The translations under genes were made by a program, and so were the position numbers. Positions 1 through 64,000 of a stretch of 64,000 nt of DNA are shown here, one piece after another (the stretch's first letter is position 1; every line of letters begins with the position of its first letter). The notes under the pieces are model-generated. The model saw only the letters and a program-made list of their open reading frames with translations. It made no database searches and was not told where the DNA came from. The DNA lies in NCBI GenBank assembly GCA_022841665.1, contig JALHRB010000003.1, positions 124,001 to 188,000 of the forward strand, in the 5' to 3' direction. Source of the DNA: Pseudolabrys sp. (GTDB lineage: Bacteria > Pseudomonadota > Alphaproteobacteria > Rhizobiales > Xanthobacteraceae).

Positions 1-356
1 TCGTCCTGGTCGAATTCAACCCCGACTTCTGCCGCCTGCTGCGCAACCGCTATCCGCAGGCGAAGGTCGTGCAAGGCGACGCCTACCGCCTGCGCCGCAT
101 GCTCGCCGGTACGGTCGAGGAGCCGGCGGCCGCGGTCGTCTCCGGCCTGCCGCTGATGACCAAGCCGCTGCGCACGCGGCTGCGATTGATCGCCGACGCC
201 ATGACGCTGCTCGGTCCCGGCGCGCCCTTCGTCCAGTTCACCTATGCCATGATGCCGCCGATCCCGAAGGAACTGTCGGGCATCACGGCGAAGGCGTCCG
301 AGCTGATCTGGCTGAACATCCCGCCCGCGCGGGTGTGGGTCTATCGCGCGGCGTGA
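1..356 (+). CDS. Phospholipid N-methyltransferase-like SAM-dependent methyltransferase, 5' end outside window
   Basis: The reading frame is open from the first base, so only the C-terminal part (about 117 residues) is present. It begins VLVEFNPDF, which fits the acidic end of motif I strand beta-2 of a class I SAM methyltransferase. A GDA motif follows (adenine-binding loop) and then VVSGLPLM, the motif IV region. Rhizobial PmtA-type phosphatidylethanolamine N-methyltransferases have this arrangement and make phosphatidylcholine at the membrane. rRNA adenine dimethylase relatives share the fold, so the substrate is inferred. Confidence 0.65.
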   Translation, partial: VLVEFNPDFCRLLRNRYPQAKVVQGDAYRLRRMLAGTVEEPAAAVVSGLPLMTKPLRTRLRLIADAMTLLGPGAPFVQFTYAMMPPIPKELSGITAKASELIWLNIPPARVWVYRAA

Positions 357-379
357 CTGTCGCTTCATCGCCGCTCTTC

Positions 380-410
380 GTCATGCCCGGGCTTGTCCCG
401 GGCATCCACG
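380..410. repeat. Intergenic palindrome (ATGCCCGGG stem)
   Basis: The gap between the methyltransferase and the FMN reductase holds a perfect hairpin, ATGCCCGGG and its complement around a short CTTGT-type loop, preceded by GTC and followed by CCACG. It is a short relative of the palindromes found in many other gaps of this window. It could also help stop transcription of the upstream gene, although no T-run follows. Confidence 0.6.
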
Positions 411-468
411 TCTTTAGGGTAGGTAGCGGCGGCCGTCTGCGCTGCCATGACGAATGGGACGACGCCCG

Positions 469-1059
469 ATGTCCGCGCCGAAAATCCTCGTCCTGCCCGG
501 CTCGACCCGCGCCGGCTCGCTCAATGCGAAGCTGGCGGCGCTGGCGGCAAAGGAGCTGACGCTGCTCGACGCCGACGTCACGCGCATTTCGCTCGCCGAT
601 TATCCGCTGCCGCTTTACGACCCCGATCTCGACGCGCGTAGCGGCCAGCCGTCTCACGCGCTCAAGCTCAAGCAGATGATCATGGCGCATCACGGCGTCT
701 TCATCGCCAGTCCGGATTACTCCGCCTCGGTGACGCCGCTCCTGAAAAATGCGATCGACTGGGTGTCGCGCGTGCGCGAACGCGGCGACCCGCTCTTTGC
801 CGCGTTCCGCGGCCGCGTGTTCGCGATCGCGTCGGCCTCGACCGAGCCCACCGGCGGCCTGCACGGTCTCACCGCGCTGCGCCAGATTCTCGAGCTCGGC
901 TGCGGCGCACTGGTGATCCCGGAGCAGGTGACGGTCGCGAACGCCGACCACGCCTTCGACGCCATGGACAACATTGCCGAAACGCGCGTGGCGAACCTGC
1001 TGCGCGCGCAGCTGTCGCGCCTCACCGACATGGCGCGGCTGATTCAGCGGGGAGGATGA
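469..1059 (+). CDS. NAD(P)H-dependent FMN reductase family protein
   Basis: This is a flavodoxin-like oxidoreductase of about 196 residues that would reduce FMN or quinones with NAD(P)H in the cytoplasm. The N-terminus carries the phosphate-binding loop [15 protein letters not shown]. The middle carries [18 protein letters not shown], the family's flavin-contact segment (usually PEYN/PDYN..PLKNAIDW). I chose the ATG at 469, which begins [11 protein letters not shown], over the in-frame ATG at 454 because it places the conserved strand right at the start. pyrF follows after 4 bp, so the two are probably cotranscribed. The physiological substrate cannot be told from the sequence. Confidence 0.88.
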
Positions 1060-1063
1060 AGCC

Positions 1064-1768
1064 TTGACGCTCGATGCGCGTGAACGCCTGATCGTGGCGC
1101 TCGATTTGCCGACGGTGCACGACGCCGAGCAGATGGTGTCGCGTCTGGGCGAGTCGGTGGTGTTCTACAAGATCGGCTATCAGCTGGCGTTTGCCGGCGG
1201 CCTGCCTTTCGCCGCCGGGCTGATCGCGGCCGGCAAGCAGGTGTTCCTCGATCTCAAGCTGCACGACATCGGCAACACGGTGCAGAAGGGCGTCGAGAGC
1301 GTGGCGCAGATCGGCGCCACCTTCCTCACCGTGCACGCTTTTCCGCAGACCATGAAGGCGGCGGTGGAGGGCAAGAAGGGATCGAAGCTGCGCATCCTGG
1401 CGGTGACCGTGCTCACCTCCTATGACGACGCCGATCTCGCCGCCGCCGGTTACGACATGAGCGTGCCGGAGCTCGCCGCCGCGCGCGCGGCGCAGGCGCG
1501 CGACATGGGCATCGACGGGCTGGTCTGCTCCGCCGAGGAAGCGCGCAAGCTGCGCGACATCGCCGGGCCGGGCATGGTGCTGGTGACGCCGGGCATTCGC
1601 CCTGCGGGCGCGGCGACCGGCGACCAGAAGCGCATCATGACGCCGGCGCGCGCGATCGAAGCGGGCGCCGACTATCTGGTGGTCGGGCGGCCGGTGGTCG
1701 AGGCGAAAGATCCAAAAGCTGCGGCCGACAACATCGTGGCCGAGATCGAACAGGCAAGCGGGAGATAG
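1064..1768 (+). CDS. pyrF: Orotidine 5'-phosphate decarboxylase
   Basis: PyrF catalyses the last step of UMP synthesis, decarboxylating orotidine monophosphate. The protein has 234 residues, normal for the bacterial type I enzyme. The signature [12 protein letters not shown], with the catalytic Lys-Asp pair, lies near residues 66-77. The phosphate-binding PGIRPAG segment and the final VVGRPVV loop are also present. The start is a TTG preceded by GGAGG at 1051-1055. The next gene starts 3 bp after the stop, so it is in the same transcription unit. Confidence 0.97.
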
Positions 1769-1770
1769 GA

Positions 1771-2073
1771 ATGGCGAAGGGCTACTGGATCGCGCAAGTC
1801 GAGGTCCGCGACGCGGACGGCTACAAAGCCTATGTCGCGGCACTGCCGGATATCATGCGGAAGTTCGGCGGCCGCTACGTCACCCGCGGAGGGCAGACCG
1901 AAGTCGTGGAAGGCAAGAGTCGCAGCCGCGTCGTGATACTCGAATTTCCGAGCTATCAGGCGGCGATGGAGTGCTACCGCTCGCCCGAATATGCCAAGGC
2001 GATCGCGCTTCGGCAGGCGGCGGCGGACGCCGATCTCATCGTCATCGAGGGCTATGACGGCCCGCAGCCATAG
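1771..2073 (+). CDS. DUF1330 domain protein
   Basis: This 100-residue protein has the DUF1330 ferredoxin-like (dimeric alpha/beta barrel) fold. The sequence opens with [12 protein letters not shown], continues with [16 protein letters not shown] and ends with IVIEGYDG, all characteristic of the family. No catalytic role is established for DUF1330. The gene directly follows pyrF with a 2-bp gap and probably shares its transcript. No signal peptide is seen, so it should be cytoplasmic. Confidence 0.9.
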
Positions 2074-2129
2074 GTGACAGGGGGAGCATCCGCCCGCTAT
2101 ACCTCGGACGGAAGTCCGGGGAGCGACCG

Positions 2130-2945
2130 ATGGCTGACATGCGGCTGATCGTGGCGGGGGCCGGCGGGCGGATGGGCCGCACGCTGGTGAAGGCCATTGC
2201 CGACACCAAGGGCCTGACGCTGGCCGGGGCGCTGGAAGACGCGCGCTCGCCGCTCCTCGGCTGGGATGCCGGCACGCTGGCCGGGCTCGGTGAAAACCAC
2301 GTCAAGCTCACCGGCGATCCGGCGGCCTTAATGGCAAACGCCGATGCCATCGTCGACTTCACAATTCCGGCGGCGACGCTCGATCTCGCCGCGGTCGCGG
2401 CCAAGGCCGGCAAGGTGCACATCATCGGCACTACCGGGCTCAACGCGGCCGAGGAAGACAAGATCAAAGACGCCGCCAAGCGCGCGGTGATCGTCAAGTC
2501 CGGCAACATGAGCCTCGGCGTCAATCTGCTGGCGGCGCTCGCCAAGCGCGTCGCCAAGACGCTCGACCAGTCGTTCGACATCGAGATTCTGGAGATGCAC
2601 CACAACCAGAAGATCGACGCGCCCTCCGGCACGGCGCTGCTGCTCGGCCGCGCGGCGGCGGAAGGGCGCGGCATCGATCTCGACAAGCATTCGGTGCGCA
2701 GCCGCGACGGCCATACCGGCGCGCGCCGGCCGGGCGACATCGGCTTTGCGGCGCTGCGCGGCGGCACCGTGGTCGGCGAGCACACGGTGATGTTCGCAGG
2801 ATCGGCCGAGCGCATCGAGCTCGTGCACAAGGCCGAGGACCGCATGATCTTCGCGCGCGGCGCGCTGCACGCGGCGCTGTGGGCGCGCAACCAGAAGCCG
2901 GGGCTTTACGCGATGGCCGACGTGCTCGGGCTGAAGGACTTTTGA
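2130..2945 (+). CDS. dapB: 4-hydroxy-tetrahydrodipicolinate reductase
   Basis: DapB reduces hydroxy-tetrahydrodipicolinate with NAD(P)H in the diaminopimelate/lysine pathway. The 271-residue protein has the N-terminal nucleotide-binding loop [12 protein letters not shown]. Its substrate-binding signature [16 protein letters not shown] lies at about residues 155-170 and contains the catalytic His and Lys. It is the last gene of the rightward run that starts with the FMN reductase and converges on gpmI. Confidence 0.97.
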
Positions 2946-2947
2946 TC

Positions 2948-2986
2948 TGTCATTCCGGACGCCGCGAAAGCGGCGATCCGGAATGA
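2948..2986. repeat. Intergenic palindrome between convergent dapB and gpmI
   Basis: The inverted repeat TGTCATTCCGGA ... TCCGGAATGAC surrounds an inner CGCCGCGAAAGCGGCG hairpin. The CATTCCGG ends match the longer elements at 43643-43747 and 47955-48059. It is placed to act as a bidirectional stop signal for dapB and gpmI, but lacks a T-run. Confidence 0.6.
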
Positions 2987-2995
2987 CGCAAGAAC

Positions 2996-4519
2996 TCATC
3001 CCTGCATCAGCGAGCTGCCGGTCATCTCCGCCGGTTTCGGCAGGCCCATCAGCTCGAGCAGCGTCGGCGCGATGTCGGCAAGGCGGCCTTCCTTGACCAG
3101 CACGCGGTTGCCCGCGCCGGCCAAAATCAGCGGCACCGGATTGAGCGTGTGCGACGTGTGCGGGCCGCCGGTTTCCGGATCGACCATCATCTCGCAATTG
3201 CCGTGGTCGGCGGTGACGAGCAGCGCGCCGCCCATGGACTGTATTGCGTTGGCAAGCTTGCCGAGCCCGGTGTCGACCGCTTCGACCGCCTTGATCGCCG
3301 CCGCAATGCTGCCGGTGTGGCCGACCATGTCCGCGTTGGCATAGTTGAGCACGATCAGGTCGTATTTGCCCGACTTGATCGCTTCCACCGCCTTCTCGGT
3401 CAGCTCCGGCGCCGACATCTCGGGCTGCAGGTCGTAGGTCGCGACCTTGGGCGACGGCACCATGATGCGGTCTTCGCCCTCGAACGGCTCCTCGCGGCCG
3501 CCGTTGAGGAAGTAGGTGACGTGTGGATACTTCTCGGTTTCGGCCATGCGCAGCTGCGTGCGATGCGCGTTGGCGACCACCTCGCCGAGAATGTTCGGAA
3601 AGCTCTGCGGCGGAAAGATCGTCTGCATCACTCTGTCGAGTTCATCGCTGTACTGCGTCATGCCGACGGCGGCCGCGATCTTGACCGTGCGCTTGCGCGC
3701 AAAGCCGGAGAACGCCGGATCGAGCATGGCGCTCAATATCTCGCGCACGCGGTCGGCGCGGAAATTGAAGCACAGCACGCCGTCGCCGTCCTTCATGCCG
3801 CGGTAGTCGCCGATCGCGGCCGGAACGATGAACTCGTCGTGGATCTTGTTGGCATAGGCATCGGCGATGGCGGCCTGCGCGTCGGCAAAGCGCGGACCCT
3901 CGCCGGCGACGATGGCGTCGTAGGCCTTGGACACGCGCTCCCACCGCTTGTCGCGGTCCATGGCGTAGTAACGCCCGACGACGGTGACGACCGGGACCGC
4001 TGCCGGCAACGCGGCGGTGAAGGTCTTGAGATAGTCCGCCGCCGCTTGCGGCGGGGTGTCGCGACCGTCGGTCAGCGCATGCACGACCGCAGGCACGCCG
4101 GCCTGCGTGAGAATCCTGGCGAGCGCCACGGCGTGATCCTGATGCGAATGCACGCCGCCCGGCGAAACCAGGCCGATGAGATGGCAGGTGCCGCCGCTCT
4201 TCTTGAGCGTGTCGATGAGGCCGGTGAGCGCCGGCGCCTTCGCAATCTCGCCGCTCTTGATGGCTTCGTCGATGCGCGGGAGATCCTGCATCACGACGCG
4301 GCCGGCGCCGATATTGAGATGCCCAACTTCGGAATTGCCCATCTGCCCGGGCGGCAGGCCGACGTCCAAGGCGGAGGTGCGCAGGAAGCCGTGCGGGCAG
4401 GTCGCCCAAAGACGATCGAAGGCCGGCGTCTTGGCTTGGCGTACGGCGTTGTCGGCGATTTCCTCGCGCCAACCCCAACCGTCAAGCACGACCAGCATTA
4501 CCGGGCGGCGTTTTTGCAT
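2996..4519 (-). CDS. gpmI: 2,3-bisphosphoglycerate-independent phosphoglycerate mutase
   Basis: GpmI interconverts 3- and 2-phosphoglycerate in glycolysis and gluconeogenesis using two metal ions. The 507-residue protein has the N-terminal metal site VVLDGWGWRE. The phosphorylated serine lies in GQMGNSEVGHLNIGAG near residue 63, and the C-terminal metal ligands lie in NYANADMVGHTG and TADHGNCE. The length is typical of the iPGM family. It is transcribed leftward as a single gene. Confidence 0.97.
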   Translation of the reverse strand: MQKRRPVMLVVLDGWGWREEIADNAVRQAKTPAFDRLWATCPHGFLRTSALDVGLPPGQMGNSEVGHLNIGAGRVVMQDLPRIDEAIKSGEIAKAPALTGLIDTLKKSGGTCHLIGLVSPGGVHSHQDHAVALARILTQAGVPAVVHALTDGRDTPPQAAADYLKTFTAALPAAVPVVTVVGRYYAMDRDKRWERVSKAYDAIVAGEGPRFADAQAAIADAYANKIHDEFIVPAAIGDYRGMKDGDGVLCFNFRADRVREILSAMLDPAFSGFARKRTVKIAAAVGMTQYSDELDRVMQTIFPPQSFPNILGEVVANAHRTQLRMAETEKYPHVTYFLNGGREEPFEGEDRIMVPSPKVATYDLQPEMSAPELTEKAVEAIKSGKYDLIVLNYANADMVGHTGSIAAAIKAVEAVDTGLGKLANAIQSMGGALLVTADHGNCEMMVDPETGGPHTSHTLNPVPLILAGAGNRVLVKEGRLADIAPTLLELMGLPKPAEMTGSSLMQG

Positions 4520-4604
4520 CCGTGGCCCCGAGCGAACAAAGCGGGAGGGTTGTGGGGGATCGCCGCGCCAGCGTCAACTGTCCGTGCGCCGGCCAGGCGC
4601 TAAC

Positions 4605-4633
4605 GAAAAAGCTCCGCCTTGCGGCGGAGCTTT
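4605..4633 (-). terminator. Rho-independent terminator of the glycine-zipper protein gene
   Basis: Read on the minus strand, a 10-bp stem AAGCTCCGCC/GGCGGAGCTT with a GCAA loop is followed by a T-run. It lies 26 bp beyond the stop of the gene at 4659-5048. Confidence 0.85.
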
Positions 4634-4658
4634 CCGTCAACGCTCGACGATGTGAGCG

Positions 4659-5048
4659 CTACTGGATGATCTTGATCACCTTGCGCGACTTCGGCTCGAC
4701 GATGACGCGCTGGTTGTTCACGACCGCGTAGCGATACTCGGTGTGCTCGGGGATCGTGCGCAGCTGGACGGTCGCCGGAAGCGGCTCGCCGACTACGATG
4801 CGTTCCTGCACCGTCACCGACGGCACGCGTTCGCGCTCCACATAGGTTACGACGCCGGCCGGCGGCTCTGCCGCCATGCCAACGGCGCCACCCACACCGG
4901 CGCCGACAACCGCGCCGACCGGGCCGCCAACCACGCCACCCACAGCCGCGCCGCCGACCGCGCCGCCAACCGTGGAACCTTGGGCGAAAGCCACGGCCGG
5001 CGCCATGGCCGTCGCGGCAAGAAGCGTCAGAGCAAATCGAAGTTTCAT
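4659..5048 (-). CDS. Secreted glycine-zipper protein with DUF1236-like C-terminus
   Basis: This is a protein of about 129 residues of unknown function. I start it at MKLRFALTLL, preceded by AGGAGG about 5 bp upstream, which gives a clear signal peptide cut after AVAFAQ. A Gly/Val/Ala-rich stretch with repeated VGGxVGG spacing follows and suggests a membrane-associated glycine zipper. The C-terminal part, ending YAVVNNQRVIVEPKSRKVI, resembles the DUF1236 domain common in rhizobial periplasmic proteins. Frames upstream to 5144 lack a plausible start. Confidence 0.75.
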   Translation of the reverse strand: MKLRFALTLLAATAMAPAVAFAQGSTVGGAVGGAAVGGVVGGPVGAVVGAGVGGAVGMAAEPPAGVVTYVERERVPSVTVQERIVVGEPLPATVQLRTIPEHTEYRYAVVNNQRVIVEPKSRKVIKIIQ

Positions 5049-5182
5049 TATTTGCCTCCTCTGGACGTTTGTACGAGGAGACAACGCCGCGTCGTCTCCA
5101 CACGTTCCGGGAACGCGCGGGTCAGGGAACCGTTCCGGTTCCAACGCCTCTGATTCAAACTATTGCGATGACGAAACGAAAA

Positions 5183-6103
5183 TCACGCCGCGGCCGCCAT
5201 GCCCGCTTCCCAGCCGAGCATCGCGCGCTTGCGCGTGAGGCCCCAGTGGTAGCCGGTGATGTCGCCGTTCTTGCCGATGACGCGATGGCAGGGAACCACG
5301 AAGCAGATCGGGTTCTTGCCGACGGCGGCGCCGACCGCACGCGCCGCTTTCGGCGAGCCCGTCTGCGCGGCAAGATCGGAATAGGTGGTGAGCTTGCCCA
5401 TCGGGATGGTGAGCAGCTTCTCCCAGACCCGCACCTCGAAGTCGGTTCCAATCAGCACCACGCGCAAGGGTGTCTCCGGCCGCCACAGCGCGGCGTCGAA
5501 GATGCGGCGCGCGGTGGCCGCAGTGGCCGCGAAGTCCTCGACATAGGCCGCGCGCGGCCAGCGCGAGCGCATGTCCTTGAGCGCGGCGCGTTCCTTGCCG
5601 GCGTCGGCGAGCGCCAGCCCCGCGAGCCCGCGCGGGGTGATCATCACCAGCGCCATGCCGAACGGGCAGGGATGGAACCCGTAGGTGATGGTGAGCCCTT
5701 CGCCGCCCGCCTTCCATTCGCCCGGCGACATCGCCTCGTGGGTGACGAACAGGTCGTGCAGCCGGCCGGGGCCGGACAGGCCGACCTCGTAAGCGGTTTC
5801 CAGCACGCTGGCCGAAGAGCGCAGCAGTTCGCGCGCACGGTTGAGCGTGAGCGCCTGCAGGAAGGCCTTGGGCGTCAGGCCGCACCAGCGCCGGAACAGG
5901 TGATGCAGATCGGTCGGGGTGACGCCGGCGGCGTGCGCGATGGTCTCGATCTCGGGCTGCGAACGCCAGTTGCCGCGGATATGCGCGATCGCCCGGCGCA
6001 CGATGTCGTAGTCGGCCGCCGCGGTCGAAAGCGGGGCGAACTCGGGGAAGCGGCTGGAAAGGGCGCCCTGGGCTTCGGTCATGGTGATGGTGTCCGTGAT
6101 CAT
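5183..6103 (-). CDS. AraC-type HTH / methylated-DNA-cysteine methyltransferase fusion (Ada-like)
   Basis: This 306-residue protein combines a DNA-binding AraC domain (about residues 35-125, two helix-turn-helix units) with an O6-alkylguanine-DNA alkyltransferase domain (about 140-300). The acceptor cysteine is C272 in VVPCHRVIG. E. coli Ada also has an N-terminal zinc domain that reads methyl phosphotriesters. That domain is absent here, so how alkylation is sensed is unclear. I start at MITDTITMTEAQ and not at the upstream ATG at 6205. It is divergent from the unknown operon at 6232. Confidence 0.9.
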   Translation of the reverse strand: MITDTITMTEAQGALSSRFPEFAPLSTAAADYDIVRRAIAHIRGNWRSQPEIETIAHAAGVTPTDLHHLFRRWCGLTPKAFLQALTLNRARELLRSSASVLETAYEVGLSGPGRLHDLFVTHEAMSPGEWKAGGEGLTITYGFHPCPFGMALVMITPRGLAGLALADAGKERAALKDMRSRWPRAAYVEDFAATAATARRIFDAALWRPETPLRVVLIGTDFEVRVWEKLLTIPMGKLTTYSDLAAQTGSPKAARAVGAAVGKNPICFVVPCHRVIGKNGDITGYHWGLTRKRAMLGWEAGMAAAA

Positions 6104-6231
6104 GGCCCAATCTAGGGCCCGCCTGGTGCGGGCAACCACCCGATTTCTGGCTGCGTATCTTGCCGACGGGCATATGCACGCTATAGTAGCACCATCTGCA
6201 TTCATAGATGGACCTAAGGGGAGGGCTTTCT

Positions 6232-6531
6232 GTGAAGATCAAGAGTATCGGCAACTTCGTTGGGATAGAAACGGCCAACGATCCGGCGCTTTCGGACTTG
6301 ATGCGAAGCGTCGAAGAGTGCGCGGAGTTGATGGACGAGCATGGCCCCCGCTTCGCGTTTTTGACGGCCCTGGAGGCTGTGAATACCGGACTGGTAGCGG
6401 CCAGCACCAAATGCACACTTGCGGCGCCGCCCGCCGACATCGACATGGTGCCGAGCGGCACCGGAAAACTCATCTACCGCTGCCAACACGCCAGACCGCA
6501 TTCGTGGAATCTGGGCGGCGAACAGCTGTGA
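6232..6531 (+). CDS. Hypothetical protein, first gene of a two-gene operon
   Basis: I do not recognise this 99-residue protein. The start is a GTG preceded by the strong ribosome binding site AAGGGGAGGG at 6216-6225; an in-frame ATG at 6208 would include that site in the coding region. The N-terminal half is acidic (MRSVEECAELMDEHGP) and the rest has no clear motif or membrane segment. Its TGA stop overlaps the GTG start of the next gene (GTGA), a sign of translational coupling. The DNA is less GC-rich than its neighbours. Confidence 0.65.
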   Translation: MKIKSIGNFVGIETANDPALSDLMRSVEECAELMDEHGPRFAFLTALEAVNTGLVAASTKCTLAAPPADIDMVPSGTGKLIYRCQHARPHSWNLGGEQL

Positions 6532-7160
6532 ACGGACCGGCGGCAAACGCGATCGTGGGCCTGCCCGCGCTGATTGGTGTCATTTTCGGACTAAAGCTCT
6601 ACAGTGACTTTCTTCCCGCGGCTTATCTCGAAGCGGCGATGCTGATCATTGCCTTCGTGGCACGATCGGTTGCCTTTGCGACCATGGCCGACCATCCGAA
6701 ACTCGCGCGCTACCTGATTGAACTATGGATTGTCTCGGCAGTAGCTGTGACGGCGGCCGCCACGGCCGGCGTCACCTGGCTCACCTTGAACGCGTCCGTC
6801 GATCTGCTGTTTAACACGTCGAAAATCGGCGCCGACCAGTTGAAGACGATTACGGCAGCTTTTGTCACCGCCTTGACGACCTATGTGGCGTTGGTCTGGA
6901 CGAAGGATATTGGCGACGCGCGCGGATATTTCTGGCCAAGCACCGCATTTAAAAAGGCGATGAATGGCGCATATCAAAAACTCAATCCGCCGCCCGGCGG
7001 CGCCAGTACGGTCTATGCGGCCTTGTACCTCGATAGCATCCCGGGTTTCGGCAATCTTGGTTGGGGCTTCAGCGCACGAAAAAAGAGAGCGGAAATTCTG
7101 GCCGACTACATCGGCACTCTGCCGCCGAATTCTGCGGCGCCGCCGCCGGCAGGGGGCTGA
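6528..7160 (+). CDS. Hypothetical membrane protein, second gene of the operon
   Basis: This 210-residue protein of unknown family has about four predicted membrane segments: ALIGVIFGLKLY, a stretch around AAMLIIAFVARSVAF, one around IVSAVAVTAAATAGVTWL and one around TAAFVTALTTYVALVW. A hydrophilic C-terminal third of about 75 residues follows, ending in a Pro-rich tail. Its GTG start overlaps the previous stop by four bases. Base composition and codon choice (more A/T-ending codons) differ from the surroundings, which hints at acquisition by transfer. Confidence 0.65.
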   Translation: MNGPAANAIVGLPALIGVIFGLKLYSDFLPAAYLEAAMLIIAFVARSVAFATMADHPKLARYLIELWIVSAVAVTAAATAGVTWLTLNASVDLLFNTSKIGADQLKTITAAFVTALTTYVALVWTKDIGDARGYFWPSTAFKKAMNGAYQKLNPPPGGASTVYAALYLDSIPGFGNLGWGFSARKKRAEILADYIGTLPPNSAAPPPAGG

Positions 7161-7194
7161 AACGCAGGTGTTAGGCGGCCTCGGGCCGCCGCGC

Positions 7195-7704
7195 TCACAG
7201 TGCCGTCCTCGTCACGCCACGCCTGGCCTCGTGCAGCGCGTTGCCCAGCGCCTGCGCGAAGGTCGCCTTTTCGTCGGGGCCGAGGAAGCTGGCGATGACG
7301 AGTTGCTTGCCGCGCGAGACCAGGAACAGGCGCTCGATGCCGAACTCCTCGTGCACGATCTTCTCGAGCCGCACCCAGAGCGGATTGAGCGACCATTCGC
7401 GCACGCGGCCGCGATGGCTGACCTTGCGCACGCGCAACTTCGACGGCGTCAGATGCACTTCTTCGTAGGCGTCGGCGTGGCGGTAGTTGAGCTTGAAGGC
7501 CCAGTACAGCAGCAGCACGTCGAGGCCGAAGAAGCCGAACACCGGCCAGGCGCCGGCGATCAGAAACACCATGCCGGCGATGAAGCTGATGCCGCCGAAC
7601 GCGGCCATCAGCACCAGAAAGCCGGCGCGCGGCAGCGAGCGGTGCGGCGTGATCACCACGGAAAAGATCGTGGGTTCGAGTTCGGTGGCGTTGTCGGCGG
7701 TCAT
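7195..7704 (-). CDS. DUF2244 family membrane protein
   Basis: This protein of 169 residues has two adjacent transmembrane helices near residues 25-70 (around AGFLVLMAAFGGISFIAG and VFGFFGLDVLLLYWAF). The following soluble part begins NYRHADAYEEVHL. The layout, with VVITPHRSL before the first helix and a LNPLWVRLE segment after, matches DUF2244, a rhizobial inner-membrane family without known function. It is divergent from nth with only 21 bp between the start codons, so their promoters overlap. Confidence 0.85.
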   Translation of the reverse strand: MTADNATELEPTIFSVVITPHRSLPRAGFLVLMAAFGGISFIAGMVFLIAGAWPVFGFFGLDVLLLYWAFKLNYRHADAYEEVHLTPSKLRVRKVSHRGRVREWSLNPLWVRLEKIVHEEFGIERLFLVSRGKQLVIASFLGPDEKATFAQALGNALHEARRGVTRTAL

Positions 7705-7725
7705 GCGCGTCAGTATACCGAAATC

Positions 7726-8505
7726 ATGGCGAAAAAAGCGACCCGCAAGGCCGTCAAGCGCAAGAAGGCGCTTGCCAAGGCCCGCACGGGCGAGGCGGCG
7801 AAGGTCAAGCCGAAGCCGCAGCGCGTGAAGGCGGACGCCAAGGCCGCGCACGGCGAATTGCCGCAATGGACGCCGGCCGAGGTCGAGGAAGCGTTTCGCC
7901 GTTTCCAAGCGGCGGAGCCCGAGCCGAAGACCGAGCTGACTTATGTCAACCCGTTCACGCTGCTGGTGGCGGTGGTGCTGTCGGCACAGGCGACCGACGC
8001 CGGCGTCAACAAGGCGACGCCGGCCTTGTTCGCGGCCGCCGACACGCCGGAGAAGATGGCCGCGCTCGGCGAGGAGCGCGTGCGCGACATGATCAAGACC
8101 ATCGGCCTGTTCCGCAACAAGGCGAAGAACGTGGTGGCGCTCTCGCACAAGCTGGTCGCCGAGCATGGTGGGCAGGTGCCGCGCTCGCGCGAGGCGCTGG
8201 AGGCGCTGCCGGGCGTCGGGCGCAAGACCGCCAATGTGGTGCTCAATTCCGCTTTCGGCGAGCACACCATCGCGGTCGATACGCACATCTTCCGCGTCGG
8301 CAACCGCACGGGCTTAGCCACCGGCAAGACGCCGTTCGAGGTGGAAGAAAAGCTCGAGCGCGTGATCCCGGCGCATTACAAGCGCCATGCGCACCACTGG
8401 CTCATCCTGCACGGACGCTACACCTGCATCGCGCGCAAGCCTTTGTGCGAGCGGTGCGTGATCGCCGATCTGTGCAAGTGGCCGGGGAAGACGGTCGCGG
8501 CTTGA
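7726..8505 (+). CDS. nth: Endonuclease III
   Basis: Nth is a DNA glycosylase/AP lyase for oxidised pyrimidines in base-excision repair. The 259-residue protein has the helix-hairpin-helix ALPGVGRKTANVVLN with the catalytic Lys, the catalytic Asp in VDTHIFRV, and a C-terminal 4Fe-4S site with spacing C-x6-C-x2-C-x5-C (CIARKPLCERCVIADLC). It carries an extra Lys/Ala-rich N-terminal tail of about 45 residues (MAKKATRKAVKRKKALAK...) not found in E. coli Nth, which may help bind DNA. Confidence 0.96.
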   Translation: MAKKATRKAVKRKKALAKARTGEAAKVKPKPQRVKADAKAAHGELPQWTPAEVEEAFRRFQAAEPEPKTELTYVNPFTLLVAVVLSAQATDAGVNKATPALFAAADTPEKMAALGEERVRDMIKTIGLFRNKAKNVVALSHKLVAEHGGQVPRSREALEALPGVGRKTANVVLNSAFGEHTIAVDTHIFRVGNRTGLATGKTPFEVEEKLERVIPAHYKRHAHHWLILHGRYTCIARKPLCERCVIADLCKWPGKTVAA

Positions 8506-8514
8506 TTGTTAGCT

Positions 8515-8658
8515 GTCGTCCCCGCGAAAGCGGGGACCCAGTAACCCCGGTCTATCCGCATCGCTACGACAGGGGTTACTGGGTCCCGGCTCGCGCTCGC
8601 GGAGCCTGTCATCGGGCCGCGCTTTGCGCGGACCCGTTGGCTCGCTTGGCCGGGACTA
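8515..8658. repeat. Composite palindromic repeat, family A
   Basis: This gap holds GTCCCCGCGAAAGCGGGGAC followed by CCAGTAACCCC, a variable centre, then GGGGTTACTGGGTCCCGG, an inverted arrangement. A second small palindrome based on GGCCGCGCTTTGCGCGG follows. Related copies lie at 12521, 16651, 22220, 32768, 54099 and 63679. It separates convergent nth and the membrane protein gene. Confidence 0.8.
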
Positions 8659-8661
8659 CAG

Positions 8662-9393
8662 TTAGGGCTTCACCGGCTCGATCAATTCGACGCGCTTGCC
8701 GGCGACGCGCTTGTGGAGGTGCACCATGAAGGCCATGGCGAAGACCGGCGTCGCGAAATTGAGGATCGGGATGGACACGAACAGCGCGACGATCAGGCCA
8801 GCGGCAAAGACATAGCCGGAATTGGCCCGCCGCATCGCCTTGGCCTCGAGCGGCGAGCGGAAGCGCATGGCGGCGAGCTCGAAATATTCGCGGCTCAGCA
8901 GATAGGCGTTGGCCAGGAACAGCACGACGACGCCGACGCCGAAGAAAAAGAACGGCAGCGCGGCGACATAGACGATGAGCGCCAGCAGCGCGATCTTGAT
9001 GCCCTCGATCAGCGCGCGCCACAGCGGCAGCGCGCGGCCGGGCGGCTCGGCCGGATAGTCGGTGCGCTCGATCACATCGGCGACCTCGTCGACGAAGAAG
9101 CTGCCGACCAGCGCGCTGACCGCAGGCATCAGGAACAGCGCGCCGGTGACGATGCCTAAGCCCGCCATGATGGACAGCACCCAGGCGAGCGCGGCCCAGA
9201 CCGAATGCGGGGCAAAGCCCGAGGTCTGCTCTGCCCACGACGCGCCGCTCTCGGCCAGCGCGGCGAGGAGACGTTGCAGCGCGATGCCGATGACGACGAT
9301 GACGGCAAGCGCCAGCCCGATGGACTTCATCAGCACCGCGCGCAGCGGCGGCGAAAACATCTCGGAAAAGGCTTTGGCGGCGGCTTCGAACAT
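8662..9393 (-). CDS. CysZ-like (EI24 family) membrane protein
   Basis: This integral membrane protein of about 243 residues has long hydrophobic segments: around LALAVIVVIGIALQRLL, VLSIMAGLGIVTGALFLMPA, LALIVYVAALPFFFFGVGVV and AAGLIVALFVSIPILNFATP. The last of these, followed by AMAFMVHLHKR, resembles the conserved C-terminal part of the EI24/CysZ family. CysZ relatives move sulfate in enterobacteria, but no sulfur genes are nearby, so transport of sulfate is only a family-based guess. I start at MFEAAAKAF. Confidence 0.8.
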   Translation of the reverse strand: MFEAAAKAFSEMFSPPLRAVLMKSIGLALAVIVVIGIALQRLLAALAESGASWAEQTSGFAPHSVWAALAWVLSIMAGLGIVTGALFLMPAVSALVGSFFVDEVADVIERTDYPAEPPGRALPLWRALIEGIKIALLALIVYVAALPFFFFGVGVVVLFLANAYLLSREYFELAAMRFRSPLEAKAMRRANSGYVFAAGLIVALFVSIPILNFATPVFAMAFMVHLHKRVAGKRVELIEPVKP

Positions 9394-9434
9394 GCCCCCA
9401 CAGGTAGGGCTGCGATGCCCCCGCGGCAAGGGCG

Positions 9435-10244
9435 TTAGCGCGCGGGCTCCAGCTCGTCGTCCGCCGGCACCAGGCCGATCAACTCGTCGGGGTCGGTGGC
9501 GGGCAGGTCGGCCCAGGCCAGGACCTTGTAGTCGAAGCCGCGCTCGATAGTCGGCTTCACCACCGAGAAATAGGGCGAGATGTCGAAGTCGCGCGGGGCG
9601 TAGAGCGAGGAATGACGGATTTCCAGGATTTCCTGCCGCGCTGCTTCGCTTTCGAGCCGCGTCACCTTCGGCAGGATGGGATAGCGCACGTTCTCGAAAG
9701 CCTGCGCGATCAGCGCGGAGCAGATGATGCGGGTGGGGTGGCCGGAGCCGAGCGCCATCATGCGGCGGCGCCAGCGCTGCGGCACCGGCAGCGGGAACAG
9801 ATAGCGCAGCAGGTCGATGATGTTCTTCAAGTCGTAGTCGAAGCCGATGCGCTCGGCCGCATAGGCGCAGACGCGCGCGCAGTCGTCCTCGGTCAAGCCG
9901 GTCGGACGGCAGATGCGGGTGTGGAAGCGTGCGTATTTCGACAGCGGCGCGGCCACCACGCCGTGCCCGATATTGGCTTCCACCAGCACCAGCGGTTCGC
10001 CCTGCTCGGTGGTGCGGTCGCCGATCGGGCCGACATAGAGCGCGGCATGCGACCAGGTCGACTGCGTCAGATACTTGATGACGCCGGAGATGTGGTTGTT
10101 GCCCTCGACCAGCAGCACGTCGCCGGGCTTGAGCGAGGCGCGCAGCGAATCCGGTTCGCTCGGCGTGAACGGCTCATAGCCGCTCTCCGGCTCCTCCAGA
10201 TAGCGGGCGACGTAACGCCCCACGCGATCGACGATCCACCCCAT
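9435..10244 (-). CDS. YiiX/NlpC-P60-type permuted papain-fold protein
   Basis: This 269-residue protein has the circularly permuted papain fold. The first conserved strand is LKPGDVLLVEG, the catalytic His is H66 in WSHAALYVG, a Glu lies in VLVEANIGHG, and the catalytic Cys is C175 in ICSALIAQAF. Members of the YaeF/YiiX group are predicted amidases or acyltransferases acting on lipid or peptide bonds. No signal peptide is visible. The start codon is 41 bp before the neighbour's end and both read leftward, so they may form an operon. The substrate is unknown. Confidence 0.8.
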   Translation of the reverse strand: MGWIVDRVGRYVARYLEEPESGYEPFTPSEPDSLRASLKPGDVLLVEGNNHISGVIKYLTQSTWSHAALYVGPIGDRTTEQGEPLVLVEANIGHGVVAAPLSKYARFHTRICRPTGLTEDDCARVCAYAAERIGFDYDLKNIIDLLRYLFPLPVPQRWRRRMMALGSGHPTRIICSALIAQAFENVRYPILPKVTRLESEAARQEILEIRHSSLYAPRDFDISPYFSVVKPTIERGFDYKVLAWADLPATDPDELIGLVPADDELEPAR

Positions 10245-10456
10245 TGCCGTCCGGTCCCGGCGTCAGTTCTTGACGCTTCTGACGCAATCCCCCGCGCGCT
10301 TTGCTGAGCGCGCCTTGTTGCGACCAATTTAATGCCGACTCATTGCAATTTGGTTCATCGTCAGTGCGGCGCCGTTACGGAAAGTTAGCCATGAAATTTG
10401 CGGCAAAACGCGCATTCGGGCATTCTCAGGCTCGTTCCGGAAATAGTTTGGATACC

Positions 10457-11833
10457 ATGCTGCGACTTAGCCGCCGCTCATTCCTTGCCGGTTCCGCCGC
10501 GGCCGTTGCGGCGCCGGCTTTGCACCTCGACGCCGCCTCGGCCGCCGAGGTCGATGTCATCATCGTCGGTGCCGGCGCGGCCGGCATCGCGGCCGCGCGC
10601 CGCGTCGCCGCCGCCAGGCGCAGCTTCCGCATTTTCGAAGCGGGCCCGCGCATCGGCGGGCGCTGCGCCACCGACACCGCGACCTTCGGCGTGCCGTTCG
10701 ATCTCGGCGCGCACTGGATTCACAATCCCGACACCAATCCGCTGGCGGCGGGTGCGAAGGACGCCGGCCTCGACCTATACGCAGCCGCGCGCGGGCAGAC
10801 GCTGCGCGTCGGGCCGCGGGCGGCGCGCGATGCGGAGATCGAGGGCTTCCTCGCCGCGCTGGTGCGCTCGCAGCGCGCGCTCATGGATGCCGTGCGCGCC
10901 AAGTCCGACATGCCGGCGCTGCGCGCGCTGCCGAAGGACCTCGGCGCGTGGCAGGGAACGATGGAGTTCATCCTCGGGCCTTACAGCGTCGGCAAGAGCC
11001 TGGCGGCGGTGTCGGCGCTCGACGTGGCGCGGCAGGCCGAACGCGACAGCGAGGCCTTCTGCCGCCAGGGCTACGGCGCGCTTTTGGCGAAGCTTGCCGC
11101 AGGCCTGCCTGTGCAATTCGCGACTTCGGTGGACGCGATCTTCTGGGGCAGCAGGCTCGCGGTCGACACCCCGAAAGGCAACTTGCTCGCGCGCGCGGTG
11201 ATCGTCACGGCGTCGACCGGCGTGCTGGCCGGCGACAAGATCGAGTTCATCCCGCCGCTGCCCAAACGGCAGGCCGACGCCGCAGCCAAGCTCGCGCTCG
11301 GCCACCTCGACCACATTGCGCTCGAAATCCCCGATAATCCGTTCGGCCTGCAACGCGACGACCTGGTGTTCGAGCAGGTGAACGGGCCGCGCAGCGCCGC
11401 ACTGCTCGCCAACGTTTCCGGCACGCCCTTGCATGTGGTGTCGGTCGGCGGCGACCTGTGCCGCGAGCTGTCGGCCAAAGGCGAGGCGGCGATGACCGAC
11501 TTCGCGCGCGAGTGGTTGTCCGGTCTGTTCGGCGCGAGTGCCGCGCGCGCCGTCAAACGCGCCAAGGCCACGCGCTGGGGCGCCGATCCGTGGGTCGGCG
11601 GCGCCATGGCGTCGGCCGCACCCGGCAATGCCGACGCGCGCAAGGTGCTGATGGAGCCGCTCGGCGGCAAAGTGTGGTTCGCGGGCGAGGCGGTGCACGA
11701 GACGCGCTGGGGCACCGTCAACGGCGCCTGGGAATCCGGCACGCGCGCGGCGGAAGCGGCCTTGCGCCGGCTCGGCGCCCTGAAGGACGATGACGACAAG
11801 CCCGCGCGGCAGAAGCCGCGTCGCCGCAACTGA
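10457..11833 (+). CDS. Tat-exported flavin amine oxidase family protein
   Basis: This is an FAD-dependent oxidoreductase of about 458 residues. A twin-arginine signal, LSRRSFLAGSAAAVAAPAL, occurs right after the chosen ATG, so the folded flavoprotein would be exported. The dinucleotide-binding loop VIIVGAGAAGIAAARR and the FAD-contact segment EAGPRIGGRC follow. The C-terminal FAGEAVHETRWGTVNGAWESG is the conserved amine-oxidase flavin site. An alternative ATG at 10391 would bury the Tat signal behind 22 extra residues. The amine substrate is unknown. The next gene begins 8 bp downstream. Confidence 0.88.
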   Translation: MLRLSRRSFLAGSAAAVAAPALHLDAASAAEVDVIIVGAGAAGIAAARRVAAARRSFRIFEAGPRIGGRCATDTATFGVPFDLGAHWIHNPDTNPLAAGAKDAGLDLYAAARGQTLRVGPRAARDAEIEGFLAALVRSQRALMDAVRAKSDMPALRALPKDLGAWQGTMEFILGPYSVGKSLAAVSALDVARQAERDSEAFCRQGYGALLAKLAAGLPVQFATSVDAIFWGSRLAVDTPKGNLLARAVIVTASTGVLAGDKIEFIPPLPKRQADAAAKLALGHLDHIALEIPDNPFGLQRDDLVFEQVNGPRSAALLANVSGTPLHVVSVGGDLCRELSAKGEAAMTDFAREWLSGLFGASAARAVKRAKATRWGADPWVGGAMASAAPGNADARKVLMEPLGGKVWFAGEAVHETRWGTVNGAWESGTRAAEAALRRLGALKDDDDKPARQKPRRRN

Positions 11834-11841
11834 GGCAAGCA

Positions 11842-12510
11842 ATGCCGCGCCCGCAAGCTTTGATCGCCTGGTCGAGCGGTAAGGACAGCGCCTGGGCGCT
11901 GCACGAGGCGCGCCGTTCCGGCGACTACGACATCGTCGGCGCGCTCACGACGGTGAACGAGACCTTCGGCCGCGTCAGCATGCATGGCGTGCGCGAGGAA
12001 TTGCTCATGGCGCAAATCGCGGCCACCGGCCTCGCGCCCACCATCGTGCGCATCCCCTATCCCTGCACCAACGCGATCTACGAGCGCGCGATGGCCGAGG
12101 CCATGCAGGAAGCCAAGGCACGCGGCATCACGCACGTGATCTTCGGCGACCTGTTCCTGGAGGATATCCGCGCCTACCGCGAGGAGAAGCTGAAAGCCAT
12201 CGGCGTGACCGCGGCGTTCCCACTCTGGCAAAGGCCGACCGACGCGCTGGCGCGCGAGATGATCGCCGCCGGCGTCGAGGCCCATCTCGCCACCGTCGAC
12301 CTCAGGAAACTCGGCTCGGATTTCGCCGGCCGGCGTTTCGACGGCGGCCTGCTCGACGCGCTGCCGTCCGGCATCGACCCCTGCGGCGAGAATGGCGAAT
12401 TCCATTCCTTCGTCTCGGCCGGGCCGATGCTCAAAGGCAGGATCGCCGTCAGCGTCGGCGAGACGGTGGTGCGCGACGGTTTCGCTTACGCGGATTTATT
12501 GCCGGCCTAG
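11842..12510 (+). CDS. DPH6-like PP-loop ATPase (diphthine-ammonia ligase family)
   Basis: This cytoplasmic protein of 222 residues has an N-terminal PP-loop, IAWSSGKDSAWAL at residues 8-20, that binds ATP and activates a substrate by adenylation. Downstream motifs include GDLFLEDIRAYREEKL, which is typical of the DUF71/DPH6 family, and the C-terminal DPCGENGEFHSFV. In eukaryotes and archaea DPH6 amidates diphthine on elongation factor 2. Bacteria lack diphthamide, so the bacterial role is unknown. It is probably cotranscribed with the amine oxidase. Confidence 0.85.
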   Translation: MPRPQALIAWSSGKDSAWALHEARRSGDYDIVGALTTVNETFGRVSMHGVREELLMAQIAATGLAPTIVRIPYPCTNAIYERAMAEAMQEAKARGITHVIFGDLFLEDIRAYREEKLKAIGVTAAFPLWQRPTDALAREMIAAGVEAHLATVDLRKLGSDFAGRRFDGGLLDALPSGIDPCGENGEFHSFVSAGPMLKGRIAVSVGETVVRDGFAYADLLPA

Positions 12511-12520
12511 GTTTTTTCCG

Positions 12521-12579
12521 CTCGTCCCCGCGAAAGCGGGGACCCAGCGCTGGATTCCCGCTTGCGCGGGAATGAGCGG
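12521..12579. repeat. Palindromic repeat, family A (short form)
   Basis: The gap between convergent genes contains GTCCCCGCGAAAGCGGGGAC followed by CCAGCGCTGGATTCCCGC and a second hairpin CCCGCTTGCGCGGG. It is a family A element with its variable centre almost lost. Confidence 0.75.
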
Positions 12580-12588
12580 AGTGTGTGA

Positions 12589-14997
12589 CTACGCCCTGAG
12601 CGTTCCGCCGGTGCGCTTGCTCACTTCCGCGACGATCTTCTGGCCGACGGCGTCGATTTCCTCGTCGGTCATGGTCTTCTCGCGCGGCTGCAGCGTGACC
12701 GCGATGGCGATCGACTTCTTGCCCGGCTCGATGCCCTTGCCCTCGTAGACGTCGAACAGGCCGACATTCACGATCAGCTTCTTGTCGACGCTCTGCGCGG
12801 CGCGCACGAGGTCGGCGGCCTTCACGGAGCTGTCCACCACGAAGGCGAAATCGCGCTCGACCGGCTGGAACGGCGACAGCTCCAGCACCGGCTTGGCGCG
12901 CGTCGGGCGCGCCTTGGCGGCCGGGATCTTCTCCAGGATCACCTCGAAGCCGACCAGCGGGCCCTCCACCTTGAGCGCGGCGAGCGTGCGCGGGTGCAGT
13001 TCGCCGAAGTGGCCGAGCACGTTCTGCGGGCCGATCTGAATGGTGCCGCTGCGGCCCGGATGGAACCAGGCCGGTCCGCCGGGCATCACTTGCAGCGCCT
13101 GCATCGGCGCGCCGGCGGCGGCCAGCACGGCGAAGGCGTCGCCCTTGGCGTCGAATACGTCCACCGCGCCGCCTCTGGCGGACCAATGCCGGCCGGCTCC
13201 CTCGGGCTTGGCGAGCGCGCGGCGCAAGCCGGTGGCGGCGGTGAACTGATCCTCGGGCTGGTCGCCCTTGAATATCTGACCGACCTCGAACAGCGCGACA
13301 TCGTTGTAGCCGCGGTCGGCATTGCGCTGCGCCGCCATCATCAGGCCGGGCAGCAGGCTCGGCCGCATGTCGGACAGTTCGGCCGCGATCGGGTTGGCGA
13401 GCGCAAGCTCCGGCTGGCCGCCGCCGAACAATTCCGCCTCTCGTTTCGAGACGAACGACCAGGTGACCGCCTCCACCATGCCGCGCGCGGCCAGCGCGCG
13501 CTTGGCCTTGCGGGTGCGCACCTGGATCGGAGTCAAAACAGGCTTGCGCGCCATGTCGCCGCGCGGGAACCGCGTCGCCGGCACTTTGTCGACGCCGACG
13601 ATGCGCACGATTTCCTCGACGATGTCGGCGCGGCCGTGCACATCCGGCCGCCACGACGGCACCGCCACCTTCATGCGCTCGCCCGGGCCGGCGGCGAAGA
13701 AGCCGAGCTTCTCCAGCACGCGGCGGATTTCGGTGCCGGGCAGCTTGAGGCCGGCGAGCCGCGGCAGATCGCTCAAGGGAAAGTCGACGACCTTTTCCTT
13801 CGGCGTCGGGTCGCCGGCGACCACGATCTCGGACGGCTCGCCGCCGCACAGGTCGAGCACCATCTGCGTCGCCAGCTCGAGGCCGGGGACCATGAAATTC
13901 GGGTCGACGCCGCGCTCAAAGCGGTAGCGCGCGTCGGAATTGATGCCGAGCTTGCGGCCGGTCTGCGCGATGTTGAATTCGTTCCACAGCGCCGACTCGA
14001 TCAGCACGTCGGTGGTGTTGGCGTCGCAGCCCGATTCCTCGCCGCCCATGATGCCGGAGAGCGACTCGACGCCCTTTTCGTCGGCGATCACGCAGACGGC
14101 TTCGTCGAGTTCGTAGGTCTTGCCGTCGAGCGCCAGCAGTTTCTCGCCGTTGCGGGCGCGGCGCACCGTGAGATGGCCCTTTACCTTCTTGGCGTCGAAC
14201 ACGTGCAGCGGGCGGCCGCGGTCGAAGGTGATGAAATTGGTGATGTCGACCAGCGCGTTGATCGGACGCAGGCCGATGGCCGTGAGTTTCTTCTGTAGCC
14301 ACTCGGGCGAGGGGCCGTTTTTGACGCCGCGCACCAGCCGCAGGCCGAAGGCCGGGCACAGGTTCGGCGCCTCGATCGTCACCTTGACCGGGCAGGGGAA
14401 GCGCCCTTCGACCCGCTTCGGCGCATTCTCCTTGTAGTCGCCGATCAGCGTGGCGCCGAGGTCGCGCGCGATGCCGTTGACGCCGGTGCAGTCGGAGCGG
14501 TTGGGCGTGAGATTGATCTCGATCACAGGGTCGGCGAGGCCGGCCCAGTCGACGTAAGAGGCACCGACCGGCGCGTCGGCCGGCAGGTCGATGATGCCGT
14601 CGGCGTCGTCGGAAACCTCGATCTCGGCGCCGGAGATCAGCATGCCGCGGCTCTCGACGTCGCGGATCTTGCCGATGCCGAGCGTGATCTTCTTGCCCGG
14701 GATGTAGGTGCCCGGCGGTGCGAACACGGCCTTCATGCCGCCGCGCGCGTTCGGCGCGCCGCAGACGACCTGCACCGGCGCGCCCGCGCCGATGTCGACC
14801 ATGCACACGCGCAGACGGTCGGCGTTCGGGTGCTTCTCGGCCGAGAGCACCGAGGCGACGACCAGCGGCTTGAGCTGTGCCGCCTTGTCGTCGACGCTCT
14901 CGACTTCGAGCCCGATCATGGTGAGCTTGTCGACGATCTCGGCGAGCGGCGCGTCGGTCGTCAGGTGCTCTTTCAGCCAGGGCAAAGTGAATTTCAT
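12589..14997 (-). CDS. pheT: Phenylalanine-tRNA ligase beta subunit
   Basis: PheT is the large subunit of the alpha2-beta2 phenylalanyl-tRNA synthetase. The 802-residue protein has the N-terminal EMAP/tRNA-binding fold (about 40-150), the B3/B4 editing domain with MGGEESGC, the B5 domain, a catalytic-like core and the C-terminal ferredoxin-fold anticodon-binding domain ([11 protein letters not shown]... to KTMTDEEID). The length is normal. Its ATG overlaps the stop of the upstream DUF559 gene (ATGA). Its expression therefore depends on reading through the inserted gene from pheS. Confidence 0.98.
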
Positions 14998-15440
14998 TTG
15001 GTCCCCCCGCTTGCGTTGGAACGCTCCCTCCCCCGCTTGCGGGGGAGGGTTGGGGAGGGGGCTGGCTCGACTGCGGTGGCAATCATTTCGAAAACGCCAG
15101 ATCGATTTGTCATCACGTCGTAGTTATTGAATCGAAGCACACCGAAACCTTTACTCTGCAGGATCGCAGTACAGCGATCGTCGCGCTTGAGCTGTTCAGG
15201 CTCAAAGTGCTGACCGCCGTCGATTTCGACGATCAATCTCGCCGCGTGGCAAAGGAAGTCTACGATATAGGGGCCTACCGGGACCTGCCGCCTGAAACTG
15301 GCACCATTCAAGCGATGTGCGCGCAGCCCGCTCCAAACGATGTTCTCGGCGTCAGTCGAGTCTCGACGGAGAGCCTGTGCGCGGCCCAAGCTCGCTCGGG
15401 TCGCTCGCCAAACAGGAGGTTTGCGTGACTGCAGCGTCAT
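14994..15440 (-). CDS. DUF559 (Vsr/restriction-endonuclease-like) small nuclease inserted in the pheS-pheT operon
   Basis: This 148-residue protein belongs to DUF559, which has the PD-(D/E)xK/Vsr-like fold. Visible motifs are [41 protein letters not shown] with the likely catalytic acids D61, E72 and D74, and [17 protein letters not shown]. No function is firmly established; a DNA strand-cleaving role is inferred from the fold. Residues 127-139 (around [12 protein letters not shown]) are encoded by an intergenic palindrome. The other inverted copy lies 10 bp upstream of the start. The stop overlaps the pheT start. Confidence 0.88.
15024..15062 (+). repeat. Inverted terminal copy, family D (left end of DUF559 unit)
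   Basis: This 39-bp G/C palindrome contains CCCTCCCCCGCTTGCGGGGG followed by AGGGTTGGGGAGGGGGC. Its reverse complement matches the copy at 15451-15488 at 36 of 38 positions by eye. It lies inside the 3' end of the DUF559 reading frame. Confidence 0.85.
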
Positions 15441-15450
15441 CGCTCGGTCT

Positions 15451-15488
15451 GCCCCCTCCCTAACCCTCCCCCGCAGGCGGGGGAGGGA
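15451..15488 (-). repeat. Inverted terminal copy, family D (right end of DUF559 unit)
   Basis: This copy reads GCCCCCTCCCTAACCCTCCC then CCGCAGGCGGGGGAGGGA, inverted relative to the copy at 15024-15062. Together they bracket about 465 bp carrying only the DUF559 gene, between pheS and pheT. Confidence 0.85.
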
Positions 15489-15528
15489 ACAGGCTGTGCC
15501 TGTGCCGTTGCTTTGTCCTGCCGCGCAA

Positions 15529-16635
15529 TCATGGGCTCAGGCCCCCGGCGAGCGTCGGGAAGTCGAGCGGACGGAAGCCGTAATGATTGAGCCAGCGCAC
15601 GTCGGCCTCGAAGAAGGCGCGCAGGTCGTGCATGCCGTATTTCAGCATGGCGATGCGGTCGATCCCCATGCCCCAGGCGAAGCCTTGGTACTCATCGGGA
15701 TCGTAGCCGCAGTTGCGCAGCACGTTCGGATGCACCATGCCGCAGCCCAGAATCTCCAGCCAGTCTTCGCCCTCGCCGAAGCGGATCTCGTCCTTGCCGC
15801 GGCGGCACTGGATGTCGACTTCGAGCGACGGCTCGGTGAAGGGGAAGAACGACGGGCGGAAACGCATGTTGACGTTGTCCACCTCGAAGAAGGCCTTGCA
15901 GGATTCCTGCAATATCCATTTCAGGTGGCCGAGATGCGAGCCCTTGTCGATGACCAGGCCCTCGACCTGGTGAAACATCGGCGTGTGCGTCTGGTCCGAG
16001 TCGCTGCGATAGGTGCGGCCGGGGCAGATGACGCGGATCGGCGGCTTTTGGCCCAGCATCGTGCGCACCTGTACCGGTGAGGTGTGCGTGCGCAGCAGCA
16101 GGCGCGAGCCGCCTGCCCCCGGCTCCGACCGGGGGTCGGCCTTCTGCGGGAAGTAGAACGTGTCGTGCATGTCCCGGGCCGGGTGACCTTCCGGGAAATT
16201 CAGCTTGGTGAAGTTGTAGTCGTCGGTCTCGATGTCGGGACCTTCCGCCACCGCAAAGCCCATGTCGGCGAAGATGGCGGTGAGCTCGTCGATCACCTGG
16301 CTGATCGGATGAATACGGCCGGTCTCGGCCGGCGGCTCGCGCACGGGCAGGGTGACGTCGACGGTCTCGCCGGCGAGGCGCGCATCGAGCGCGGAAGCGG
16401 CCAGTTCGTCCTTGCGGGCGGCGATGGCCGCGCCGAGCTTGTCCTTGAGGCCGTTGATCGCCGGCCCTTGCACCTTGCGCTCGTCCGGCGTGAGCGCGCC
16501 GAGCGTCTTCAGGAGCGCGGTGACGGAGCCGTTCTTGCCGAGAGCCGAGACGCGCACGGCTTCCAGCGCCGCCTCGTCCTTGGCCGAGGCGACGCCGTCA
16601 AGCAGGTCTTTTTCCAGTTGCGCGATGTCGGTCAT
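15529..16635 (-). CDS. pheS: Phenylalanine-tRNA ligase alpha subunit
   Basis: PheS is the catalytic alpha subunit of phenylalanyl-tRNA synthetase. The 368-residue protein has an N-terminal coiled-coil arm (about 1-90). Class II motifs follow: [19 protein letters not shown] with [13 protein letters not shown], motif 2 around [25 protein letters not shown], and motif 3 [15 protein letters not shown] chose the ATG at 16635 over the TTG one codon upstream. pheT follows after the DUF559 insertion; rplT lies upstream in the same direction. Confidence 0.98.
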
Positions 16636-16650
16636 CAAAAGCCCCCGACG

Positions 16651-16767
16651 TCATCGTCCGCCCCCGCCTGCGCGGGGGCAGGCCCTAGCGGACGATCCAG
16701 TAACCCCCGCATACGAGATTACGTCAGGCCGGTGGTTACTGGATGCCCGCTTTCGCGGGCATGACAG
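16651..16767. repeat. Composite palindromic repeat, family A
   Basis: This element between rplT and pheS has a left hairpin CCCCCGCCTGCGCGGGGG, then GATCCAGTAACC, a variable centre of about 25 bp, GGTTACTGGATGCCCGC, a right hairpin CCCGCTTTCGCGGG and a terminal CATGAC. The outer halves are inverted relative to each other. It lies within the rpmI-rplT-pheST transcription unit. Confidence 0.8.
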
Positions 16768-16774
16768 TTAGTGA

Positions 16775-17134
16775 TTACGCCGGCAGCGCGGCCTTGGCCT
16801 TTTCCACGATCGCGGCGAAGGCCGCCGGCTCGTGGATCGCCAAGTCGGACAGCACCTTGCGGTCGACCACCAGACCCGACTTGGCCAGCCCGTCGATGAA
16901 CTTCGAGTAGTTGAGGCCGAACGGACGGACGGCGGCGTTCAGGCGCTGGATCCACAAAGCGCGGAACGTGCGCTTGCGCCGCTTGCGGTCGCGGAAGGCG
17001 TACTGGCCGGCCTTCTCCACCGCCTGCTTGGCGATGCGGATCGTGTTCTTGCGACGGCCGTAATAACCCTTGGCGGCCTTGTAGACTTTCTTGTGCTTGG
17101 CGTGGGACGTGACGCCACGTTTGACGCGGGCCAT
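16775..17134 (-). CDS. rplT: 50S ribosomal protein L20
   Basis: L20 binds 23S rRNA early in large-subunit assembly. The 119-residue protein opens with [19 protein letters not shown] and contains [13 protein letters not shown] and [20 protein letters not shown], the invariant core of the family. It follows rpmI by 69 bp in the usual rpmI-rplT order. In some bacteria L20 represses its own operon through an mRNA leader, but I see no such structure here. Confidence 0.99.
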
Positions 17135-17203
17135 GGCAAATCTCCTAGAGCTGATCTTGCAAACGGTTTGGACGGGACAGCCGCTTGCGCGGCTTCAATA
17201 CGA

Positions 17204-17404
17204 TCAGCCGTTGGGCAGAAAGTATTTCTTGATGTTGTCGCCGTCGGACTTGAACAACACCGCAGTGCCGCGATGTTCGCGGATCGTCTTGGTGGTCCGC
17301 TTGATCATGCCGTGGCGTTTGCCGGACTGCTGGTATTTCACCTTGCCCTGGGCCGTGATCTTGAAGCGCTTTTTAGCGCCCGACTTGGTCTTCAATTTGG
17401 GCAT
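17204..17404 (-). CDS. rpmI: 50S ribosomal protein L35
   Basis: L35 is a small basic large-subunit protein. The 66-residue product begins [20 protein letters not shown] and includes [10 protein letters not shown], both family signatures. The ATG at 17404 gives the normal length, preceded by AGGAG; the longer frame to 17467 adds a non-conserved extension. infC, usually directly upstream, is here separated by an oppositely oriented gene. The 249 bp upstream must therefore hold the promoter. Confidence 0.98.
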
Positions 17405-17653
17405 TTTGCTCTCCTGGAACGGCATTGCGGACATCGCCCGCGCGGCCGTAAATAGGCTCAAGGCCAAAGCCTCAAGCAGGTGCTCGGGATTGAGCGGGTA
17501 TCGCCGCCACGGCAGCCCTTTCAGCCGGGCGGCGAGAGGGCGGCGTTATGGCAGAGCCGAACGGGCCATGCAACCCGGCAGCGGGGGTCGGGCGTTAACG
17601 GGCGCCCGGCGCAGGACTGGGCCGGTTCCAGAGGCCAAAAAGGAGCGATTTCC

Positions 17654-18028
17654 ATGCGAAACGCCATCGTCGCCGCCGTAGCCGGCACCATCCTGGCCGC
17701 CGGGGTCGGCCTGCCGCGCCTGGCGGCGGCTGCCGCCCAGCATGATGGGCCGTGGACGGTCCTAATCATCACCGAGAAGGGAACCTGCGACCGAGCCTAC
17801 CGCTACAACGTGCGGGTGAATGGCGGCCGCATCGCCTATGACGGCGATTCGTCGGCCAAGGTCAACGGCACCGTGGCCGCCAACGGCGCGGTCAGGGTCA
17901 ATATCTCGCTTGGCGAGAAGAGCGCCAACGGCACCGGCCGCCTCGCCGGCAACAATGGCACCGGCCGCTGGCAGGGCGTCGGCGGCAACGACAGCTGCGG
18001 CGGCCGCTGGGAAGCCGAGCGGCGCTAG
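17654..18028 (+). CDS. Small secreted protein of unknown function
   Basis: This 124-residue protein starts at an ATG preceded by AGGAG (17641-17645). It has a signal peptide of about 30 residues (MRNAIVAAVAGTILAAGVGL then PRLAAAAA). The mature part begins HDGPWTVLIITEKGTCDRAYRY and contains two conserved-looking Cys residues (GTCD and DSCGG) that could form a disulfide. The second half is Gly/Asn-rich (NGTGRLAGNNGTGRW). Similar short proteins are common in rhizobia, without assigned role. It stands alone on the plus strand inside an otherwise leftward translation cluster. Confidence 0.8.
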   Translation: MRNAIVAAVAGTILAAGVGLPRLAAAAAQHDGPWTVLIITEKGTCDRAYRYNVRVNGGRIAYDGDSSAKVNGTVAANGAVRVNISLGEKSANGTGRLAGNNGTGRWQGVGGNDSCGGRWEAERR

Positions 18029-18033
18029 CCAAA

Positions 18034-18060
18034 CAAAAACGCCGCCCTCATGGGCGGCGT
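18034..18060 (-). terminator. Rho-independent terminator of infC
   Basis: On the minus strand an 8-bp stem ACGCCGCC/GGCGGCGT with a short loop is followed by TTTTTG. It lies 23 bp past the infC stop. In the opposite direction no T-run follows, so it serves infC. Confidence 0.85.
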
Positions 18061-18082
18061 CGTTGAATTCTTTCGGAGGCGG

Positions 18083-18622
18083 TCAGCGCGGCGCCAGCAG
18101 CATCACCATCTGGCGGCCTTCGAATCTCGGCTCGGATTCGACCTTCGACATCGTCGCGGTGTCTTCTTTCACGCGCTGGAGCAACTTGTAGCCAAGCTCC
18201 TGGTGCGCCATCTCGCGGCCGCGGAAGCGCAACGTAATCTTGACCTTGTCGCCCTCCTCGAAGAAACGCTTCATCGAGCGCATCTTCACGTCGTAGTCGT
18301 GATCGTCGATCATCGGGCGGAGCTTGATCTCCTTGATCTCGACGACTTTCTGTTTTTTGCGGGCTTCGGCCGCCTTCTTCTGCGCCTGGAATTTGTACTT
18401 GCCGTAATCCAGGATCTTGCAGACGGGCGGGGTGGAGTTCGGGGCGATCTCGACGAGATCCAGCCCGGCGCTCTGCGCCATATCCAGCGCGGCTTGGATC
18501 GGGGTGGGGCCATGGTTGTGGCCGGTGGCATCGATCAGCTGTACCTCGCGGACGCGGATCTCCTCGTTTATGCGCGGGCCGTCTTTCTGGGCGGGCAGCG
18601 CGGACTTCATCGGACGACGAAT
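18083..18622 (-). CDS. infC: Translation initiation factor IF-3, ATT start codon
   Basis: IF-3 keeps ribosomal subunits apart and checks start codons. The protein of 179 residues begins [22 protein letters not shown] and contains the N-domain [20 protein letters not shown] and the C-domain [17 protein letters not shown] place the start at ATT (18622-18620), preceded by AGAGGAG with an 8-base gap. The rare ATT start is known for infC and allows IF-3 to repress its own translation. The next in-frame ATG, four codons later, lacks a ribosome binding site. Confidence 0.96.
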
Positions 18623-18775
18623 GGTTCTTGCTCCTCTGCTGTTGCAACGACCGCCGGGGCGCTCGCGCGGCCCTGCGGTGGGTGAGAGATTGGTACAAAC
18701 GGCGAATAAGTCAACGCGGTTCCGGGCCTCGGTTACGGGAAACCCCGCAAAACGCGTCAAATTATTCAAATCGTT

Positions 18776-20050
18776 CTAGTTTTGCCGCGCTGCGCGCGGC
18801 GCCCGGCCGGTCACCTCGGCGTAGAGGCGCAACGTCTGCTCGGCGACGGTGGCATTGTCGAAATGACCGAGCACCCAGTCGCGGCCGCGTGCGCCCATGG
18901 CGTTGCGCGTGGGTTCCGGGATGGAGAACAGCCGCAGCAACGCCGCCGCCAGCGCCGCGTCTTCGCCTGCATGAAAGCGCAGGCCGGCGACCCGCCCCTC
19001 CGGCACCGACGGTGCGGTAAGGACGACGTCGGGACCGGCGGCCAGCTCGGACACGACGACCGGCCGCGCCATCGCCTGCGCCTCGAGAATCGCGCGCTGC
19101 ACGCCCTCCGGCTGGATGGCCGCCGATACCACCACCGCGGCGGCCGTGTAGGCGGCCGGCATGTCGGAGACGGGCGCCGCCATGCGCACCACGTCCATGG
19201 TGGATGTCGACAGCGCCAGGTCCCACAATTCGCCGGTGTAATGCGTGCGGCCGCGGTCCTCGCCGACGAAGACGCAGAGAAAATCCTTCAGCCCCAATTC
19301 CTTCAGCCGCTTGGCCGCATTGACCACGATGTGATGGCCCTTGCGGCGCAGGATGCGGCCGACGATGAGGATCACCTTGGTGTCGCGCCGCACGCCCCAG
19401 GCGCGGCGCATCGCCTCGACGCGCTCGTCCGACACGCGCGACGGATTGAAGCGCGCGAGATCGATGCTGCACGGCACGACGGCGATCTTGTCCCACGGCG
19501 TGCCGTAGCGGTCGTTGACCAGCTGAGCCAGCTGTTCGCTCACTGCCACGACGCGGTCGCCCCGCGCCATCACGCTGTTGTACAGCCGCTTCAAGACGTT
19601 CTGCTCGCGGAAGCCCTTGTACCAGCTGGTGACGAAGGGAAGCCCGGCGAACCGCGCGGCGGCGAAGGCGCTCCAGGCGCCGGCGCGGCCGAGCGCGTGA
19701 ATGACGTTGCATTGGCGTTCGCGCGCGATGCGCCGCAGGATCACGGCGTTGCGCAGGAGCACGATTGGGTTGTTGCTGGAGACGTCGAGCGGCACGAAGT
19801 CGCCGCCGGAGGCGGTGACGTCCGCTGCCAGGCGGCCGGCGCGCGAGACGACGGTGGCGCGATGGCCGGCGCCATGCAGGATGCGCGTCAATTCGACTGC
19901 GCCGGCATCGGCCGCGCCGCCGTCGAGACTCGGCGCGACGATCAGGACGCGGATGGCGTCGGCCCCATCGCGCCGCCGCGCCGAGATCGCGTTATAGGAT
20001 GGAGCCGCCCTCGGGTCGTCCGGCATACCTGAAACGGGCAAACTCGACAT
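18776..20050 (-). CDS. GT4-family glycosyltransferase
   Basis: This glycosyltransferase of about 424 residues has the GT-B fold. The N-domain has RVLIVAPSLDGGAADAGAVE, the C-domain strand is ILIVGRILRRKGHHIVVNA, and the donor-binding region is EGVQRAILEAQAMARPVV, in place of the usual EGFGxxxxEAMA. A family GT4 enzyme would transfer a sugar from a nucleotide donor to a lipid or polysaccharide precursor. The acceptor is unknown. It is clearly related to the adjacent upstream gene, with 90 bp between them, suggesting tandem duplication and an operon. Confidence 0.87.
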   Translation of the reverse strand: MSSLPVSGMPDDPRAAPSYNAISARRRDGADAIRVLIVAPSLDGGAADAGAVELTRILHGAGHRATVVSRAGRLAADVTASGGDFVPLDVSSNNPIVLLRNAVILRRIARERQCNVIHALGRAGAWSAFAAARFAGLPFVTSWYKGFREQNVLKRLYNSVMARGDRVVAVSEQLAQLVNDRYGTPWDKIAVVPCSIDLARFNPSRVSDERVEAMRRAWGVRRDTKVILIVGRILRRKGHHIVVNAAKRLKELGLKDFLCVFVGEDRGRTHYTGELWDLALSTSTMDVVRMAAPVSDMPAAYTAAAVVVSAAIQPEGVQRAILEAQAMARPVVVSELAAGPDVVLTAPSVPEGRVAGLRFHAGEDAALAAALLRLFSIPEPTRNAMGARGRDWVLGHFDNATVAEQTLRLYAEVTGRAPRAARQN

Positions 20051-20140
20051 GACGTTACGGCCTTGAACGGGCGGCGCGGGCTTTCAGGTTCGAAGCGCGG
20101 CGCGCTCAACCGCGCTGCCGGCGTCGCTGTGCGAGGCGCG

Positions 20141-21418
20141 TCAACGGTCGCGCGCCAGGAGCGACGTATAGACCCCGCGGATGGCTTCGGCAACGCTGGC
20201 CGGCGAAAAGGCGAATTCGGCGAACTGGCGCGCGCGCGCGCCCAGCGCCTCATAGGCGGTGCGGTTCAGCGCCAGCGCGGCGTTAACCGCCGCGGCGAGC
20301 TCGCCGACATTGCCCGGCCGCGCCAGCCAGCCGGTGCGCAGTTCCTCGCGCATGCGCGGCGGCGCCAGCATGTTTTCCGGCAGCATGCCGACCGTGGTGG
20401 TGACCACGGGGCGTCCCACGGCTTGCGCTTCCGCCACCGCGCGGCCCGACAAAGGCGGCTGCAAGGCCGGCACCACGACGACGTCGGCGGCGGCGATCGC
20501 CGCCGGCATGTCGGGGCAATGGCCGATGAAACGGCATAGCGTGTCGATGCCGTGCAGGCGGGCGCGGCGGCGCAAGGCACGCGCATAGCGCGGATGCGTG
20601 CGATCGTCGCCGGCGAACACGAAGGCGATGTTGCGGCTGCCGCCGGCGAGGATGAGCCGCGCGGCATCGACCATGCTCATCTGCCCATTCCAGGGCGCGG
20701 CGCGTCCGGCGACGAGCACGATGCGGATGTGCGGGAGAATGCCCCAGACGCGGCGCATCTGCGCGATGCGGTCGGAGCTGATCGCGGCGGGATTGAAGCT
20801 CGCGGTGTCGACCGCGCGCGGGATCACGGTGATGCGGTCGGCGGCAATGCGATAGCGGTCGATCATCGCGCGCGAGACGTAACTCGACGGCGCGATCACG
20901 CGGTCGCCGCGCGCCAGCGCGCCGCGGAACAGCGTGCCCGGCCAGGTGTCGGCGGCGAGCCGGTCGGGAAACGAGGTGACCAGGAACACCGGCTGCTTCT
21001 TGGTCGCTTTCAGCGCGCTCCAGGCGGCGCCCGCGCTCTGCGCGTGGATGATGTCGATGCGCTCGCCGGCGATCAGCTCGGCCAATGTGTGCGCGTTGCG
21101 GCCGATGCGCAGCGGGCTGTCGTTCGCCATCGGCAGCCATTCGCCGCCGATGGCGCGCAATTCGCCGACCAGCGGCCCGCCGTCGCCGGCGATGATCGCG
21201 CGCGCCCCCGCTTGTAGCAACGTGAGCGCGATGTCGACCGCGGCATGGCCGGCGGGATCCTCGCGCAGCGCCGGCACGATTTGCAGGATGGTGGCGCCGG
21301 CGAGCGAGCGCGGGCGGCCGTCGATGGACGTCACGGCCCCCTTGCGCTGAGGCCCGCCTTGCGGCGACAAGGACCGGTCGTCGCTAACAAGTCTCGCCAA
21401 TCTGCCAGCAGCGCCCAT
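20141..21418 (-). CDS. GT4-family glycosyltransferase, second of a tandem pair
   Basis: This is a glycosyltransferase of about 425 residues. The N-domain begins ATILQIVPALREDPAGHAAV, the C-domain strand is IVLVAGRAAPWNGQMSMVDA and the donor site is LSGRAVAEAQAVGRPVV. Blocks such as MRRVWGI match MRRAWGV in the neighbour. The start at MGAAGRLARLV (21418) is my choice; the frame remains open to 21565. That ATG overlaps the ATG of the divergent hydrolase gene on the other strand. Role inferred: envelope polysaccharide or lipid glycosylation. Confidence 0.85.
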   Translation of the reverse strand: MGAAGRLARLVSDDRSLSPQGGPQRKGAVTSIDGRPRSLAGATILQIVPALREDPAGHAAVDIALTLLQAGARAIIAGDGGPLVGELRAIGGEWLPMANDSPLRIGRNAHTLAELIAGERIDIIHAQSAGAAWSALKATKKQPVFLVTSFPDRLAADTWPGTLFRGALARGDRVIAPSSYVSRAMIDRYRIAADRITVIPRAVDTASFNPAAISSDRIAQMRRVWGILPHIRIVLVAGRAAPWNGQMSMVDAARLILAGGSRNIAFVFAGDDRTHPRYARALRRRARLHGIDTLCRFIGHCPDMPAAIAAADVVVVPALQPPLSGRAVAEAQAVGRPVVTTTVGMLPENMLAPPRMREELRTGWLARPGNVGELAAAVNAALALNRTAYEALGARARQFAEFAFSPASVAEAIRGVYTSLLARDR

Positions 21419-22211
21419 GAGCGAATCCCGCCTGACGTCCCTGACCGTCGAATCACCTCCGCCTTCCCGGACCATCGCCGTGCGCGTGCGCGAGGGCAAG
21501 AGCGAAGCGGGCGCCCCCGGCCTGTTCTGGCTGGGCGGGTTCAAGTCGGACATGACGGGCACCAAGGCGGCGGCTCTGGATGTCTGGGCGGAGCAGCAAG
21601 GCCGCGCGTACGTGCGTTTCGACTATTCCGGCCATGGCGAATCGGGCGGCGACTTTACCGACGGCACCATCGGAAGCTGGCTGGCCGACAGCCTCGCCGT
21701 CTACACCGCGTTCTGCAAAGGCCCGCAAGTGCTGGTCGGTTCCTCCATGGGCGGCTGGCTGGCGCTGCTGCTGGCGCGCGCGCTGCGCAAGCGCAAGGAC
21801 GCCGCGCCGCAAAATACGTCACTGGCCGGCATGGTGCTGATCGCGCCCGCGGTCGACTTCACCGAGGAGTTGATGTGGAAAGCGTTCCCCGACGCCATCA
21901 AGCGCGAGATCGAGCAAAACGGCTTCTGGCTGCGGCCGTCGGAATATTCGGAAAGCCCGTACCCGATCACGCGCAAGCTGATCGAGGAGGGCCGCGATCA
22001 TCTCATGCTCGGCGGGCTGATCGAGACCGGCTGTCCGGTGCACATTCTGCAAGGCGTGCAGGACCCGGACGTGCCCTGGCGGCACGCGCAGGAACTGGTG
22101 TCGCGCTTCTCGCGCGACGACGTGGTGCTGACGCTGATCAAGGACGGCGACCACCGGCTGTCGCGGCCGGAGGACATCGAGCGGCTCCTGGCGGCGGTGG
22201 CGGAGTTTTGA
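21417..22211 (+). CDS. Alpha/beta hydrolase
   Basis: This protein of 264 residues has the alpha/beta-hydrolase fold. The oxyanion region is FWLGGFKSDM, strand beta-4 is AYVRFDYSGHGESGG, the nucleophile elbow is VGSSMGGW (Ser110), an acid lies in GVQDPDVPW and the His in KDGDHRLS. This layout is close to the palmitoyl-thioesterase-like ABHD10 group, so a thioesterase or esterase is likely. There is no signal peptide. It ends before a family A repeat and converges on queG. Confidence 0.88.
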   Translation: MSESRLTSLTVESPPPSRTIAVRVREGKSEAGAPGLFWLGGFKSDMTGTKAAALDVWAEQQGRAYVRFDYSGHGESGGDFTDGTIGSWLADSLAVYTAFCKGPQVLVGSSMGGWLALLLARALRKRKDAAPQNTSLAGMVLIAPAVDFTEELMWKAFPDAIKREIEQNGFWLRPSEYSESPYPITRKLIEEGRDHLMLGGLIETGCPVHILQGVQDPDVPWRHAQELVSRFSRDDVVLTLIKDGDHRLSRPEDIERLLAAVAEF

Positions 22212-22219
22212 TTTTCCGC

Positions 22220-22318
22220 CGTCATGCCCGCGAAAGCGGGCATCCAGTACTCACCGCGTCCTCGTATCGTTACATAGACAGGGGCTACTGGATCACCCGC
22301 CTTCGCGGGTGATGACGT
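22220..22318. repeat. Composite palindromic repeat, family A
   Basis: The element fills the gap between convergent genes. It starts GTCATGCCCGCGAAAGCGGG with CATCCAGTACTC, has a centre of about 30 bp including CGTTACATAGACA, and then runs GGGGCTACTGGATCACCCGC with TTCGCGGGTGATGACG. Both halves are hairpins and the two are inverted relative to each other. Confidence 0.85.
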
Positions 22319-23559
22319 CATGAGAGCGCCGCCCGCCACTCTTCGTTGACCGACGCATCGTTGTCGCTCCGCGACACTGCGCGGAGTTGTTCACGCGAGA
22401 GCAAACGCGACAAGGCCCACACCGCCGCGCCGCGCACCAGCGGCGAGGCGTCGTCCAACAAACGCTCGGCCTCACCCGCGAGCGAGGCGTCGCCCGAATT
22501 GCCGATGGCGATGAGCACATTGCGAACGAAACGGTCGCGCCCGGTGCGCTTGACCGGGCTCTTGCTGAACAACGCGCGGAATTGCGTATCGTCGAGGCGC
22601 GCCATCTCGGCGAGCTTGGGCGCGCGCAAGGCCTCGCGAGCGGCGAGCTTGGCCTCGCGTCCGGCTTGCGCGAACTTGTTCCACGGGCACACGGCGAGGC
22701 AGTCGTCGCAGCCGTAGATGCGGTTGCCCATCGGCGCGCGCAGGTCGCGCGGGATCGGGCCCTTGTGCTCGATGGTCAGATACGAAATGCAGCGCCGCGC
22801 ATCGAGCCTGAACGGCGCGGGGAATGCCGCGGTCGGGCAGACGTCGAGGCAGGCGCGGCAGGTGCCGCAGGATTCCGCCGCCGCTTCGTCGGCCGGCAGG
22901 TCGAGCGTGGTGAAAATCGCGCCAAGGAAGAGCCAGGATCCGTATTGGCGAGAAACTAAATTCGTGTGCTTGCCTTGCCAGCCGAGGCCCGCGCTGGCCG
23001 CAAGCGGCTTCTCCATCACCGCCGCGGTGTCGACGAACACCTTCACGTCGCCGCCCGCATTCGCCACCAGCCAGCGCGCGACCTCCTTCAGCCGCTTCTT
23101 GATCAGGTCGTGATAGTCATCGCCTTGCGCGTAGACCGAAATCGCCGCGCGGTCGCGCCGGTTCAGGATTGCGAGCGGGTCGCCGTCCGGCCCGTAGTTC
23201 ACGCCGAGCATGATCACCGAGCGCACGTCCGCCCACAGCGCGGCCGGCGCGCCGCGGCGCGCGGCTGTCTCGGCCAGCCAGTCCATGTCGCCATGCGCGC
23301 CTTCGGCGATGAAGCGCTCGAGCCGCGCTTTGGCTTCCGGCACCGCGTCGGGCCGCGTGACGCCGCAGGCGTCGAAGCCGCGCAGGCGCGCCTTTTCGGC
23401 GAGCGCCGCTTTGATCTTCTCGGGATCGTTTAAAAATCCAGGTCCGCGTAGGTTTTCGCCGCCGGCACGCCGGCGACCGTCTCCGCCAGCAGCGGACGGA
23501 ACGAGGGCCGCGACTTCACCCGCGCGTACCAGTGTTTGGCTGCCTCGTCTGCGTTCCAC
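22318..23559 (-). CDS. queG: Epoxyqueuosine reductase
   Basis: QueG reduces epoxyqueuosine to queuosine in tRNA, using cobalamin and two 4Fe-4S clusters. Cluster ligands are visible as [13 protein letters not shown] and [12 protein letters not shown], and a HEAT-like tail ([20 protein letters not shown]) ends the protein. Conserved sequence begins near [18 protein letters not shown]. No ATG, GTG or TTG lies in frame between the end of the upstream gene and that segment. The only standard start is the GTG at 23559, 130 bp inside the neighbour, giving 413 residues instead of about 370. The true start is unresolved. Confidence 0.93.
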
Positions 23560-24119
23560 GGCACTTCGCCCAGATAATCGGCCGACGACAGATGCGCCGC
23601 CGCCGCGAGATCCGCGAGCGACAGCCGGTCGCCGGCGAGCCAGTCGCGCGTTTGCACCAGCCAGCCGATATAGGCCAGATGATAGCGGATATTGTGGCGG
23701 GCCGCGCGCAGCGCCTCGGTGTCGGGCGGGCCGCCGCCCTGTTCCCTGGTCATATGGCGCTTGAACACGCGTTCGGTCACCAGGGGGCCGCTCACTTCCT
23801 CGTGGAATTTGTCGTTGAACCAGGCCGCCAGCCGGCGCACCTCGACGCGTTCGCTCGGCTTGTCCGGCAGCAGATGCTCGGCGCCGCGCCCGGCGTGAAT
23901 TTCCTCGATGTATTCCGCGATGATGGCCGCGCCCGGCACCGGCGGCTGGCCGTCCGCCACCAGCACAGGAATCTGGCCGGCCGGATTGAGCAGCAGGAAT
24001 TCCTCCCGCCGTTCCCAGAAGCGCTCCTCCAGCAGCCGCACCTCGATGCCGTATTCGTTGAGGATCAGCCGCACGTAGCGCGACAGCGGGCAGAGCGGTT
24101 GTTGGAACAGCGTGAGCAT
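23430..24119 (-). CDS. fzlA: Glutathione S-transferase-fold protein, FzlA-like
   Basis: This 229-residue protein has an N-terminal thioredoxin-like domain ([20 protein letters not shown]) and a C-terminal helical GST domain (from about residue 85). The segment [20 protein letters not shown] with its Trp and the acidic C-terminal tail YADLDF fit FzlA, the alphaproteobacterial FtsZ-binding GST homologue that helps drive constriction. That assignment is from memory of the family and remains tentative; an ordinary GST is the alternative. Its 3' end overlaps the queG frame. Confidence 0.7.
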
Positions 24120-24304
24120 TATCGCCCGAGGAATGGAGCGGCGGGAATCAACGACCGCACTATAGGAAGCGGCAACGGCGGCGCAAATCGGGCGGAAAGC
24201 GATGCCTTTTTAAGTTGCCTGTGCGCAGCCTTTGCGCCACAAGCGCTCACCTTGCGCGAATCGCGCGCTGTTTGCAGCGCGTACCGTCTCCGGAGCCTAT
24301 CCGC

Positions 24305-25156
24305 ATGAGTTTCGACGCTCTCAAGGCGGCTATCCTCGGCGCTATCGGTCCGCACATCGATCTGGTCAAGGCGGCGGTGCTCGGCCTGGTCGAGGGCCTG
24401 ACCGAATATCTGCCGGTCTCGTCCACCGGCCACCTGCTGCTGATGCAGCACGTGCTCGGCTGGGGCGACAACGATTTCGGCAAGTCCTTCGCGGTGCTGA
24501 TCCAGCTCGGCGCCATCCTGGCGCTGCTGACGATCTATTTCGGCCGCCTGTGGGGGCTGGCGACCTCGATGTTCACGCAATGGGCGGCGGCGCGCTTCGT
24601 CATCGGCGTGCTGCTCGCCTTCCTGCCGGCGGCGATGGTCGGCGCGATCGCCTATGGCTTCATCAAGTCGGCGCTGTTCGACCTGCGCGTGGTCTGCATC
24701 TCGCTCATCATCGGCGGTTTCGTGCTGCTGTGGGTCGACCGGCTGAGCCTGAAGGCGCGTTATCATGACGCCACCGATTTTCCGCTGCCGATGTATCTCG
24801 GCATCGGCGTGGTGCAATGCATCTCGATAATCCCGGGCGTGTCGCGCGCCGGCGCGACTATCGTCGGCGCGATGCTGTTCGGCGCCGACCGCCGCTCGGC
24901 CGCGGAATTCTCGTTCTGGCTGGCGATGCCGACCATGGTCGGCGCCTTTGCCTACGAGCTCTATAAAAGCCGCGGCAGCGTGGCGCTCGACGGCAATGCC
25001 ACCGTGATCGCCGTCGGCTTCGCGTTCTCGTTCATCTTCGGCTGGATCGTGGTGAAGACGTTCCTGCGCTACGTGCAGCGTCACTCCTTCGCGGTCTTCG
25101 CCTGGTGGCGAATCCTGCTCGGCAGCTTCGGCATCTACGCGTTGTATTTTATGTGA
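24305..25156 (+). CDS. uppP: Undecaprenyl-diphosphatase
   Basis: UppP (BacA) dephosphorylates undecaprenyl diphosphate to recycle the lipid carrier for peptidoglycan and other envelope polymers. The 283-residue polytopic membrane protein has both signature segments, GLVEGLTEYLPVSSTGHLLL (about 22-41) and IIPGVSRAGATIVGAM (about 176-191). I start at MSFDALKAAI; the upstream frame from 24215 is not conserved-looking. It is divergent from the FzlA-like gene. Confidence 0.97.
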   Translation: MSFDALKAAILGAIGPHIDLVKAAVLGLVEGLTEYLPVSSTGHLLLMQHVLGWGDNDFGKSFAVLIQLGAILALLTIYFGRLWGLATSMFTQWAAARFVIGVLLAFLPAAMVGAIAYGFIKSALFDLRVVCISLIIGGFVLLWVDRLSLKARYHDATDFPLPMYLGIGVVQCISIIPGVSRAGATIVGAMLFGADRRSAAEFSFWLAMPTMVGAFAYELYKSRGSVALDGNATVIAVGFAFSFIFGWIVVKTFLRYVQRHSFAVFAWWRILLGSFGIYALYFM

Positions 25157-25158
25157 GC

Positions 25159-25251
25159 CTTGTCCCGGGCGCAGCGCAGCACGCGCGCAGATAAGTTTAC
25201 TCAATCTGCGCAAGCTTGATTGCGCGTGGTGCGCTGCAGACCCGGGATCGT
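25159..25251. repeat. Palindromic repeat, family B
   Basis: The left end is TGTCCCGGGCGCAGCGCAGC and the right end GCGCTGCAGACCCGGGATC, with inner complementary stretches GCGCGCAGAT/ATCTGCGC around a TTTACTCA loop. Family B members with the same CCCGGG and GCAGCGC blocks lie at 36275, 45080 and 60418. Confidence 0.75.
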
Positions 25252-25274
25252 CATGAATTTTGGCGGTTGTTAAG

Positions 25275-25321
25275 GCCCCGGATCAGCAGCGCAGCATTTC
25301 ATGCTGCGCTGCATCCGGGGC
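25275..25321. repeat. Perfect hairpin related to family B
   Basis: A long hairpin made of GCCCCGGAT, AGCGCAGCAT and their complements around a TTTC loop lies just beyond the stop of the NDUFA9-like gene. It may also act as its terminator. Confidence 0.7.
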
Positions 25322-25329
25322 ACGTCGCT

Positions 25330-26304
25330 TTACGCCGTCGGCTGCGTGCGGAACTGGCCGGTCTTGCGGAAGCGCCAGAGATAGCTCGGCACGATCGCCT
25401 CGATCGGCTCGGGATCGATGCCGAGGCCTTCCAGCGTGCGGCGCTCGGCGATCGCTTTCTCCGCCACGACATTGTCCGTGCGCAAAAGCTCGACCTGGTC
25501 GGGCGTGAGCAGCGGCGTCGGCATGAACTGCAGAACGCGCGCCTGCATCTTGGCGACGAAGAACGGGATCGGCACCAGCAGGCGCTTGCGCTCGATGGTC
25601 GCGAGCACGTACTGCATCAGCTCCTTGAACGTGCGCACTTCCGGCCCGCCCAGTTCGTAGGTCGTGCCGCCGCGCGCATTGCCGTCGACCGCGTCCGCGA
25701 TCGCGCGTGCGACGTCGCCGACGAAGACCGGCTGGAAACGCGTCGTGCCGCCGCCGATCAGCGGCAGCGCCGGCGAGAGGCGCGCCAGCGCGGCGAAGCG
25801 GTTGAAGAAGTCGTCTTCCGGGCCGAACATGATCGACGGCCGCATGATGGTCGCCTGCGGCTGCGCGGCCAGCACCAGCCGTTCGGCGGCGGCTTTCGAG
25901 CGGGCGTATTGCGCGGTCGAATTTTCGTCGGCGCCGATGGCCGAGACGTGCACCACCCGTGCGCCATGCGCGTTGGCCGCCAGCGCCACCTGCTCGGCGC
26001 CGTAAGCGTGCACGGCATCGAAGCGCTGGCGCGAGCGCTCGAACAGGATGCCGACCAAATTGATCAGCACATGCGCGTCGCGCGCGGCGGCCTCGACCGA
26101 GGCGGCGTTGCGCAAGTTGGCCTGCACGGCATGGATCTGGCCGACGCGGCCGAGCGGCTGCAGGTGGCCGGCCAGCTCAGGCCGGCGCACCGCGACGCGG
26201 ATGCGGTAATGGCGCTTGGCAAGCGCGCGGACGACGTGGCGGCCGAGAAAGCCGGAGCCGCCATAGACGGTGACGAGGGTGTCGTAGGGGCTACGCGCGG
26301 TCAT
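25330..26304 (-). CDS. NAD(P)-binding protein of the complex I NDUFA9 family
   Basis: This extended short-chain dehydrogenase of about 324 residues has the nucleotide loop VYGGSGFLGRHVVRAL, then LINLVGILFE, HVSAIGADENS, and the YxxxK pair in QYARSKAAAE. IMRPSIMFGPEDDFF and YELGGPEVRTFKELM are typical of the NDUFA9-like group. In alphaproteobacteria the group is thought to relate to the complex I accessory subunit, although a role with complex I is not shown. I use MTARSPYDTL as the start; an ATG five codons upstream is possible. Confidence 0.88.
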   Translation of the reverse strand: MTARSPYDTLVTVYGGSGFLGRHVVRALAKRHYRIRVAVRRPELAGHLQPLGRVGQIHAVQANLRNAASVEAAARDAHVLINLVGILFERSRQRFDAVHAYGAEQVALAANAHGARVVHVSAIGADENSTAQYARSKAAAERLVLAAQPQATIMRPSIMFGPEDDFFNRFAALARLSPALPLIGGGTTRFQPVFVGDVARAIADAVDGNARGGTTYELGGPEVRTFKELMQYVLATIERKRLLVPIPFFVAKMQARVLQFMPTPLLTPDQVELLRTDNVVAEKAIAERRTLEGLGIDPEPIEAIVPSYLWRFRKTGQFRTQPTA

Positions 26305-26402
26305 GCCGCTCTCGCTCAATTAAGGCGCAAAGGTCTGTAAAGCCGGGCAATACAGGATCGCCCCCGGGCTGTACAGGGTCGAAAACTCTTGGATCGCTTC
26401 AA

Positions 26403-26431
26403 TTGACAAGCCGAAAGCGGCTCCGTACCTA
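26403..26431 (+). promoter_or_regulatory. Sigma-70 promoter of tRNA-Leu
   Basis: A perfect -35 box TTGACA (26403-26408) is followed after 17 bp by TACCTA (26426-26431). The tRNA begins 10 bp later, and the stretch between is C-rich, as in stable-RNA promoters under stringent control. Confidence 0.8.
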
Positions 26432-26441
26432 ATCCTCGCCT

Positions 26442-26526
<85 letters not shown>

Positions 26527-26705
26527 TCAGGCTCTTTCGCCGCGGTATTTCGACGGTTTCCAGCCGATCCGAGGCTTGGCCGCGCTTAACCGCGGCGGCA
26601 TTCCGCCCGCCGGCTGGCTTGCATCGGCGCACGTGCCTCAGTATCCATTTGGCCGATGGCAAATACGCATGAATCGGGGCCTTGGGGACCGCATCGGGTG
26701 ACCGG

Positions 26706-27323
26706 ATGACCATCCGCCTGCACCGCGGCGACCTGCCGGACCTTGCCGCCTATACGGGCGCGGTGGCGATCGATACCGAGACCATGGGTCTCGACCCCAA
26801 CCGCGACCGGCTCTGCGTGGTGCAGCTTTCGCCCGGCGACGGTTCCGCCGACGTGGTGCAGATCGCGCCCGGCCAGAAGCGGGCGCCGAACATCGAGCGC
26901 CTGCTCGCGGACAAGTCGAAGCTCAAGCTTTTCCATTTTGCGCGCTTCGATCTCGGCGTGCTGCAAAAGACCTTCGGCGTTATGGGTGAGCCGGTCTTTT
27001 GCACCAAGATCGCGTCGCGGCTGGCGCGCACTTACACCGACAAGCACGGGCTGAAGGATCTGGCGCGCGAGGTGCTCGGCGTCGATCTGTCCAAGCAGCA
27101 GCAGTTGTCCGACTGGGGCGCCGAGGAGCTCACCGACGCGCAGGTGGCCTATGCCGCGACGGACGTGCTGCATCTGCATGCGCTGAAAGACCGGCTCGAC
27201 GCGATGCTCGCCCGCGAAGGCCGCACAGCACTGGCGTCGGCCTGCTTCGGCTTCCTGCCGGACCGGGTGCGGCTCGATCTGGCGGGCTGGTCCGAGGCGG
27301 ACATCTTCTCGCACTCGGCGTGA
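26706..27323 (+). CDS. RNase D-like 3'-5' exonuclease
   Basis: This single-domain DEDDy exonuclease has 205 residues. Exo I is AIDTETMGLD (D23, E25), Exo II is HFARFDLGVL, and Exo III is YAATDVLHLHAL with the catalytic Tyr and Asp. It lacks the HRDC domains of E. coli RNase D, as in the short alphaproteobacterial form. It probably trims structured RNA 3' ends. The tRNA-Leu gene lies just upstream in the same direction and the lptC gene follows after 155 bp. Confidence 0.9.
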   Translation: MTIRLHRGDLPDLAAYTGAVAIDTETMGLDPNRDRLCVVQLSPGDGSADVVQIAPGQKRAPNIERLLADKSKLKLFHFARFDLGVLQKTFGVMGEPVFCTKIASRLARTYTDKHGLKDLAREVLGVDLSKQQQLSDWGAEELTDAQVAYAATDVLHLHALKDRLDAMLAREGRTALASACFGFLPDRVRLDLAGWSEADIFSHSA

Positions 27324-27478
27324 GCGTGACGGGAACCGGCGGCTGCCGCCGCGGGGCCACATTCGAAGTCCAGGTTGCACGGTCGGGGGATTAGAATGAA
27401 TTCCGACAGAGCCCGCGCGGCACAGTGGCCGTCAGTGGTTATCCGACTGGACCAGCAGGAACCGATACCGGCCGTGGC

Positions 27479-28189
27479 ATGACCCGCGCGATCACAGCCC
27501 AAACCGACCGACAGACCGCGCGCTCATATTGGGTGATGAGCCGCAGCGACAGCGAACGCGCTTTCCGCGCCGCGCGCCGGCACAGCCGCATGGTGCGCGT
27601 GATGCGCATCGCGATCCCGGCCGCGGTGGTGCTGGGGCTGGCCGCAGTCTTTCTCGTCACCTATTTCAACCCGCTGCGCATGCTCACCAGCGCGCTGCCG
27701 ATCAACATCAACGACCTGGTCGTGTCGGGCACCAAGGTCACCATGGAGCAGCCGCGGCTGTCGGGCTTCACCCGCGACGCGCGCGCCTACGAGCTGAGCG
27801 CGGAAAAAGCGGCGCAAGACCTCACCAAGCCGGACATCGTCGAACTGATCAATATCCGCGCCAAAGTGGACATGCAGGACAAGACGACGATGCAGATGTC
27901 GGCGCGCAACGGCACCTACAACAGCAAGAACGAGACGCTCAAGCTCGAGCACAACATCCTTCTCTCGTCCTCCACCGGCTACAAAGGCCGCCTGAGCGAA
28001 GCGATGGTCAATATCCGCAGCGGCCATATCGTGTCGGAAAGCCCGGTCGAACTGGAGCTGCTGCAGGGCACGCTCCACGCCAACAAGCTGGAGATCGTCG
28101 ACTCCGGCGATCTGGTGCGCTTCCACGGCGGCGTGGTGATGGACATGAGGCTCAACGATGCCGCGGCGGCGAAGGCGGGCGGGCAATGA
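27479..28189 (+). CDS. lptC: LPS export protein LptC
   Basis: LptC is the bitopic inner-membrane component that passes lipopolysaccharide from LptBFG to LptA. The protein of about 236 residues has one membrane helix (IAIPAAVVLGLAAVFLVTYF, near residues 60-80) and a periplasmic jellyroll with repeated strands (LSGFTRDARAYELSAEKA, GRLSEAMVNIRSGHIVSESP). An alternative start is MSRSDSERAF at 27536. Its stop overlaps the lptA start (ATGA). Confidence 0.92.
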   Translation: MTRAITAQTDRQTARSYWVMSRSDSERAFRAARRHSRMVRVMRIAIPAAVVLGLAAVFLVTYFNPLRMLTSALPININDLVVSGTKVTMEQPRLSGFTRDARAYELSAEKAAQDLTKPDIVELINIRAKVDMQDKTTMQMSARNGTYNSKNETLKLEHNILLSSSTGYKGRLSEAMVNIRSGHIVSESPVELELLQGTLHANKLEIVDSGDLVRFHGGVVMDMRLNDAAAAKAGGQ

Positions 28190-28875
28190 GTCTATTGCGG
28201 TGCATCGTTGTCGCGGCTGTGCTGGCGATGTCGGGCGTAGCGCTTGCGCAGCAGCAGCAGGCCGCGACGGCGCCGGCGTCGAAAGGGCCGCCCAACGCCC
28301 TGCAGGGTTTCTCGCAGAATCGCGACCAGCCCGTGCATATCGAGGCGGCAACGCTGGAAGTGCGCGACAAGGACAAGCTCGCGACCTTCAGCGGCAACGT
28401 GCGCGTGAAGCAGGGCGACACCAATATGCGCAGCAAATCGCTGCTGGTATTCTACGAGCAGGACGCAAGCGAAAAGGGCGCCAAGCCCGCCAGCGCCATG
28501 CAGGCGGCGACCCCCGGCCCCGGCGGCCAGCAGAAGATCAAGCGGCTGGAAGCGCGTGGCAGCGTGGTGGTCACGCAGAAGGACCAGACCGCCACCGGCG
28601 AGCTCGGCATCTTCGACATGACCACCAACACGGTCACGCTCACCGGCGGTGTGGTGATGACGCAGGGCCAGAACGTCCTGAAGGGCGAGCGGCTGGTGGT
28701 CGACCTCACCAGCGGCGTGTCGCGCGTCGAGGGCAAGAACGGCCAGGGCCGCGTGCAGGGCCTTTTCCTGCCGGGCAGCGGGCCGGAAAAGCCCGGCGGC
28801 ACACCGCAGCCGAACCAGCCGGCGCAACCGCAGCAACGGCCGAACACGGGGCCGATCCCGTTGCGGCCCTTCTGA
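28186..28875 (+). CDS. lptA: LPS transport periplasmic protein LptA
   Basis: LptA forms the periplasmic bridge for lipopolysaccharide. The 229-residue protein has a signal peptide cut after GVALAQ, then the OstA-like repeats VHIEAATLEVRDKDKLATFS, GNVRVKQGDTNMRSKSLLV and TGELGIFDMTTNTVTLTGGV. A Pro/Gln-rich tail of about 35 residues (PGGTPQPNQPAQPQQRP) ends the protein and is not part of the fold. It is translationally coupled to lptC; lptB follows after 114 bp. Confidence 0.94.
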   Translation: MSLLRCIVVAAVLAMSGVALAQQQQAATAPASKGPPNALQGFSQNRDQPVHIEAATLEVRDKDKLATFSGNVRVKQGDTNMRSKSLLVFYEQDASEKGAKPASAMQAATPGPGGQQKIKRLEARGSVVVTQKDQTATGELGIFDMTTNTVTLTGGVVMTQGQNVLKGERLVVDLTSGVSRVEGKNGQGRVQGLFLPGSGPEKPGGTPQPNQPAQPQQRPNTGPIPLRPF

Positions 28876-28989
28876 CCGGCATGCCCGTGGCCGCCCGGAA
28901 CTCGCGGGAATCAGTTATGGTCGCGCGCCTGCCGGGGCGCGCCGCGCGCACCGGGGCTATCGGCCGACCATGCGCCGCGAGGTAGCCCG

Positions 28990-29907
28990 GTGAATATCCT
29001 TTCGCTGTTTCAGCGCCGCCAGGTCCGGCAGAGCCGTGCGCTGACGCCGGCCGAGGCGCGGGCCCAGCAGGCGGCTCTCGCCGCGCAAGGCCAGCAGGCG
29101 CGCCCGCCGCAGCCGCAAGCCCAACAACAGCAGCCGCGCCCGCGCGCGGCCGGCGACGGCCGCCAGCCGCAGCAGCAGACCCGCCACGCTTACTTGGCCG
29201 CCCACGGCGTCGAGAAAAGCTTCGGCGGCCGCATGGTCGTGCGCGGCGTGACCCTCTATGTGCGGCGGGGCGAGGCGGTCGGCCTGCTCGGCCCCAACGG
29301 CGCCGGCAAGACGACGGTGTTCTACATGATCACCGGCCTCATCCAGGCCGACCGCGGGCGTATCGAGCTCGACGGCTACGACGTCACCGGCCTGCCGATG
29401 TACCAGCGCGCGCGGCTGGGCATCGGCTATCTGCCGCAGGAAGCCTCGATTTTCCGCGGCCTCAATGTCGAGGAAAACATCCGCGCCGTGCTGGAAGTGG
29501 TCGAGCCGGACCGCCGCCGCCGCGACGCCGATCTCAACGCGCTGCTGGAAGAGTTCAACATCGCGCGTCTGCGCAAGACGCCGACCATCGCACTGTCGGG
29601 CGGCGAGCGCCGCCGCGTCGAGATCGCTCGCGCGCTGGCGACGCGGCCGAGCTACATGCTGCTGGACGAGCCCTTCGCCGGCATCGACCCCATCGCCGTC
29701 GGCGACATCCAGGCGCTGGTGCGCCATTTGACCAACCGCGGCATCGGCGTGCTGATCACCGACCACAATGTGCGCGAGACGCTCGGCCTGACCGACCGCG
29801 CCTACATCATCTATTCCGGCGAGGTGCTGATGGAGGGGCGGGCGGAGGATATCGTGAATAACCCCGACGTCCGCCGGCTCTATCTGGGCGAGGAATTCCG
29901 CCTCTAG
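28990..29907 (+). CDS. lptB: LPS export ABC transporter ATPase LptB, with Gln/Pro-rich N-terminal extension
   Basis: LptB powers lipopolysaccharide extraction by LptFG. The ATPase core has Walker A GPNGAGKTT, the signature LSGGERRRVEIARAL, Walker B YMLLDEPFAGID and the switch His in ITDHNVRE, with the LptB-typical FRGLNVEENI. The 305-residue length exceeds the usual 240. The first 65 or so residues are a low-complexity stretch rich in Gln, Pro, Ala and Arg, ahead of LAAHGVEKSFGGR. The start is GTG. rpoN follows, as in many proteobacteria. Confidence 0.95.
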   Translation: MNILSLFQRRQVRQSRALTPAEARAQQAALAAQGQQARPPQPQAQQQQPRPRAAGDGRQPQQQTRHAYLAAHGVEKSFGGRMVVRGVTLYVRRGEAVGLLGPNGAGKTTVFYMITGLIQADRGRIELDGYDVTGLPMYQRARLGIGYLPQEASIFRGLNVEENIRAVLEVVEPDRRRRDADLNALLEEFNIARLRKTPTIALSGGERRRVEIARALATRPSYMLLDEPFAGIDPIAVGDIQALVRHLTNRGIGVLITDHNVRETLGLTDRAYIIYSGEVLMEGRAEDIVNNPDVRRLYLGEEFRL

Positions 29908-30061
29908 CGGCTTTGCCGCACTGCACAATTCGGCGGCCGGCGTCAAGGCGTGGCGAAATTTTGTGCAATGCCGCACTGCGGAATCGCATATCGCCAAGCG
30001 CCCGGAACTGATATAGCCTTTACAAGCAAGAATCAGACCAGTTTCCGCCGGGAAACCATTT

Positions 30062-31615
30062 ATGGCGTTGTCGCAACGACTCGAGTTCCGCCAGACGCAA
30101 GCGCTGGTGATGACGCCGCAGCTGATGCAGGCCATCAAGCTGCTGCAACTCTCGAGTCTGGATCTGGCCGCCTATGTCGATGGCGAGCTCGAGCGCAATC
30201 CGCTGCTGGAGCGCGCCGCCGACGATGATGCGCCGCCGACGGGCGGCGACGCGGACGCTGCGCCGTCCGCTGAGGGCGAGGGCGGCGAAGGCGGCGAGGA
30301 TATCGGCAGCGCCGCCGCCGGCGACTGGAACAACAACGAGCTGGAGACCAGCCGCAGCGCGATGGAGCAGGGGCTGGGCACCGAACTCGAAAACGTCTTT
30401 CCCGACGACGGCGGCGAGAAGCGGGCCGCGCCCGAGCCGGCCGGGCCGGCCTATTCGGAATGGTCGGGCGCGGGCTCCGGCGGCAGCGAAGACGGCGACT
30501 ACAATCTGGAAGCATTCGTCTCCGCCGAAACCACGCTCTCGATGCATCTCGCCGAGCAGATGGCGCTGGCGATCACCGATCCGGCGCGCCGCATGATCGG
30601 CCAGTACCTGATCGATATGGTGGACGAGGCCGGCTATCTCGCCGGCGACCTCGCGGCCGTCGCCGACAAGCTCGGCGCGCCGATGGCGGACGTCGAGGCC
30701 GTGCTGGCCATCCTGCAAGGGTTCGAGCCCGCCGGCGTTTGCGCGCGCAATCTCACCGAATGCCTCGCGATCCAGCTGAAGGAGCGCGACCGTTTCGATC
30801 CGGCGATGCAGGCGCTGGTGGCCCATCTCGATCTCCTGGCCAAGCGCGACCTCGCCGCGCTGCGCCGCCTGTGCGGCGTGGACGACGAAGACCTCGCCGA
30901 AATGATCGCCGAGATCCGCAGCCTCAACCCGAAGCCGGGGCTGGCCTTCGGCTCGACGCTGGTGCAGCCGATCGTGCCGGACGTCTTGGTGCGCTCCGCC
31001 CCCGACGGTACCTGGCAGGTCGAATTGAATTCCGACACGCTGCCGAAGGTTCTGATCAACCAGCGCTACTACGCGCAGGTGAGCAAAGGCACGCGCAACG
31101 ACAAGGACAAGACCTACATCGCCGATTGCCTGCAGACGGCGACCTGGCTGGTGCGCGCGCTCGACCAGCGCGCCAAGACGATCCTCAAAGTGTCGAGCGA
31201 AATCGTGCGCCAGCAGGACGGCTTCTTCTCGAAGGGCGTGCAGCATCTGCGCCCGCTCAATCTCAAGACCGTCGCCGACGCCATCAGCATGCACGAGTCG
31301 ACGGTGTCGCGCGTCACCGCCAACAAATACATGGCGACCAGCCGCGGCATTTTCGAATTGAAATATTTCTTCACGTCGTCGATCGCTTCCGCCGACGGCG
31401 GCGAAGCGCATTCGGCCGAGGCCGTGCGTCACCGCATCCGGCAACTGATCGACGCGGAAACCGCGGAAGGCGTTTTGTCGGACGACACCATCGTCGAAAA
31501 GCTGCGCGGCGCCGGCATCGACATCGCGCGCCGCACTGTGGCCAAATACCGGGAAGCGATGCGGATACCGTCCTCCGTGCAGCGGCGGCGTGAAAAACAG
31601 GCGGCGACCGCCTGA
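30062..31615 (+). CDS. rpoN: RNA polymerase sigma-54 factor
   Basis: RpoN directs transcription at -24/-12 promoters together with enhancer-binding ATPases, typically for nitrogen and carbon use. The 517-residue protein has region I (QTQALVMTPQLMQAIKLLQL), an acidic and variable region II (about 55-150), and the core-binding domain. It also has the helix-turn-helix MHESTVSRVTANKYM and the C-terminal RpoN box ARRTVAKYREAM. The 154 bp upstream contain short direct and inverted repeats but no promoter I can name. Confidence 0.98.
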   Translation: MALSQRLEFRQTQALVMTPQLMQAIKLLQLSSLDLAAYVDGELERNPLLERAADDDAPPTGGDADAAPSAEGEGGEGGEDIGSAAAGDWNNNELETSRSAMEQGLGTELENVFPDDGGEKRAAPEPAGPAYSEWSGAGSGGSEDGDYNLEAFVSAETTLSMHLAEQMALAITDPARRMIGQYLIDMVDEAGYLAGDLAAVADKLGAPMADVEAVLAILQGFEPAGVCARNLTECLAIQLKERDRFDPAMQALVAHLDLLAKRDLAALRRLCGVDDEDLAEMIAEIRSLNPKPGLAFGSTLVQPIVPDVLVRSAPDGTWQVELNSDTLPKVLINQRYYAQVSKGTRNDKDKTYIADCLQTATWLVRALDQRAKTILKVSSEIVRQQDGFFSKGVQHLRPLNLKTVADAISMHESTVSRVTANKYMATSRGIFELKYFFTSSIASADGGEAHSAEAVRHRIRQLIDAETAEGVLSDDTIVEKLRGAGIDIARRTVAKYREAMRIPSSVQRRREKQAATA

Positions 31616-31716
31616 TTATGCGGCAACGCCACGATTGACCTGCGCGGCGTTTTCAAGGTGAAATCGGTGCCACCGGGACAGGCGCCCGCGTGCCGCGCCC
31701 GGCAAAGGAGGCTCGT

Positions 31717-32037
31717 ATGCCTTTGCGCATCTCCGGGCGGAACATCAGCGTAGGTCAGGCGCTGCAACAACGCATCAGCGAGCGGGTCGAGGAAGCCGCC
31801 GCGAAATATTTCCGCGGCGGCTACAGCGGCCACGCCACCGTCGGCCGCGACGGCTTCGGCTTTCGCACCGAGTGCATTCTGCATCTGGATTCCGGCGCGC
31901 TGCTCGAAGCCGAAGGCGTGGCGGCGGACGCCTATGCCAGCGCCGAGCAGGCCGCGCTGCGCATCGAGAAGCGGCTGCGGCGCTACAAGCGCAAGCGCAA
32001 AGATCATCAATCCCGCCGCGGCGGCCGATTCGAATGA
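31717..32037 (+). CDS. hpf: Ribosome hibernation factor, N-terminal domain only
   Basis: The 106-residue protein has the beta-alpha-beta-beta-beta-alpha domain of HPF/YfiA that sits in the decoding centre and silences ribosomes: LRISGRNISVGQALQQRISE, GHATVGRDGFGFRTECILHL and ASAEQAALRIEKRLRRYKRK. A strong AAAGGAGG precedes the start. Related rhizobia have a long HPF of about 200 residues whose C-terminal domain makes 100S dimers. Here the frame stops after RRGGRFE, and I find no trace of the C-terminal domain in any frame before ptsN. Confidence 0.9.
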   Translation: MPLRISGRNISVGQALQQRISERVEEAAAKYFRGGYSGHATVGRDGFGFRTECILHLDSGALLEAEGVAADAYASAEQAALRIEKRLRRYKRKRKDHQSRRGGRFE

Positions 32038-32257
32038 CTCAAAACGGGGCCTGTCGCCGAGCGGTCCGAATGCGGCAAACGCGCGCCGATCCCGCGCAAA
32101 TTTGCTGTGGAACTCGTTCTTCCGCGCAGAGCCGCAGGCGAAAAGGCGCGAAATGGGCTCTCCCGGGGGGCATTGACGCAGGCCGGGCCCGCTCTTATGG
32201 TCCGCGGCCTTCAACACCCCCCTTGCAATTTCGCGCCGTACCTTACGATCATTGGCA

Positions 32258-32728
32258 ATGTCCATGACGCTCACCGATGTCATTGCGCCAAACGCGATTC
32301 TTCCGGCGCTCAAGGTCAACAACAAGAAACAGGCCTTGCAGGAACTTGCCGCGCGCGCGGCCGAGCTCACGGGGCAGAGCGAGCGCGCGATTCTCGAAAT
32401 CCTGTTGCAGCGGGAAAAGCTCGGCTCGACCGCGGTCGGCAACGGCATCGCCATCCCGCACGGCAAGCTGCCGAAGCTCGGCCGCTTGTTCGGCCTGTTC
32501 GCGCGGCTGGAGCGCGGCATCGACTTCGAAGCGCTCGACGCGCAGCCCGTCGACCTCGTTTTTCTGCTGCTCGCGCCGGAGACGGCCGGCGCCGATCACC
32601 TGAAGGCACTGGCGCGCGTCGCGCGTCTGCTGCGCGATCCGGAAATCGCGCGCAAGCTGCGCGACTCGCGCGACGCCGACGCGCTCTTCGCGGTGCTGTC
32701 GATGCCGCCGGCGTCGAGCGCGGCGTAA
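32258..32728 (+). CDS. ptsN: PTS IIA-Ntr regulatory protein
   Basis: PtsN is the terminal phosphoacceptor of the nitrogen PTS and regulates potassium uptake, carbon/nitrogen balance and sometimes sigma-54 activity. The 156-residue protein has the phosphorylated His68 in GNGIAIPHGKLPKL and the fold marker VDLVFLLLAPE. I take the ATG at 32258; a TTG at 32252 is in frame. Its place after rpoN and hpf is the conserved order. A 220-bp gap separates it from hpf. Confidence 0.95.
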   Translation: MSMTLTDVIAPNAILPALKVNNKKQALQELAARAAELTGQSERAILEILLQREKLGSTAVGNGIAIPHGKLPKLGRLFGLFARLERGIDFEALDAQPVDLVFLLLAPETAGADHLKALARVARLLRDPEIARKLRDSRDADALFAVLSMPPASSAA

Positions 32729-32767
32729 CACCAATTATCGTCCCCGCATCGTTGCCACAAACACAAA

Positions 32768-32934
32768 CGTCATCATCCGCGAAAGCGGATGATCCAGTAC
32801 GCCCGGCGTTTCTGATTTATCTCAATGTCTGCGATTACTGGATGCCCGCTTCCGCTAGGCGCTCCGCGCTTCGGCGGACTCGTACCCGCCGAAGCTCGCA
32901 AAGCGAGCGAAGGCGGGTCGCGGGCATGACAGTA
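32768..32934. repeat. Composite palindromic repeat, family A (extended)
   Basis: The left half is CGTCATCATCCGCGAAAGCG with GATGATCCAGTACG. The right half begins ATTACTGGATGCCCGC and is enlarged by an extra nested palindrome (CGCTTCGGCGGACTCGTACC with its complement further on) before the closing GCGGGCATGACAG. It fills the gap between convergent ptsN and the DUF1150 gene. Confidence 0.8.
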
Positions 32935-32950
32935 TGATCCGGCCGCGCCT

Positions 32951-33226
32951 TTAGTGCACGCTGACCGGCTCGAGCTCCTGGCTCCACGCATTGGCGAGCG
33001 CGGCCTCGCGCGTGTCGGTGAGCATGATCGGCGTGCCGTCGGCGGCATGCAGCACGAACAGCTCGATGCCCGGTTCGATCTCCGGCGCCTGCGGGAACAG
33101 GCCCGCCACGTCCTCGGAGCGGATGGCCTTCACATAAGCGAGGCTGCCCTCGCCGAGCTGTGCCAGCGCCTCCTGCGTGATCGCAGGGTTGCCTTTGTTC
33201 GCTTCAGTCACTTTTTCGTTTCTCAT
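32951..33226 (-). CDS. DUF1150 family protein
   Basis: This is a 91-residue protein of the DUF1150 family, recognised from LGEGSLAYVKAIRSEDV, FPQAPEIEPGIELFVLHAADG and REAALANAWSQELEPVSVH. Its function is not known. It follows the Hsp20 gene by 60 bp on the same strand, a pairing common in Rhizobiales, so a stress-linked role is plausible. I start at MRNEKVTEAN, with GAGGAG about nine bases upstream. Confidence 0.88.
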   Translation of the reverse strand: MRNEKVTEANKGNPAITQEALAQLGEGSLAYVKAIRSEDVAGLFPQAPEIEPGIELFVLHAADGTPIMLTDTREAALANAWSQELEPVSVH

Positions 33227-33286
33227 GGCCCTCGACTCCTCTCGATTCAACGCTTGTCGCGGTCGAGTCCCTGCTTCACAAGTTCG

Positions 33287-33712
33287 TCATTCCTGCTCAT
33301 TGATCGAGATCGTCTTCACGGTCCGTTCCGGCTGCGGCCGGACCAGGTCGATCGAAAGCAACCCGTTCTTCAAATCCGCGCCCAGCACCTCCATGCCGTC
33401 CGCCAGCACGAAGGTGCGCTGGAACTGGCGCGCCGCGATGCCGCGGTGGAGGTACTGCCGGCTCTTGTCGTCCTGCTGACGCCCGCGGATCACCAGTTGG
33501 CTCTCCTCGAGGGAGACGTCGAGCTGGTCGCGGGTGAAGCCGGCGACGGCCAGCGTGATGCGCAGGCGTTCGGGGCTCTGCGCGTCGCGCGCGACTCGCT
33601 CGATGTTGTAGGGCGGGTAGCCGTCGGAGCCCTTGGCGACGCGGTCGAGCAGACGCTCGATCTCGTCGAAACCCAGCAGGAACGGGCTGGAAAGAGTCGG
33701 AACTCGTGACAT
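33287..33712 (-). CDS. Hsp20-family small heat shock protein
   Basis: The product is an ATP-independent chaperone of about 141 residues that holds unfolding proteins. The alpha-crystallin domain spans about residues 35-130 (YPPYNIERVARDAQSPERLR, LAVAGFTRDQLDVSLEESQL, GIAARQFQRTFVLADGMEV). The conserved A-x-x-x-N-G-L appears as ADLKNGLL, and the tail VKTISINEQE has the I-x-I/V-type anchor. An N-terminal FDEIERLLDRV segment is typical of class A rhizobial Hsp20s. A ROSE-like hairpin covers its ribosome binding site. Confidence 0.94.
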   Translation of the reverse strand: MSRVPTLSSPFLLGFDEIERLLDRVAKGSDGYPPYNIERVARDAQSPERLRITLAVAGFTRDQLDVSLEESQLVIRGRQQDDKSRQYLHRGIAARQFQRTFVLADGMEVLGADLKNGLLSIDLVRPQPERTVKTISINEQE

Positions 33713-33718
33713 TGGTCT

Positions 33719-33744
33719 CAAAGTCCTCGCTTGAAGCGACTTTG
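33719..33744 (-). promoter_or_regulatory. Candidate ROSE-like RNA thermometer before hsp20
   Basis: In the minus-strand transcript the bases just before the hsp20 ATG can fold with CAAAG/CTTTG and TCGC/GCGA paired around a TTCAA loop, leaving GGA of the Shine-Dalgarno as a bulge. ROSE elements of Bradyrhizobium small heat-shock genes hide the SD opposite a U-Y-G-C-U motif; here that motif reads TCGCT. The assignment is inference from position and pairing. Confidence 0.5.
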
Positions 33745-33884
33745 ACGTAGGGCCCTTTTTGGCACCCTATCCGGAAAGCAACCGCCGTCCGGCTCACTTA
33801 ATATGGGCGGCCGCGGTTAAAGCTTCAAGAACACAGGAGAAACCTCTCCGGCACCGCTATAATGCCCGCCAGCCGAGGATTTTC

Positions 33885-34997
33885 ATGCCAAAACAGCCAT
33901 CTTTGCCGCATCTGACCGTCCGCGCCATCCGCGCCCGCCCGGTCGAGGTGCCGCTCAATTTTGTGCTCGGCACCAGCCGGGACGTGCTGCGGCGGGTGCC
34001 GCTGCTGCTGATCGACTTGGAGACGGAGGAGGGCATCGCCGGCCGCGCCTACCTGTTCTGCTACCTGCGCGCCGCCGTGCCGGGGATGGTGAGCCTCCTG
34101 AGCGAGGTCGAGGCGCAGACCAAGGGCGAAACGGTGGACCCTGCCGCGCTCGCGGCCAAGCTCGGCCGGCGGTTCACCCTTATCGGCGTGCAGGGCATCG
34201 TGCGCATGGCGCTGTCCGGCTTCGACATCGCCTGCTGGGACGCGCTCGCCATTGCCGCCGGCCAGCCGCTGGCGCGCTTCCTGGGCGCCGAGGCCAAGCC
34301 GGTGCAGGCCTACAACAGTTGCGGCCTTGGGCTGATGGACGACATGGGCGCGCTCGCGGCCGAGGCCGAGAAACTGCTCGCCGGCGGGTTCCGCGCGGTG
34401 AAGCTGCGGCTCGGCTATCCGACCGTGCAGCAGGACATCGCCGCCGTGCAGGCGGTGAAGAAGCGCATCGGCGGCGGCATCGCGCTGATGGTCGACTACA
34501 ATCAGGCGCTTTCGGCGGACGAGGCTTTGACGCGCGGGCGCGCGCTCGACCGGGAGGACATCTTCTGGCTGGAGGAGCCGATCCGCCACGACGACTATGC
34601 CGGCGCGGCCATGCTCGCGCGCGAACTCAGCGTGCCGCTCCAGATCGGCGAGAATTTCTCGCTGCCGGAGGGCATGCAGATGGCGCTCGACCTGGCCGCG
34701 CCCGACTATGTAATGCCCGACCTCGAACGCATCGGCGGCGTCACCGGCTGGCGGCGCGCCGCCGAGATCGCCGCCGCCCATCGCGTGCCGATGTCGTCGC
34801 ACCTGTTTCCGGAAGTGAGCGCACACCTGCTCGCGACCACGCCCACCTGCCACTATCTCGAATATGTCGATTGGGCCGACGCGCTGGTGCGCGAGCCGCT
34901 CGTCATCCGCGACGGCCACGCGATCGTGCCGTCGCGTCCGGGCAACGGCCTCGCGTGGAACGAGGACGCCGTGGCGCGCTACGCCCTGCCGCTGTGA
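33885..34997 (+). CDS. Mandelate racemase/muconate lactonizing family enzyme (enolase superfamily)
   Basis: This 370-residue TIM-barrel enzyme abstracts a proton alpha to a carboxylate with Mg2+. The capping domain is residues 1-130. The barrel shows the base Lys in FRAVKLRLGYP and metal ligands in LMVDYNQALS (Asp), FWLEEPI (Glu) and LQIGENFS (Glu). A His-Asp-type base lies in PMSSHLFPEVSAHLL. SSHLFPE is typical of mandelate-racemase-like members, so racemisation or dehydration of a hydroxy acid is likely. It stands alone, divergent from hsp20, so no pathway can be assigned. Confidence 0.88.
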   Translation: MPKQPSLPHLTVRAIRARPVEVPLNFVLGTSRDVLRRVPLLLIDLETEEGIAGRAYLFCYLRAAVPGMVSLLSEVEAQTKGETVDPAALAAKLGRRFTLIGVQGIVRMALSGFDIACWDALAIAAGQPLARFLGAEAKPVQAYNSCGLGLMDDMGALAAEAEKLLAGGFRAVKLRLGYPTVQQDIAAVQAVKKRIGGGIALMVDYNQALSADEALTRGRALDREDIFWLEEPIRHDDYAGAAMLARELSVPLQIGENFSLPEGMQMALDLAAPDYVMPDLERIGGVTGWRRAAEIAAAHRVPMSSHLFPEVSAHLLATTPTCHYLEYVDWADALVREPLVIRDGHAIVPSRPGNGLAWNEDAVARYALPL

Positions 34998-35164
34998 CGG
35001 ATTAATGTAAAAAACACGCGCCGCGCATGGTTAAATTAAGCATGCGTGTTTGCTTTGTTTGGTCAAAAATTTCTTAAAATCCGCGCGTTTGCGTTCAGCA
35101 CAAGTATGATCCGCCCGCGACTGGACGAGCCATGAACTCGTCCGGCGAAACGCGGGAGTGTCAC

Positions 35165-36268
35165 GTGTTGAAGCGAAGCATCGATCTCGATCCGACCGGT
35201 CCGACGATCGAGGAGCGGATTTTCCGGGGCATCAAGCATCTTTGCATCATGTTCGCGGCGGTGGCGCTGACCATCAGCGCGCTCGACCTGATGAACGTGG
35301 GCACGGTGCAGGCGGCTGCCGAATTCATCCACGCCAACCGCGCGCGCATCTCCGATCTGCCGGGCGCGATCATGCAGAGCGTCTCGTTCTCGGGCGAGCC
35401 GGAGGCGGAAAGCGCTTCGGTCGCCGTGCTGATCCCGCGCGACGTCTTCCCCACGCTCGCCAAGCTGCCCGACCGCGTGCCGCATACGCCTGCCGCCAAG
35501 CGCTCGTCCGAGTCGCCGCTCGCCGCGCTCGCCGCCGTCCGCCATGAGGACGCAGTCGAATTCGCGATGGTGTCGTCGTCCGCGATGACCGCGCAGCCGC
35601 CGGCCACCGCGCTCACGCCGCTCTCGCGCGGACCGTCGGGCCCGGTCCAGCTCGCCAGCCTGGACGCTTCTTCCATGACGACGTCGGCGCTGCCGTTGCC
35701 GGCCATCCAGATTTCGCTGCCGGAGAGGGTCGCCGTGCTGCCGCCGCCGGCGCCGGGCGTGCCGCCGCCGACGCCGGCGCAACGCCTCAATCTCGAAGGC
35801 GCCGCGCGCGCCAAGGCCGAGCGCTGCCTCGCCAACGCCATCTATTTCGAGGCGCGCAGCGAGCCGATCAAGGGCCAGATCGCGGTGGCGCAGGTCGTGA
35901 TCAACCGCGTGTTCTCGCCGTTCTATCCGAACGACGTCTGCGGCGTGATCTACCAGAACGCGCACCGCCACCTGTCGTGCCAGTTCACCTTCGCCTGCGA
36001 CGGCAAGAGCAAGGCGATTCATGACCGTGGGTCATGGGCGCGGGCGACCCGCATCGCCAAGCAGGCCCTCGACGGCCAGCTCTACGAGACCGCCGTCGGC
36101 ACCTCGACGCACTATCACGCCATCTATGTGAGCCCGATCTGGGCGCGCGAGATGAAGAAGAACGTGCGCTTCGGCATCCATAATTTCTATCGTCCCTTCG
36201 CCTGGGGCAACGGCGAGGACGAGCCGGTGTGGTCGCGCGCCGCGCTGGCGGCGAACAAGAAGAGGTAG
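35165..36268 (+). CDS. SleB-type cell wall hydrolase
   Basis: This protein of about 367 residues has an N-terminal membrane anchor (LCIMFAAVALTISALDLM), a Pro/Ser/Ala-rich linker (about 60-210) and a C-terminal hydrolase_2 (SleB) domain. The domain has the catalytic Glu in LANAIYFEARSEPIKGQIAV, then VINRVFSPFYPNDVCGVIYQ and STHYHAIYVSPIWAREM. It would cut peptidoglycan as a lytic transglycosylase in the periplasm. I prefer the GTG at 35165, preceded by GGGAG, over the ATG at 35132. Confidence 0.9.
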   Translation: MLKRSIDLDPTGPTIEERIFRGIKHLCIMFAAVALTISALDLMNVGTVQAAAEFIHANRARISDLPGAIMQSVSFSGEPEAESASVAVLIPRDVFPTLAKLPDRVPHTPAAKRSSESPLAALAAVRHEDAVEFAMVSSSAMTAQPPATALTPLSRGPSGPVQLASLDASSMTTSALPLPAIQISLPERVAVLPPPAPGVPPPTPAQRLNLEGAARAKAERCLANAIYFEARSEPIKGQIAVAQVVINRVFSPFYPNDVCGVIYQNAHRHLSCQFTFACDGKSKAIHDRGSWARATRIAKQALDGQLYETAVGTSTHYHAIYVSPIWAREMKKNVRFGIHNFYRPFAWGNGEDEPVWSRAALAANKKR

Positions 36269-36274
36269 GGCATT

Positions 36275-36326
36275 GTGTCCCGGGCGCAGCGCAGCGAGAG
36301 TGATGCGCTGCAGACCCGGGACCCAG
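36275..36326. repeat. Palindromic repeat, family B (short form)
   Basis: The element reads GTGTCCCGGGCGCAGCGCAG, a short AT-containing centre, then GCGCTGCAGACCCGGGACCC. It lies between the convergent SleB hydrolase and decarboxylase-like genes and shares its ends with the elements at 45080 and 60418. Confidence 0.75.
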
Positions 36327-36353
36327 CTTTTTTAAGCACGTCAGCCGTGGCGA

Positions 36354-37331
36354 CTACAGCTTCAGCTTGAACAGCTTGATCGCGTTGTCGCGGCCGATCT
36401 TGACGCGGTCGGCTTCGCCGATCTGCGCCTTGTCGAACCAGTCGCAGCCTTCGCCCACGTCCTCGAACGGCCAGTCGACCGAGAACATCACGCGGTCGGC
36501 GCCCATCTCGGCAACCGCGTTGACGAGCGAGGGCGTGTGGAAGTTGCCCGACGTGGTCAGGTGGAAGTGCTTGCGGAAGTAGTGGCCGACGCCGTGCTTG
36601 GCCGGGTATTTGTGCGGCGCCTTCATCCAGCCGTTGCGGCCGTCGATGCGCCAGAGCTGCACCGGGATGCCCTCGCCGAGATGGCCGAGCACGATCTTCA
36701 GGTTCGGGCATTCGTCGAACAGGCCTGAGCCGATCAGGCGCAGCGCATGCACGGCCGTTTCCGCCGCGAAGGCCCAGTTCGGCCCCAGCATCCAGTTGTG
36801 GCCCTCGTAGAACCTGCTCCAGCTCGGCAGCGGATTGCGCGGGTGCAGGTAGAACGGCACGTCGAGCGCTTCGAGCGCGCGCCAGAACGGCCGGTATTGC
36901 GGCAGGTCGTAATAGGTGACGTTGTCGGGCGCGCCGGTTTGCGAGAAGCCGTTCACCAGCGCGCCGACGAAGCCGAGTTCCTTCACGCAGCGCGTCAGTT
37001 CCTTGGTCGCCGCTTCCGGATCCTGCATCGGCAGCGCGGCGAAAGCGGCAAAGCGCGCCGGCCGCTTGCGCACCTCGGCGGCGAGCGCGTCGTTGGCCAG
37101 CTGCGCCACCTGCACCGCCCGTGCCACGTCGTGGATCGCCTGCACCGCCGGCGCGTTCAGCGACAGGATCATCATCTCGATCCCGTATTTGTCCATCTCG
37201 GCGAGCCGCATGTCCTGCACGTCGACGAGACGCGGGCCGAGCGTGTCCCACACATGCGCGCCGAACACCTGCGAGTCGCTAAGCGTGGCGTCGATGGCGA
37301 CGTGTTCTTCGAGAGCGATCTTGCCTTGCAT
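36354..37331 (-). CDS. Gamma-resorcylate decarboxylase-like amidohydrolase-superfamily enzyme
   Basis: This 325-residue TIM-barrel metalloenzyme resembles rhizobial 2,6-dihydroxybenzoate decarboxylase. It shows MQGKIALEEH with ligands E8 and H10, ILSLNAPAVQAI, FVGALVNGFSQ, the metal His in FYLHPRNPLP, VLGHLGEGIP and the catalytic Asp in MFSVDWPFE. These blocks are far closer to gamma-resorcylate decarboxylases than to ordinary amidohydrolases. The enzyme would reversibly decarboxylate a hydroxybenzoate to a resorcinol-type phenol. No resorcinol hydroxylase or ring-cleavage gene is adjacent. Confidence 0.85.
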   Translation of the reverse strand: MQGKIALEEHVAIDATLSDSQVFGAHVWDTLGPRLVDVQDMRLAEMDKYGIEMMILSLNAPAVQAIHDVARAVQVAQLANDALAAEVRKRPARFAAFAALPMQDPEAATKELTRCVKELGFVGALVNGFSQTGAPDNVTYYDLPQYRPFWRALEALDVPFYLHPRNPLPSWSRFYEGHNWMLGPNWAFAAETAVHALRLIGSGLFDECPNLKIVLGHLGEGIPVQLWRIDGRNGWMKAPHKYPAKHGVGHYFRKHFHLTTSGNFHTPSLVNAVAEMGADRVMFSVDWPFEDVGEGCDWFDKAQIGEADRVKIGRDNAIKLFKLKL

Positions 37332-37384
37332 TGTGTTTCATCCCCCCGGATTTGCGGGCGGCATCATGCAATGGCTTGCGCCAA

Positions 37385-37410
37385 TAAAAAAGCCGCCCCG
37401 GGGGCGGCTT
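37385..37410 (-). terminator. Rho-independent terminator after tRNA-Ala
   Basis: On the minus strand GAAGCCGCCCCCGGGGCGGC is followed by TTTTTTATT, a GC-rich stem with a strong T-run. It lies about 70 bp past the tRNA-Ala 3' end and before the start of the decarboxylase gene, insulating the two. Confidence 0.88.
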
Positions 37411-37477
37411 CGTGCGGGTGTCCGCCGTCGCTCCTGCGGAGCTTCGGCGAGACAACTTTCGGCCCGCGGCCGAAAGT

Positions 37478-37553
37478 TGGTGGAGCCAGGCGGGATCGAA
37501 CCGCCGACCTCCTGCATGCCATGCAGGCGCTCTCCCAGCTGAGCTATGGCCCC
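37478..37553 (-). tRNA. tRNA-Ala (GGC)
   Basis: This 76-nt tRNA has the acceptor stem GGGGCCA/TGGCTCC, D-arm AGCTCAGCTGGGAGAGC, anticodon stem CCTGC/GCAGG with loop ATGGCAT (anticodon GGC), and T-arm GGCGGTTCGATCCCGCC. The CCA end is encoded. It reads GCC and GCU alanine codons. Confidence 0.97.
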
Positions 37554-37631
37554 AATCTCGAATTTCGCATTCGCCGCCTTGCGGGATCGGGCGGCTTAAA
37601 GGTCGCGCCGGATACTAACCGGCCGCGCGCC

Positions 37632-38057
37632 TCAGGTCTCCTCTTCCTTTTCGATGGTCTCGCCGATGATGTCGGTCACGTCGGCGTCGCCTTCCTCTTC
37701 TTCCTCGATGAAGGCGGCATCGTCGAGGCTCTCGTCGATCTCGACGTCCTCTTCCTCCTCGCCGGCGGCCGGCGCGGCGCCCTTGGCGGCGGCGGGCTTC
37801 TTGCCCTGCTGCTCGGCCTCGGCGTCCTCGAGCGAAACGAATTCGGCGTCCGCGGTCTCCGGCACGACGGCCTCGACTTCCTCGGCGGCCACCGGTACCG
37901 GCCGCGCCGCTTCCGGGCGCGCGCGCGATTGCGGCACGGGCGCGATCGGCACCACCTTGCCGGTATAGGGAGAGATCACAGGCGTCTTGCCGAGGTCGTA
38001 GAACTTACGACCCGTATCGGGGCAGACGCGCTTGGTGCCGAGCTCGGATTTCGCCAC
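37632..38057 (-). CDS. FYDLN-acid domain protein (TIGR02300 family)
   Basis: This protein of about 141 residues has a conserved head and a low-complexity acidic tail. The head is VAKSELGTKRVCPDTGRKFY then DLGKTPVISPYTGK, matching the alphaproteobacterial FYDLN family. The tail is rich in Glu, Asp and Ala (EEEEDVEIDESLDD; EEEEEGDADVTD). The function is unknown. I start at a GTG with GAGGAA about eight bases upstream, because conservation begins there; the upstream frame to 38144 is not conserved-looking. It is divergent from aroA. Confidence 0.87.
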   Translation of the reverse strand: MAKSELGTKRVCPDTGRKFYDLGKTPVISPYTGKVVPIAPVPQSRARPEAARPVPVAAEEVEAVVPETADAEFVSLEDAEAEQQGKKPAAAKGAAPAAGEEEEDVEIDESLDDAAFIEEEEEGDADVTDIIGETIEKEEET

Positions 38058-38217
38058 AGTCGAGGTTCCTCGGAGGAAGCCGCTAAATCGGTGCTTCACT
38101 TGGCTAGTTGGAAGCGCCCTGTCAATAGCGCCGAGAGGCCGCAAAAAGGGTTAAAGCGCCGGGATGACGCCGCGCGCGGGCGCGTGGTAGGACGGCGCGG
38201 ATTTTAAGGAAAACCCC

Positions 38218-39564
38218 GTGAACCCTGCCGCCCTCACGCCCCTTACCGCCCGCCGCGGCGGCCCGCTCAAGGGCCGCGTGCGGGTGCCGGGCGACAAGTC
38301 GATCTCGCACCGCGCCCTGATCCTGGCGGCGATGACGGTCGGCGAAAGCACCTTGGCGGGGCTGCTGGAAGGCGAGGACGTCCTCAATACCGCCAAGGCG
38401 ATGCAGGCCCTGGGCGCGAAGGTCGAACGCGCCGCCGACGGGGTTTGGCACATTCATGGTGTCGGCGTCGGCGGCTTCGCGCAGCCGGCCGCGCCGCTCG
38501 ATTTCGGCAATTCCGGCACCGGCTGCCGGCTGGCGATCGGCGCCGTCGCCGGCTGCCCGATTACCGCGACTTTCGACGGCGATGCGTCGTTGCGGTCGCG
38601 ACCGATGCGGCGGGTGCTCGACCCGCTGGAGAAGATGGGCGCCCGCGTGCTCGAGCAGGCCAAAGGCGGCCGGCTGCCGCTGACTTTGCAGGGCGCGGCC
38701 GACCCGATGCCGATCGAGTACGAGTCGCCGGTGCCGTCGGCGCAGCTGAAGTCGGCGGTGCTGCTGGCGGGGCTCGCCGCGCCTGGCGAGACCACCGTGA
38801 TCGAGGCCGAGCCCACCCGCGACCACACCGAGCGGCTGATGAAGCATTTCGGCGCCAAGGTGACGAGCAAGCCGCACGGCGAGCACGGCCGCCGCATCGT
38901 GCTGCAGGGCCAGCCCGAGCTGGAGCCGGCCAAAGTCGTGGTGCCGGCCGATCCATCCTCGGCGGCCTTTCCGCTGGTGGCGGCGCTGGTCGTGCCCGGC
39001 TCCGAAGTCATCCTCGAAGCGGTGATGACCAACCCGCTGCGCACCGGCCTGTTCACGACGCTGCGCGAGATGGGCGCCAATATCGAAATGCTGGAAAAGT
39101 GCGACGACGGCGGCGAGGAAGTCGCCGACCTGCGCGTGACCTTCTCGCCGCTCAAGGGCGTCGAGGTGCCGCCCGAGCGCGCGCCGGCGATGATCGACGA
39201 ATATCTGGTGCTCGGCGTGGCGGCGGCTTTCGCGCAAGGCACCACGCGCATGCGCGGGCTCAAGGAGCTGCGCGTCAAGGAATCCGACCGGCTGGAAGCG
39301 ACCGCCGAGATGCTGCGCGTCAACGGCGTTGCCGTCGAGATCGAAGGCGACGACCTGATCGTGCACGGCAAGGGCCAAGGACCTGGATCGGTTGCCGGCG
39401 GCGGCGAGGTGAAGACGCACATGGACCACCGCATCGCCATGTCGGCGCTGGTGATGGGACTTGCCGCCGAGAACCCGGTGCGCATCGACGACAGTGCGTT
39501 TATCGCGACAAGCTTCCCGGGCTTTGTCGAGATGATGCGCGGTCTCGGCGCCGAGATCGACTGA
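38218..39564 (+). CDS. aroA: 3-phosphoshikimate 1-carboxyvinyltransferase (EPSP synthase), class II type
   Basis: AroA joins shikimate 3-phosphate and phosphoenolpyruvate in the chorismate pathway. The 448-residue protein has [57 protein letters not shown] and [16 protein letters not shown], blocks shared with class II enzymes such as that of Agrobacterium CP4. CP4 has an Ala in DFGNAATGCR where this enzyme has Gly. The start is GTG. cfa converges from the right with 6 bp between the stops. Confidence 0.96.
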
Positions 39565-39570
39565 TCGCGC

Positions 39571-40872
39571 TCAACGGTAGAGATCGGCGCGGGTCGGCGG
39601 CAGGCCGGAATAGCCCTGCGCGCGCTTGACCGCCAGCGTCTGGTAGATGCCCATCGACAGGCCCTCGAAGCCGAGCGCGCAGCCGGCGAGATACAGCAGC
39701 CACAGGCGCGTGCGCGCTTCGCCGACTTCGGCCACCGACGCGGCGCGGTTCGCCTCCAGGCGGTCGTGCCAAGCCTTGCAGGTGCGGGCGTAATGCTCGC
39801 GCCAGCCTTCGACGTCGCGCACCTCGAATCCCTGGCGTTCCATGTTGGCGATCGACATGCCGATGTGATCGACCTCGGCGCCCGGAAAAATGTAACGGAT
39901 CAGCGCCGAATACTCCGCCGAGCGCTTGCGCAGATCCTTGTCGGTGCGCTTGGCGCGGCGGACGATGGCGTGGTGCAGATAGAGACCGCGCGGCCGCAGC
40001 AGGCGGCTGACGGTGGCGAAATAACTGGCGTGGTTGGCGATGCCGACGTGCTCGAACATGCCGACCGACGCGATCTTGTCGTAAGGCCCTTCCAGCGTCG
40101 AATAATCCCGCAACTCGATGGTGACGCGGTCCTGCAGGCCGAGGCGCGCGACTTTGGCGACGCCATAGTCGTATTGCTGCTGCGACAGCGTCACACCGTG
40201 CGCCTTGACGCCGTAGTTCTGCGCGGCGTGGCACAGCAGCGCGCCCCAGCCGCAACCGATCTCCAGCAAACGCTCGCCCGGCTGCAACCGCAGCCGCCGG
40301 CATGTCATGTCCAGCTTGTTGCGCTGCGCTGTGGCAAGGTCGTCGCTCCAATCGTGGAAATAAGCGCAGGAGTAGACCATCTCCGGATCGAGGAACAACG
40401 CGTAGAACGCATTGGAGACGTCGTAGTGATACTGCACGTTCTCCTTGTTCTCGGCTTCGCCGCCGCGGCTCGGCGCTTCGCGGCCGTGCATTTGCTGCAG
40501 CGGCCACGGGCCGCCGCGCGGCACAAACAGAAACCTGGCGAGCACGCGTGCCGCCAGCCACTTGTCGAGGTTCTTGCGGAAGACGCGGCTGCGCACCGTC
40601 GGCTTGCGTGCGACGAGATCGAAGATCGACCCGCCGCGCAGGTCGAGCCGGTGGGTGACCCAGAGGTTGACCAGGGTGTCGACATTGGGCCGGCGCACCA
40701 GCGCCGCGATCGCGCCTTCGTCGGCAATGGTGAGCGCGAGCGCGCCGGGCGCGAGGTCGGCTGGAACCGTCGAGCCGTCCCACAGCACGAAGCCGACATC
40801 GAAGCCGTATTTGTCGCGCACGTGCGCGAGCAGCTCTCTGATGCCTTCCAGCCGTTTACGCGCAGCACGCAT
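39571..40872 (-). CDS. cfa: Cyclopropane-fatty-acyl-phospholipid synthase
   Basis: Cfa adds a methylene bridge from S-adenosylmethionine to unsaturated acyl chains of membrane phospholipids, a stationary-phase and acid-stress modification. The 433-residue protein has an N-terminal lipid-binding part (1-120). The methyltransferase core has EIGCGWGALLCHAAQNYG, VTLSQQQYDYGV, SVGMFEHVG and YIFPGAEVDHIG. The HYDVSNAFYALFLDPEMVYS block is the family hallmark. The length fits. Confidence 0.93.
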   Translation of the reverse strand: MRAARKRLEGIRELLAHVRDKYGFDVGFVLWDGSTVPADLAPGALALTIADEGAIAALVRRPNVDTLVNLWVTHRLDLRGGSIFDLVARKPTVRSRVFRKNLDKWLAARVLARFLFVPRGGPWPLQQMHGREAPSRGGEAENKENVQYHYDVSNAFYALFLDPEMVYSCAYFHDWSDDLATAQRNKLDMTCRRLRLQPGERLLEIGCGWGALLCHAAQNYGVKAHGVTLSQQQYDYGVAKVARLGLQDRVTIELRDYSTLEGPYDKIASVGMFEHVGIANHASYFATVSRLLRPRGLYLHHAIVRRAKRTDKDLRKRSAEYSALIRYIFPGAEVDHIGMSIANMERQGFEVRDVEGWREHYARTCKAWHDRLEANRAASVAEVGEARTRLWLLYLAGCALGFEGLSMGIYQTLAVKRAQGYSGLPPTRADLYR

Positions 40873-40987
40873 GCGATGTGACCTCAGCCAGGGACGCCGC
40901 GGCCGCGATCATGCGGCGAGCCGCGCGCGAGGGTCAACGCCGGCCGGGACGGCTTGAAACTTGCCCGGCTGCGGTGTTGATGAGGCC

Positions 40988-41626
40988 ATGATCATCGCCA
41001 TCGATGGACCGGCCGCCTCCGGCAAGGGAACGCTCGGCAAGAAGCTCGCCGCCCATTACGGCCTGCGCCATCTCGACACCGGCCTGTTGTATCGCGCGGT
41101 GGCCAAAACCCTGATTGACGCCGGGAAGCAACCCAGCGACAAGGCCGCCGCCGTCGCCGCCGCCAAGGCGCTCGACCCGGCCCGCTTCGACGAGGCCGCG
41201 CTCAAGGGCCCGGCGGTGGGCGAGGCGGCCTCGGTGGTCTCGGCGATTCCCGAGCTGCGGGCGGAATTGGTGGCTTTTCAGCGCGATTTCGCCGCCAAAC
41301 CGCCCGGCGCGGTGCTGGATGGGCGCGATATCGGCACGGTCATCTGCCCGGACGCCGACGTGAAGATCTTCGTTACTGCCTCCCCCGAGGTGCGGGCGCG
41401 CCGCCGGGCGCTGGAATACCGCGCCGCCGGCAAGGCGGTGGACGAGGCGGCCGTGCTGGCCGACATCCACCGCCGCGACGAGCGCGACACGACCCGCGCC
41501 GCCGCCCCCCTCAAGCAAGCGGCGGATGCACACTTGCTCGATACCACGCATTTGGATATAGACGCGGCCATCCGGGCCGCCATCGACATCGTCGAGGCCA
41601 CCCGAGCGGGCCGAGGGCGCGACTGA
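40988..41626 (+). CDS. cmk: Cytidylate kinase
   Basis: Cmk phosphorylates CMP and dCMP. The 212-residue protein has the P-loop [17 protein letters not shown], the CMP-binding [11 protein letters not shown] and [19 protein letters not shown], and [17 protein letters not shown]. The ATG at 40988 places the P-loop ten residues from the start. rpsA follows after 197 bp, a conserved pairing. Confidence 0.97.
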
Positions 41627-41823
41627 CCGCCCCTCGATGTTGGAGGACAAAGCCCCGCTCGCGTCTCTGCGTTAGGCGCCCGAACCGCTCAATCGTTCGA
41701 CAAGCACGGTATTGCGCCGGCCATCCGGGATTCCGGAGGCCGCCTTTGGTCTTGCGGGACCATGGGCACGCGCTTGGCCCGAACGTCATTCAAACCCGCC
41801 GGCGCCCGCTTACAGGAGATTTC

Positions 41824-43536
41824 ATGGCCACAGCTACCGCGACGCGTGAAGATTTCGCCAAGATGCTCGAAGAGTCCTTTACCCAGGGCGGCACGCCGTC
41901 CGAAGGCACCGTGGTCAAGGGCAAGATTGTCGGCATCGAGAAAGACATGGCCGTCATCGACGTCGGCGCCAAGACCGAAGGCCGCGTCGCGCTGCGCGAG
42001 TTCGCCGCGCCCGGCCGGCAGTCCGACCTCAAGGTCGGCGACGAGGTCGAAGTTTATCTCGAGCGCGTCGAGAACGCGCTGGGCGAAGCGGTGCTGTCGC
42101 GCGACAAGGCGCGCCGTGAGGAAAGCTGGGGCAAGCTGGAGAAGGCCTTCAACGACAACCAGAAGGTCCAGGGCGTCATCTTCAACCAGGTCAAGGGCGG
42201 CTTCACCGTCGATCTCGACGGCGCCGTGGCCTTCCTGCCGCGCTCGCAGGTGGACATCCGCCCGATCCGCGACGTCACCCCGCTGATGAACAATCCGCAG
42301 CAGTTCCAGATCCTCAAGATGGATCGCCGCCGCGGCAACATCGTCGTGTCGCGCCGCACCGTGCTGGAAGAGACCCGCGCCGAGCAGCGCCAGGAGCTGG
42401 TGCAGAACCTCGAAGAGGGTCAGGTCATCGACGGCGTGGTCAAGAACATCACCGACTACGGCGCCTTCGTGGACCTCGGCGGCATCGACGGCCTGCTGCA
42501 CGTCACCGACATCGCGTGGCGCCGCGTCAATCACCCGACCGAAGTGCTCAACATCGGCCAGCAGGTGAAGGTCAAGATCATCAAGATCAACCACGAGACG
42601 CACCGCATCTCGCTCGGCATGAAGCAGCTGCTCGACGATCCGTGGCAGGGCATCGAGGCCAAGTATCCGGTCGGCGCCAAGTTCAAGGGCCGCGTCACCA
42701 ACATCACCGACTACGGCGCCTTCGTGGAGCTGGAGCCGGGCATCGAGGGCCTCATCCACGTGTCCGAGATGTCGTGGACCAAGAAGAACGTGCACCCCGG
42801 CAAGATCGTCTCCACCTCGCAGGAAGTGGAAGTGCAGATCCTCGAGGTCGATCCGGTCAAGCGCCGCATCTCGCTCGGCCTCAAGCAGACCATGCGCAAT
42901 CCGTGGGAGACCTTCGTCGAGAAGCATCCGCCGGGTTCGACCGTGGAAGGCGAGGTCAAGAACAAGACCGAGTTCGGCCTCTTCCTCGGCCTCGACGGCG
43001 ACGTGGACGGCATGGTCCACCTCTCCGACCTCGACTGGAAGCGTCCGGGCGAGCAGGTGATCGAGGAGTACAAGAAGGGCGACATGGTCAAGGCGCAGGT
43101 TCTCGACGTCGACGTCGAGAAGGAGCGCATCTCGCTCGGCATCAAGCAGCTGGCCGGCGATCCGATGTCGTCGGGCGCGGCCGGCGAGCTCAAGAAGGGC
43201 TCGGTGGTCACCTGCGAAGTGACGGACGTGAAGGAAGCCGGCCTCGACGTGAAGATCGTCGGCACCGACCTGGCCGCCTTCATCAAGCGTGCCGATCTGG
43301 CGCGCGACCGCGCCGAGCAGCGCCCCGAGCGCTTCTCGGTCGGTCAGAAGGTGGACGCCCGCGTCACCCAGTTCGACCGCAAGACCCACAAGGTCGGCAT
43401 CTCCATCAAGGCGCTGGAAGTCGCCGAGGAGAAGGAAGCGCTCGCGCAGTACGGCTCCGCCGATTCCGGCGCCTCGCTGGGCGACATCCTGGGCGCGGCG
43501 CTCAAGCAGCGTGAGACGGAAAAGACCGAGGACTAA
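41824..43536 (+). CDS. rpsA: 30S ribosomal protein S1
   Basis: S1 helps the ribosome bind and unfold mRNA. The 570-residue protein carries six S1 RNA-binding domains; repeats are visible in GVVKNITDYGAFVDLGGIDG, GRVTNITDYGAFVELEPGIE, GEVKNKTEFGLFLGLDGDVD and CEVTDVKEAGLDVKIVGTDL. I start at MATATATRED, with AGGAG seven bases upstream. The 197-bp region before it may hold an autoregulatory leader, but I see no specific structure. It is followed by a strong terminator. Confidence 0.98.
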   Translation: MATATATREDFAKMLEESFTQGGTPSEGTVVKGKIVGIEKDMAVIDVGAKTEGRVALREFAAPGRQSDLKVGDEVEVYLERVENALGEAVLSRDKARREESWGKLEKAFNDNQKVQGVIFNQVKGGFTVDLDGAVAFLPRSQVDIRPIRDVTPLMNNPQQFQILKMDRRRGNIVVSRRTVLEETRAEQRQELVQNLEEGQVIDGVVKNITDYGAFVDLGGIDGLLHVTDIAWRRVNHPTEVLNIGQQVKVKIIKINHETHRISLGMKQLLDDPWQGIEAKYPVGAKFKGRVTNITDYGAFVELEPGIEGLIHVSEMSWTKKNVHPGKIVSTSQEVEVQILEVDPVKRRISLGLKQTMRNPWETFVEKHPPGSTVEGEVKNKTEFGLFLGLDGDVDGMVHLSDLDWKRPGEQVIEEYKKGDMVKAQVLDVDVEKERISLGIKQLAGDPMSSGAAGELKKGSVVTCEVTDVKEAGLDVKIVGTDLAAFIKRADLARDRAEQRPERFSVGQKVDARVTQFDRKTHKVGISIKALEVAEEKEALAQYGSADSGASLGDILGAALKQRETEKTED

Positions 43537-43567
43537 GTCTTCCTCGGCTGCCACAGAAACGAGACGG

Positions 43568-43596
43568 AACCCCCGGGGCCTCCCCGGGGGTTTTTC
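43568..43596 (+). terminator. Rho-independent terminator of rpsA
   Basis: A stem of ACCCCCGGGG and its complement with a CCT loop is followed by TTTTTCTTT, 32 bp after the rpsA stop. Confidence 0.9.
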
Positions 43597-43642
43597 TTTA
43601 TGCCGCCGGTGTGTCAAGAATGGTCGCGAAAGGTATAATTGA

Positions 43643-43747
43643 TGTCATTCCGGGACGGCGCGAAGCGCCGGACCCGAATCCAGACGCGACTTGCGAGCTT
43701 ATGTCTGGATTCCGGGTTCGCTCGCTGCGCTCGCGCCCCGGAATGAC
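43643..43747. repeat. Palindromic repeat, family C
   Basis: Between rpsA and sppA lies GTCATTCCGGGACGGCGCG then AAGCGCCGGACCCGAATCCAG, a short centre and the inverted half CTGGATTCCGGGTTCGCTCG to CGCCCCGGAATGAC. The same ends bound the element at 47955-48059. Confidence 0.85.
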
Positions 43748-43770
43748 TGAAGATAAAGGAGCGCTTTGCC

Positions 43771-44745
43771 ATGTCGCTCGATGCCGACGCGATCGTCGAC
43801 CGCCGCCGCATGCGGCGCAAGCTGACCTTCTGGCGCGCGGGCGCGGTGCTGATCGCGCTGATCGCGGTCGTCGGTACGGCCGTCGTATTCGTGCCGGGAT
43901 CGCGCATGAGCGGAAGCCAGAATTATATCGCCCGCATCAAGATCCAGGGCCTCATCCGCAACAACCAGGAGCGCGTCGAGGCGCTCGACCGGCTGGCGCG
44001 CTCGCGCGCCCGCGCGGTGATCGTGCACATCGACAGCCCCGGCGGCACCACTGCCGGCTCCGAACAGCTTTATGGCGCCCTGCGCGAGCTGCAGGCGAAG
44101 AAGCCGATGGTGGTCGTGGTGGACGGCATCGCCGCCTCCGGCGCCTACATCGCCGCGCTCTCGGCCGAGCACATCGTGGCGCAGGACACCTCGCTGGTCG
44201 GTTCGATCGGCGTGCTGTTCCAGTACCCCAACTTCACCGACGTGCTCAAAACCGTCGGCATCTCGGTCGAGTCGATCCGGTCGACGCCGCTCAAGGCGGC
44301 GCCGTCGGGCTTCGAGCCGACCAGCGCGGAGGCGCGCGCCGCCATCGAAGGGATCGTGCTCGATACCTATGCCTGGTTCAAAGGCCTGGTGAAGGAGCGC
44401 CGCCGGATGGACGACGCGACGCTGGCGACGGTGGCGGACGGGCGTGTTTTCACCGGCCGGCAGGCCATCCCGCTCAAGCTGGTCGACGGCATCGGCAACG
44501 AAAAGACCGCGCTGGCCTGGCTCGAACAGGTCAAGAAGGTGCCGGCCAACACGCCGGTGCGCGATTACTCGCTGCAGCCGCGGTTCAGCGAGCTGTCCTT
44601 CATTCACTTGGCGGCCTGGACCTTCGACGCGGTGGGCTTGAGCGTCGTTTCGCGCCGCCTCGAGGAGTGGGGCGCGGCCGGCGCAATCGAAAGACTCAAT
44701 CTTGACGGGCTGTTAGCGCTTTGGCACCCTCAATTGCCCAACTGA
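43771..44745 (+). CDS. sppA: Signal peptide peptidase SppA, short form
   Basis: SppA is a membrane-anchored serine/lysine protease that clears cleaved signal peptides. The 324-residue protein has one N-terminal membrane helix ([20 protein letters not shown]), then [20 protein letters not shown], the catalytic Ser in [13 protein letters not shown] and the general-base Lys in [16 protein letters not shown]. The short form is half the size of the duplicated E. coli enzyme. ihfB starts 25 bp downstream, so they may share a transcript. Confidence 0.94.
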
Positions 44746-44770
44746 CCTCCGACCGAGCAAGGCGCATCGA

Positions 44771-45076
44771 ATGATCAAGTCCGAGCTGGTCCAGCGCATC
44801 GCCGCCCAGAATCCCCACCTTTATCAGCGCGACGTCGAGAACATCGTCAACGCCATCCTCGGCGAGATCACCGCCGCCATGTCGAAAGGCGACCGCGTCG
44901 AGTTGCGCGGCTTCGGCGCGTTCTCGGTCAAGCACCGGCCGGCCCGCACCGGGCGCAATCCGCGCACCGGGGCGCATGTATCGGTCGAGCAGAAGTCGGT
45001 GCCGTTCTTCAAGACTGGCAAGGAAATGCGCGAACGGCTGAATAAGCTGGACGGGGCGTCTTCCAGCGGAAGCTGA
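44771..45076 (+). CDS. ihfB: Integration host factor beta subunit
   Basis: IHF-beta pairs with IHF-alpha to bend DNA sharply at specific sites, for example at sigma-54 promoters. The 101-residue protein has [20 protein letters not shown], the beta-arm [20 protein letters not shown] and [15 protein letters not shown], all diagnostic. The order sppA-ihfB-lapA-trpF is usual in rhizobia, here with a GIY-YIG gene inserted after ihfB. Confidence 0.96.
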
Positions 45077-45082
45077 AGACTC

Positions 45083-45131
45083 GTGTCCCGGACAAGCGAG
45101 CGCTTGCCGCAAGCGCAGATCCGGGACCCAG
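45083..45131. repeat. Family B hairpin, left of the GIY-YIG gene
   Basis: The hairpin reads GTGTCCCGGACAAGCGAGCG, then CTTGCCGCAAGCGCAGATCC and GGGACCCAG. It lies between ihfB and the nuclease start. Confidence 0.75.
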
Positions 45132-45169
45132 GAGAAGCGGGCGAAGCGCCTTATTGACGATGGTCCGGC

Positions 45170-45457
45170 ATGAAGGACCAGTATTTTGTCTACATCCTTT
45201 GCAGCCAGCGCAATGGAACGCTGTACGTCGGCGTTACGAATGATTTGGCGCGACGTCTCGGTGAGCACAAAGCAAAGCTGGTTCCTGGTTTCACCCGGCA
45301 GTATGGCGTCGATCGACTCGTCCATGCCGAGGAATACGCGTCGGTTCTCGATGCGTGGGCGCGGGAGCGGACGCTGAAGCGGTGGCGCCGTGCCTGGAAG
45401 ATCGACCTCATCGAACGGGACAATCCGGACTGGAAGGATTTGTCGGATAGTCTCTGA
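45170..45457 (+). CDS. GIY-YIG nuclease family protein (UPF0213/YhbQ-like)
   Basis: This 95-residue protein consists of a single GIY-YIG domain. The two namesake motifs are YFVYIL (residues 5-10) and LYVGVT (18-23), the conserved Arg lies in DLARRLGEHK, and the metal-binding Glu in LDAWARERTLKRW. The family includes the catalytic domains of UvrC and homing endonucleases. Stand-alone members such as YhbQ have weak DNA endonuclease activity. It is flanked on both sides by family B repeats and interrupts the usual ihfB-lapA order. Confidence 0.9.
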   Translation: MKDQYFVYILCSQRNGTLYVGVTNDLARRLGEHKAKLVPGFTRQYGVDRLVHAEEYASVLDAWARERTLKRWRRAWKIDLIERDNPDWKDLSDSL

Positions 45458-45462
45458 GCCGG

Positions 45463-45589
45463 CGTCCCGGCAGCGCGATGCGAAGTATTGCGCTGCAGAC
45501 CCGGGACCCAGATGCTAAGAATTGCGTTCGTCGATGGGTCCCGGCTCTGCGGTGCGGCACTTCGCGCCGCACCGCGTCCGGGACACGAG
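45463..45589. repeat. Family B double hairpin, right of the GIY-YIG gene
   Basis: The first hairpin (GTCCCGGCAGCGCGATGCG to GCGCTGCAGACCCGGGACCC) is followed by a 26-bp spacer and an inverted second hairpin (GGGTCCCGGCTCTGCGGTGC to CGTCCGGGACACGAG). The CGAGG at its very end provides the only Shine-Dalgarno-like bases before the next gene. Confidence 0.8.
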
Positions 45590-45599
45590 GGTTACTGCC

Positions 45600-45965
45600 A
45601 TGTTCCGCAAGATCGTCACCGCCATCATCGTCGTGCCGCTGGCGATCGTCATCGTCGCCTTCGCGGTTGCCAACCGGCAGGCGGTCACCGTCTCGTTCGA
45701 CCCGTTCTCGTCGGCGAGCCCGGCCTACGCCGCCACCGTGCCGCTGTTCGTCCTGATCTTCGTTCTGGTCACTCTCGGCGTCGTCATCGGCGGCTCTGCT
45801 TCCTGGCTGCGGCAGAGCAAGTGGCGGCGCGCGGCGCGCAAGCTCGACGGCGACGTGCGGGCGCTGCAACAGGAGCTGGACGCGCTCCGCCGCCGCTTGG
45901 CGGCCGAGGAGCCGCCGCCGCTGCGGGAGCGGCCCGACTATCCGGCCATTCTGCCGCCAACGTGA
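45600..45965 (+). CDS. LapA-like (DUF1049) membrane protein
   Basis: This protein of about 121 residues has two membrane helices, around IIVVPLAIVIVAFAVANRQ (residues 8-27) and VPLFVLIFVLVTLGVVIGG (residues 45-65). A coiled-coil tail follows (WRRAARKLDGDVRALQQELD). This is the LapA/DUF1049 layout; in E. coli LapA acts with LapB in controlling lipopolysaccharide synthesis. No lapB gene is adjacent. It is followed after 53 bp by trpF. Confidence 0.85.
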   Translation: MFRKIVTAIIVVPLAIVIVAFAVANRQAVTVSFDPFSSASPAYAATVPLFVLIFVLVTLGVVIGGSASWLRQSKWRRAARKLDGDVRALQQELDALRRRLAAEEPPPLRERPDYPAILPPT

Positions 45966-46018
45966 GGCCCGCGGTTCCGCTTTGCGGATGCCGGATAAAC
46001 CGCTAGAACCCGCCCAGC

Positions 46019-46696
46019 ATGGCATTATCGATCAAAATCTGCGGCCTCCGCACCCCGGAAGCGCTTGATATATCGCTGGAATCCGGCGCCGACCTGGTCG
46101 GCTTCGTGTTTTTCGCGCCAAGCCCGCGCAACCTCGGCCTGGAGCTCGCGCGTAGCCTCGGCCAGCGCGTCCAGGGGCGCGCCGGCAAGGTCGCGCTCAC
46201 CGTCAACGCCAGCGACCAGACGCTGTTCGACATCGTCGAGGCGCTCAAGCCGGACATGCTCCAGCTGCACGGCGCCGAGACGCCCGAGCGCGTCGCGGTG
46301 GTGCGCTCGCGCTTCGGCCTGCCGGTGATGAAGGCGTTGCCGATCGCCAAACGCCGCGATCTCTCGCCGATCCGCCAATTTGCCCGCGTGGCCGACCGGC
46401 TGATCTTCGACGCGCGCCCGCCGCAAGGCGCGACGCGGCCGGGCGGCCTCGGCAAGCCGTTCGACTGGACGCTGCTCAAGGGCATCGACGCCGGCGTGCC
46501 GTTCATGCTGTCGGGCGGGCTCGATGCGTCGAACGTGGCGGAAGCGCTGCGCATCACGCGCGCGCCCGGCGTCGATGTGTCCTCCGGCGTCGAAAGCGCG
46601 CCGGGCGTGAAGGACGCCGGCAAGATCCGCGAGTTCATCCGCGCCGCGCGCGCGGCGGCCGCGGGGCTCACCGGCTCGAAGGCGGTGAACGCATGA
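46019..46696 (+). CDS. trpF: Phosphoribosylanthranilate isomerase
   Basis: TrpF isomerises phosphoribosylanthranilate in tryptophan synthesis. The 225-residue TIM barrel begins [20 protein letters not shown] with the catalytic Cys, and has [30 protein letters not shown] and [15 protein letters not shown]. The stop overlaps the trpB start (ATGA), so the two are translationally coupled. Confidence 0.97.
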
Positions 46697-47940
46697 GCGT
46701 GCAGCAGCAGCCCAATTCCTTCCGCACCGGGCCGGACGAGCGCGGGCACTTCGGCATCTATGGCGGCCGCTTCGTCGCCGAGACTTTGATGCCGCTGATC
46801 CTCGACCTCGAAAAAGCCTATGCCGAGGCCAAGGCCGACCCGACGTTCCAGAAGGAGATGGACCACCATCTCGCCCACTATGTCGGGCGGCCCTCGCCGC
46901 TCTATTTCGCCGAGCGGCTGACCGAGCATGTCAGAAAGACGGCCTCCGGCCTTTCGGGCGGCGGCGCGAAAATCTACTTCAAGCGCGAGGAGCTCAACCA
47001 CACCGGCGCGCACAAGGTGAACAACGTGCTCGGCCAGATCATGCTGGCCTTGCGCATGGGCAAGAAGCGCATCATCGCCGAGACCGGCGCCGGCATGCAC
47101 GGCGTCGCCACCGCGACCTTGTGCGCCAAGTTCGGACTGCCCTGCATCGTCTACATGGGCGCGGTCGACGTCGAGCGGCAGCAGCCGAACGTGCTGCGCA
47201 TGAAGATCCTCGGCGCCGAGGTGCGCCCGGTTCAGTCCGGCGCCAAGACGCTCAAGGACGCCATGAACGAGGCGCTGCGCGACTGGGTCACCAACGTCGC
47301 CGACACCTTCTACTGCATCGGCACGGTGGCCGGCCCGCATCCTTATCCGGCCATGGTGCGCGATTTCCAGTGTGTCATCGGGCGCGAGACGCGCGAGCAG
47401 ATGCAAGCCGCGGAAGGCCGCCTGCCCGATTCGCTGATCGCCTGCATCGGCGGCGGCTCCAACGCCATGGGGCTTTTCCATCCCTTCCTCGACGACCGGT
47501 CGGTTGAAATCTATGGCGTCGAGGCGGCCGGCCACGGTCTCACGGGACTGCACGCCGCCTCCGTCGCCGGCGGCCGTCCGGGCGTGCTGCACGGCAACCG
47601 CACCTATCTCTTGATGGATTCGGACGGCCAGATCGCGGAGGCGCATTCGATCTCCGCCGGTCTCGATTATCCCGGCATCGGCCCCGAGCACGCCTGGCTC
47701 AACGACATGGGCCGCGTGCAATTCCTGTCGGCTACCGACGACGAGGCGGTGGCGGCCTTCCAGCTTTGCAGCAAGCTCGAAGGCATCATCCCGGCGCTGG
47801 AGGCGGCGCATGCGCTCGCGCGCGTGCCGGACATCGCCTCGCAAAAGCCGAAGGATCACCTGATGGTGGTCAATCTCTCCGGCCGCGGCGACAAGGATCT
47901 GGCCTCGATCGAAGCTTTCCTGGAAAGCAAAGGCCGATGA
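46693..47940 (+). CDS. trpB: Tryptophan synthase beta chain
   Basis: TrpB condenses indole with serine using pyridoxal phosphate. The 415-residue protein has [15 protein letters not shown], the PLP lysine in [17 protein letters not shown], the phosphate-binding [15 protein letters not shown] and the [11 protein letters not shown] loop. Length and motifs are normal. A family C repeat separates it from trpA, unlike the tight trpBA coupling in most bacteria. Confidence 0.98.
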
Positions 47941-47954
47941 CCACGGTTTCTTTC

Positions 47955-48059
47955 GTCATTCCGGGGCGCGAGCGGAGCGAGCGAACCCGGAATCCAGAAA
48001 AGAATGCAGTGGCTGTGTCTGGATTCCGGGTCCGCGCCTTCGGCGCGTCCCGGAATGAC
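47955..48059. repeat. Palindromic repeat, family C, inside the trp operon
   Basis: The left half GTCATTCCGGGGCGCGAGCG to GAACCCGGAATCCAGA and the right half TCTGGATTCCGGGTCCGCG to CGTCCCGGAATGAC are inverted. The element fills most of the 130-bp trpB-trpA gap; the trpA ribosome binding site (GGAGG) begins right after it. Confidence 0.85.
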
Positions 48060-48070
48060 CGGAGGGCACA

Positions 48071-48910
48071 ATGACCACCCGCATCGAAAAGCGCTTCGCC
48101 GCGCTCAAGCAAGAGGGCCGCGCCGCGCTGGTGACCTTCATCATGGCGGGCGACCCCGACACCGAGACCTCGCTCGCCATCGCCAGGGCGCTGCCGAAGG
48201 CCGGCGCCGACGTGATCGAAATCGGCATGCCGTTCACCGATCCGATGGCGGACGGGCCGTCGATCCAGGCGTCCGGTGTGCGCGCGCTCAAAGGCGGCGC
48301 GCGCATGACCAGGACGCTGGCGATGGTGCGCGACTTCCGCAAGGACGACGGCGAAACGCCGATCGTGCTGATGGGCTACTACAATCCGATCTACATCTAC
48401 GGCGTCGCCAAGTTCCTCGCCGACGCCAAGGCCGCCGGCGTCGACGGCCTCATCGTGGTGGATCTGCCGCCGGAGGAAGACGAGGAGCTGTGCCTGCCGG
48501 CGCTCAAGGCGGGCCTCAACTTCATCCGCCTCGCCACGCCGACCACCGACGACAAGCGCCTGCCCGTGGTGCTCACCAATACGTCCGGTTTCGTCTATTA
48601 CGTCTCCATCACCGGCATCACCGGCGCGGCCGCGCCGGACGCGGCGAAGGTGTCGGGTGCGGTGGCGCGCATCAAGCGCCACACCAAGCTGCCGGTGGCG
48701 GTCGGCTTCGGCGTGCGCACGGCCGAGCAGGCGCGCGCCATCGCCGAAGGGGCCGACGGCGTCGTGGTCGGCTCGGCGCTGGTGGATGTGCTGGGCAAGA
48801 GCCTGGACAAGGACGGCAAGGCCACCGCCGGCACGGTGAAGGCGGTGGCCGATCTGGTCACGCAACTGGCGCAGGGCGTGCGTGCCGCCCGCCGCGTGGC
48901 GGCGGAATAA
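48071..48910 (+). CDS. trpA: Tryptophan synthase alpha chain
   Basis: TrpA cleaves indole-3-glycerol phosphate and channels indole to TrpB. The 279-residue barrel has [39 protein letters not shown] with the catalytic Glu, [14 protein letters not shown] with the catalytic Asp, and the phosphate site [20 protein letters not shown]. In related genomes accD and folC follow directly; here a 4.2-kb catabolic block intervenes. Confidence 0.98.
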
Positions 48911-48931
48911 CCGCCGCCACGCAACGGCCGT

Positions 48932-49888
48932 TTAGCGCGGCGGAATCTGGATCAGGTCGTCGAGCTGCGCCTTGGTCAGTTCGGTCGTCGTGAACTTCAG
49001 CGCCACCGCGTCCTTCACGATGGTTTCGAGACCGACGATCTTGTCCGGCTCGATCGCCGGCGGCTTGAAGAAGTCGTCGCGCGTGCGCTTGGCCTTCTCC
49101 AGGCTGATCTTCAGCCACTCGGAATAGATCTCGAGCCCTTTGGGGTTCTTGTACATAAAGTCGACCGTTTCGCGGTACGCTTTCATGTAGCGGTCGACGA
49201 CGTCCTTGCGCGTCTTGAGAAAGTTCGCATTGACGATGTTGAGACGCACCGTCTGCCCTTGAAAGGCTTTGGCGTCGTTGCCGGTGGCGATGATGCGGAT
49301 CTGCTTGGCGTCGAGCTGGTCGAGCCCGAACGGCGGCGCCGCCCAGCCGACGTCGATCTGGCCGGACATGACCGCCGTGATGTTGGCCGCCGGCCCGCCC
49401 ATCGCGGTCGGCTTCGCCGTCAAATTATTTTCCTTGATGAAGGCGGAAACGACGCCGTGGGTCGACGAGCCGTTGGTCGAGTAGGCCAGCGTCTTGCCGT
49501 TGGTGTCCTTCAGCGACTTGATCGGCGAATCCGCCTTCACGTACCAATACAGGTCGCCGGCGCCGGTGGTTTCGGCCGAGATCACGCGCACCGGCGCGCC
49601 CTTGGAGTAGGCGCTCAGCACGCCCATCACGCCGGCGGCGATGCCGATGTCGACGCTGCCGGAGATCACCGCCTGTTGCGTCTCGCCGGCGCCCTGCGTG
49701 TAGACCATATCGAGCACGAGGCCGTGCTTCTTGAATATGCCGGCGCGCTGGCCGATCTCGGACACCGAGGTGTCCCAGTTGCCGCGCTGGCCGATCGCGA
49801 GCTTGACCGTGTCCTCGGCGGCTGCCGTATGCACGGCGCCGACAAGCGCAGCGAGTGCGATCGCGCCCGCCATCATCTTTGTCTTCAT
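48932..49888 (-). CDS. ABC transporter solute-binding protein, NitT/TauT (NMT1-like) type, orphan
   Basis: This is a periplasmic binding protein of 318 residues with a signal peptide (MKTKMMAGAIALAALVGAVH, cut after AAA). It has the NMT1/SsuA-like features VKLAIGQRGNWDTSVSEIGQ, GIFKKHGLVLDMVYTQGAGE and SGSVDIGIAAGVMGVLSAYS. It would capture an organic anion. No permease or ATPase gene lies in the window near it, so it must use a transporter encoded elsewhere. It follows the Rieske oxygenase gene on the same strand by 42 bp, suggesting uptake of the oxygenase substrate. Confidence 0.88.
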   Translation of the reverse strand: MKTKMMAGAIALAALVGAVHTAAAEDTVKLAIGQRGNWDTSVSEIGQRAGIFKKHGLVLDMVYTQGAGETQQAVISGSVDIGIAAGVMGVLSAYSKGAPVRVISAETTGAGDLYWYVKADSPIKSLKDTNGKTLAYSTNGSSTHGVVSAFIKENNLTAKPTAMGGPAANITAVMSGQIDVGWAAPPFGLDQLDAKQIRIIATGNDAKAFQGQTVRLNIVNANFLKTRKDVVDRYMKAYRETVDFMYKNPKGLEIYSEWLKISLEKAKRTRDDFFKPPAIEPDKIVGLETIVKDAVALKFTTTELTKAQLDDLIQIPPR

Positions 49889-49930
49889 GTCATCCTCCCC
49901 TGTTGGTTTTTTAATTGCGCGGTAGCGCGG

Positions 49931-51220
49931 CTAGGCGGCACGCTCCGGCTTGGTTTCACTTCCTCCGCCAAGGCTACGCCAGTTCGTCGTTTTCGGAACG
50001 ACGCCTTCGAACGAGCTGATCGAGGCATGTGGGATGCGCGGCTCGCCGGTGCCGATCGCCTTGCCGCTGTCGCGCATGGTGCGCGCCGCTTCCAGCATCA
50101 GGCGGCGGAAGGCCGCCACCGCGACGTCGCTGGCGCCGAGGCGTTCCTGGCTGCGGTCGCCGATCGGACCCATCGACTCCCACATGGCGATGTCCTGGTT
50201 GGGAATGCCCGCGATGCCGGTGAAATTGCCGGCCTTCATCGCGGCGCGGTCCTGCCGATAGGCGTTAGCCGCGTTGCGAACACCGTTGAAGTTCTCGTCA
50301 ACGTCGACGCCCCATTGCAGCACGTTGAACTTGCGCCAGTCGTCGGGCGCGATGCCCGGCTTGTCGGCGCCGTTCCAGGCGATGAAGTAGAACATCGTGG
50401 TGGTGTCGTCCTCCGGCGTCAGCAGCGTCGCGACGTTGTGCACGTTGTTGGGCGGGATCAGCGCGGTGAACGGAGCGATGTAGACGGTGGTGCGGATGTA
50501 GTCGTGCGTCGCCTCATTCAGGATCGGCTTGCGTATCGCCGCATAGCGGAAGCCGTAGCTGGTGCGCTCGATCTGGAAGCGCGGCGCCTTGTCAGTCGAG
50601 GGCCGCAGCCAGTTGACGTCGGTCGCCTTGGCGCCGTCGACCTGCGCCGGCACCATGTCGGACGAATGCAGGCTGGAGGAATGCGCCGAGTCGATCTGGC
50701 CTTCCAAAATCTGCGCCCAGTTGCACTTAACGCGAACTTTGGTCGCGCTCACGCGGGCATCCGGCGTCGGCGCGAAAGCGGGCGGCTCGAATTCGCGCAT
50801 CTCCTCTGGGGGGCCCATATAGGTCCACACGAAGCCGCCGCCCTCGCGCGCCGGATAGGACTTCTGCTTGACGCGGCTTGGGTCGACGCTGCCGACCGGT
50901 TCGGACGCCATGTCCACCACATTGCCGTCCACGTCGAACTTCCAGCCGTGGTAGAGACAGCGCAGCCCACATTCCTCGTTACGGGCGAACACCAGCGAGG
51001 CGCGGCGGTGCGAGCAATATTCGTCGAGAACGCCGAGACGGCCTTTGCTGTCGCGGAAGACGACCAGATTCTCGCCGAGGAGGCGTACGCGCACCGGCTT
51101 GCCGTCGGGTTCGGCCACTTCCTCGGACAGGCAGGCCGCGATCCAGTGCCGGCGCATGATCTGGCCCATCGGCGCGTCGCCTTCGACGCGGCACATCAGG
51201 TCGTTTTCTTCTGGCGTCAT
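49931..51220 (-). CDS. Rieske non-heme iron aromatic oxygenase, alpha subunit (phthalate dioxygenase-like)
   Basis: This 429-residue oxygenase hydroxylates an aromatic ring using O2. The Rieske 2Fe-2S ligands are EYCSHRRASL and CLYHGWKFD. The mononuclear iron site is ILEGQIDSAHSSSLHSSDM, with two His and a preceding Asp bridge. The N-terminal MGQIMRRHWIAACLSEE and the overall length match the phthalate 4,5-dioxygenase/PobA-like group. No reductase gene is adjacent. GGGAG precedes the ATG. It is divergent from a dihydrodiol dehydrogenase-like gene, which supports an aromatic-acid degradation step. Confidence 0.88.
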   Translation of the reverse strand: MTPEENDLMCRVEGDAPMGQIMRRHWIAACLSEEVAEPDGKPVRVRLLGENLVVFRDSKGRLGVLDEYCSHRRASLVFARNEECGLRCLYHGWKFDVDGNVVDMASEPVGSVDPSRVKQKSYPAREGGGFVWTYMGPPEEMREFEPPAFAPTPDARVSATKVRVKCNWAQILEGQIDSAHSSSLHSSDMVPAQVDGAKATDVNWLRPSTDKAPRFQIERTSYGFRYAAIRKPILNEATHDYIRTTVYIAPFTALIPPNNVHNVATLLTPEDDTTTMFYFIAWNGADKPGIAPDDWRKFNVLQWGVDVDENFNGVRNAANAYRQDRAAMKAGNFTGIAGIPNQDIAMWESMGPIGDRSQERLGASDVAVAAFRRLMLEAARTMRDSGKAIGTGEPRIPHASISSFEGVVPKTTNWRSLGGGSETKPERAA

Positions 51221-51270
51221 GGGCGTCTCCCATCCCGCGCGGCTTTTCGGTTGCGGTGGTCGCGGGCTTT

Positions 51271-51288
51271 ATCTTAGATATCTAAGAT
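51271..51288. promoter_or_regulatory. Perfect 18-bp palindrome, probable MarR operator
   Basis: ATCTTAGATATCTAAGAT is a perfect palindrome lying in the 75-bp gap between the divergent oxygenase and dehydrogenase genes, 7 bp before the dehydrogenase ATG. Its length and symmetry suit a MarR-family dimer, and a marR gene is the last gene of the rightward unit. It stands out by its AT content. Binding is inferred. Confidence 0.7.
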
Positions 51289-51295
51289 TATAATA

Positions 51296-52504
51296 ATGAA
51301 AGGTGGCACCCTTGTCGAGCCGGATCGACCCGTGAACGGAGACCGCAAGCTGCGTCTCGGCGTCGCTGGCCTCGGCCGCGCCTTCACCGTTATGCTGCCG
51401 ACGCTCGCGCGCGATCCGCGCGTGGCGCTGGTGGCGGCGGCCGATCCGCGCGCCGAAGCGCGGGAGCGATTTGCGGCGGATTTTGGCGCGAAAACCTATG
51501 CCACGGTGGCGGAACTCTGCGCCGACCCGGCGGTGGAGGCGGTTTATGTTGCGACGCCGCATCAACATCATGCGGCCCACACGCGCCTCGCCGCGCAGGC
51601 CGGCAAACACGTGCTGGTCGAGAAACCGATCGCGCTGACGCTGGATGACGCACGCGCGATGATCGCGGCCGCGCGGGCGGCCGGCATTCACCTCATTGTC
51701 GGCCACAGTCATTCCTTCGACGCGCCGATCCTGCGCACGCGCGCCTTGATCGACGGCGGCGACTTCGGCGCGGTGCGCATGATCGCGGCGCTGAACTACA
51801 CCGACTACCTCTATCGCCCGCGCCGGCCGGAGGAGCTCGACACCGCGCAAGGCGGCGGCGCGCTGTTCAACCAGGCGCCGCATCAGGTCGACGTCGTGCG
51901 CCTGCTCGGCGGCGGCCGCGTCAAGAGCGTGCGCGCGGCGACCGGCGCCTGGGATGCAAGCCGGCCGACCGAAGGCGCTTACGCCGCGCTGTTGACCTTC
52001 GAGACCGGCGCCTTCGCCTCGCTCGCCTATGGCGGCTACGGAAATTTCGACTCGGATGAATTGCAAGGCTGGATCGGTGAGATGGGCCAGCCGAAAGCGC
52101 CTGCCGCGCGCGCGGCGCAAACCTTCGCCGGCGCTGGCGAAGAAGCCGCCTTCAAGAACGCGCGCAACTACGGCGGCGCGAACTACCGGCCGCCAGCCGA
52201 ACAGGCGCTGCAGCACCAGCATTTCGGCCCGGTGATCGTGAGCTGCGACAAGGCCGATCTGCGGCCGCTGCCGAACGGCGTGATGATCTACCAGCACGGC
52301 ACGGCACGGCTGGAGCAGCTGGCGCCGCCGGCACTGCCGCGCGCCGAAGTCGTCGACGAGCTTTACGCCGCGGTGGTGCACGGACGCCCGCCTTTGCATG
52401 ACGGCGCCTGGGCCATGGCCACGCTGGAGGTCTGCCTCGCCATGCTGCGTTCCGCGCGCGAAGGCGCCGACGTTACGCTGCATCATCAGGTCGGCCTGCC
52501 ATGA
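51296..52504 (+). CDS. Gfo/Idh/MocA oxidoreductase, phthalate dihydrodiol dehydrogenase-like
   Basis: This NAD(P)-dependent dehydrogenase of about 402 residues has the nucleotide fold [38 protein letters not shown] and the EKP motif in [14 protein letters not shown]. The second domain has [19 protein letters not shown], with the catalytic His region. Phthalate 4,5-dihydrodiol dehydrogenases of soil bacteria belong to this family, and the neighbouring oxygenase makes that reaction likely. The ATG at 51296 is close to the operator; a GTG at 51332 is possible. The stop overlaps marR. Confidence 0.82.
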
Positions 52505-53061
52505 GCGAGAATTCCGGCACGCAGACCATCCTGCGGCACTGGCGCGAAGCGGTGCCGAAGGACCGTCTCGCCCATCTCGTCAAGGACGCCACCCGTGCGC
52601 TGGTGCGCGCGCTCGGCGTGCGGCTGGCCGAGCACGGCGTGTCCTTCGGGCATTGGACCTTCCTGCGCATCCTGTGGGAGGGCGACGGCATCACTCAGCG
52701 CGAATTGAGCGAACAGGCCGGCGTCATGGAGCCGACCACGTTCTCCGCGCTCAAGACCATGGAAAAGCTCGGTTACGTGACGCGGCGCCAGCTCGGCAGC
52801 GACCGCAAGAAGGTCTACGTCTTCCTCACGCCGAAGGGCCGCGCCCTGAAGCGCCGGCTGGTGCCCCTGGCGGAGGAGGTTAACAGCATCGCGGTCGAAG
52901 GCGTGAAGCCGGGCGACATCGCCGTATCGCGGTCGGTGCTGCTCGCCATCATCGAGAACCTCGCCCGCAACGAGCAGGTGCTCGACAAGCGCATGCCGTC
53001 GACCCGCGAGATCGGCCGCCGCACGGCCAAGGCCGGCGGGCGGCCCGGCAAGCGGACATGA
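52501..53061 (+). CDS. MarR-family transcriptional regulator
   Basis: This winged-helix regulator has 186 residues. It has the MarR core [40 protein letters not shown] (recognition helix) and the wing [20 protein letters not shown]. It probably represses the divergent catabolic genes in response to an aromatic ligand, acting at the palindrome at 51271-51288. It overlaps the preceding stop by four bases (ATGA). Its C-terminal tail is basic. Confidence 0.92.
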
Positions 53062-53196
53062 AATTAACGCTACTATGACCGCGCGGCGTCAGCCGCGGGT
53101 GGATTTTGCGCGGCGGCTGGCTATATCCCGCCCGATTCCTGCGCTATAGCGGAAGCCGATTTGGCGGCGCGTCCGCCTGCTGAACGAAGGTTTGCC

Positions 53197-54087
53197 ATGA
53201 ACTGGATCTCCAACGTCGTCCGGCCCAAGATTCGCAGCTTCCTGCGCCGCGAGACGCCGGAAAACCTCTGGATCAAGTGCCCGGAGACCGGCCAGCTCGT
53301 CTTCTACAAGGACGTCGAGGCCAACCAGTTCGTCATCCCGTCGTCGAACTACCACATGCGTATCAGCGCGCCGCAGCGGCTGAAGAGCCTGTTCGACAAC
53401 GCCGAGTTCGAGGACATTGCGCTGCCCGAGGTGCAGATCGACCCGCTCAAGTTCCGCGACGAGCGCCGCTACGCCGACCGCCTCAAGGACGCGCGCACCA
53501 AGACCGGCTTGCAGGACGCGGTGAAGGTCGGCATCGGCCGGCTCGACGGCCTGATGGTCACCGTCGCCGTGCAGGATTTCGACTTCATGGGCGGTTCGCT
53601 CGGCATGGCCGCCGGCGAGGCGGTCATCACTGGGCTGGAAACGGCCGTGAAGCGGCAGACGCCCTTCATCATGTTCGCGGCCTCCGGCGGCGCGCGCATG
53701 CAGGAAGGCATCCTGTCGCTGATGCAGCTGCCGCGCACCACGGTGGGCGTGCAGATGCTGCGCGAGGCCAAGAAGCCCTACATCGTCGTGCTCACCAACC
53801 CGACCACCGGCGGCGTCACCGCGTCTTACGCGATGCTCGGCGACGTGCACATCGCGGAACCGGGCGCGCTCATCGGCTTTGCCGGCCCGCGCGTGATCGA
53901 GCAGACCATCCGCGAGAAATTGCCGGAAGGCTTCCAGCGCGCCGAATACCTGGCCGAGCACGGCATGGTCGATATGGTCGTGCATCGCCACAAGCTGCGC
54001 GCGACGCTGGCGGAACTCTGCCGCCTGCTGACCAAGGCGCCTGCCGCCGAAGCCCAGCAGCAATTGCCGGTGCCCGCGCACGCTTGA
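53197..54087 (+). CDS. accD: Acetyl-CoA carboxylase carboxyltransferase beta subunit
   Basis: AccD with AccA transfers CO2 from biotin to acetyl-CoA, the first step of fatty-acid synthesis. The 296-residue protein starts [16 protein letters not shown] and has [36 protein letters not shown] and [18 protein letters not shown]. The N-terminal zinc ribbon of E. coli AccD is reduced here to the single Cys in [13 protein letters not shown], which also occurs in rhizobial AccD. I use the ATG at 53197. Confidence 0.97.
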
Positions 54088-54098
54088 CTAACGCACAG

Positions 54099-54193
54099 CG
54101 TCATCATCCGCGAAAGCGGATGATCCAGTACTCCCGGTGTCCTATGATCGCGATGCCAATGGTTACTGGATGCCCGCTTTCGCGGGCATGACA
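54099..54193. repeat. Composite palindromic repeat, family A
   Basis: Between accD and folC lies CGTCATCATCCGCGAAAGCG with GATGATCCAGTACTCCC, a centre of about 25 bp and the inverted half GGTTACTGGATGCCCGC with TTTCGCGGGCATGACAG. Confidence 0.85.
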
Positions 54194-54204
54194 GGCAAAC
54201 ATAC

Positions 54205-55512
54205 ATGACCCCCGTCGATTCCATCCTCGCGCGGCTGACCGCGCTGCATCCCAAACGCATCGATCTGTCGCTCGATCGCGTGCAGCGCCTGCTGGCCGCG
54301 CTCGGCAATCCCGAGAAGAGGCTGCCGCCGGTGATCCACGTCGCCGGCACAAACGGCAAGGGTTCCACCGTCGCCTTCCTGCGCGCCATCCTGGAGGCGG
54401 CGGGCCTGCGCGTGCATGCCTACACCTCGCCGCATCTGGTGCGCTTCAACGAGCGCTTCCGCCTCGCTGGGGAATTGGTGAGCGACGCGAAGCTCGCCGC
54501 CGTGATGGAAGAGTGCGAGCGCGCCAATGACGGCCACGCCATCACCGTGTTCGAGATCACCACCGCCGCCGGCATGCTGCTGTTTGCGCGTCATCCCGCC
54601 GACGTGCTGCTGCTGGAAGTCGGCCTCGGCGGCCGGCTCGACGCGACCAACGTGGTGGACGACCCGCTCGCGACGATCATCACCCGAGTCTCCATCGACC
54701 ACATCGATTTCCTCGGCGACTCGCTGGAAAAGATCGCCGCCGAGAAGGCCGGCATCCTCAAGCGCAACGTGCCGGCGATCGTCGCCGCGCAGGCGCGCGA
54801 CGCTCTCGCCGTCATCGAGCGGCAGGCAGCGCGGCTGAATGCGCCCTTGAAAATCGCCGGCGAGGATTTCACCGCCACCGAAGAGCGCGGCCGCCTGGTC
54901 TATCAGGACGAGAACGGCCTGCTCGACCTGCCGGCGCCCAGGCTCTACGGCCGCCACCAGTTCGAGAATGCCGGGCTGGCGATTGCGGCGCTGCGCGCAA
55001 CCAGCCGGTTCAAAATTCCGCCCGCCGCCTTCGAGGCCGGGATGGTGAAGGCGGAATGGCCGGCGCGGCTGCACCGGCTCACGCAGGGCCAGTTGTGCGA
55101 CTTGGCACCTGCGGGCAGCGAAGTCTGGCTCGACGGCGGCCACAATCCGGACGGCGGCCGTGCGGTCGCCGCCGCGCTCGCCGATCTCGAGGAGCGCGTG
55201 TCGCGTCCGCTGGTGCTGATCGTCGGTATGCTGGCGAGCAAGGATTGCGCGGGCTTCCTCGCCAATTTCACTGGGCTCGCGCGGCGCATGATCGCGGTGC
55301 CGGTGCCGGGCGCGGAGAAGGGCCTCAGCGCCGAAGAGGTGGCCGATTGCGGACGGGGCATCGGGCTCTCCGCCACCAGCCGCGACAATCTGCGCGAGGC
55401 GCTAGAGGCCGCGCGCAAGCTGGAGCTCGATCCGCCGCCGCGCATTTTGATTACCGGTTCGCTGTACCTGGCCGGCGAGGTGCTGCGCGAGAACGGCACG
55501 GAGCCGGCGTAG
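54205..55512 (+). CDS. folC: Folylpolyglutamate/dihydrofolate synthase
   Basis: FolC makes dihydrofolate and adds glutamates to folates. The 435-residue Mur-ligase-type protein has the P-loop IHVAGTNGKGSTVAFLRAIL, YTSPHLVRFNERF, LLLEVGLGGRLDATNV and the C-terminal WLDGGHNPDGGRAV. The usual accD-folC order holds, although a repeat lies between them. Its stop codon abuts the stop of the convergent ligase gene. Confidence 0.96.
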   Translation: MTPVDSILARLTALHPKRIDLSLDRVQRLLAALGNPEKRLPPVIHVAGTNGKGSTVAFLRAILEAAGLRVHAYTSPHLVRFNERFRLAGELVSDAKLAAVMEECERANDGHAITVFEITTAAGMLLFARHPADVLLLEVGLGGRLDATNVVDDPLATIITRVSIDHIDFLGDSLEKIAAEKAGILKRNVPAIVAAQARDALAVIERQAARLNAPLKIAGEDFTATEERGRLVYQDENGLLDLPAPRLYGRHQFENAGLAIAALRATSRFKIPPAAFEAGMVKAEWPARLHRLTQGQLCDLAPAGSEVWLDGGHNPDGGRAVAAALADLEERVSRPLVLIVGMLASKDCAGFLANFTGLARRMIAVPVPGAEKGLSAEEVADCGRGIGLSATSRDNLREALEAARKLELDPPPRILITGSLYLAGEVLRENGTEPA

Positions 55513-56544
55513 CTACTTCAAGAGCTTCATCAGGTCCGATTTTTTCTGCGCGAGCTGGTCCATCGTGCATTGCTGCGGCGCCTTGTCGGGCCGCCAGCGC
55601 AGCAGCCGAGTGCCGTGGCGAAAGCGGCCGCCGCTGAAGTGGTCGTAGCAGACCTCGACGACGAGCTTGGGCTTGAGCGGCTGCCATTGCGCCGAACGCT
55701 TGGTCGACCAGCGGCTCGGCCCGCCGGGCTTGTCGCCGGTGAAGCCGGGCGGCGCGATCAGCTTTTCCAGTTTTTCGGTAAGAACCTTCTTTTCCTCGGT
55801 CTTGAGCGACGACGTGAAGCCGACATGGTCGAGCAGGCCTTCCTCATCGTAGAGCCCGAGCAGCAGCGAGCCGACAACCCGCTTGCCTTCGTTGTAACGA
55901 AAGCCGCCGACCACGCAGTCGGCCGTGCGGAAGTTCTTGATCTTCTGCATGCCATGACGGTTGCCGCTCTCGTAGCGAACGTCGCGGCGCTTGGCGATGA
56001 TGCCGTCGAGCGTCGCGCCCACCTGCTTGAGCCATTTATTGGCGTCGGCCAGCTTCGTGGTCGCTGGTGACAGCCGAACGATCTTGTTGCCCCGCAGATA
56101 TTTCCTGGCGAAGGCGTCGAGCCGTGTGCGGCGCTGAGGCAGAAACTCTTTGGTGAGTACCGCGCCGTTTTCGTCAAGCAACAGATCGAACACGATCAGC
56201 AGCGCCGGCGTCTCCTGTGAGAGCTTCCTCACTCGGCTCGCCGCCGGATGGATGCGCTGCAGCAGGGCATCGAAAGAAAAGGCGCAGCCCTCCGGCACCA
56301 CTATCTCGCCGTCGAGCACGAAGCGCTTGGCCTTCAGCGCGCCGAGCGCAGAGACTAGCTCGGGAAAGTAGCGCGTGAGCGACTGACCGGACTTCGATTG
56401 CAGCTCGACCTTACTTCCGTCGCGGAAGGCGAGGCAGCGGAAGCCGTCCCACTTGGGCTCGTATTGCCACTGTTTGCCCTCCGGGATCGTGTCCACGGAA
56501 AGGGCTTCCATCGGCGGGAAGGGGCTGCGCAAGGCGAGGGTCAT
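55513..56544 (-). CDS. ATP-dependent DNA ligase, LigC type
   Basis: This 343-residue stand-alone ligase has an adenylation domain with the nucleotide-binding Lys31 in YEPKWDGFRCLAF, FVLDGEIVVPEG, FDLLLDENGAVL, IIAKRRDVRYESG and KIKNFRTADCVVGGF. A C-terminal OB fold (from about residue 230, LLLGLYDEEGLLDHVGFTS) follows. It lacks the polymerase and phosphoesterase domains of LigD, which matches LigC, a back-up ligase in base-excision or Ku-dependent repair. No ku gene is in the window. Confidence 0.9.
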   Translation of the reverse strand: MTLALRSPFPPMEALSVDTIPEGKQWQYEPKWDGFRCLAFRDGSKVELQSKSGQSLTRYFPELVSALGALKAKRFVLDGEIVVPEGCAFSFDALLQRIHPAASRVRKLSQETPALLIVFDLLLDENGAVLTKEFLPQRRTRLDAFARKYLRGNKIVRLSPATTKLADANKWLKQVGATLDGIIAKRRDVRYESGNRHGMQKIKNFRTADCVVGGFRYNEGKRVVGSLLLGLYDEEGLLDHVGFTSSLKTEEKKVLTEKLEKLIAPPGFTGDKPGGPSRWSTKRSAQWQPLKPKLVVEVCYDHFSGGRFRHGTRLLRWRPDKAPQQCTMDQLAQKKSDLMKLLK

Positions 56545-56558
56545 CCCCTCCCTAACGC

Positions 56559-56583
56559 AAAACGGCCGGCTTTCGGCCGGCCG
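56559..56583 (-). terminator. Rho-independent terminator of trxA
   Basis: On the minus strand the stem CGGCCGGC/GCCGGCCG with loop CGAAA is followed by TTTTGC, 25 bp beyond the trxA stop. Confidence 0.88.
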
Positions 56584-56607
56584 CTTACGAAACTATTTGG
56601 CGCGTGC

Positions 56608-56928
56608 TCAGACGCCGGAGCTGATCCACTGCTGCAGCTTCTGCTTGGGCGCGGCGCCGACCTGGCGCGAGGCGATCTCGCCGTTCTTGAACATCATCAG
56701 CGTCGGGATCGACATGATGCCGTACTTGGCGGCCGTGTTCGGGTTCTCGTCGACGTTGAGCTTGACGATCTTGACCTTGTCGCCGAGCGCCCCGGCGATC
56801 TCTTCCAGCGCCGGCGCGATCATGCGGCAGGGGCCGCACCATTCGGCCCAGAAGTCCACGACGACCGGTTCGGCCGACTTCAAGACGTCCGCTTCAAAGG
56901 TTGCGTCCGACACTTTGCCGACGGCCAT
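56608..56928 (-). CDS. trxA: Thioredoxin 1
   Basis: Thioredoxin reduces disulfides of ribonucleotide reductase and other proteins. The 106-residue protein has the active site [20 protein letters not shown] (Cys31 and Cys34), the cis-Pro in [14 protein letters not shown] and the usual C-terminal helix. I start at [18 protein letters not shown]; the longer upstream frame is not conserved-looking. It follows addA by 91 bp on the same strand, as in other rhizobia. Confidence 0.97.
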
Positions 56929-57019
56929 GGGGGTACCTCGTGTTGTGCGTGATGGCGCGCGTGGCACCAAATTGGAGAAGGCGAACCTATGAACGCGATC
57001 CGGCAGCGTCAAGGCGCAG

Positions 57020-60000
57020 TCACGCGGGGGTGACTTGCGTCAGGGATAGGTCCAGCGCCTCTCCGGAAAGCTCCATCAAATCAGGGACTTCCGTCCAGAT
57101 GAGCGCGGCGCGCACGGCCTTCCCGGGATACAGCTTTTGCAATACGGCACGGTAAAGCGCGAGCTGGCGCACATAAGCCGCCGGCACGTCGGCGATTCGC
57201 CGCGGCGCCGGCCGGTTGGTCTTGAAATCGGCAATGAAAACCGTGCCTTCGGTGACGGTAAGACGGTCGATCTGGCCGGAGGCGCGCAGCGCGCGGCCGC
57301 CAATTTCGATCCGCCCGACGATCGGAACCTCGGCCCGGCTCGCGGGCCCGCAATACTCGTAGAAGCGCGGATCCTCGGTCACGAGCAGCACTTGCTCGGC
57401 AATCGTCGCGCGATCCTCGGCAGGCAGTTTCGCCCCGGCGCGGGCAAGATAGTCGGCGGCGGCCTGCGCGCGCCGCCCGGTCGGGATCGCGGCCAGCGAC
57501 TGCATCAGCCGGTGCACCAGCGACCCGCGCAGCAGCGCATCGCTCGCGCCGGCCGACGGCGCCGGGCGCGCGTCGTCCTCCTCGACGCTCGACGGCGCGA
57601 TGGTGCGCATCGCCGGCTGCTCGACCGGCGCGTCGCGCAACAGCCACGGCTGCAGGGACGGCACTGCGGCGGGCTTGGCCATTTCGCCGGCTTTGACCGG
57701 CGCGGGCTCGCCCTTGCGATAGCGCAGCACCTCGCCGTTGCCGTCCTCGGCGGGTTCGACCACGCAATGCGCGGCCAGGGCGTCGCTTACCAACTGGTAC
57801 CAGCACCCGTCCGGTATTTTCTTTTCGCCTTGCGCGCCGCAGACGACGAGCCGCTCGGCCGCGCGCGTCATCGCCACGTAAAGCAGCCGGCGGTATTCGT
57901 CGCGCGCTTCGCGCTCGGCGATCTGGCGCGCCAGCGACATGGCCTCCACGTCGTCCAGCTTGCGCTTGCTCCAGACCAGCGCGTCTTGTCCGAGCGCCAG
58001 CAGCTTGGGTGGATGCGCGCCTTTCGGATCGGTGGTGGTGTCGGCGAGGACGACGGTGTTGGCCTCCAGCCCCTTGGCGCCGTGCACGGTCATCACGCGC
58101 ACCTCGTCGCGATCCATCTCCATGTCGCGGCGCACTTCGCTCTGCGCCTTGCGCAGCCAGTCGACGAAGCCGTGCAGCGACGGCGTCTCGCGCGCCTCGT
58201 AGTCGAGCGCGAGGTTAAGGAACTCGTCGAGCGCGTCGTTCGCTTCCGGCCCGAGGCGAGCGAGCAGCTTGCGCCGCCCGCCGCGCGCGCCCAGCACGTG
58301 CGCGAAGAAGCCGAACGGCGTGCGCGTGCGGGCCGCCGTCGCCAGCTCGTCCAGCGCGCTGTCGGCGGCGGCGAAGTCCTTGTTGCCGCGCAGGGCGGCG
58401 CGCAGCGGGCCCTTGCGGTTCCAGGCGAGCGCGAAGAGTTGGTCTTCGCTCAAGCCGAACAGCGGGCTCTTGAGCACGCTCGCGAGCGCCAGGTCGTCGT
58501 CGGGCAGCAGCAGGCAATCGGCCATCGCCATCAGGTCCATCACCGCGATGTGCTCGGTCAGCACTAGGCGGTCGGCGCCGGCCACCGGCAGCCCGGCGTT
58601 CTTGAGCGCGCGGATGATCGCCTCGAACAGCGGCCCGCGCTGGCGCACCAGGACAAGGACCTCGCCGGCCTTGAGCCCTTCGGCGGTCCACTTCCTGACA
58701 TGCGCGGCGATGCGGCGGGCGAGCAGCACGCGCGGGCTCTCTTCGCTTTCGGTGTCGAAGGGCGCGTCCCAGCCCTCGATCTCGCGCTTGCCGGCGGGCG
58801 CGATCAGCGGCCACAGCTCGACCAGCCCTGGCGCTGCGTTGGGCAGGGCCTGGTGCTCGGGAACGCCGACGACGTCGGTGGTGATGCTCTCGTAGACCTC
58901 GCGCGCCTTGAACACCTGATCGACCGAGCCGAGCACGGCCGCGCCGGAACGGAACGAGCGGTGGAAGCGCAAATAGCGCCAGCCCAGTTCCGGCTTGTCG
59001 AATTGCCGCTCGAACAGCCGGCGCATCTCGTCGAAAGCGCGCGGCGCCGCGCCCTGAAAGGAGAAGATCGACTGCTTCTCGTCGCCGACCGCGAACACCG
59101 TGCGCTTGATGTCCGGCCGCGCGCCGCCGGGCATGAATTCCGAGGCGATGGTGGTGATGATCGACCATTGCTTGGGGCTGGTGTCCTGCGCCTCGTCGAC
59201 CAGCACGTGGTCGATGCCGAGGTCGAGCTTGTACAGCACCCAGGCGGCTGACGAGCGCGCGAATAGGTGAATCGTCTTGTCGATCAGGTCGTCGTAGTCG
59301 AGCAAAGCGCGCCGCTCTTTCTCCTTGCCGTAGCGCTTGATGACCTCCCAGGCGATGGTGACGAGGGCGCGCGTGCGCTCGCGGGCGCGCAGCGCGCGTT
59401 CGCGCGCGATCAGCGCGCAGACGCGGGCTTGCTCGTCCATCAGCCGCGCGAACCAGTCGGGATACGCGTCCGCGATTTTGCCGGTGACGATGTTTTTGCG
59501 CGGCTCCAGCTCGGCGGTGCAGAACACCTTCAGATAGTGTTCGATCCGCTCGCGACCGGCGGCGGCCCGCGCGGCCTCCAGCGCGGCGATCTGCTTTTTG
59601 TCGTTGGCCGAGCCGGCGGCGAGCACTTCGATCAGCGCCGGCCATTCGGCGGCCGGCAGCAGCGAATGGGAGAAATAGTCGGCCTCGACGCTCTCCAGCG
59701 TATCGTCCGGCGCGACGCCGAAGCTTGCGGACAGTTCATCGATCGCCGCGTCGACGTGGCCTGCGCGCGCGATCCAGGCTTCCAGCGCGTCGCGCTCGCG
59801 GATGGCGTCGCCGATCACCTCCTTGAAGGTCTGGTCGGCGGCGGCGACGATGGCCGTGGCGAGCGCGCGGCCGAGCGCGCTTTGCCGCTGCGCCGAGGCT
59901 TCCAGCAGCACCTCGAGCGTGAGGTCGTCGAGCAGCTTCCGGGTGGTCGCCTCGTCCAGCACGGTAAAGCGCGCGGCCACGTTGGCCTCGAACGGGAACT

Positions 60001-60409
60001 GATGCAGCAGCCGCGTGCAGAAAGCGTGGATGGTCTGCACCTTCAGGCCGCCCGGCGTCTCCAGCGCGGAGGCGAACAGCCGGCGCGCGCGCTCACGATC
60101 CTTCGCGCCGGGCGCCTTGCCCGTGGAGCGGCGGATGCGCTCGTCGAGCGCGTCGTCGTCGAGCGCCGTCCACTCGGCCAGCGTGCCGAACACGCGGTTG
60201 GCCATGTTGGCGGCGGCTGCCTTGGTGAAAGTGATGCAGAGGATCTTGGCCGGATCGCAGCCGCGCAGCAGCAGATTGATCACGCGCTGGGCCAGAACGT
60301 GCGTCTTGCCGGACCCGGCATTGGCGGAGACGAAAGCCGAGACATCCGGATCGGCGGCGCTGACCTGCACATTGAGCACGTCGGGCGGGATGGTGCGCAC
60401 GGCGCTCAT
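57020..60409 (-). CDS. addA: Double-strand break repair helicase-nuclease AddA
   Basis: AddA is the UvrD-like helicase and nuclease subunit that, with AddB, processes broken DNA ends for RecA. The protein of about 1129 residues has Walker [82 protein letters not shown] and [13 protein letters not shown]. The RecB-type nuclease core [20 protein letters not shown] ends the protein. The ATG at 60409 puts Walker A near residue 28. A repeat separates it from addB. Confidence 0.97.
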
Positions 60410-60417
60410 GGGAGGAT

Positions 60418-60553
60418 CTCGTGTCCCGGGCGCGGCGCAGCATGCAATGCTGCGACGCAGAACCGGGACCGTACCAAGCGACGCCGTGCATTTTGGCGGT
60501 CCCGGTTCTGCAGCGCACCGCGAAGGCGCGCTGCGCTGCGCCCGGGACACGAG
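60418..60553. repeat. Family B element with 13-bp inverted ends, no gene inside
   Basis: The element begins CTCGTGTCCCGGGCG and ends CGCCCGGGACACGAG, with two internal hairpins (GCAGCATGCAATGCTGC; GCGCACCGCGAAGGCGCGC). It lies between addB and addA. Apart from the last base of the 13, its termini equal those of the GIY-YIG unit at 45080-45589, so it looks like a gene-less relative. Confidence 0.85.
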
Positions 60554-60572
60554 TCTGTGCGACGCGGCGCGC

Positions 60573-63500
60573 TCATGGCACGTCCTCATCCACGCCGCCG
60601 GTGAGCGACCATTCCTTCACGCGCGCGAGGTGGTCGTAGTCGCCGTAATGCGTCTTCCACATCGGGTGCACGAGCGAGAGGTAGGGCTTGCTCTCGTCGG
60701 CGAACAAGGCCGCCACGCCCTTGAGCCGCGCCAGCGCGTTGTCGGCCTGGGCGTCGGGCGTGCCGTCCTTGAATGTAATGCGTTGCTCCTTGCCGGGCGG
60801 CTCGCCGCCCTTGAGCGTCACGTAGGCGATCTCGGACACGGAGGCCGGCGCGATGCCCTTGAAGCCGCCGCCGCGCAGCATCGCCGCCTCCAGCGTCAAC
60901 TGAGGGGCAAGGCCCGTGCGCACCTGCGGCTCGGTGCGGGCCGAGCCGGTCTTGTAGTCGAGGATGGCGTAAGTGCCGTCGGCGCGCTTCTCGATGCGGT
61001 CGGCGATGCCGGTGAGGGTGAAGTCGCGCTTGCCGTCGCTGAAAGTGAGCGCGCCGCCGATCTCGGCGTGCAGCGTGGCGATCGCGCCGCGCCGTCCGGC
61101 ATCCCACTGCGCAAACCACTGCGCGATGCGTTCGTAGCGCGGCCACCAGAAGGCTTTCGCCTCCGGGTAATCGGCAAGTTGAGCGAAATGCTGCTCGCCG
61201 AGCCTTATCAATTCGGCCAGGGGGTCGGCCGGCGGCGCTTTGGCGAACTCTTTGGTGTAGTCGCCGATGGCGCCGTGGATGACGGTGCCGCGGTCGCGCG
61301 CGCCGGGCGGCGTGTCGACGGCGTCGAGCGGCGCCAGGCGCAGGATGTATTTGGCGTAGATGGTGTAGGGGTCGCGCAGCCAATCCTCGATGGCGGTAAC
61401 CGACAGCTTCGTCGGCCGGGATTCGAGCGGAGGCTTCGGCGCGGGACGCTCGGCGGCTTTGACGTGCGCGGGGTGATCGAGCGCGCGCGCGAGCGCGACG
61501 TAGGCTTCGCCGCGCGCCGCGACCTGCTGCCAGCGCGCCTCGCCAGCGAGCGCGGCGATGCGCTGCACGAAGCGTGACGTGACGGTGGGCGCGCCGGCGA
61601 CTTTTTGCGCGCGTGCGAGGATGACCTCGGGCGCCCCCAGCGCCTGCGCGAAGTCGTGCGCGGACAGGCCGATGCGCCGTTCGGGCGGATCGAGGCCGAG
61701 GTCGCGCCGCATCGGGCGGGAGAGCCAGGGATCGCTGCGCGTCTCCGGCGGCCAGCTGCCCTCGTTGAGCCCGCCGAGGACCACGCGGTCGATGCGCTGC
61801 AGGCGCGCTTCCAGCGGGCCGTAGATGTGCACGCGCACGTCGCGCGTCTCCGGCCGGCGCACGACGCGGTCGCCGACGCTCGCCGCGAACACTTCCGGGT
61901 AGTCGCCGCGCGCGATGGCGAGGCTTTGCGCGGAAGGGCTTTGCATCAAGGCATCGAGCTGCTCGGCCAAAGCCTTGCCATCGTGGCCGGCGAAAGCGGC
62001 GTCGTCGCTGAGCGCTGAAACGACGGCGCGGTGGCGCTGGGCCAGATCGGCAAGCTTGACGTCGCCGGGGGGCAGGGATTCGAGCGGCGCCAGCGCGGCG
62101 GCCAGGTGGGCGACGAGACCGGCGGCGGCCTCGATTTCGTGGTCCGCGATCGGCCGGCGCGGGTCGCTGCGGTGCAGGGAATCGCGTGTCGCGCGGAAGT
62201 GGCTGAGGGCTTGGCCGAGCGCCTGCGTGCCGGGCTTGGGGCGCGGGCCGCGCAGCAGCGCGCGCTCCAGCGCGGCAATAGCGCCGCCATGCGCGCCGGC
62301 CGCCGCGCCGAGCCGCAAGAGAGGGTGCTTGAGCAGCGCCAGCAGCGTCACCGGCGCGAGGCCTTTCAGCGCCGCTTCGGCGGCCAGAAGGGCAAGGCGC
62401 CCCGCCTGCGTGTCCGTGAGTGCGTCGCCGCCGGAATCGTCGACCGCGACATGCCAGCGCTCCAGCGCGGCGACCACGCGCCGCGCCAGCGCGCGGTCGG
62501 GCGTCACCAGCGCGATGCGCTTGTCTTTTGTTTCGAGCCCCTGGCGGATCGCGACAGCGATGGCGAGCGCCTCCTCTTCGGAATTGGCGGCCTCGATCAG
62601 GCTGACGGAGGCGAGCGCGGCTTCGGCGGCCTGCGCGAAGCCGGCGCGCGTGCGGCTCGCCTGCCAGTGCTCGGTGGTGGCGGCCGGGCGCAGCGCTTCG
62701 GAGACGAGCGGCTCGCGGCCATGCCCCTCGGGCGGGCTAAGCGTGCGCACCTCGGCGCGCGCAATGCCCATGCGCGCCAACAGCGCGTGCATCGCATATT
62801 GCGCGTGGCCGGCGGCGGGCGCGCCGTCATGCGTTTTGTCGCCGTCGTCGCCGGCGATGCGCTGCCAGGAGGGCTCGTCGATGTCGGTGTCGAGGCCGGG
62901 CAGCACCACGGCGCCGTGCGGCAGCGTGGCGATGGTGGCGAGCAGCTTGGCGGTCGCCGGCATCGAGCCGGTCGAGCCGGCGGCGATCACCGGCGCGTCG
63001 CTGCCGGCGAGGCGTTTGGCTTCGGCTTCGATCAGCAGGTCGCGCCGCGTCGCCGCCTCGATGGCGCCGCGCTCGGTTCGGATGGCCGGCCAGGTCTCGC
63101 GCGCGATCTTCAGGAAGCGCAGCGAAAGCTGCCAGTAGGGATCGAGATCGTCGGGCACCAGTGTGTCGAGCCTGTCCCACTGCACCTGGCGCGTGATCAT
63201 GTCGTCCATCAGGCGGGCGAGGTCGTCGGCGAGCCCAAGCGCGGCGGACGGCGTGTTGGCGATCAGCGCCGCGCCTTCCGCGCCGCGCACCTCGGGCGAA
63301 TTGGCCCATTGGAGGATCAGCTCGGCCAGCAGCAGGCGGCGCTCGAGCGGGTTTATGGCTTCGGGGAAATCCAGGGCGTCGGCGGCGTTGGCCGCTTCCG
63401 CAAAGGCGATCTCATCCTCGTCGATGTCGCCGAGCGGCACGATGCGCGGCAATATGGCGGCGTCGCCGTCGAGCCGGTCGAGGAACACCTCGCGCGCCAG

Positions 63501-63668
63501 CCGGCAGGCGCGCCGCGTCGGCAGATAGAGCGTGGCGGAAGCGAGCGCGAGCGGGTCGTCGCCCGCCGGAAAGCCGGGCACGAGTTGCCCCGCGCGCAGC
63601 GCGTCGATCAGCACCGCCAAGAACGGCGCCGAGGCGGGGATGGTGAAGACGCGGGGCGTGACCGGCAT
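60573..63668 (-). CDS. addB: Double-strand break repair protein AddB
   Basis: AddB is the second helicase/nuclease-family subunit of AddAB. The 1031-residue protein begins MPVTPRVFTIPASAPFLAVL. It carries the degenerate helicase region typical of the alphaproteobacterial form (LYLPTRRACRLAREVFLDRL) and ends in a PD-(D/E)xK nuclease domain with GIADRIEKRADGTYAILDYK. The gene lies upstream of addA on the same strand, separated only by a family B repeat. Confidence 0.95.
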   Translation of the reverse strand: MPVTPRVFTIPASAPFLAVLIDALRAGQLVPGFPAGDDPLALASATLYLPTRRACRLAREVFLDRLDGDAAILPRIVPLGDIDEDEIAFAEAANAADALDFPEAINPLERRLLLAELILQWANSPEVRGAEGAALIANTPSAALGLADDLARLMDDMITRQVQWDRLDTLVPDDLDPYWQLSLRFLKIARETWPAIRTERGAIEAATRRDLLIEAEAKRLAGSDAPVIAAGSTGSMPATAKLLATIATLPHGAVVLPGLDTDIDEPSWQRIAGDDGDKTHDGAPAAGHAQYAMHALLARMGIARAEVRTLSPPEGHGREPLVSEALRPAATTEHWQASRTRAGFAQAAEAALASVSLIEAANSEEEALAIAVAIRQGLETKDKRIALVTPDRALARRVVAALERWHVAVDDSGGDALTDTQAGRLALLAAEAALKGLAPVTLLALLKHPLLRLGAAAGAHGGAIAALERALLRGPRPKPGTQALGQALSHFRATRDSLHRSDPRRPIADHEIEAAAGLVAHLAAALAPLESLPPGDVKLADLAQRHRAVVSALSDDAAFAGHDGKALAEQLDALMQSPSAQSLAIARGDYPEVFAASVGDRVVRRPETRDVRVHIYGPLEARLQRIDRVVLGGLNEGSWPPETRSDPWLSRPMRRDLGLDPPERRIGLSAHDFAQALGAPEVILARAQKVAGAPTVTSRFVQRIAALAGEARWQQVAARGEAYVALARALDHPAHVKAAERPAPKPPLESRPTKLSVTAIEDWLRDPYTIYAKYILRLAPLDAVDTPPGARDRGTVIHGAIGDYTKEFAKAPPADPLAELIRLGEQHFAQLADYPEAKAFWWPRYERIAQWFAQWDAGRRGAIATLHAEIGGALTFSDGKRDFTLTGIADRIEKRADGTYAILDYKTGSARTEPQVRTGLAPQLTLEAAMLRGGGFKGIAPASVSEIAYVTLKGGEPPGKEQRITFKDGTPDAQADNALARLKGVAALFADESKPYLSLVHPMWKTHYGDYDHLARVKEWSLTGGVDEDVP

Positions 63669-63678
63669 GTTGTTCGAG

Positions 63679-63792
63679 TGTCATCGCCCGGCTTGACCGG
63701 GCGATCCAGTACTCACGACGATTCGCTTCGAGCTCAGAGCCGCATCTTAGCGGAGGTGTTTACTGGATGCCCCGCTTTCGCGGGGCATGACG
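63679..63792. repeat. Composite palindromic repeat, family A
   Basis: Between the MurU-like gene and addB lies GTCATCGCCCGGCTTGACC with GGGCGATCCAGTACTC, a centre of about 45 bp and the inverted half TTTACTGGATGCCCCGC with TTTCGCGGGGCATGACGG. The left hairpin here uses CGCCCGG/CCGGGCG rather than the common CCCGCGAAAGCGGG. Confidence 0.85.
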
Positions 63793-63811
63793 GCAAAAAT
63801 ATGCTGCGCTG

Positions 63812-64000
63812 CTACCGCGCGCTGGCCTTGATGGCGGCTTCGGCGGCGGCGACGGCGTCGGGCGTGCCGACGTGCATCCACAGGCCTTCCAGCCGCAGGC
63901 CATGCAGGCGGCCCTGCGCCGTGGCGCGGTCGAACAGGTCGGTGAGCGCGAACTCGCCTTGCGGCGCGTCCGCGAACAGCGCGTGCGACAGGATCGCCGC
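63812..64000 (-). CDS. MurU/ManC-like nucleotidyltransferase, 5' end outside window
   Basis: Only the last 62 residues are present, reading AAILSHALFADAPQGEFALT with the conserved DLFDRA and LEGLWMHVGTPDAVAAAEAA following. The LTDLF and W.HVGTP blocks are typical of the C-terminal part of sugar-phosphate nucleotidyltransferases. In alphaproteobacteria the gene next to addB is usually of the MurU type, paired with the AmgK sugar kinase in peptidoglycan recycling. That specific role is inferred from position. Confidence 0.8.
   Translation of the reverse strand, partial: AAILSHALFADAPQGEFALTDLFDRATAQGRLHGLRLEGLWMHVGTPDAVAAAEAAIKASAR

What the first reader, a model, noticed from the sequence alone, without database searches (positions are those of the whole stretch)
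15024..60553. Two unrelated small nucleases, each framed by inverted intergenic palindromes: a possible repeat-plus-nuclease system
Seen directly: a DUF559 gene (14994-15440) lies between inverted family D palindromes, and a GIY-YIG gene (45170-45457) lies between family B palindromes ending in 13-bp inverted termini. Both interrupt conserved gene pairs (pheS-pheT, ihfB-lapA). A gene-less family B element (60418-60553) has the same termini except for one base. Known parallel: RAYT transposases with REPINs and other repeat/autonomous-copy pairs. Inference: these small nucleases may spread or maintain the palindromic repeats, as autonomous versions of MITE-like elements. I know of no established description of this pairing.
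Basis: partly seen in the sequence, partly recalled or inferred. Interest (0 to 1): 0.82.

Follow-up and report, generated by a model that had tools for sequence, protein, structure and literature searches.

The report
Repeat families with their own nucleases
Two families of short, repeated DNA hairpins scattered through this bacterial genome each frame a small DNA-cutting enzyme of their own, and the pairing of one enzyme (DUF559) with hairpins able to form triple-stranded DNA appears undescribed and may explain how such repeats spread.

Summary
The window's DUF559 gene sits between two inverted copies of the "intrastrand triplex motif" (TM/PIT), a repeat reported in more than 260 genomes, near which its 2015 describers found no mobility function in E. 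coli. A TM-type hairpin lies within 250 bp of 170 of 178 DUF559 genes examined (both sides in 138), against 13 of 336 offset controls. Across 119 family genomes TM count follows DUF559 count, also within genera; GIY-YIG and RAYT counts add little. In the genus the pheS-pheT junction is bare in 18 of 23 readable genomes and holds repeat-DUF559-repeat in 3. The GIY-YIG gene belongs to another superfamily, the CGTC REPs; its Neisseria homologue (52%) also lies among such repeats, matching the recalled Ssn nucleases, so that half is probably known. The systems hardly mix locally: a TM near 1 of 38 GIY-YIG genes, a CGTC REP near 1 of 178 DUF559 genes. Best reading: each nuclease is the dedicated enzyme of a REPIN-like element. 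Association is shown; that the nuclease spreads the repeats, and how, is inferred. Interest 0.82.

The parts
14994..15440 (-). DUF559 (Vsr-like PD-(D/E)XK) nuclease gene; its C-terminal codons run through the lower TM repeat and its stop overlaps the pheT start (ATGA)
   Evidence: PF04480 over cut-off; model matches 3hrl and homing endonuclease I-Bth0305I, more weakly Vsr; D61, E72, D74, H78 invariant in 12 sequences found by HMM search
15026..15062 (+). TM/PIT repeat: CCCTCCCCC stem, GGGGGAGGG stem, TTG, then GGGAGGGGG tail (exact mirror of the second block), tail towards the gene
15451..15487 (-). second TM/PIT repeat, inverted, TTA linker, tail towards the gene
45170..45457 (+). GIY-YIG nuclease gene (Ssn-like)
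   Evidence: PF01541 over cut-off; 52% identical to the Neisseria gonorrhoeae GIY-YIG protein that lies among CGTC/dRS3-type repeats
45080..45132 (+). left CGTC REP arm (GTGTCCCGG...CCGGGACCCA), tail towards the gene
45463..45512 (+). inner right CGTC unit, first half of a complete doublet
   Evidence: read by eye; partly family D17
45535..45589 (-). outer right CGTC REP arm, inverted partner of the left arm
60418..60553 (.). gene-less CGTC doublet of the same subtype (REPIN-like)
12522..12575 (.). gene-less CGTC pair (TCGTCCC... / TCATTCC...)
16651..16764 (.). gene-less CGTC doublet
22222..22315 (.). gene-less CGTC doublet
47956..48058 (.). gene-less CGTC doublet
54101..54191 (.). gene-less CGTC doublet
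63681..63790 (.). gene-less CGTC doublet

Best explanation
The window holds gene-bearing copies of two unrelated REPIN-like repeat systems. (1) TM-DUF559: two inverted TM repeats, which in the short form are separated by a short spacer, here hold a DUF559 nuclease gene in that place. (2) CGTC-GIY-YIG: the same design with CGTC REPs and a GIY-YIG nuclease. Shown: the specific pairing, its recurrence far beyond this family for DUF559, joint presence or absence of gene and repeats at pheS-pheT, and gene-less relatives of the gene-bearing arms elsewhere in the genome. Inferred: the nuclease recognises its repeat in the folded single-stranded form exposed at the replication fork (hairpin plus third strand for TM) and cuts it; since both nuclease types are hydrolytic and cannot rejoin ends, host recombination then repairs the break from another copy. 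That would convert gene-less doublets into gene-bearing ones, homogenise subtypes, and now and then place a copy at a new intergenic site. Gene-less doublets would be its non-autonomous followers, as REPINs are of RAYTs.
For: TM hairpin within 250 bp of 170/178 DUF559 genes, both sides 138/178, against 13/336 and 1/336 offset controls; TM near 1/38 GIY-YIG genes; CGTC near 17/38 GIY-YIG genes (offsets 1/74) and 1/178 DUF559 genes. Tails face the gene in 59 of the 65 two-sided loci of the family set. Gene-less TM count tracks DUF559 count: Spearman 0.62, within-genus r 0.52 (permutation p 0.0002), partial 0.51 given GIY-YIG and Y1 counts; GIY-YIG and Y1 counts add 0.07 and 0.04 given DUF559. 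Second sample of 249 Pseudomonadota genomes: strong DUF559 in 36 of 50 genomes with the published TM consensus against 35 of 199 without; 1014 of 1203 TM copies lie in strong-DUF559 genomes. pheS-pheT: 18 bare, 3 with the whole unit, 2 with another ORF, of 23 readable; ihfB-lapA: GIY-YIG unit in three genomes that are not neighbours on the tree, a gene-less doublet of the same type at the same site in G146 (by eye). Arms of the own DUF559 genes have gene-less relatives in a 12% sample of the genome (for the window's gene only a 23-nt match); there the only TM pair 200-900 bp apart encloses DUF559, eight pairs lie 58-114 bp apart. Catalytic residues kept; fold like 3hrl and I-Bth0305I. No Y1 transposase match in the own genome.
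Against: No cleavage or movement was observed. No target-site duplication or sharp element end could be read: the filled pheS-pheT sites carry tens of nucleotides outside the repeats with no visible match to the bare sites. Some TM-rich genomes lack a strong DUF559 (14 of 50; up to 71 copies; also G021 and G009 in the family set), so repeats can persist alone or be moved otherwise. Orientation is not universal: tails face the gene in 30 of 52 two-sided loci of the named subset and 8 of 16 of the phylum set (the rest unclear or otherwise); in E. coli the TM beside ycjD has its tail pointing away, in Neisseria gonorrhoeae the two TMs are in direct order, in Deinococcus and Synechocystis the tails point outwards. 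The copy-number test does not separate the two systems for CGTC: CGTC count correlates overall as well with DUF559 as with GIY-YIG (0.57 each; partials 0.39 and 0.38), though within genera GIY-YIG leads (0.47 against 0.27). GIY-YIG count also correlates with TM count within genera (r 0.33, p 0.015). CGTC units were detected near only 17 of 38 GIY-YIG genes. The locus sets are best-scoring or listed hits, not random draws. Of the 29 phylum-sample loci only 16 have a TM on both sides. Control flanks (L005, L008, L010) also gave 0-6 short matches per side.
Confidence: 0.7

Rival explanations
1. DUF559 and GIY-YIG genes are homing-type invaders that use already present repeat doublets as landing sites; the doublets are spread by something else.
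For: A gene-less doublet of the same type stands at the GIY-YIG site in G146; the nearest solved folds include a homing endonuclease.
Against: At pheS-pheT the 18 bare junctions carry no repeat; TM copy number tracks DUF559 count, which a mere passenger need not do.
Confidence: 0.2
2. A RAYT (Y1/HUH) transposase moves both repeat types, as it does GTAG REPs, and the nucleases are cargo.
For: REPIN-like doublet layout; the 2013 authors considered other transposases for CGTC REPs.
Against: No Y1_Tnp match in the own genome or the four congeners of the sample, 31 of 119 overall; Y1 count gives partial r 0.04 with TM count; each nuclease type lies beside one repeat family.
Confidence: 0.04
3. DUF559 proteins are host repair enzymes (VSP repair, as proposed for Caulobacter VsrA) and TMs near them are regulatory elements or terminators.
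For: VsrA carries DUF559 and is needed for the SOS response of scmA mutants (passages of PMC12907096); weak fold match to Vsr.
Against: Regulation does not explain matched inverted repeats on both sides, up to 10 matches per genome, patchy presence in one genus, or the TM copy-number correlation. Earlier work reported no promoter or terminator activity of PIT/TM (cited in PMC4666352).
Confidence: 0.06

Closest known systems
RAYT/REPIN (GTAG REPs with Y1/HUH transposases)
   Same: short inverted palindrome doublets, tens to hundreds per genome, with a gene-bearing copy framed by the same repeats
   Different: no Y1 transposase match in the own genome; repeats are TM or CGTC; the enzymes are PD-(D/E)XK or GIY-YIG nucleases, which are not known to form covalent DNA intermediates (recalled)
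TM/PIT intrastrand triplex motifs (Holder et al. 2015, PMC4666352)
   Same: the DUF559-framing repeat has the three-block triplex layout, with an exact mirror third block and TTA or TTG linkers; inverted pairs occur in E. coli too
   Different: the paper reports no mobility gene near TMs in E. coli, and the words DUF and endonuclease do not occur in its main text; here a dedicated nuclease is proposed
CGTC REPs (Di Nocera et al. 2013, PMC3733652)
   Same: 5' CGTC-like tag, stem, CCA tail, inverted dimers, alphaproteobacterial; 19 units found by script in the window
   Different: the paper says they seem to lack a dedicated transposase; here GIY-YIG genes are framed by them. Some window units have longer stems and loops than the paper's families
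Ssn GIY-YIG single-strand nucleases and NTS repeats of Neisseria (recalled; not held in the library)
   Same: small GIY-YIG protein; the Neisseria homologue is 52% identical and lies among CGTC/dRS3-type repeats
   Different: none established for the GIY-YIG half; DUF559 is a different fold with a different repeat
Vsr / I-Bth0305I (Vsr-fold nucleases)
   Same: fold and catalytic residues of DUF559
   Different: stand-alone gene framed by TM repeats; a linked methylase was not looked for

Membership tests
TM/PIT intrastrand triplex repeat | pyrimidine block, complementary purine block and mirror purine block in one strand | tested here: met
   both window copies: CCCTCCCCC / GGGGGAGGG / TTG or TTA / GGGAGGGGG
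TM/PIT intrastrand triplex repeat | exact published TM_ECO consensus | tested here: not met
   the third block differs at one position from GGGNGAGGG; the own genome has 4 exact matches elsewhere
TM/PIT intrastrand triplex repeat | forms a triplex | not testable with these tools
   the folding tool does not model triplexes
CGTC REP superfamily | CGTC-like 5' tag, stem, CCA tail, inverted dimers | tested here: met
   19 units in the window with TC(A/G)T or GTGTC at the 5' end and CCA at the 3' end, 14 of them in + then - pairs (the detector was written around these features)
CGTC REP superfamily | stem 8-9 bp, loop 4-5 nt | tested here: inconclusive
   the short units (25-28 nt) fit by eye; the GTGTCCCGG and TCATTCCGG units are longer
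Ssn nuclease family | GIY-YIG domain and homology to the Neisseria protein near NTS/dRS3 | tested here: met
   that the gonococcal protein is Ssn is recalled
Ssn nuclease family | site-specific cleavage of single-stranded DNA | not testable with these tools
   needs biochemistry
DUF559 / Vsr-like PD-(D/E)XK nucleases | Pfam match, conserved catalytic residues, Vsr-like fold | tested here: met
   (Vsr itself only at E 0.02; 3hrl and I-Bth0305I better)
RAYT/REPIN | Y1/HUH transposase (PF01797) in the genome | tested here: not met
   0 matches in the own genome
RAYT/REPIN | inverted REP doublets with short spacers and a framed gene-bearing copy | tested here: met
Insertion sequence / MITE | target-site duplication | tested here: inconclusive
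   ATGA occurs on both sides of the pheS-pheT insert of G000 but is also what keeps both reading frames
Homing endonuclease element | cleavage of the allele that lacks the element | not testable with these tools
   needs biochemistry

The most novel reading that the evidence does not exclude
The TM/PIT triplex repeats of hundreds of bacterial genomes, whose origin their describers left open, are the non-autonomous copies of a phylum-spanning family of elements whose autonomous copies encode DUF559, a Vsr-fold nuclease that acts on the folded repeat. With RAYT-GTAG and GIY-YIG-CGTC this would make three unrelated nuclease folds that independently came to drive inverted-hairpin doublets, a convergent class of structure-guided selfish elements.
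Probability: 0.65. Interest if true: 0.88.

Novelty: new variant of a known kind. Interest (0 to 1): 0.82.

Why it matters
[quoted passage not shown] coli (PMC4666352), yet how they arise was left open. A dedicated enzyme makes the question directly testable (does it bind and cut, does deletion change TM turnover). It also suggests a function for DUF559, a widespread and barely characterised nuclease family, and would show that REPIN-like elements arose with several unrelated nuclease folds.

Tried and rejected
One mixed repeat-plus-nuclease system: rejected, since TM lies beside DUF559 and CGTC beside GIY-YIG. RAYT as mover: disfavoured for this genome. Plasmid or phage cargo: DUF559 matches in 43 of 72,556 plasmid records, some of them chromosome-sized, and 2 of 50,697 phage records. 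E. coli as a clean empty site: the three strains without ycjD that were fetched carry an efflux operon beside sapF in its place, so it is not one. One search used a CGTC pattern one base too short; it served as a near-zero control. Single-sequence structure prediction was poor and was replaced. misread strands and were redone. In one search the open frames printed for minus-strand loci (L002, L009, L010, L013, L014) are in the wrong strand and were not used. search_rna_families, the covariance-model tools and the Pfam scan of search_protein_families were not used.
Full report
WHAT IS THERE. The DUF559 gene (14994-15440, minus) and the GIY-YIG gene (45170-45457, plus) are both present, pass Pfam's cut-offs and are framed by inverted palindromes. 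The DUF559 repeats are 38 nt long, 95% complementary. Each reads stem, loop, stem, three-base linker and a purine tail that is the exact mirror of the second stem block, with the tail towards the gene. The lower copy is translated as part of the C-terminus of the protein, and the gene's stop overlaps the pheT start as ATGA. The GIY-YIG repeats are of another kind: GTGTCCCGG...CCGGGACCCA, tag outwards, CCA tail inwards. A script finds 19 units of this type in the window (TC(A/G)T or GTGTC at the 5' end, CCA at the 3' end): six gene-less + then - pairs, the two arms around the GIY-YIG gene, and five others.

IS IT MORE THAN CHANCE. An inverted repeat scoring 20 or more across the gene occurs at 52 of 74 DUF559 loci from the own genome and its family and 21 of 38 GIY-YIG loci, against 1 of 6000 random own-genome segments, 2 of 379 own ORFs (0 of 125 small ones) and 0 of 141 offset segments of the DUF559 loci. 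In 80 named DUF559 loci from the public genome collection (the best 80 of 551, from a capped scan) it is 51 of 78 with usable flanks, against 0 of 140 offsets; in 29 loci from a Pseudomonadota sample, 14 of 29. A detector for the TM hairpin itself finds one within 250 bp of 71 of 74, 70 of 75 and 29 of 29 DUF559 genes (both sides 65, 57, 16), against 2 of 141, 8 of 137 and 3 of 58 offsets (both sides 0, 0, 1). The same detector finds a TM near 1 of 38 GIY-YIG genes. A CGTC detector finds units near 17 of 38 GIY-YIG genes (both sides 12; offsets 1 of 74) and 1 of 178 DUF559 genes (offsets 10 of 336). Random own-genome segments: TM on any side 31 of 1500, on both 1; CGTC any 77, both 1. The sets are best-scoring or listed hits and so not random. 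The one DUF559 match in the own genome that is fused to a methyltransferase-like protein and has lost the ExDGGQH motif (L005) shows no such repeats in its printed flanks.

COPY NUMBERS. In 119 genomes of the family the TM-core pattern count rises with DUF559 count: Spearman 0.67; within genera (29 genera, 101 genomes) r 0.63, permutation p 0.0005; partial 0.59 given GIY-YIG count, while GIY-YIG given DUF559 is 0.07. With the reversed-pattern control and two repeats per gene subtracted the values are 0.62, 0.52 (p 0.0002) and 0.51 (given GIY-YIG and Y1 counts); the Y1 transposase count gives 0.04 given DUF559. For the CGTC pattern (which covers only the canonical short units) the picture is less clean: overall it correlates equally with GIY-YIG (counted by protein search) and with DUF559 (0.57 each; partials 0.38 and 0.39); within genera 0.47 (p 0.001) against 0.27 (p 0.05, 0.04). 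In 249 Pseudomonadota genomes the published TM consensus occurs in 50; 36 of these have a strong DUF559 (E below 1e-20) against 35 of 199 without it (odds ratio 12, p 5e-13, not corrected for kinship), and 1014 of 1203 copies lie in strong-DUF559 genomes. Exceptions exist: 14 TM-bearing genomes without a strong DUF559, one with 71 copies.

MOBILITY. The genus search covered 43 genomes; 40 had pheS and 30 loci were fetched, the own genome included. Of these, 23 junctions are readable: 18 are bare overlaps with no repeat, 3 (G000, G155, G144) hold repeat-DUF559-repeat, 2 hold another ORF; seven could not be read. At ihfB-lapA (30 loci fetched of 43 genomes, 29 readable; by eye), GIY-YIG with its repeats is in G000, G150 and G128; G146, from the clade next to G000, has a gene-less doublet of the same type at the same place; several others hold other CGTC doublets and some show none. 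On a pheS tree the three GIY-YIG genomes stand apart (3 changes among 21 scored) and DUF559 needs 3 changes (23 scored); 6 of 27 inner branches are well supported. Changes cannot be told apart as gains or losses. In a 464-kb sample of the own genome, the window included, there are 25 TM-type hairpins: eight neighbouring pairs 58-114 bp apart, one pair 412 bp apart enclosing DUF559, one 1218 bp apart. The arms of all four stand-alone own DUF559 genes have gene-less relatives in this sample (for the window's gene only a 23-nt match), as do those of the seven framed GIY-YIG genes, except that one arm of L007 and one of L009 found none; the control flanks of L005, L008 and L010 gave 0-6 matches per side, mostly under 30 nt, the longest 60 nt at 85%.

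WHAT THE PARTS ARE. The DUF559-framing repeat is the intrastrand triplex motif TM (earlier PIT) of Holder et al. 2015, NAR (PMC4666352; abstract, sections 12 with Table 1, 15 and 18, the first part of 20, and passages read). They report it in more than 260 genomes, find no activity giving genetic mobility near it in E. coli, and link it to instability. Their copy number 9 lies beside ycjD, an annotated DUF559 gene (NC_000913.3 1351407-1351760; TM at 1351205-1351239), tail away from the gene; by my arithmetic, 18 loci in 4.64 Mb would put one this close by chance about 0.3% of the time. The ycjD region is covered to 80% or more in 3364 of 5426 E. coli genomes. The GIY-YIG-framing repeat is a CGTC REP of Di Nocera et al. 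2013 (PMC3733652; abstract, sections 6, 8, 14, 17 and passages read), who say such repeats seem to lack a dedicated transposase and equate the Neisseria form with dRS3. The Neisseria gonorrhoeae GIY-YIG homologue (52%) lies among CGTC repeats and its DUF559 homologue (50%) lies between two TMs, there in direct order. From memory, the Neisseria GIY-YIG enzyme is Ssn, shown in 2025 to cut single-stranded NTS repeats; that paper is not held. The predicted DUF559 structure (mean pLDDT 82) matches 3hrl from Neisseria gonorrhoeae (E 2e-7) and the homing endonuclease I-Bth0305I (E 2e-4); Vsr follows at E 0.02, behind some mitochondrial ribosome proteins. D61, E72, D74 and H78 are invariant in 12 sequences found by HMM and in 38 from the named scan, whose search pattern itself contained the ExDGG motif.

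BREADTH. TM-framed DUF559 occurs in Alpha-, Beta- and Gammaproteobacteria and in contigs assigned to Planctomycetota, Chloroflexi, Omnitrophota and Gastranaerophilales (many are metagenome bins and may be misplaced). Of four plasmid-collection hits read by eye, Neisseria, Deinococcus psychrotolerans and Synechocystis have TM-type repeats on both sides, with tails outwards in the last two, and Photobacterium on one side. Orientation: tails face the gene in 59 of 65 two-sided family loci, 30 of 52 named and 8 of 16 phylum loci; the others are mostly unclear by script. DUF559 is rare on plasmids and phages, as expected of a chromosomal, REPIN-like element.

HOW IT MOST LIKELY WORKS. Neither nuclease fold is known to rejoin DNA ends, so the simplest model is cut and repair: the enzyme recognises its folded repeat, cuts, and recombination copies another element in. 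This would explain why the gene sits in the spacer of doublets, why arms of one unit stay alike, and why gene-less copies abound. It does not by itself explain first entry at bare sites such as pheS-pheT; that step is unknown. The rival that the genes home into pre-existing doublets remains open.

NOVELTY. Searches of the paper library for DUF559 with repeats, REPIN, MITE, triplex, ycjD or the repeat letters gave listings in which no title or abstract start joins DUF559 to these repeats; of the 14 papers naming DUF559 only one was searched inside (PMC12907096, passages). It ties Caulobacter VsrA to the SOS response, and the word palindrome does not occur in it. The library holds only open-licence papers, so a published link elsewhere cannot be excluded. 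The general kind, a repeat with a framed dedicated nuclease, is known (RAYT/REPIN; Ssn/NTS recalled), so the DUF559-TM pair is filed as a new variant of a known kind.

Noticed in passing
L153 (G146), L161 (G124), L176 (G132): The same pheS-pheT junction holds a different insert of about 500 nt (membrane-protein-like ORF by eye) in two congeners, and an ORF with a similar start in a third, so this junction seems to tolerate insertions repeatedly.
   Followed up: no
L016, L017, L019, L020-L022, L026, L027, L034, L036, L042: In several genera DUF559-TM units sit in what looks by eye like the metF-metH gap: a recurrent or long-kept site.
   Followed up: no
L005 (G000:C29:36176-36481): A DUF559 domain with a lost ExDGGQH motif is fused to the C-terminus of what looks like a TrmJ-type methyltransferase and has no TM repeats in view: a possible domesticated copy.
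   Followed up: partly
NC_000913.3 1351039-1351828 (L288) against L289-L291: Three E. coli strains without ycjD carry an efflux operon beside sapF in its place.
   Followed up: partly
G021, G009; G209, G325, G366, G396: TM-rich genomes with no strong DUF559: orphan repeats, lost enzyme, unassembled gene, or another mover.
   Followed up: no
L296, L298, L297, L303, L313: In several DUF559 loci TM repeats, some as complete doublets, lie on one side only of the gene.
   Followed up: partly
NZ_CP119142.1, NZ_CP119140.1: Two Neisseria gonorrhoeae chromosome-sized records of 2.17 Mb are filed as plasmids in the plasmid collection.
   Followed up: no
L324 (Deinococcus psychrotolerans, between paaD and paaZ): A DUF559 gene framed by a long, near-perfect inverted repeat of roughly 55 nt (by eye) with TM cores, tails outwards; a good isolate for junction studies.
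   Followed up: no
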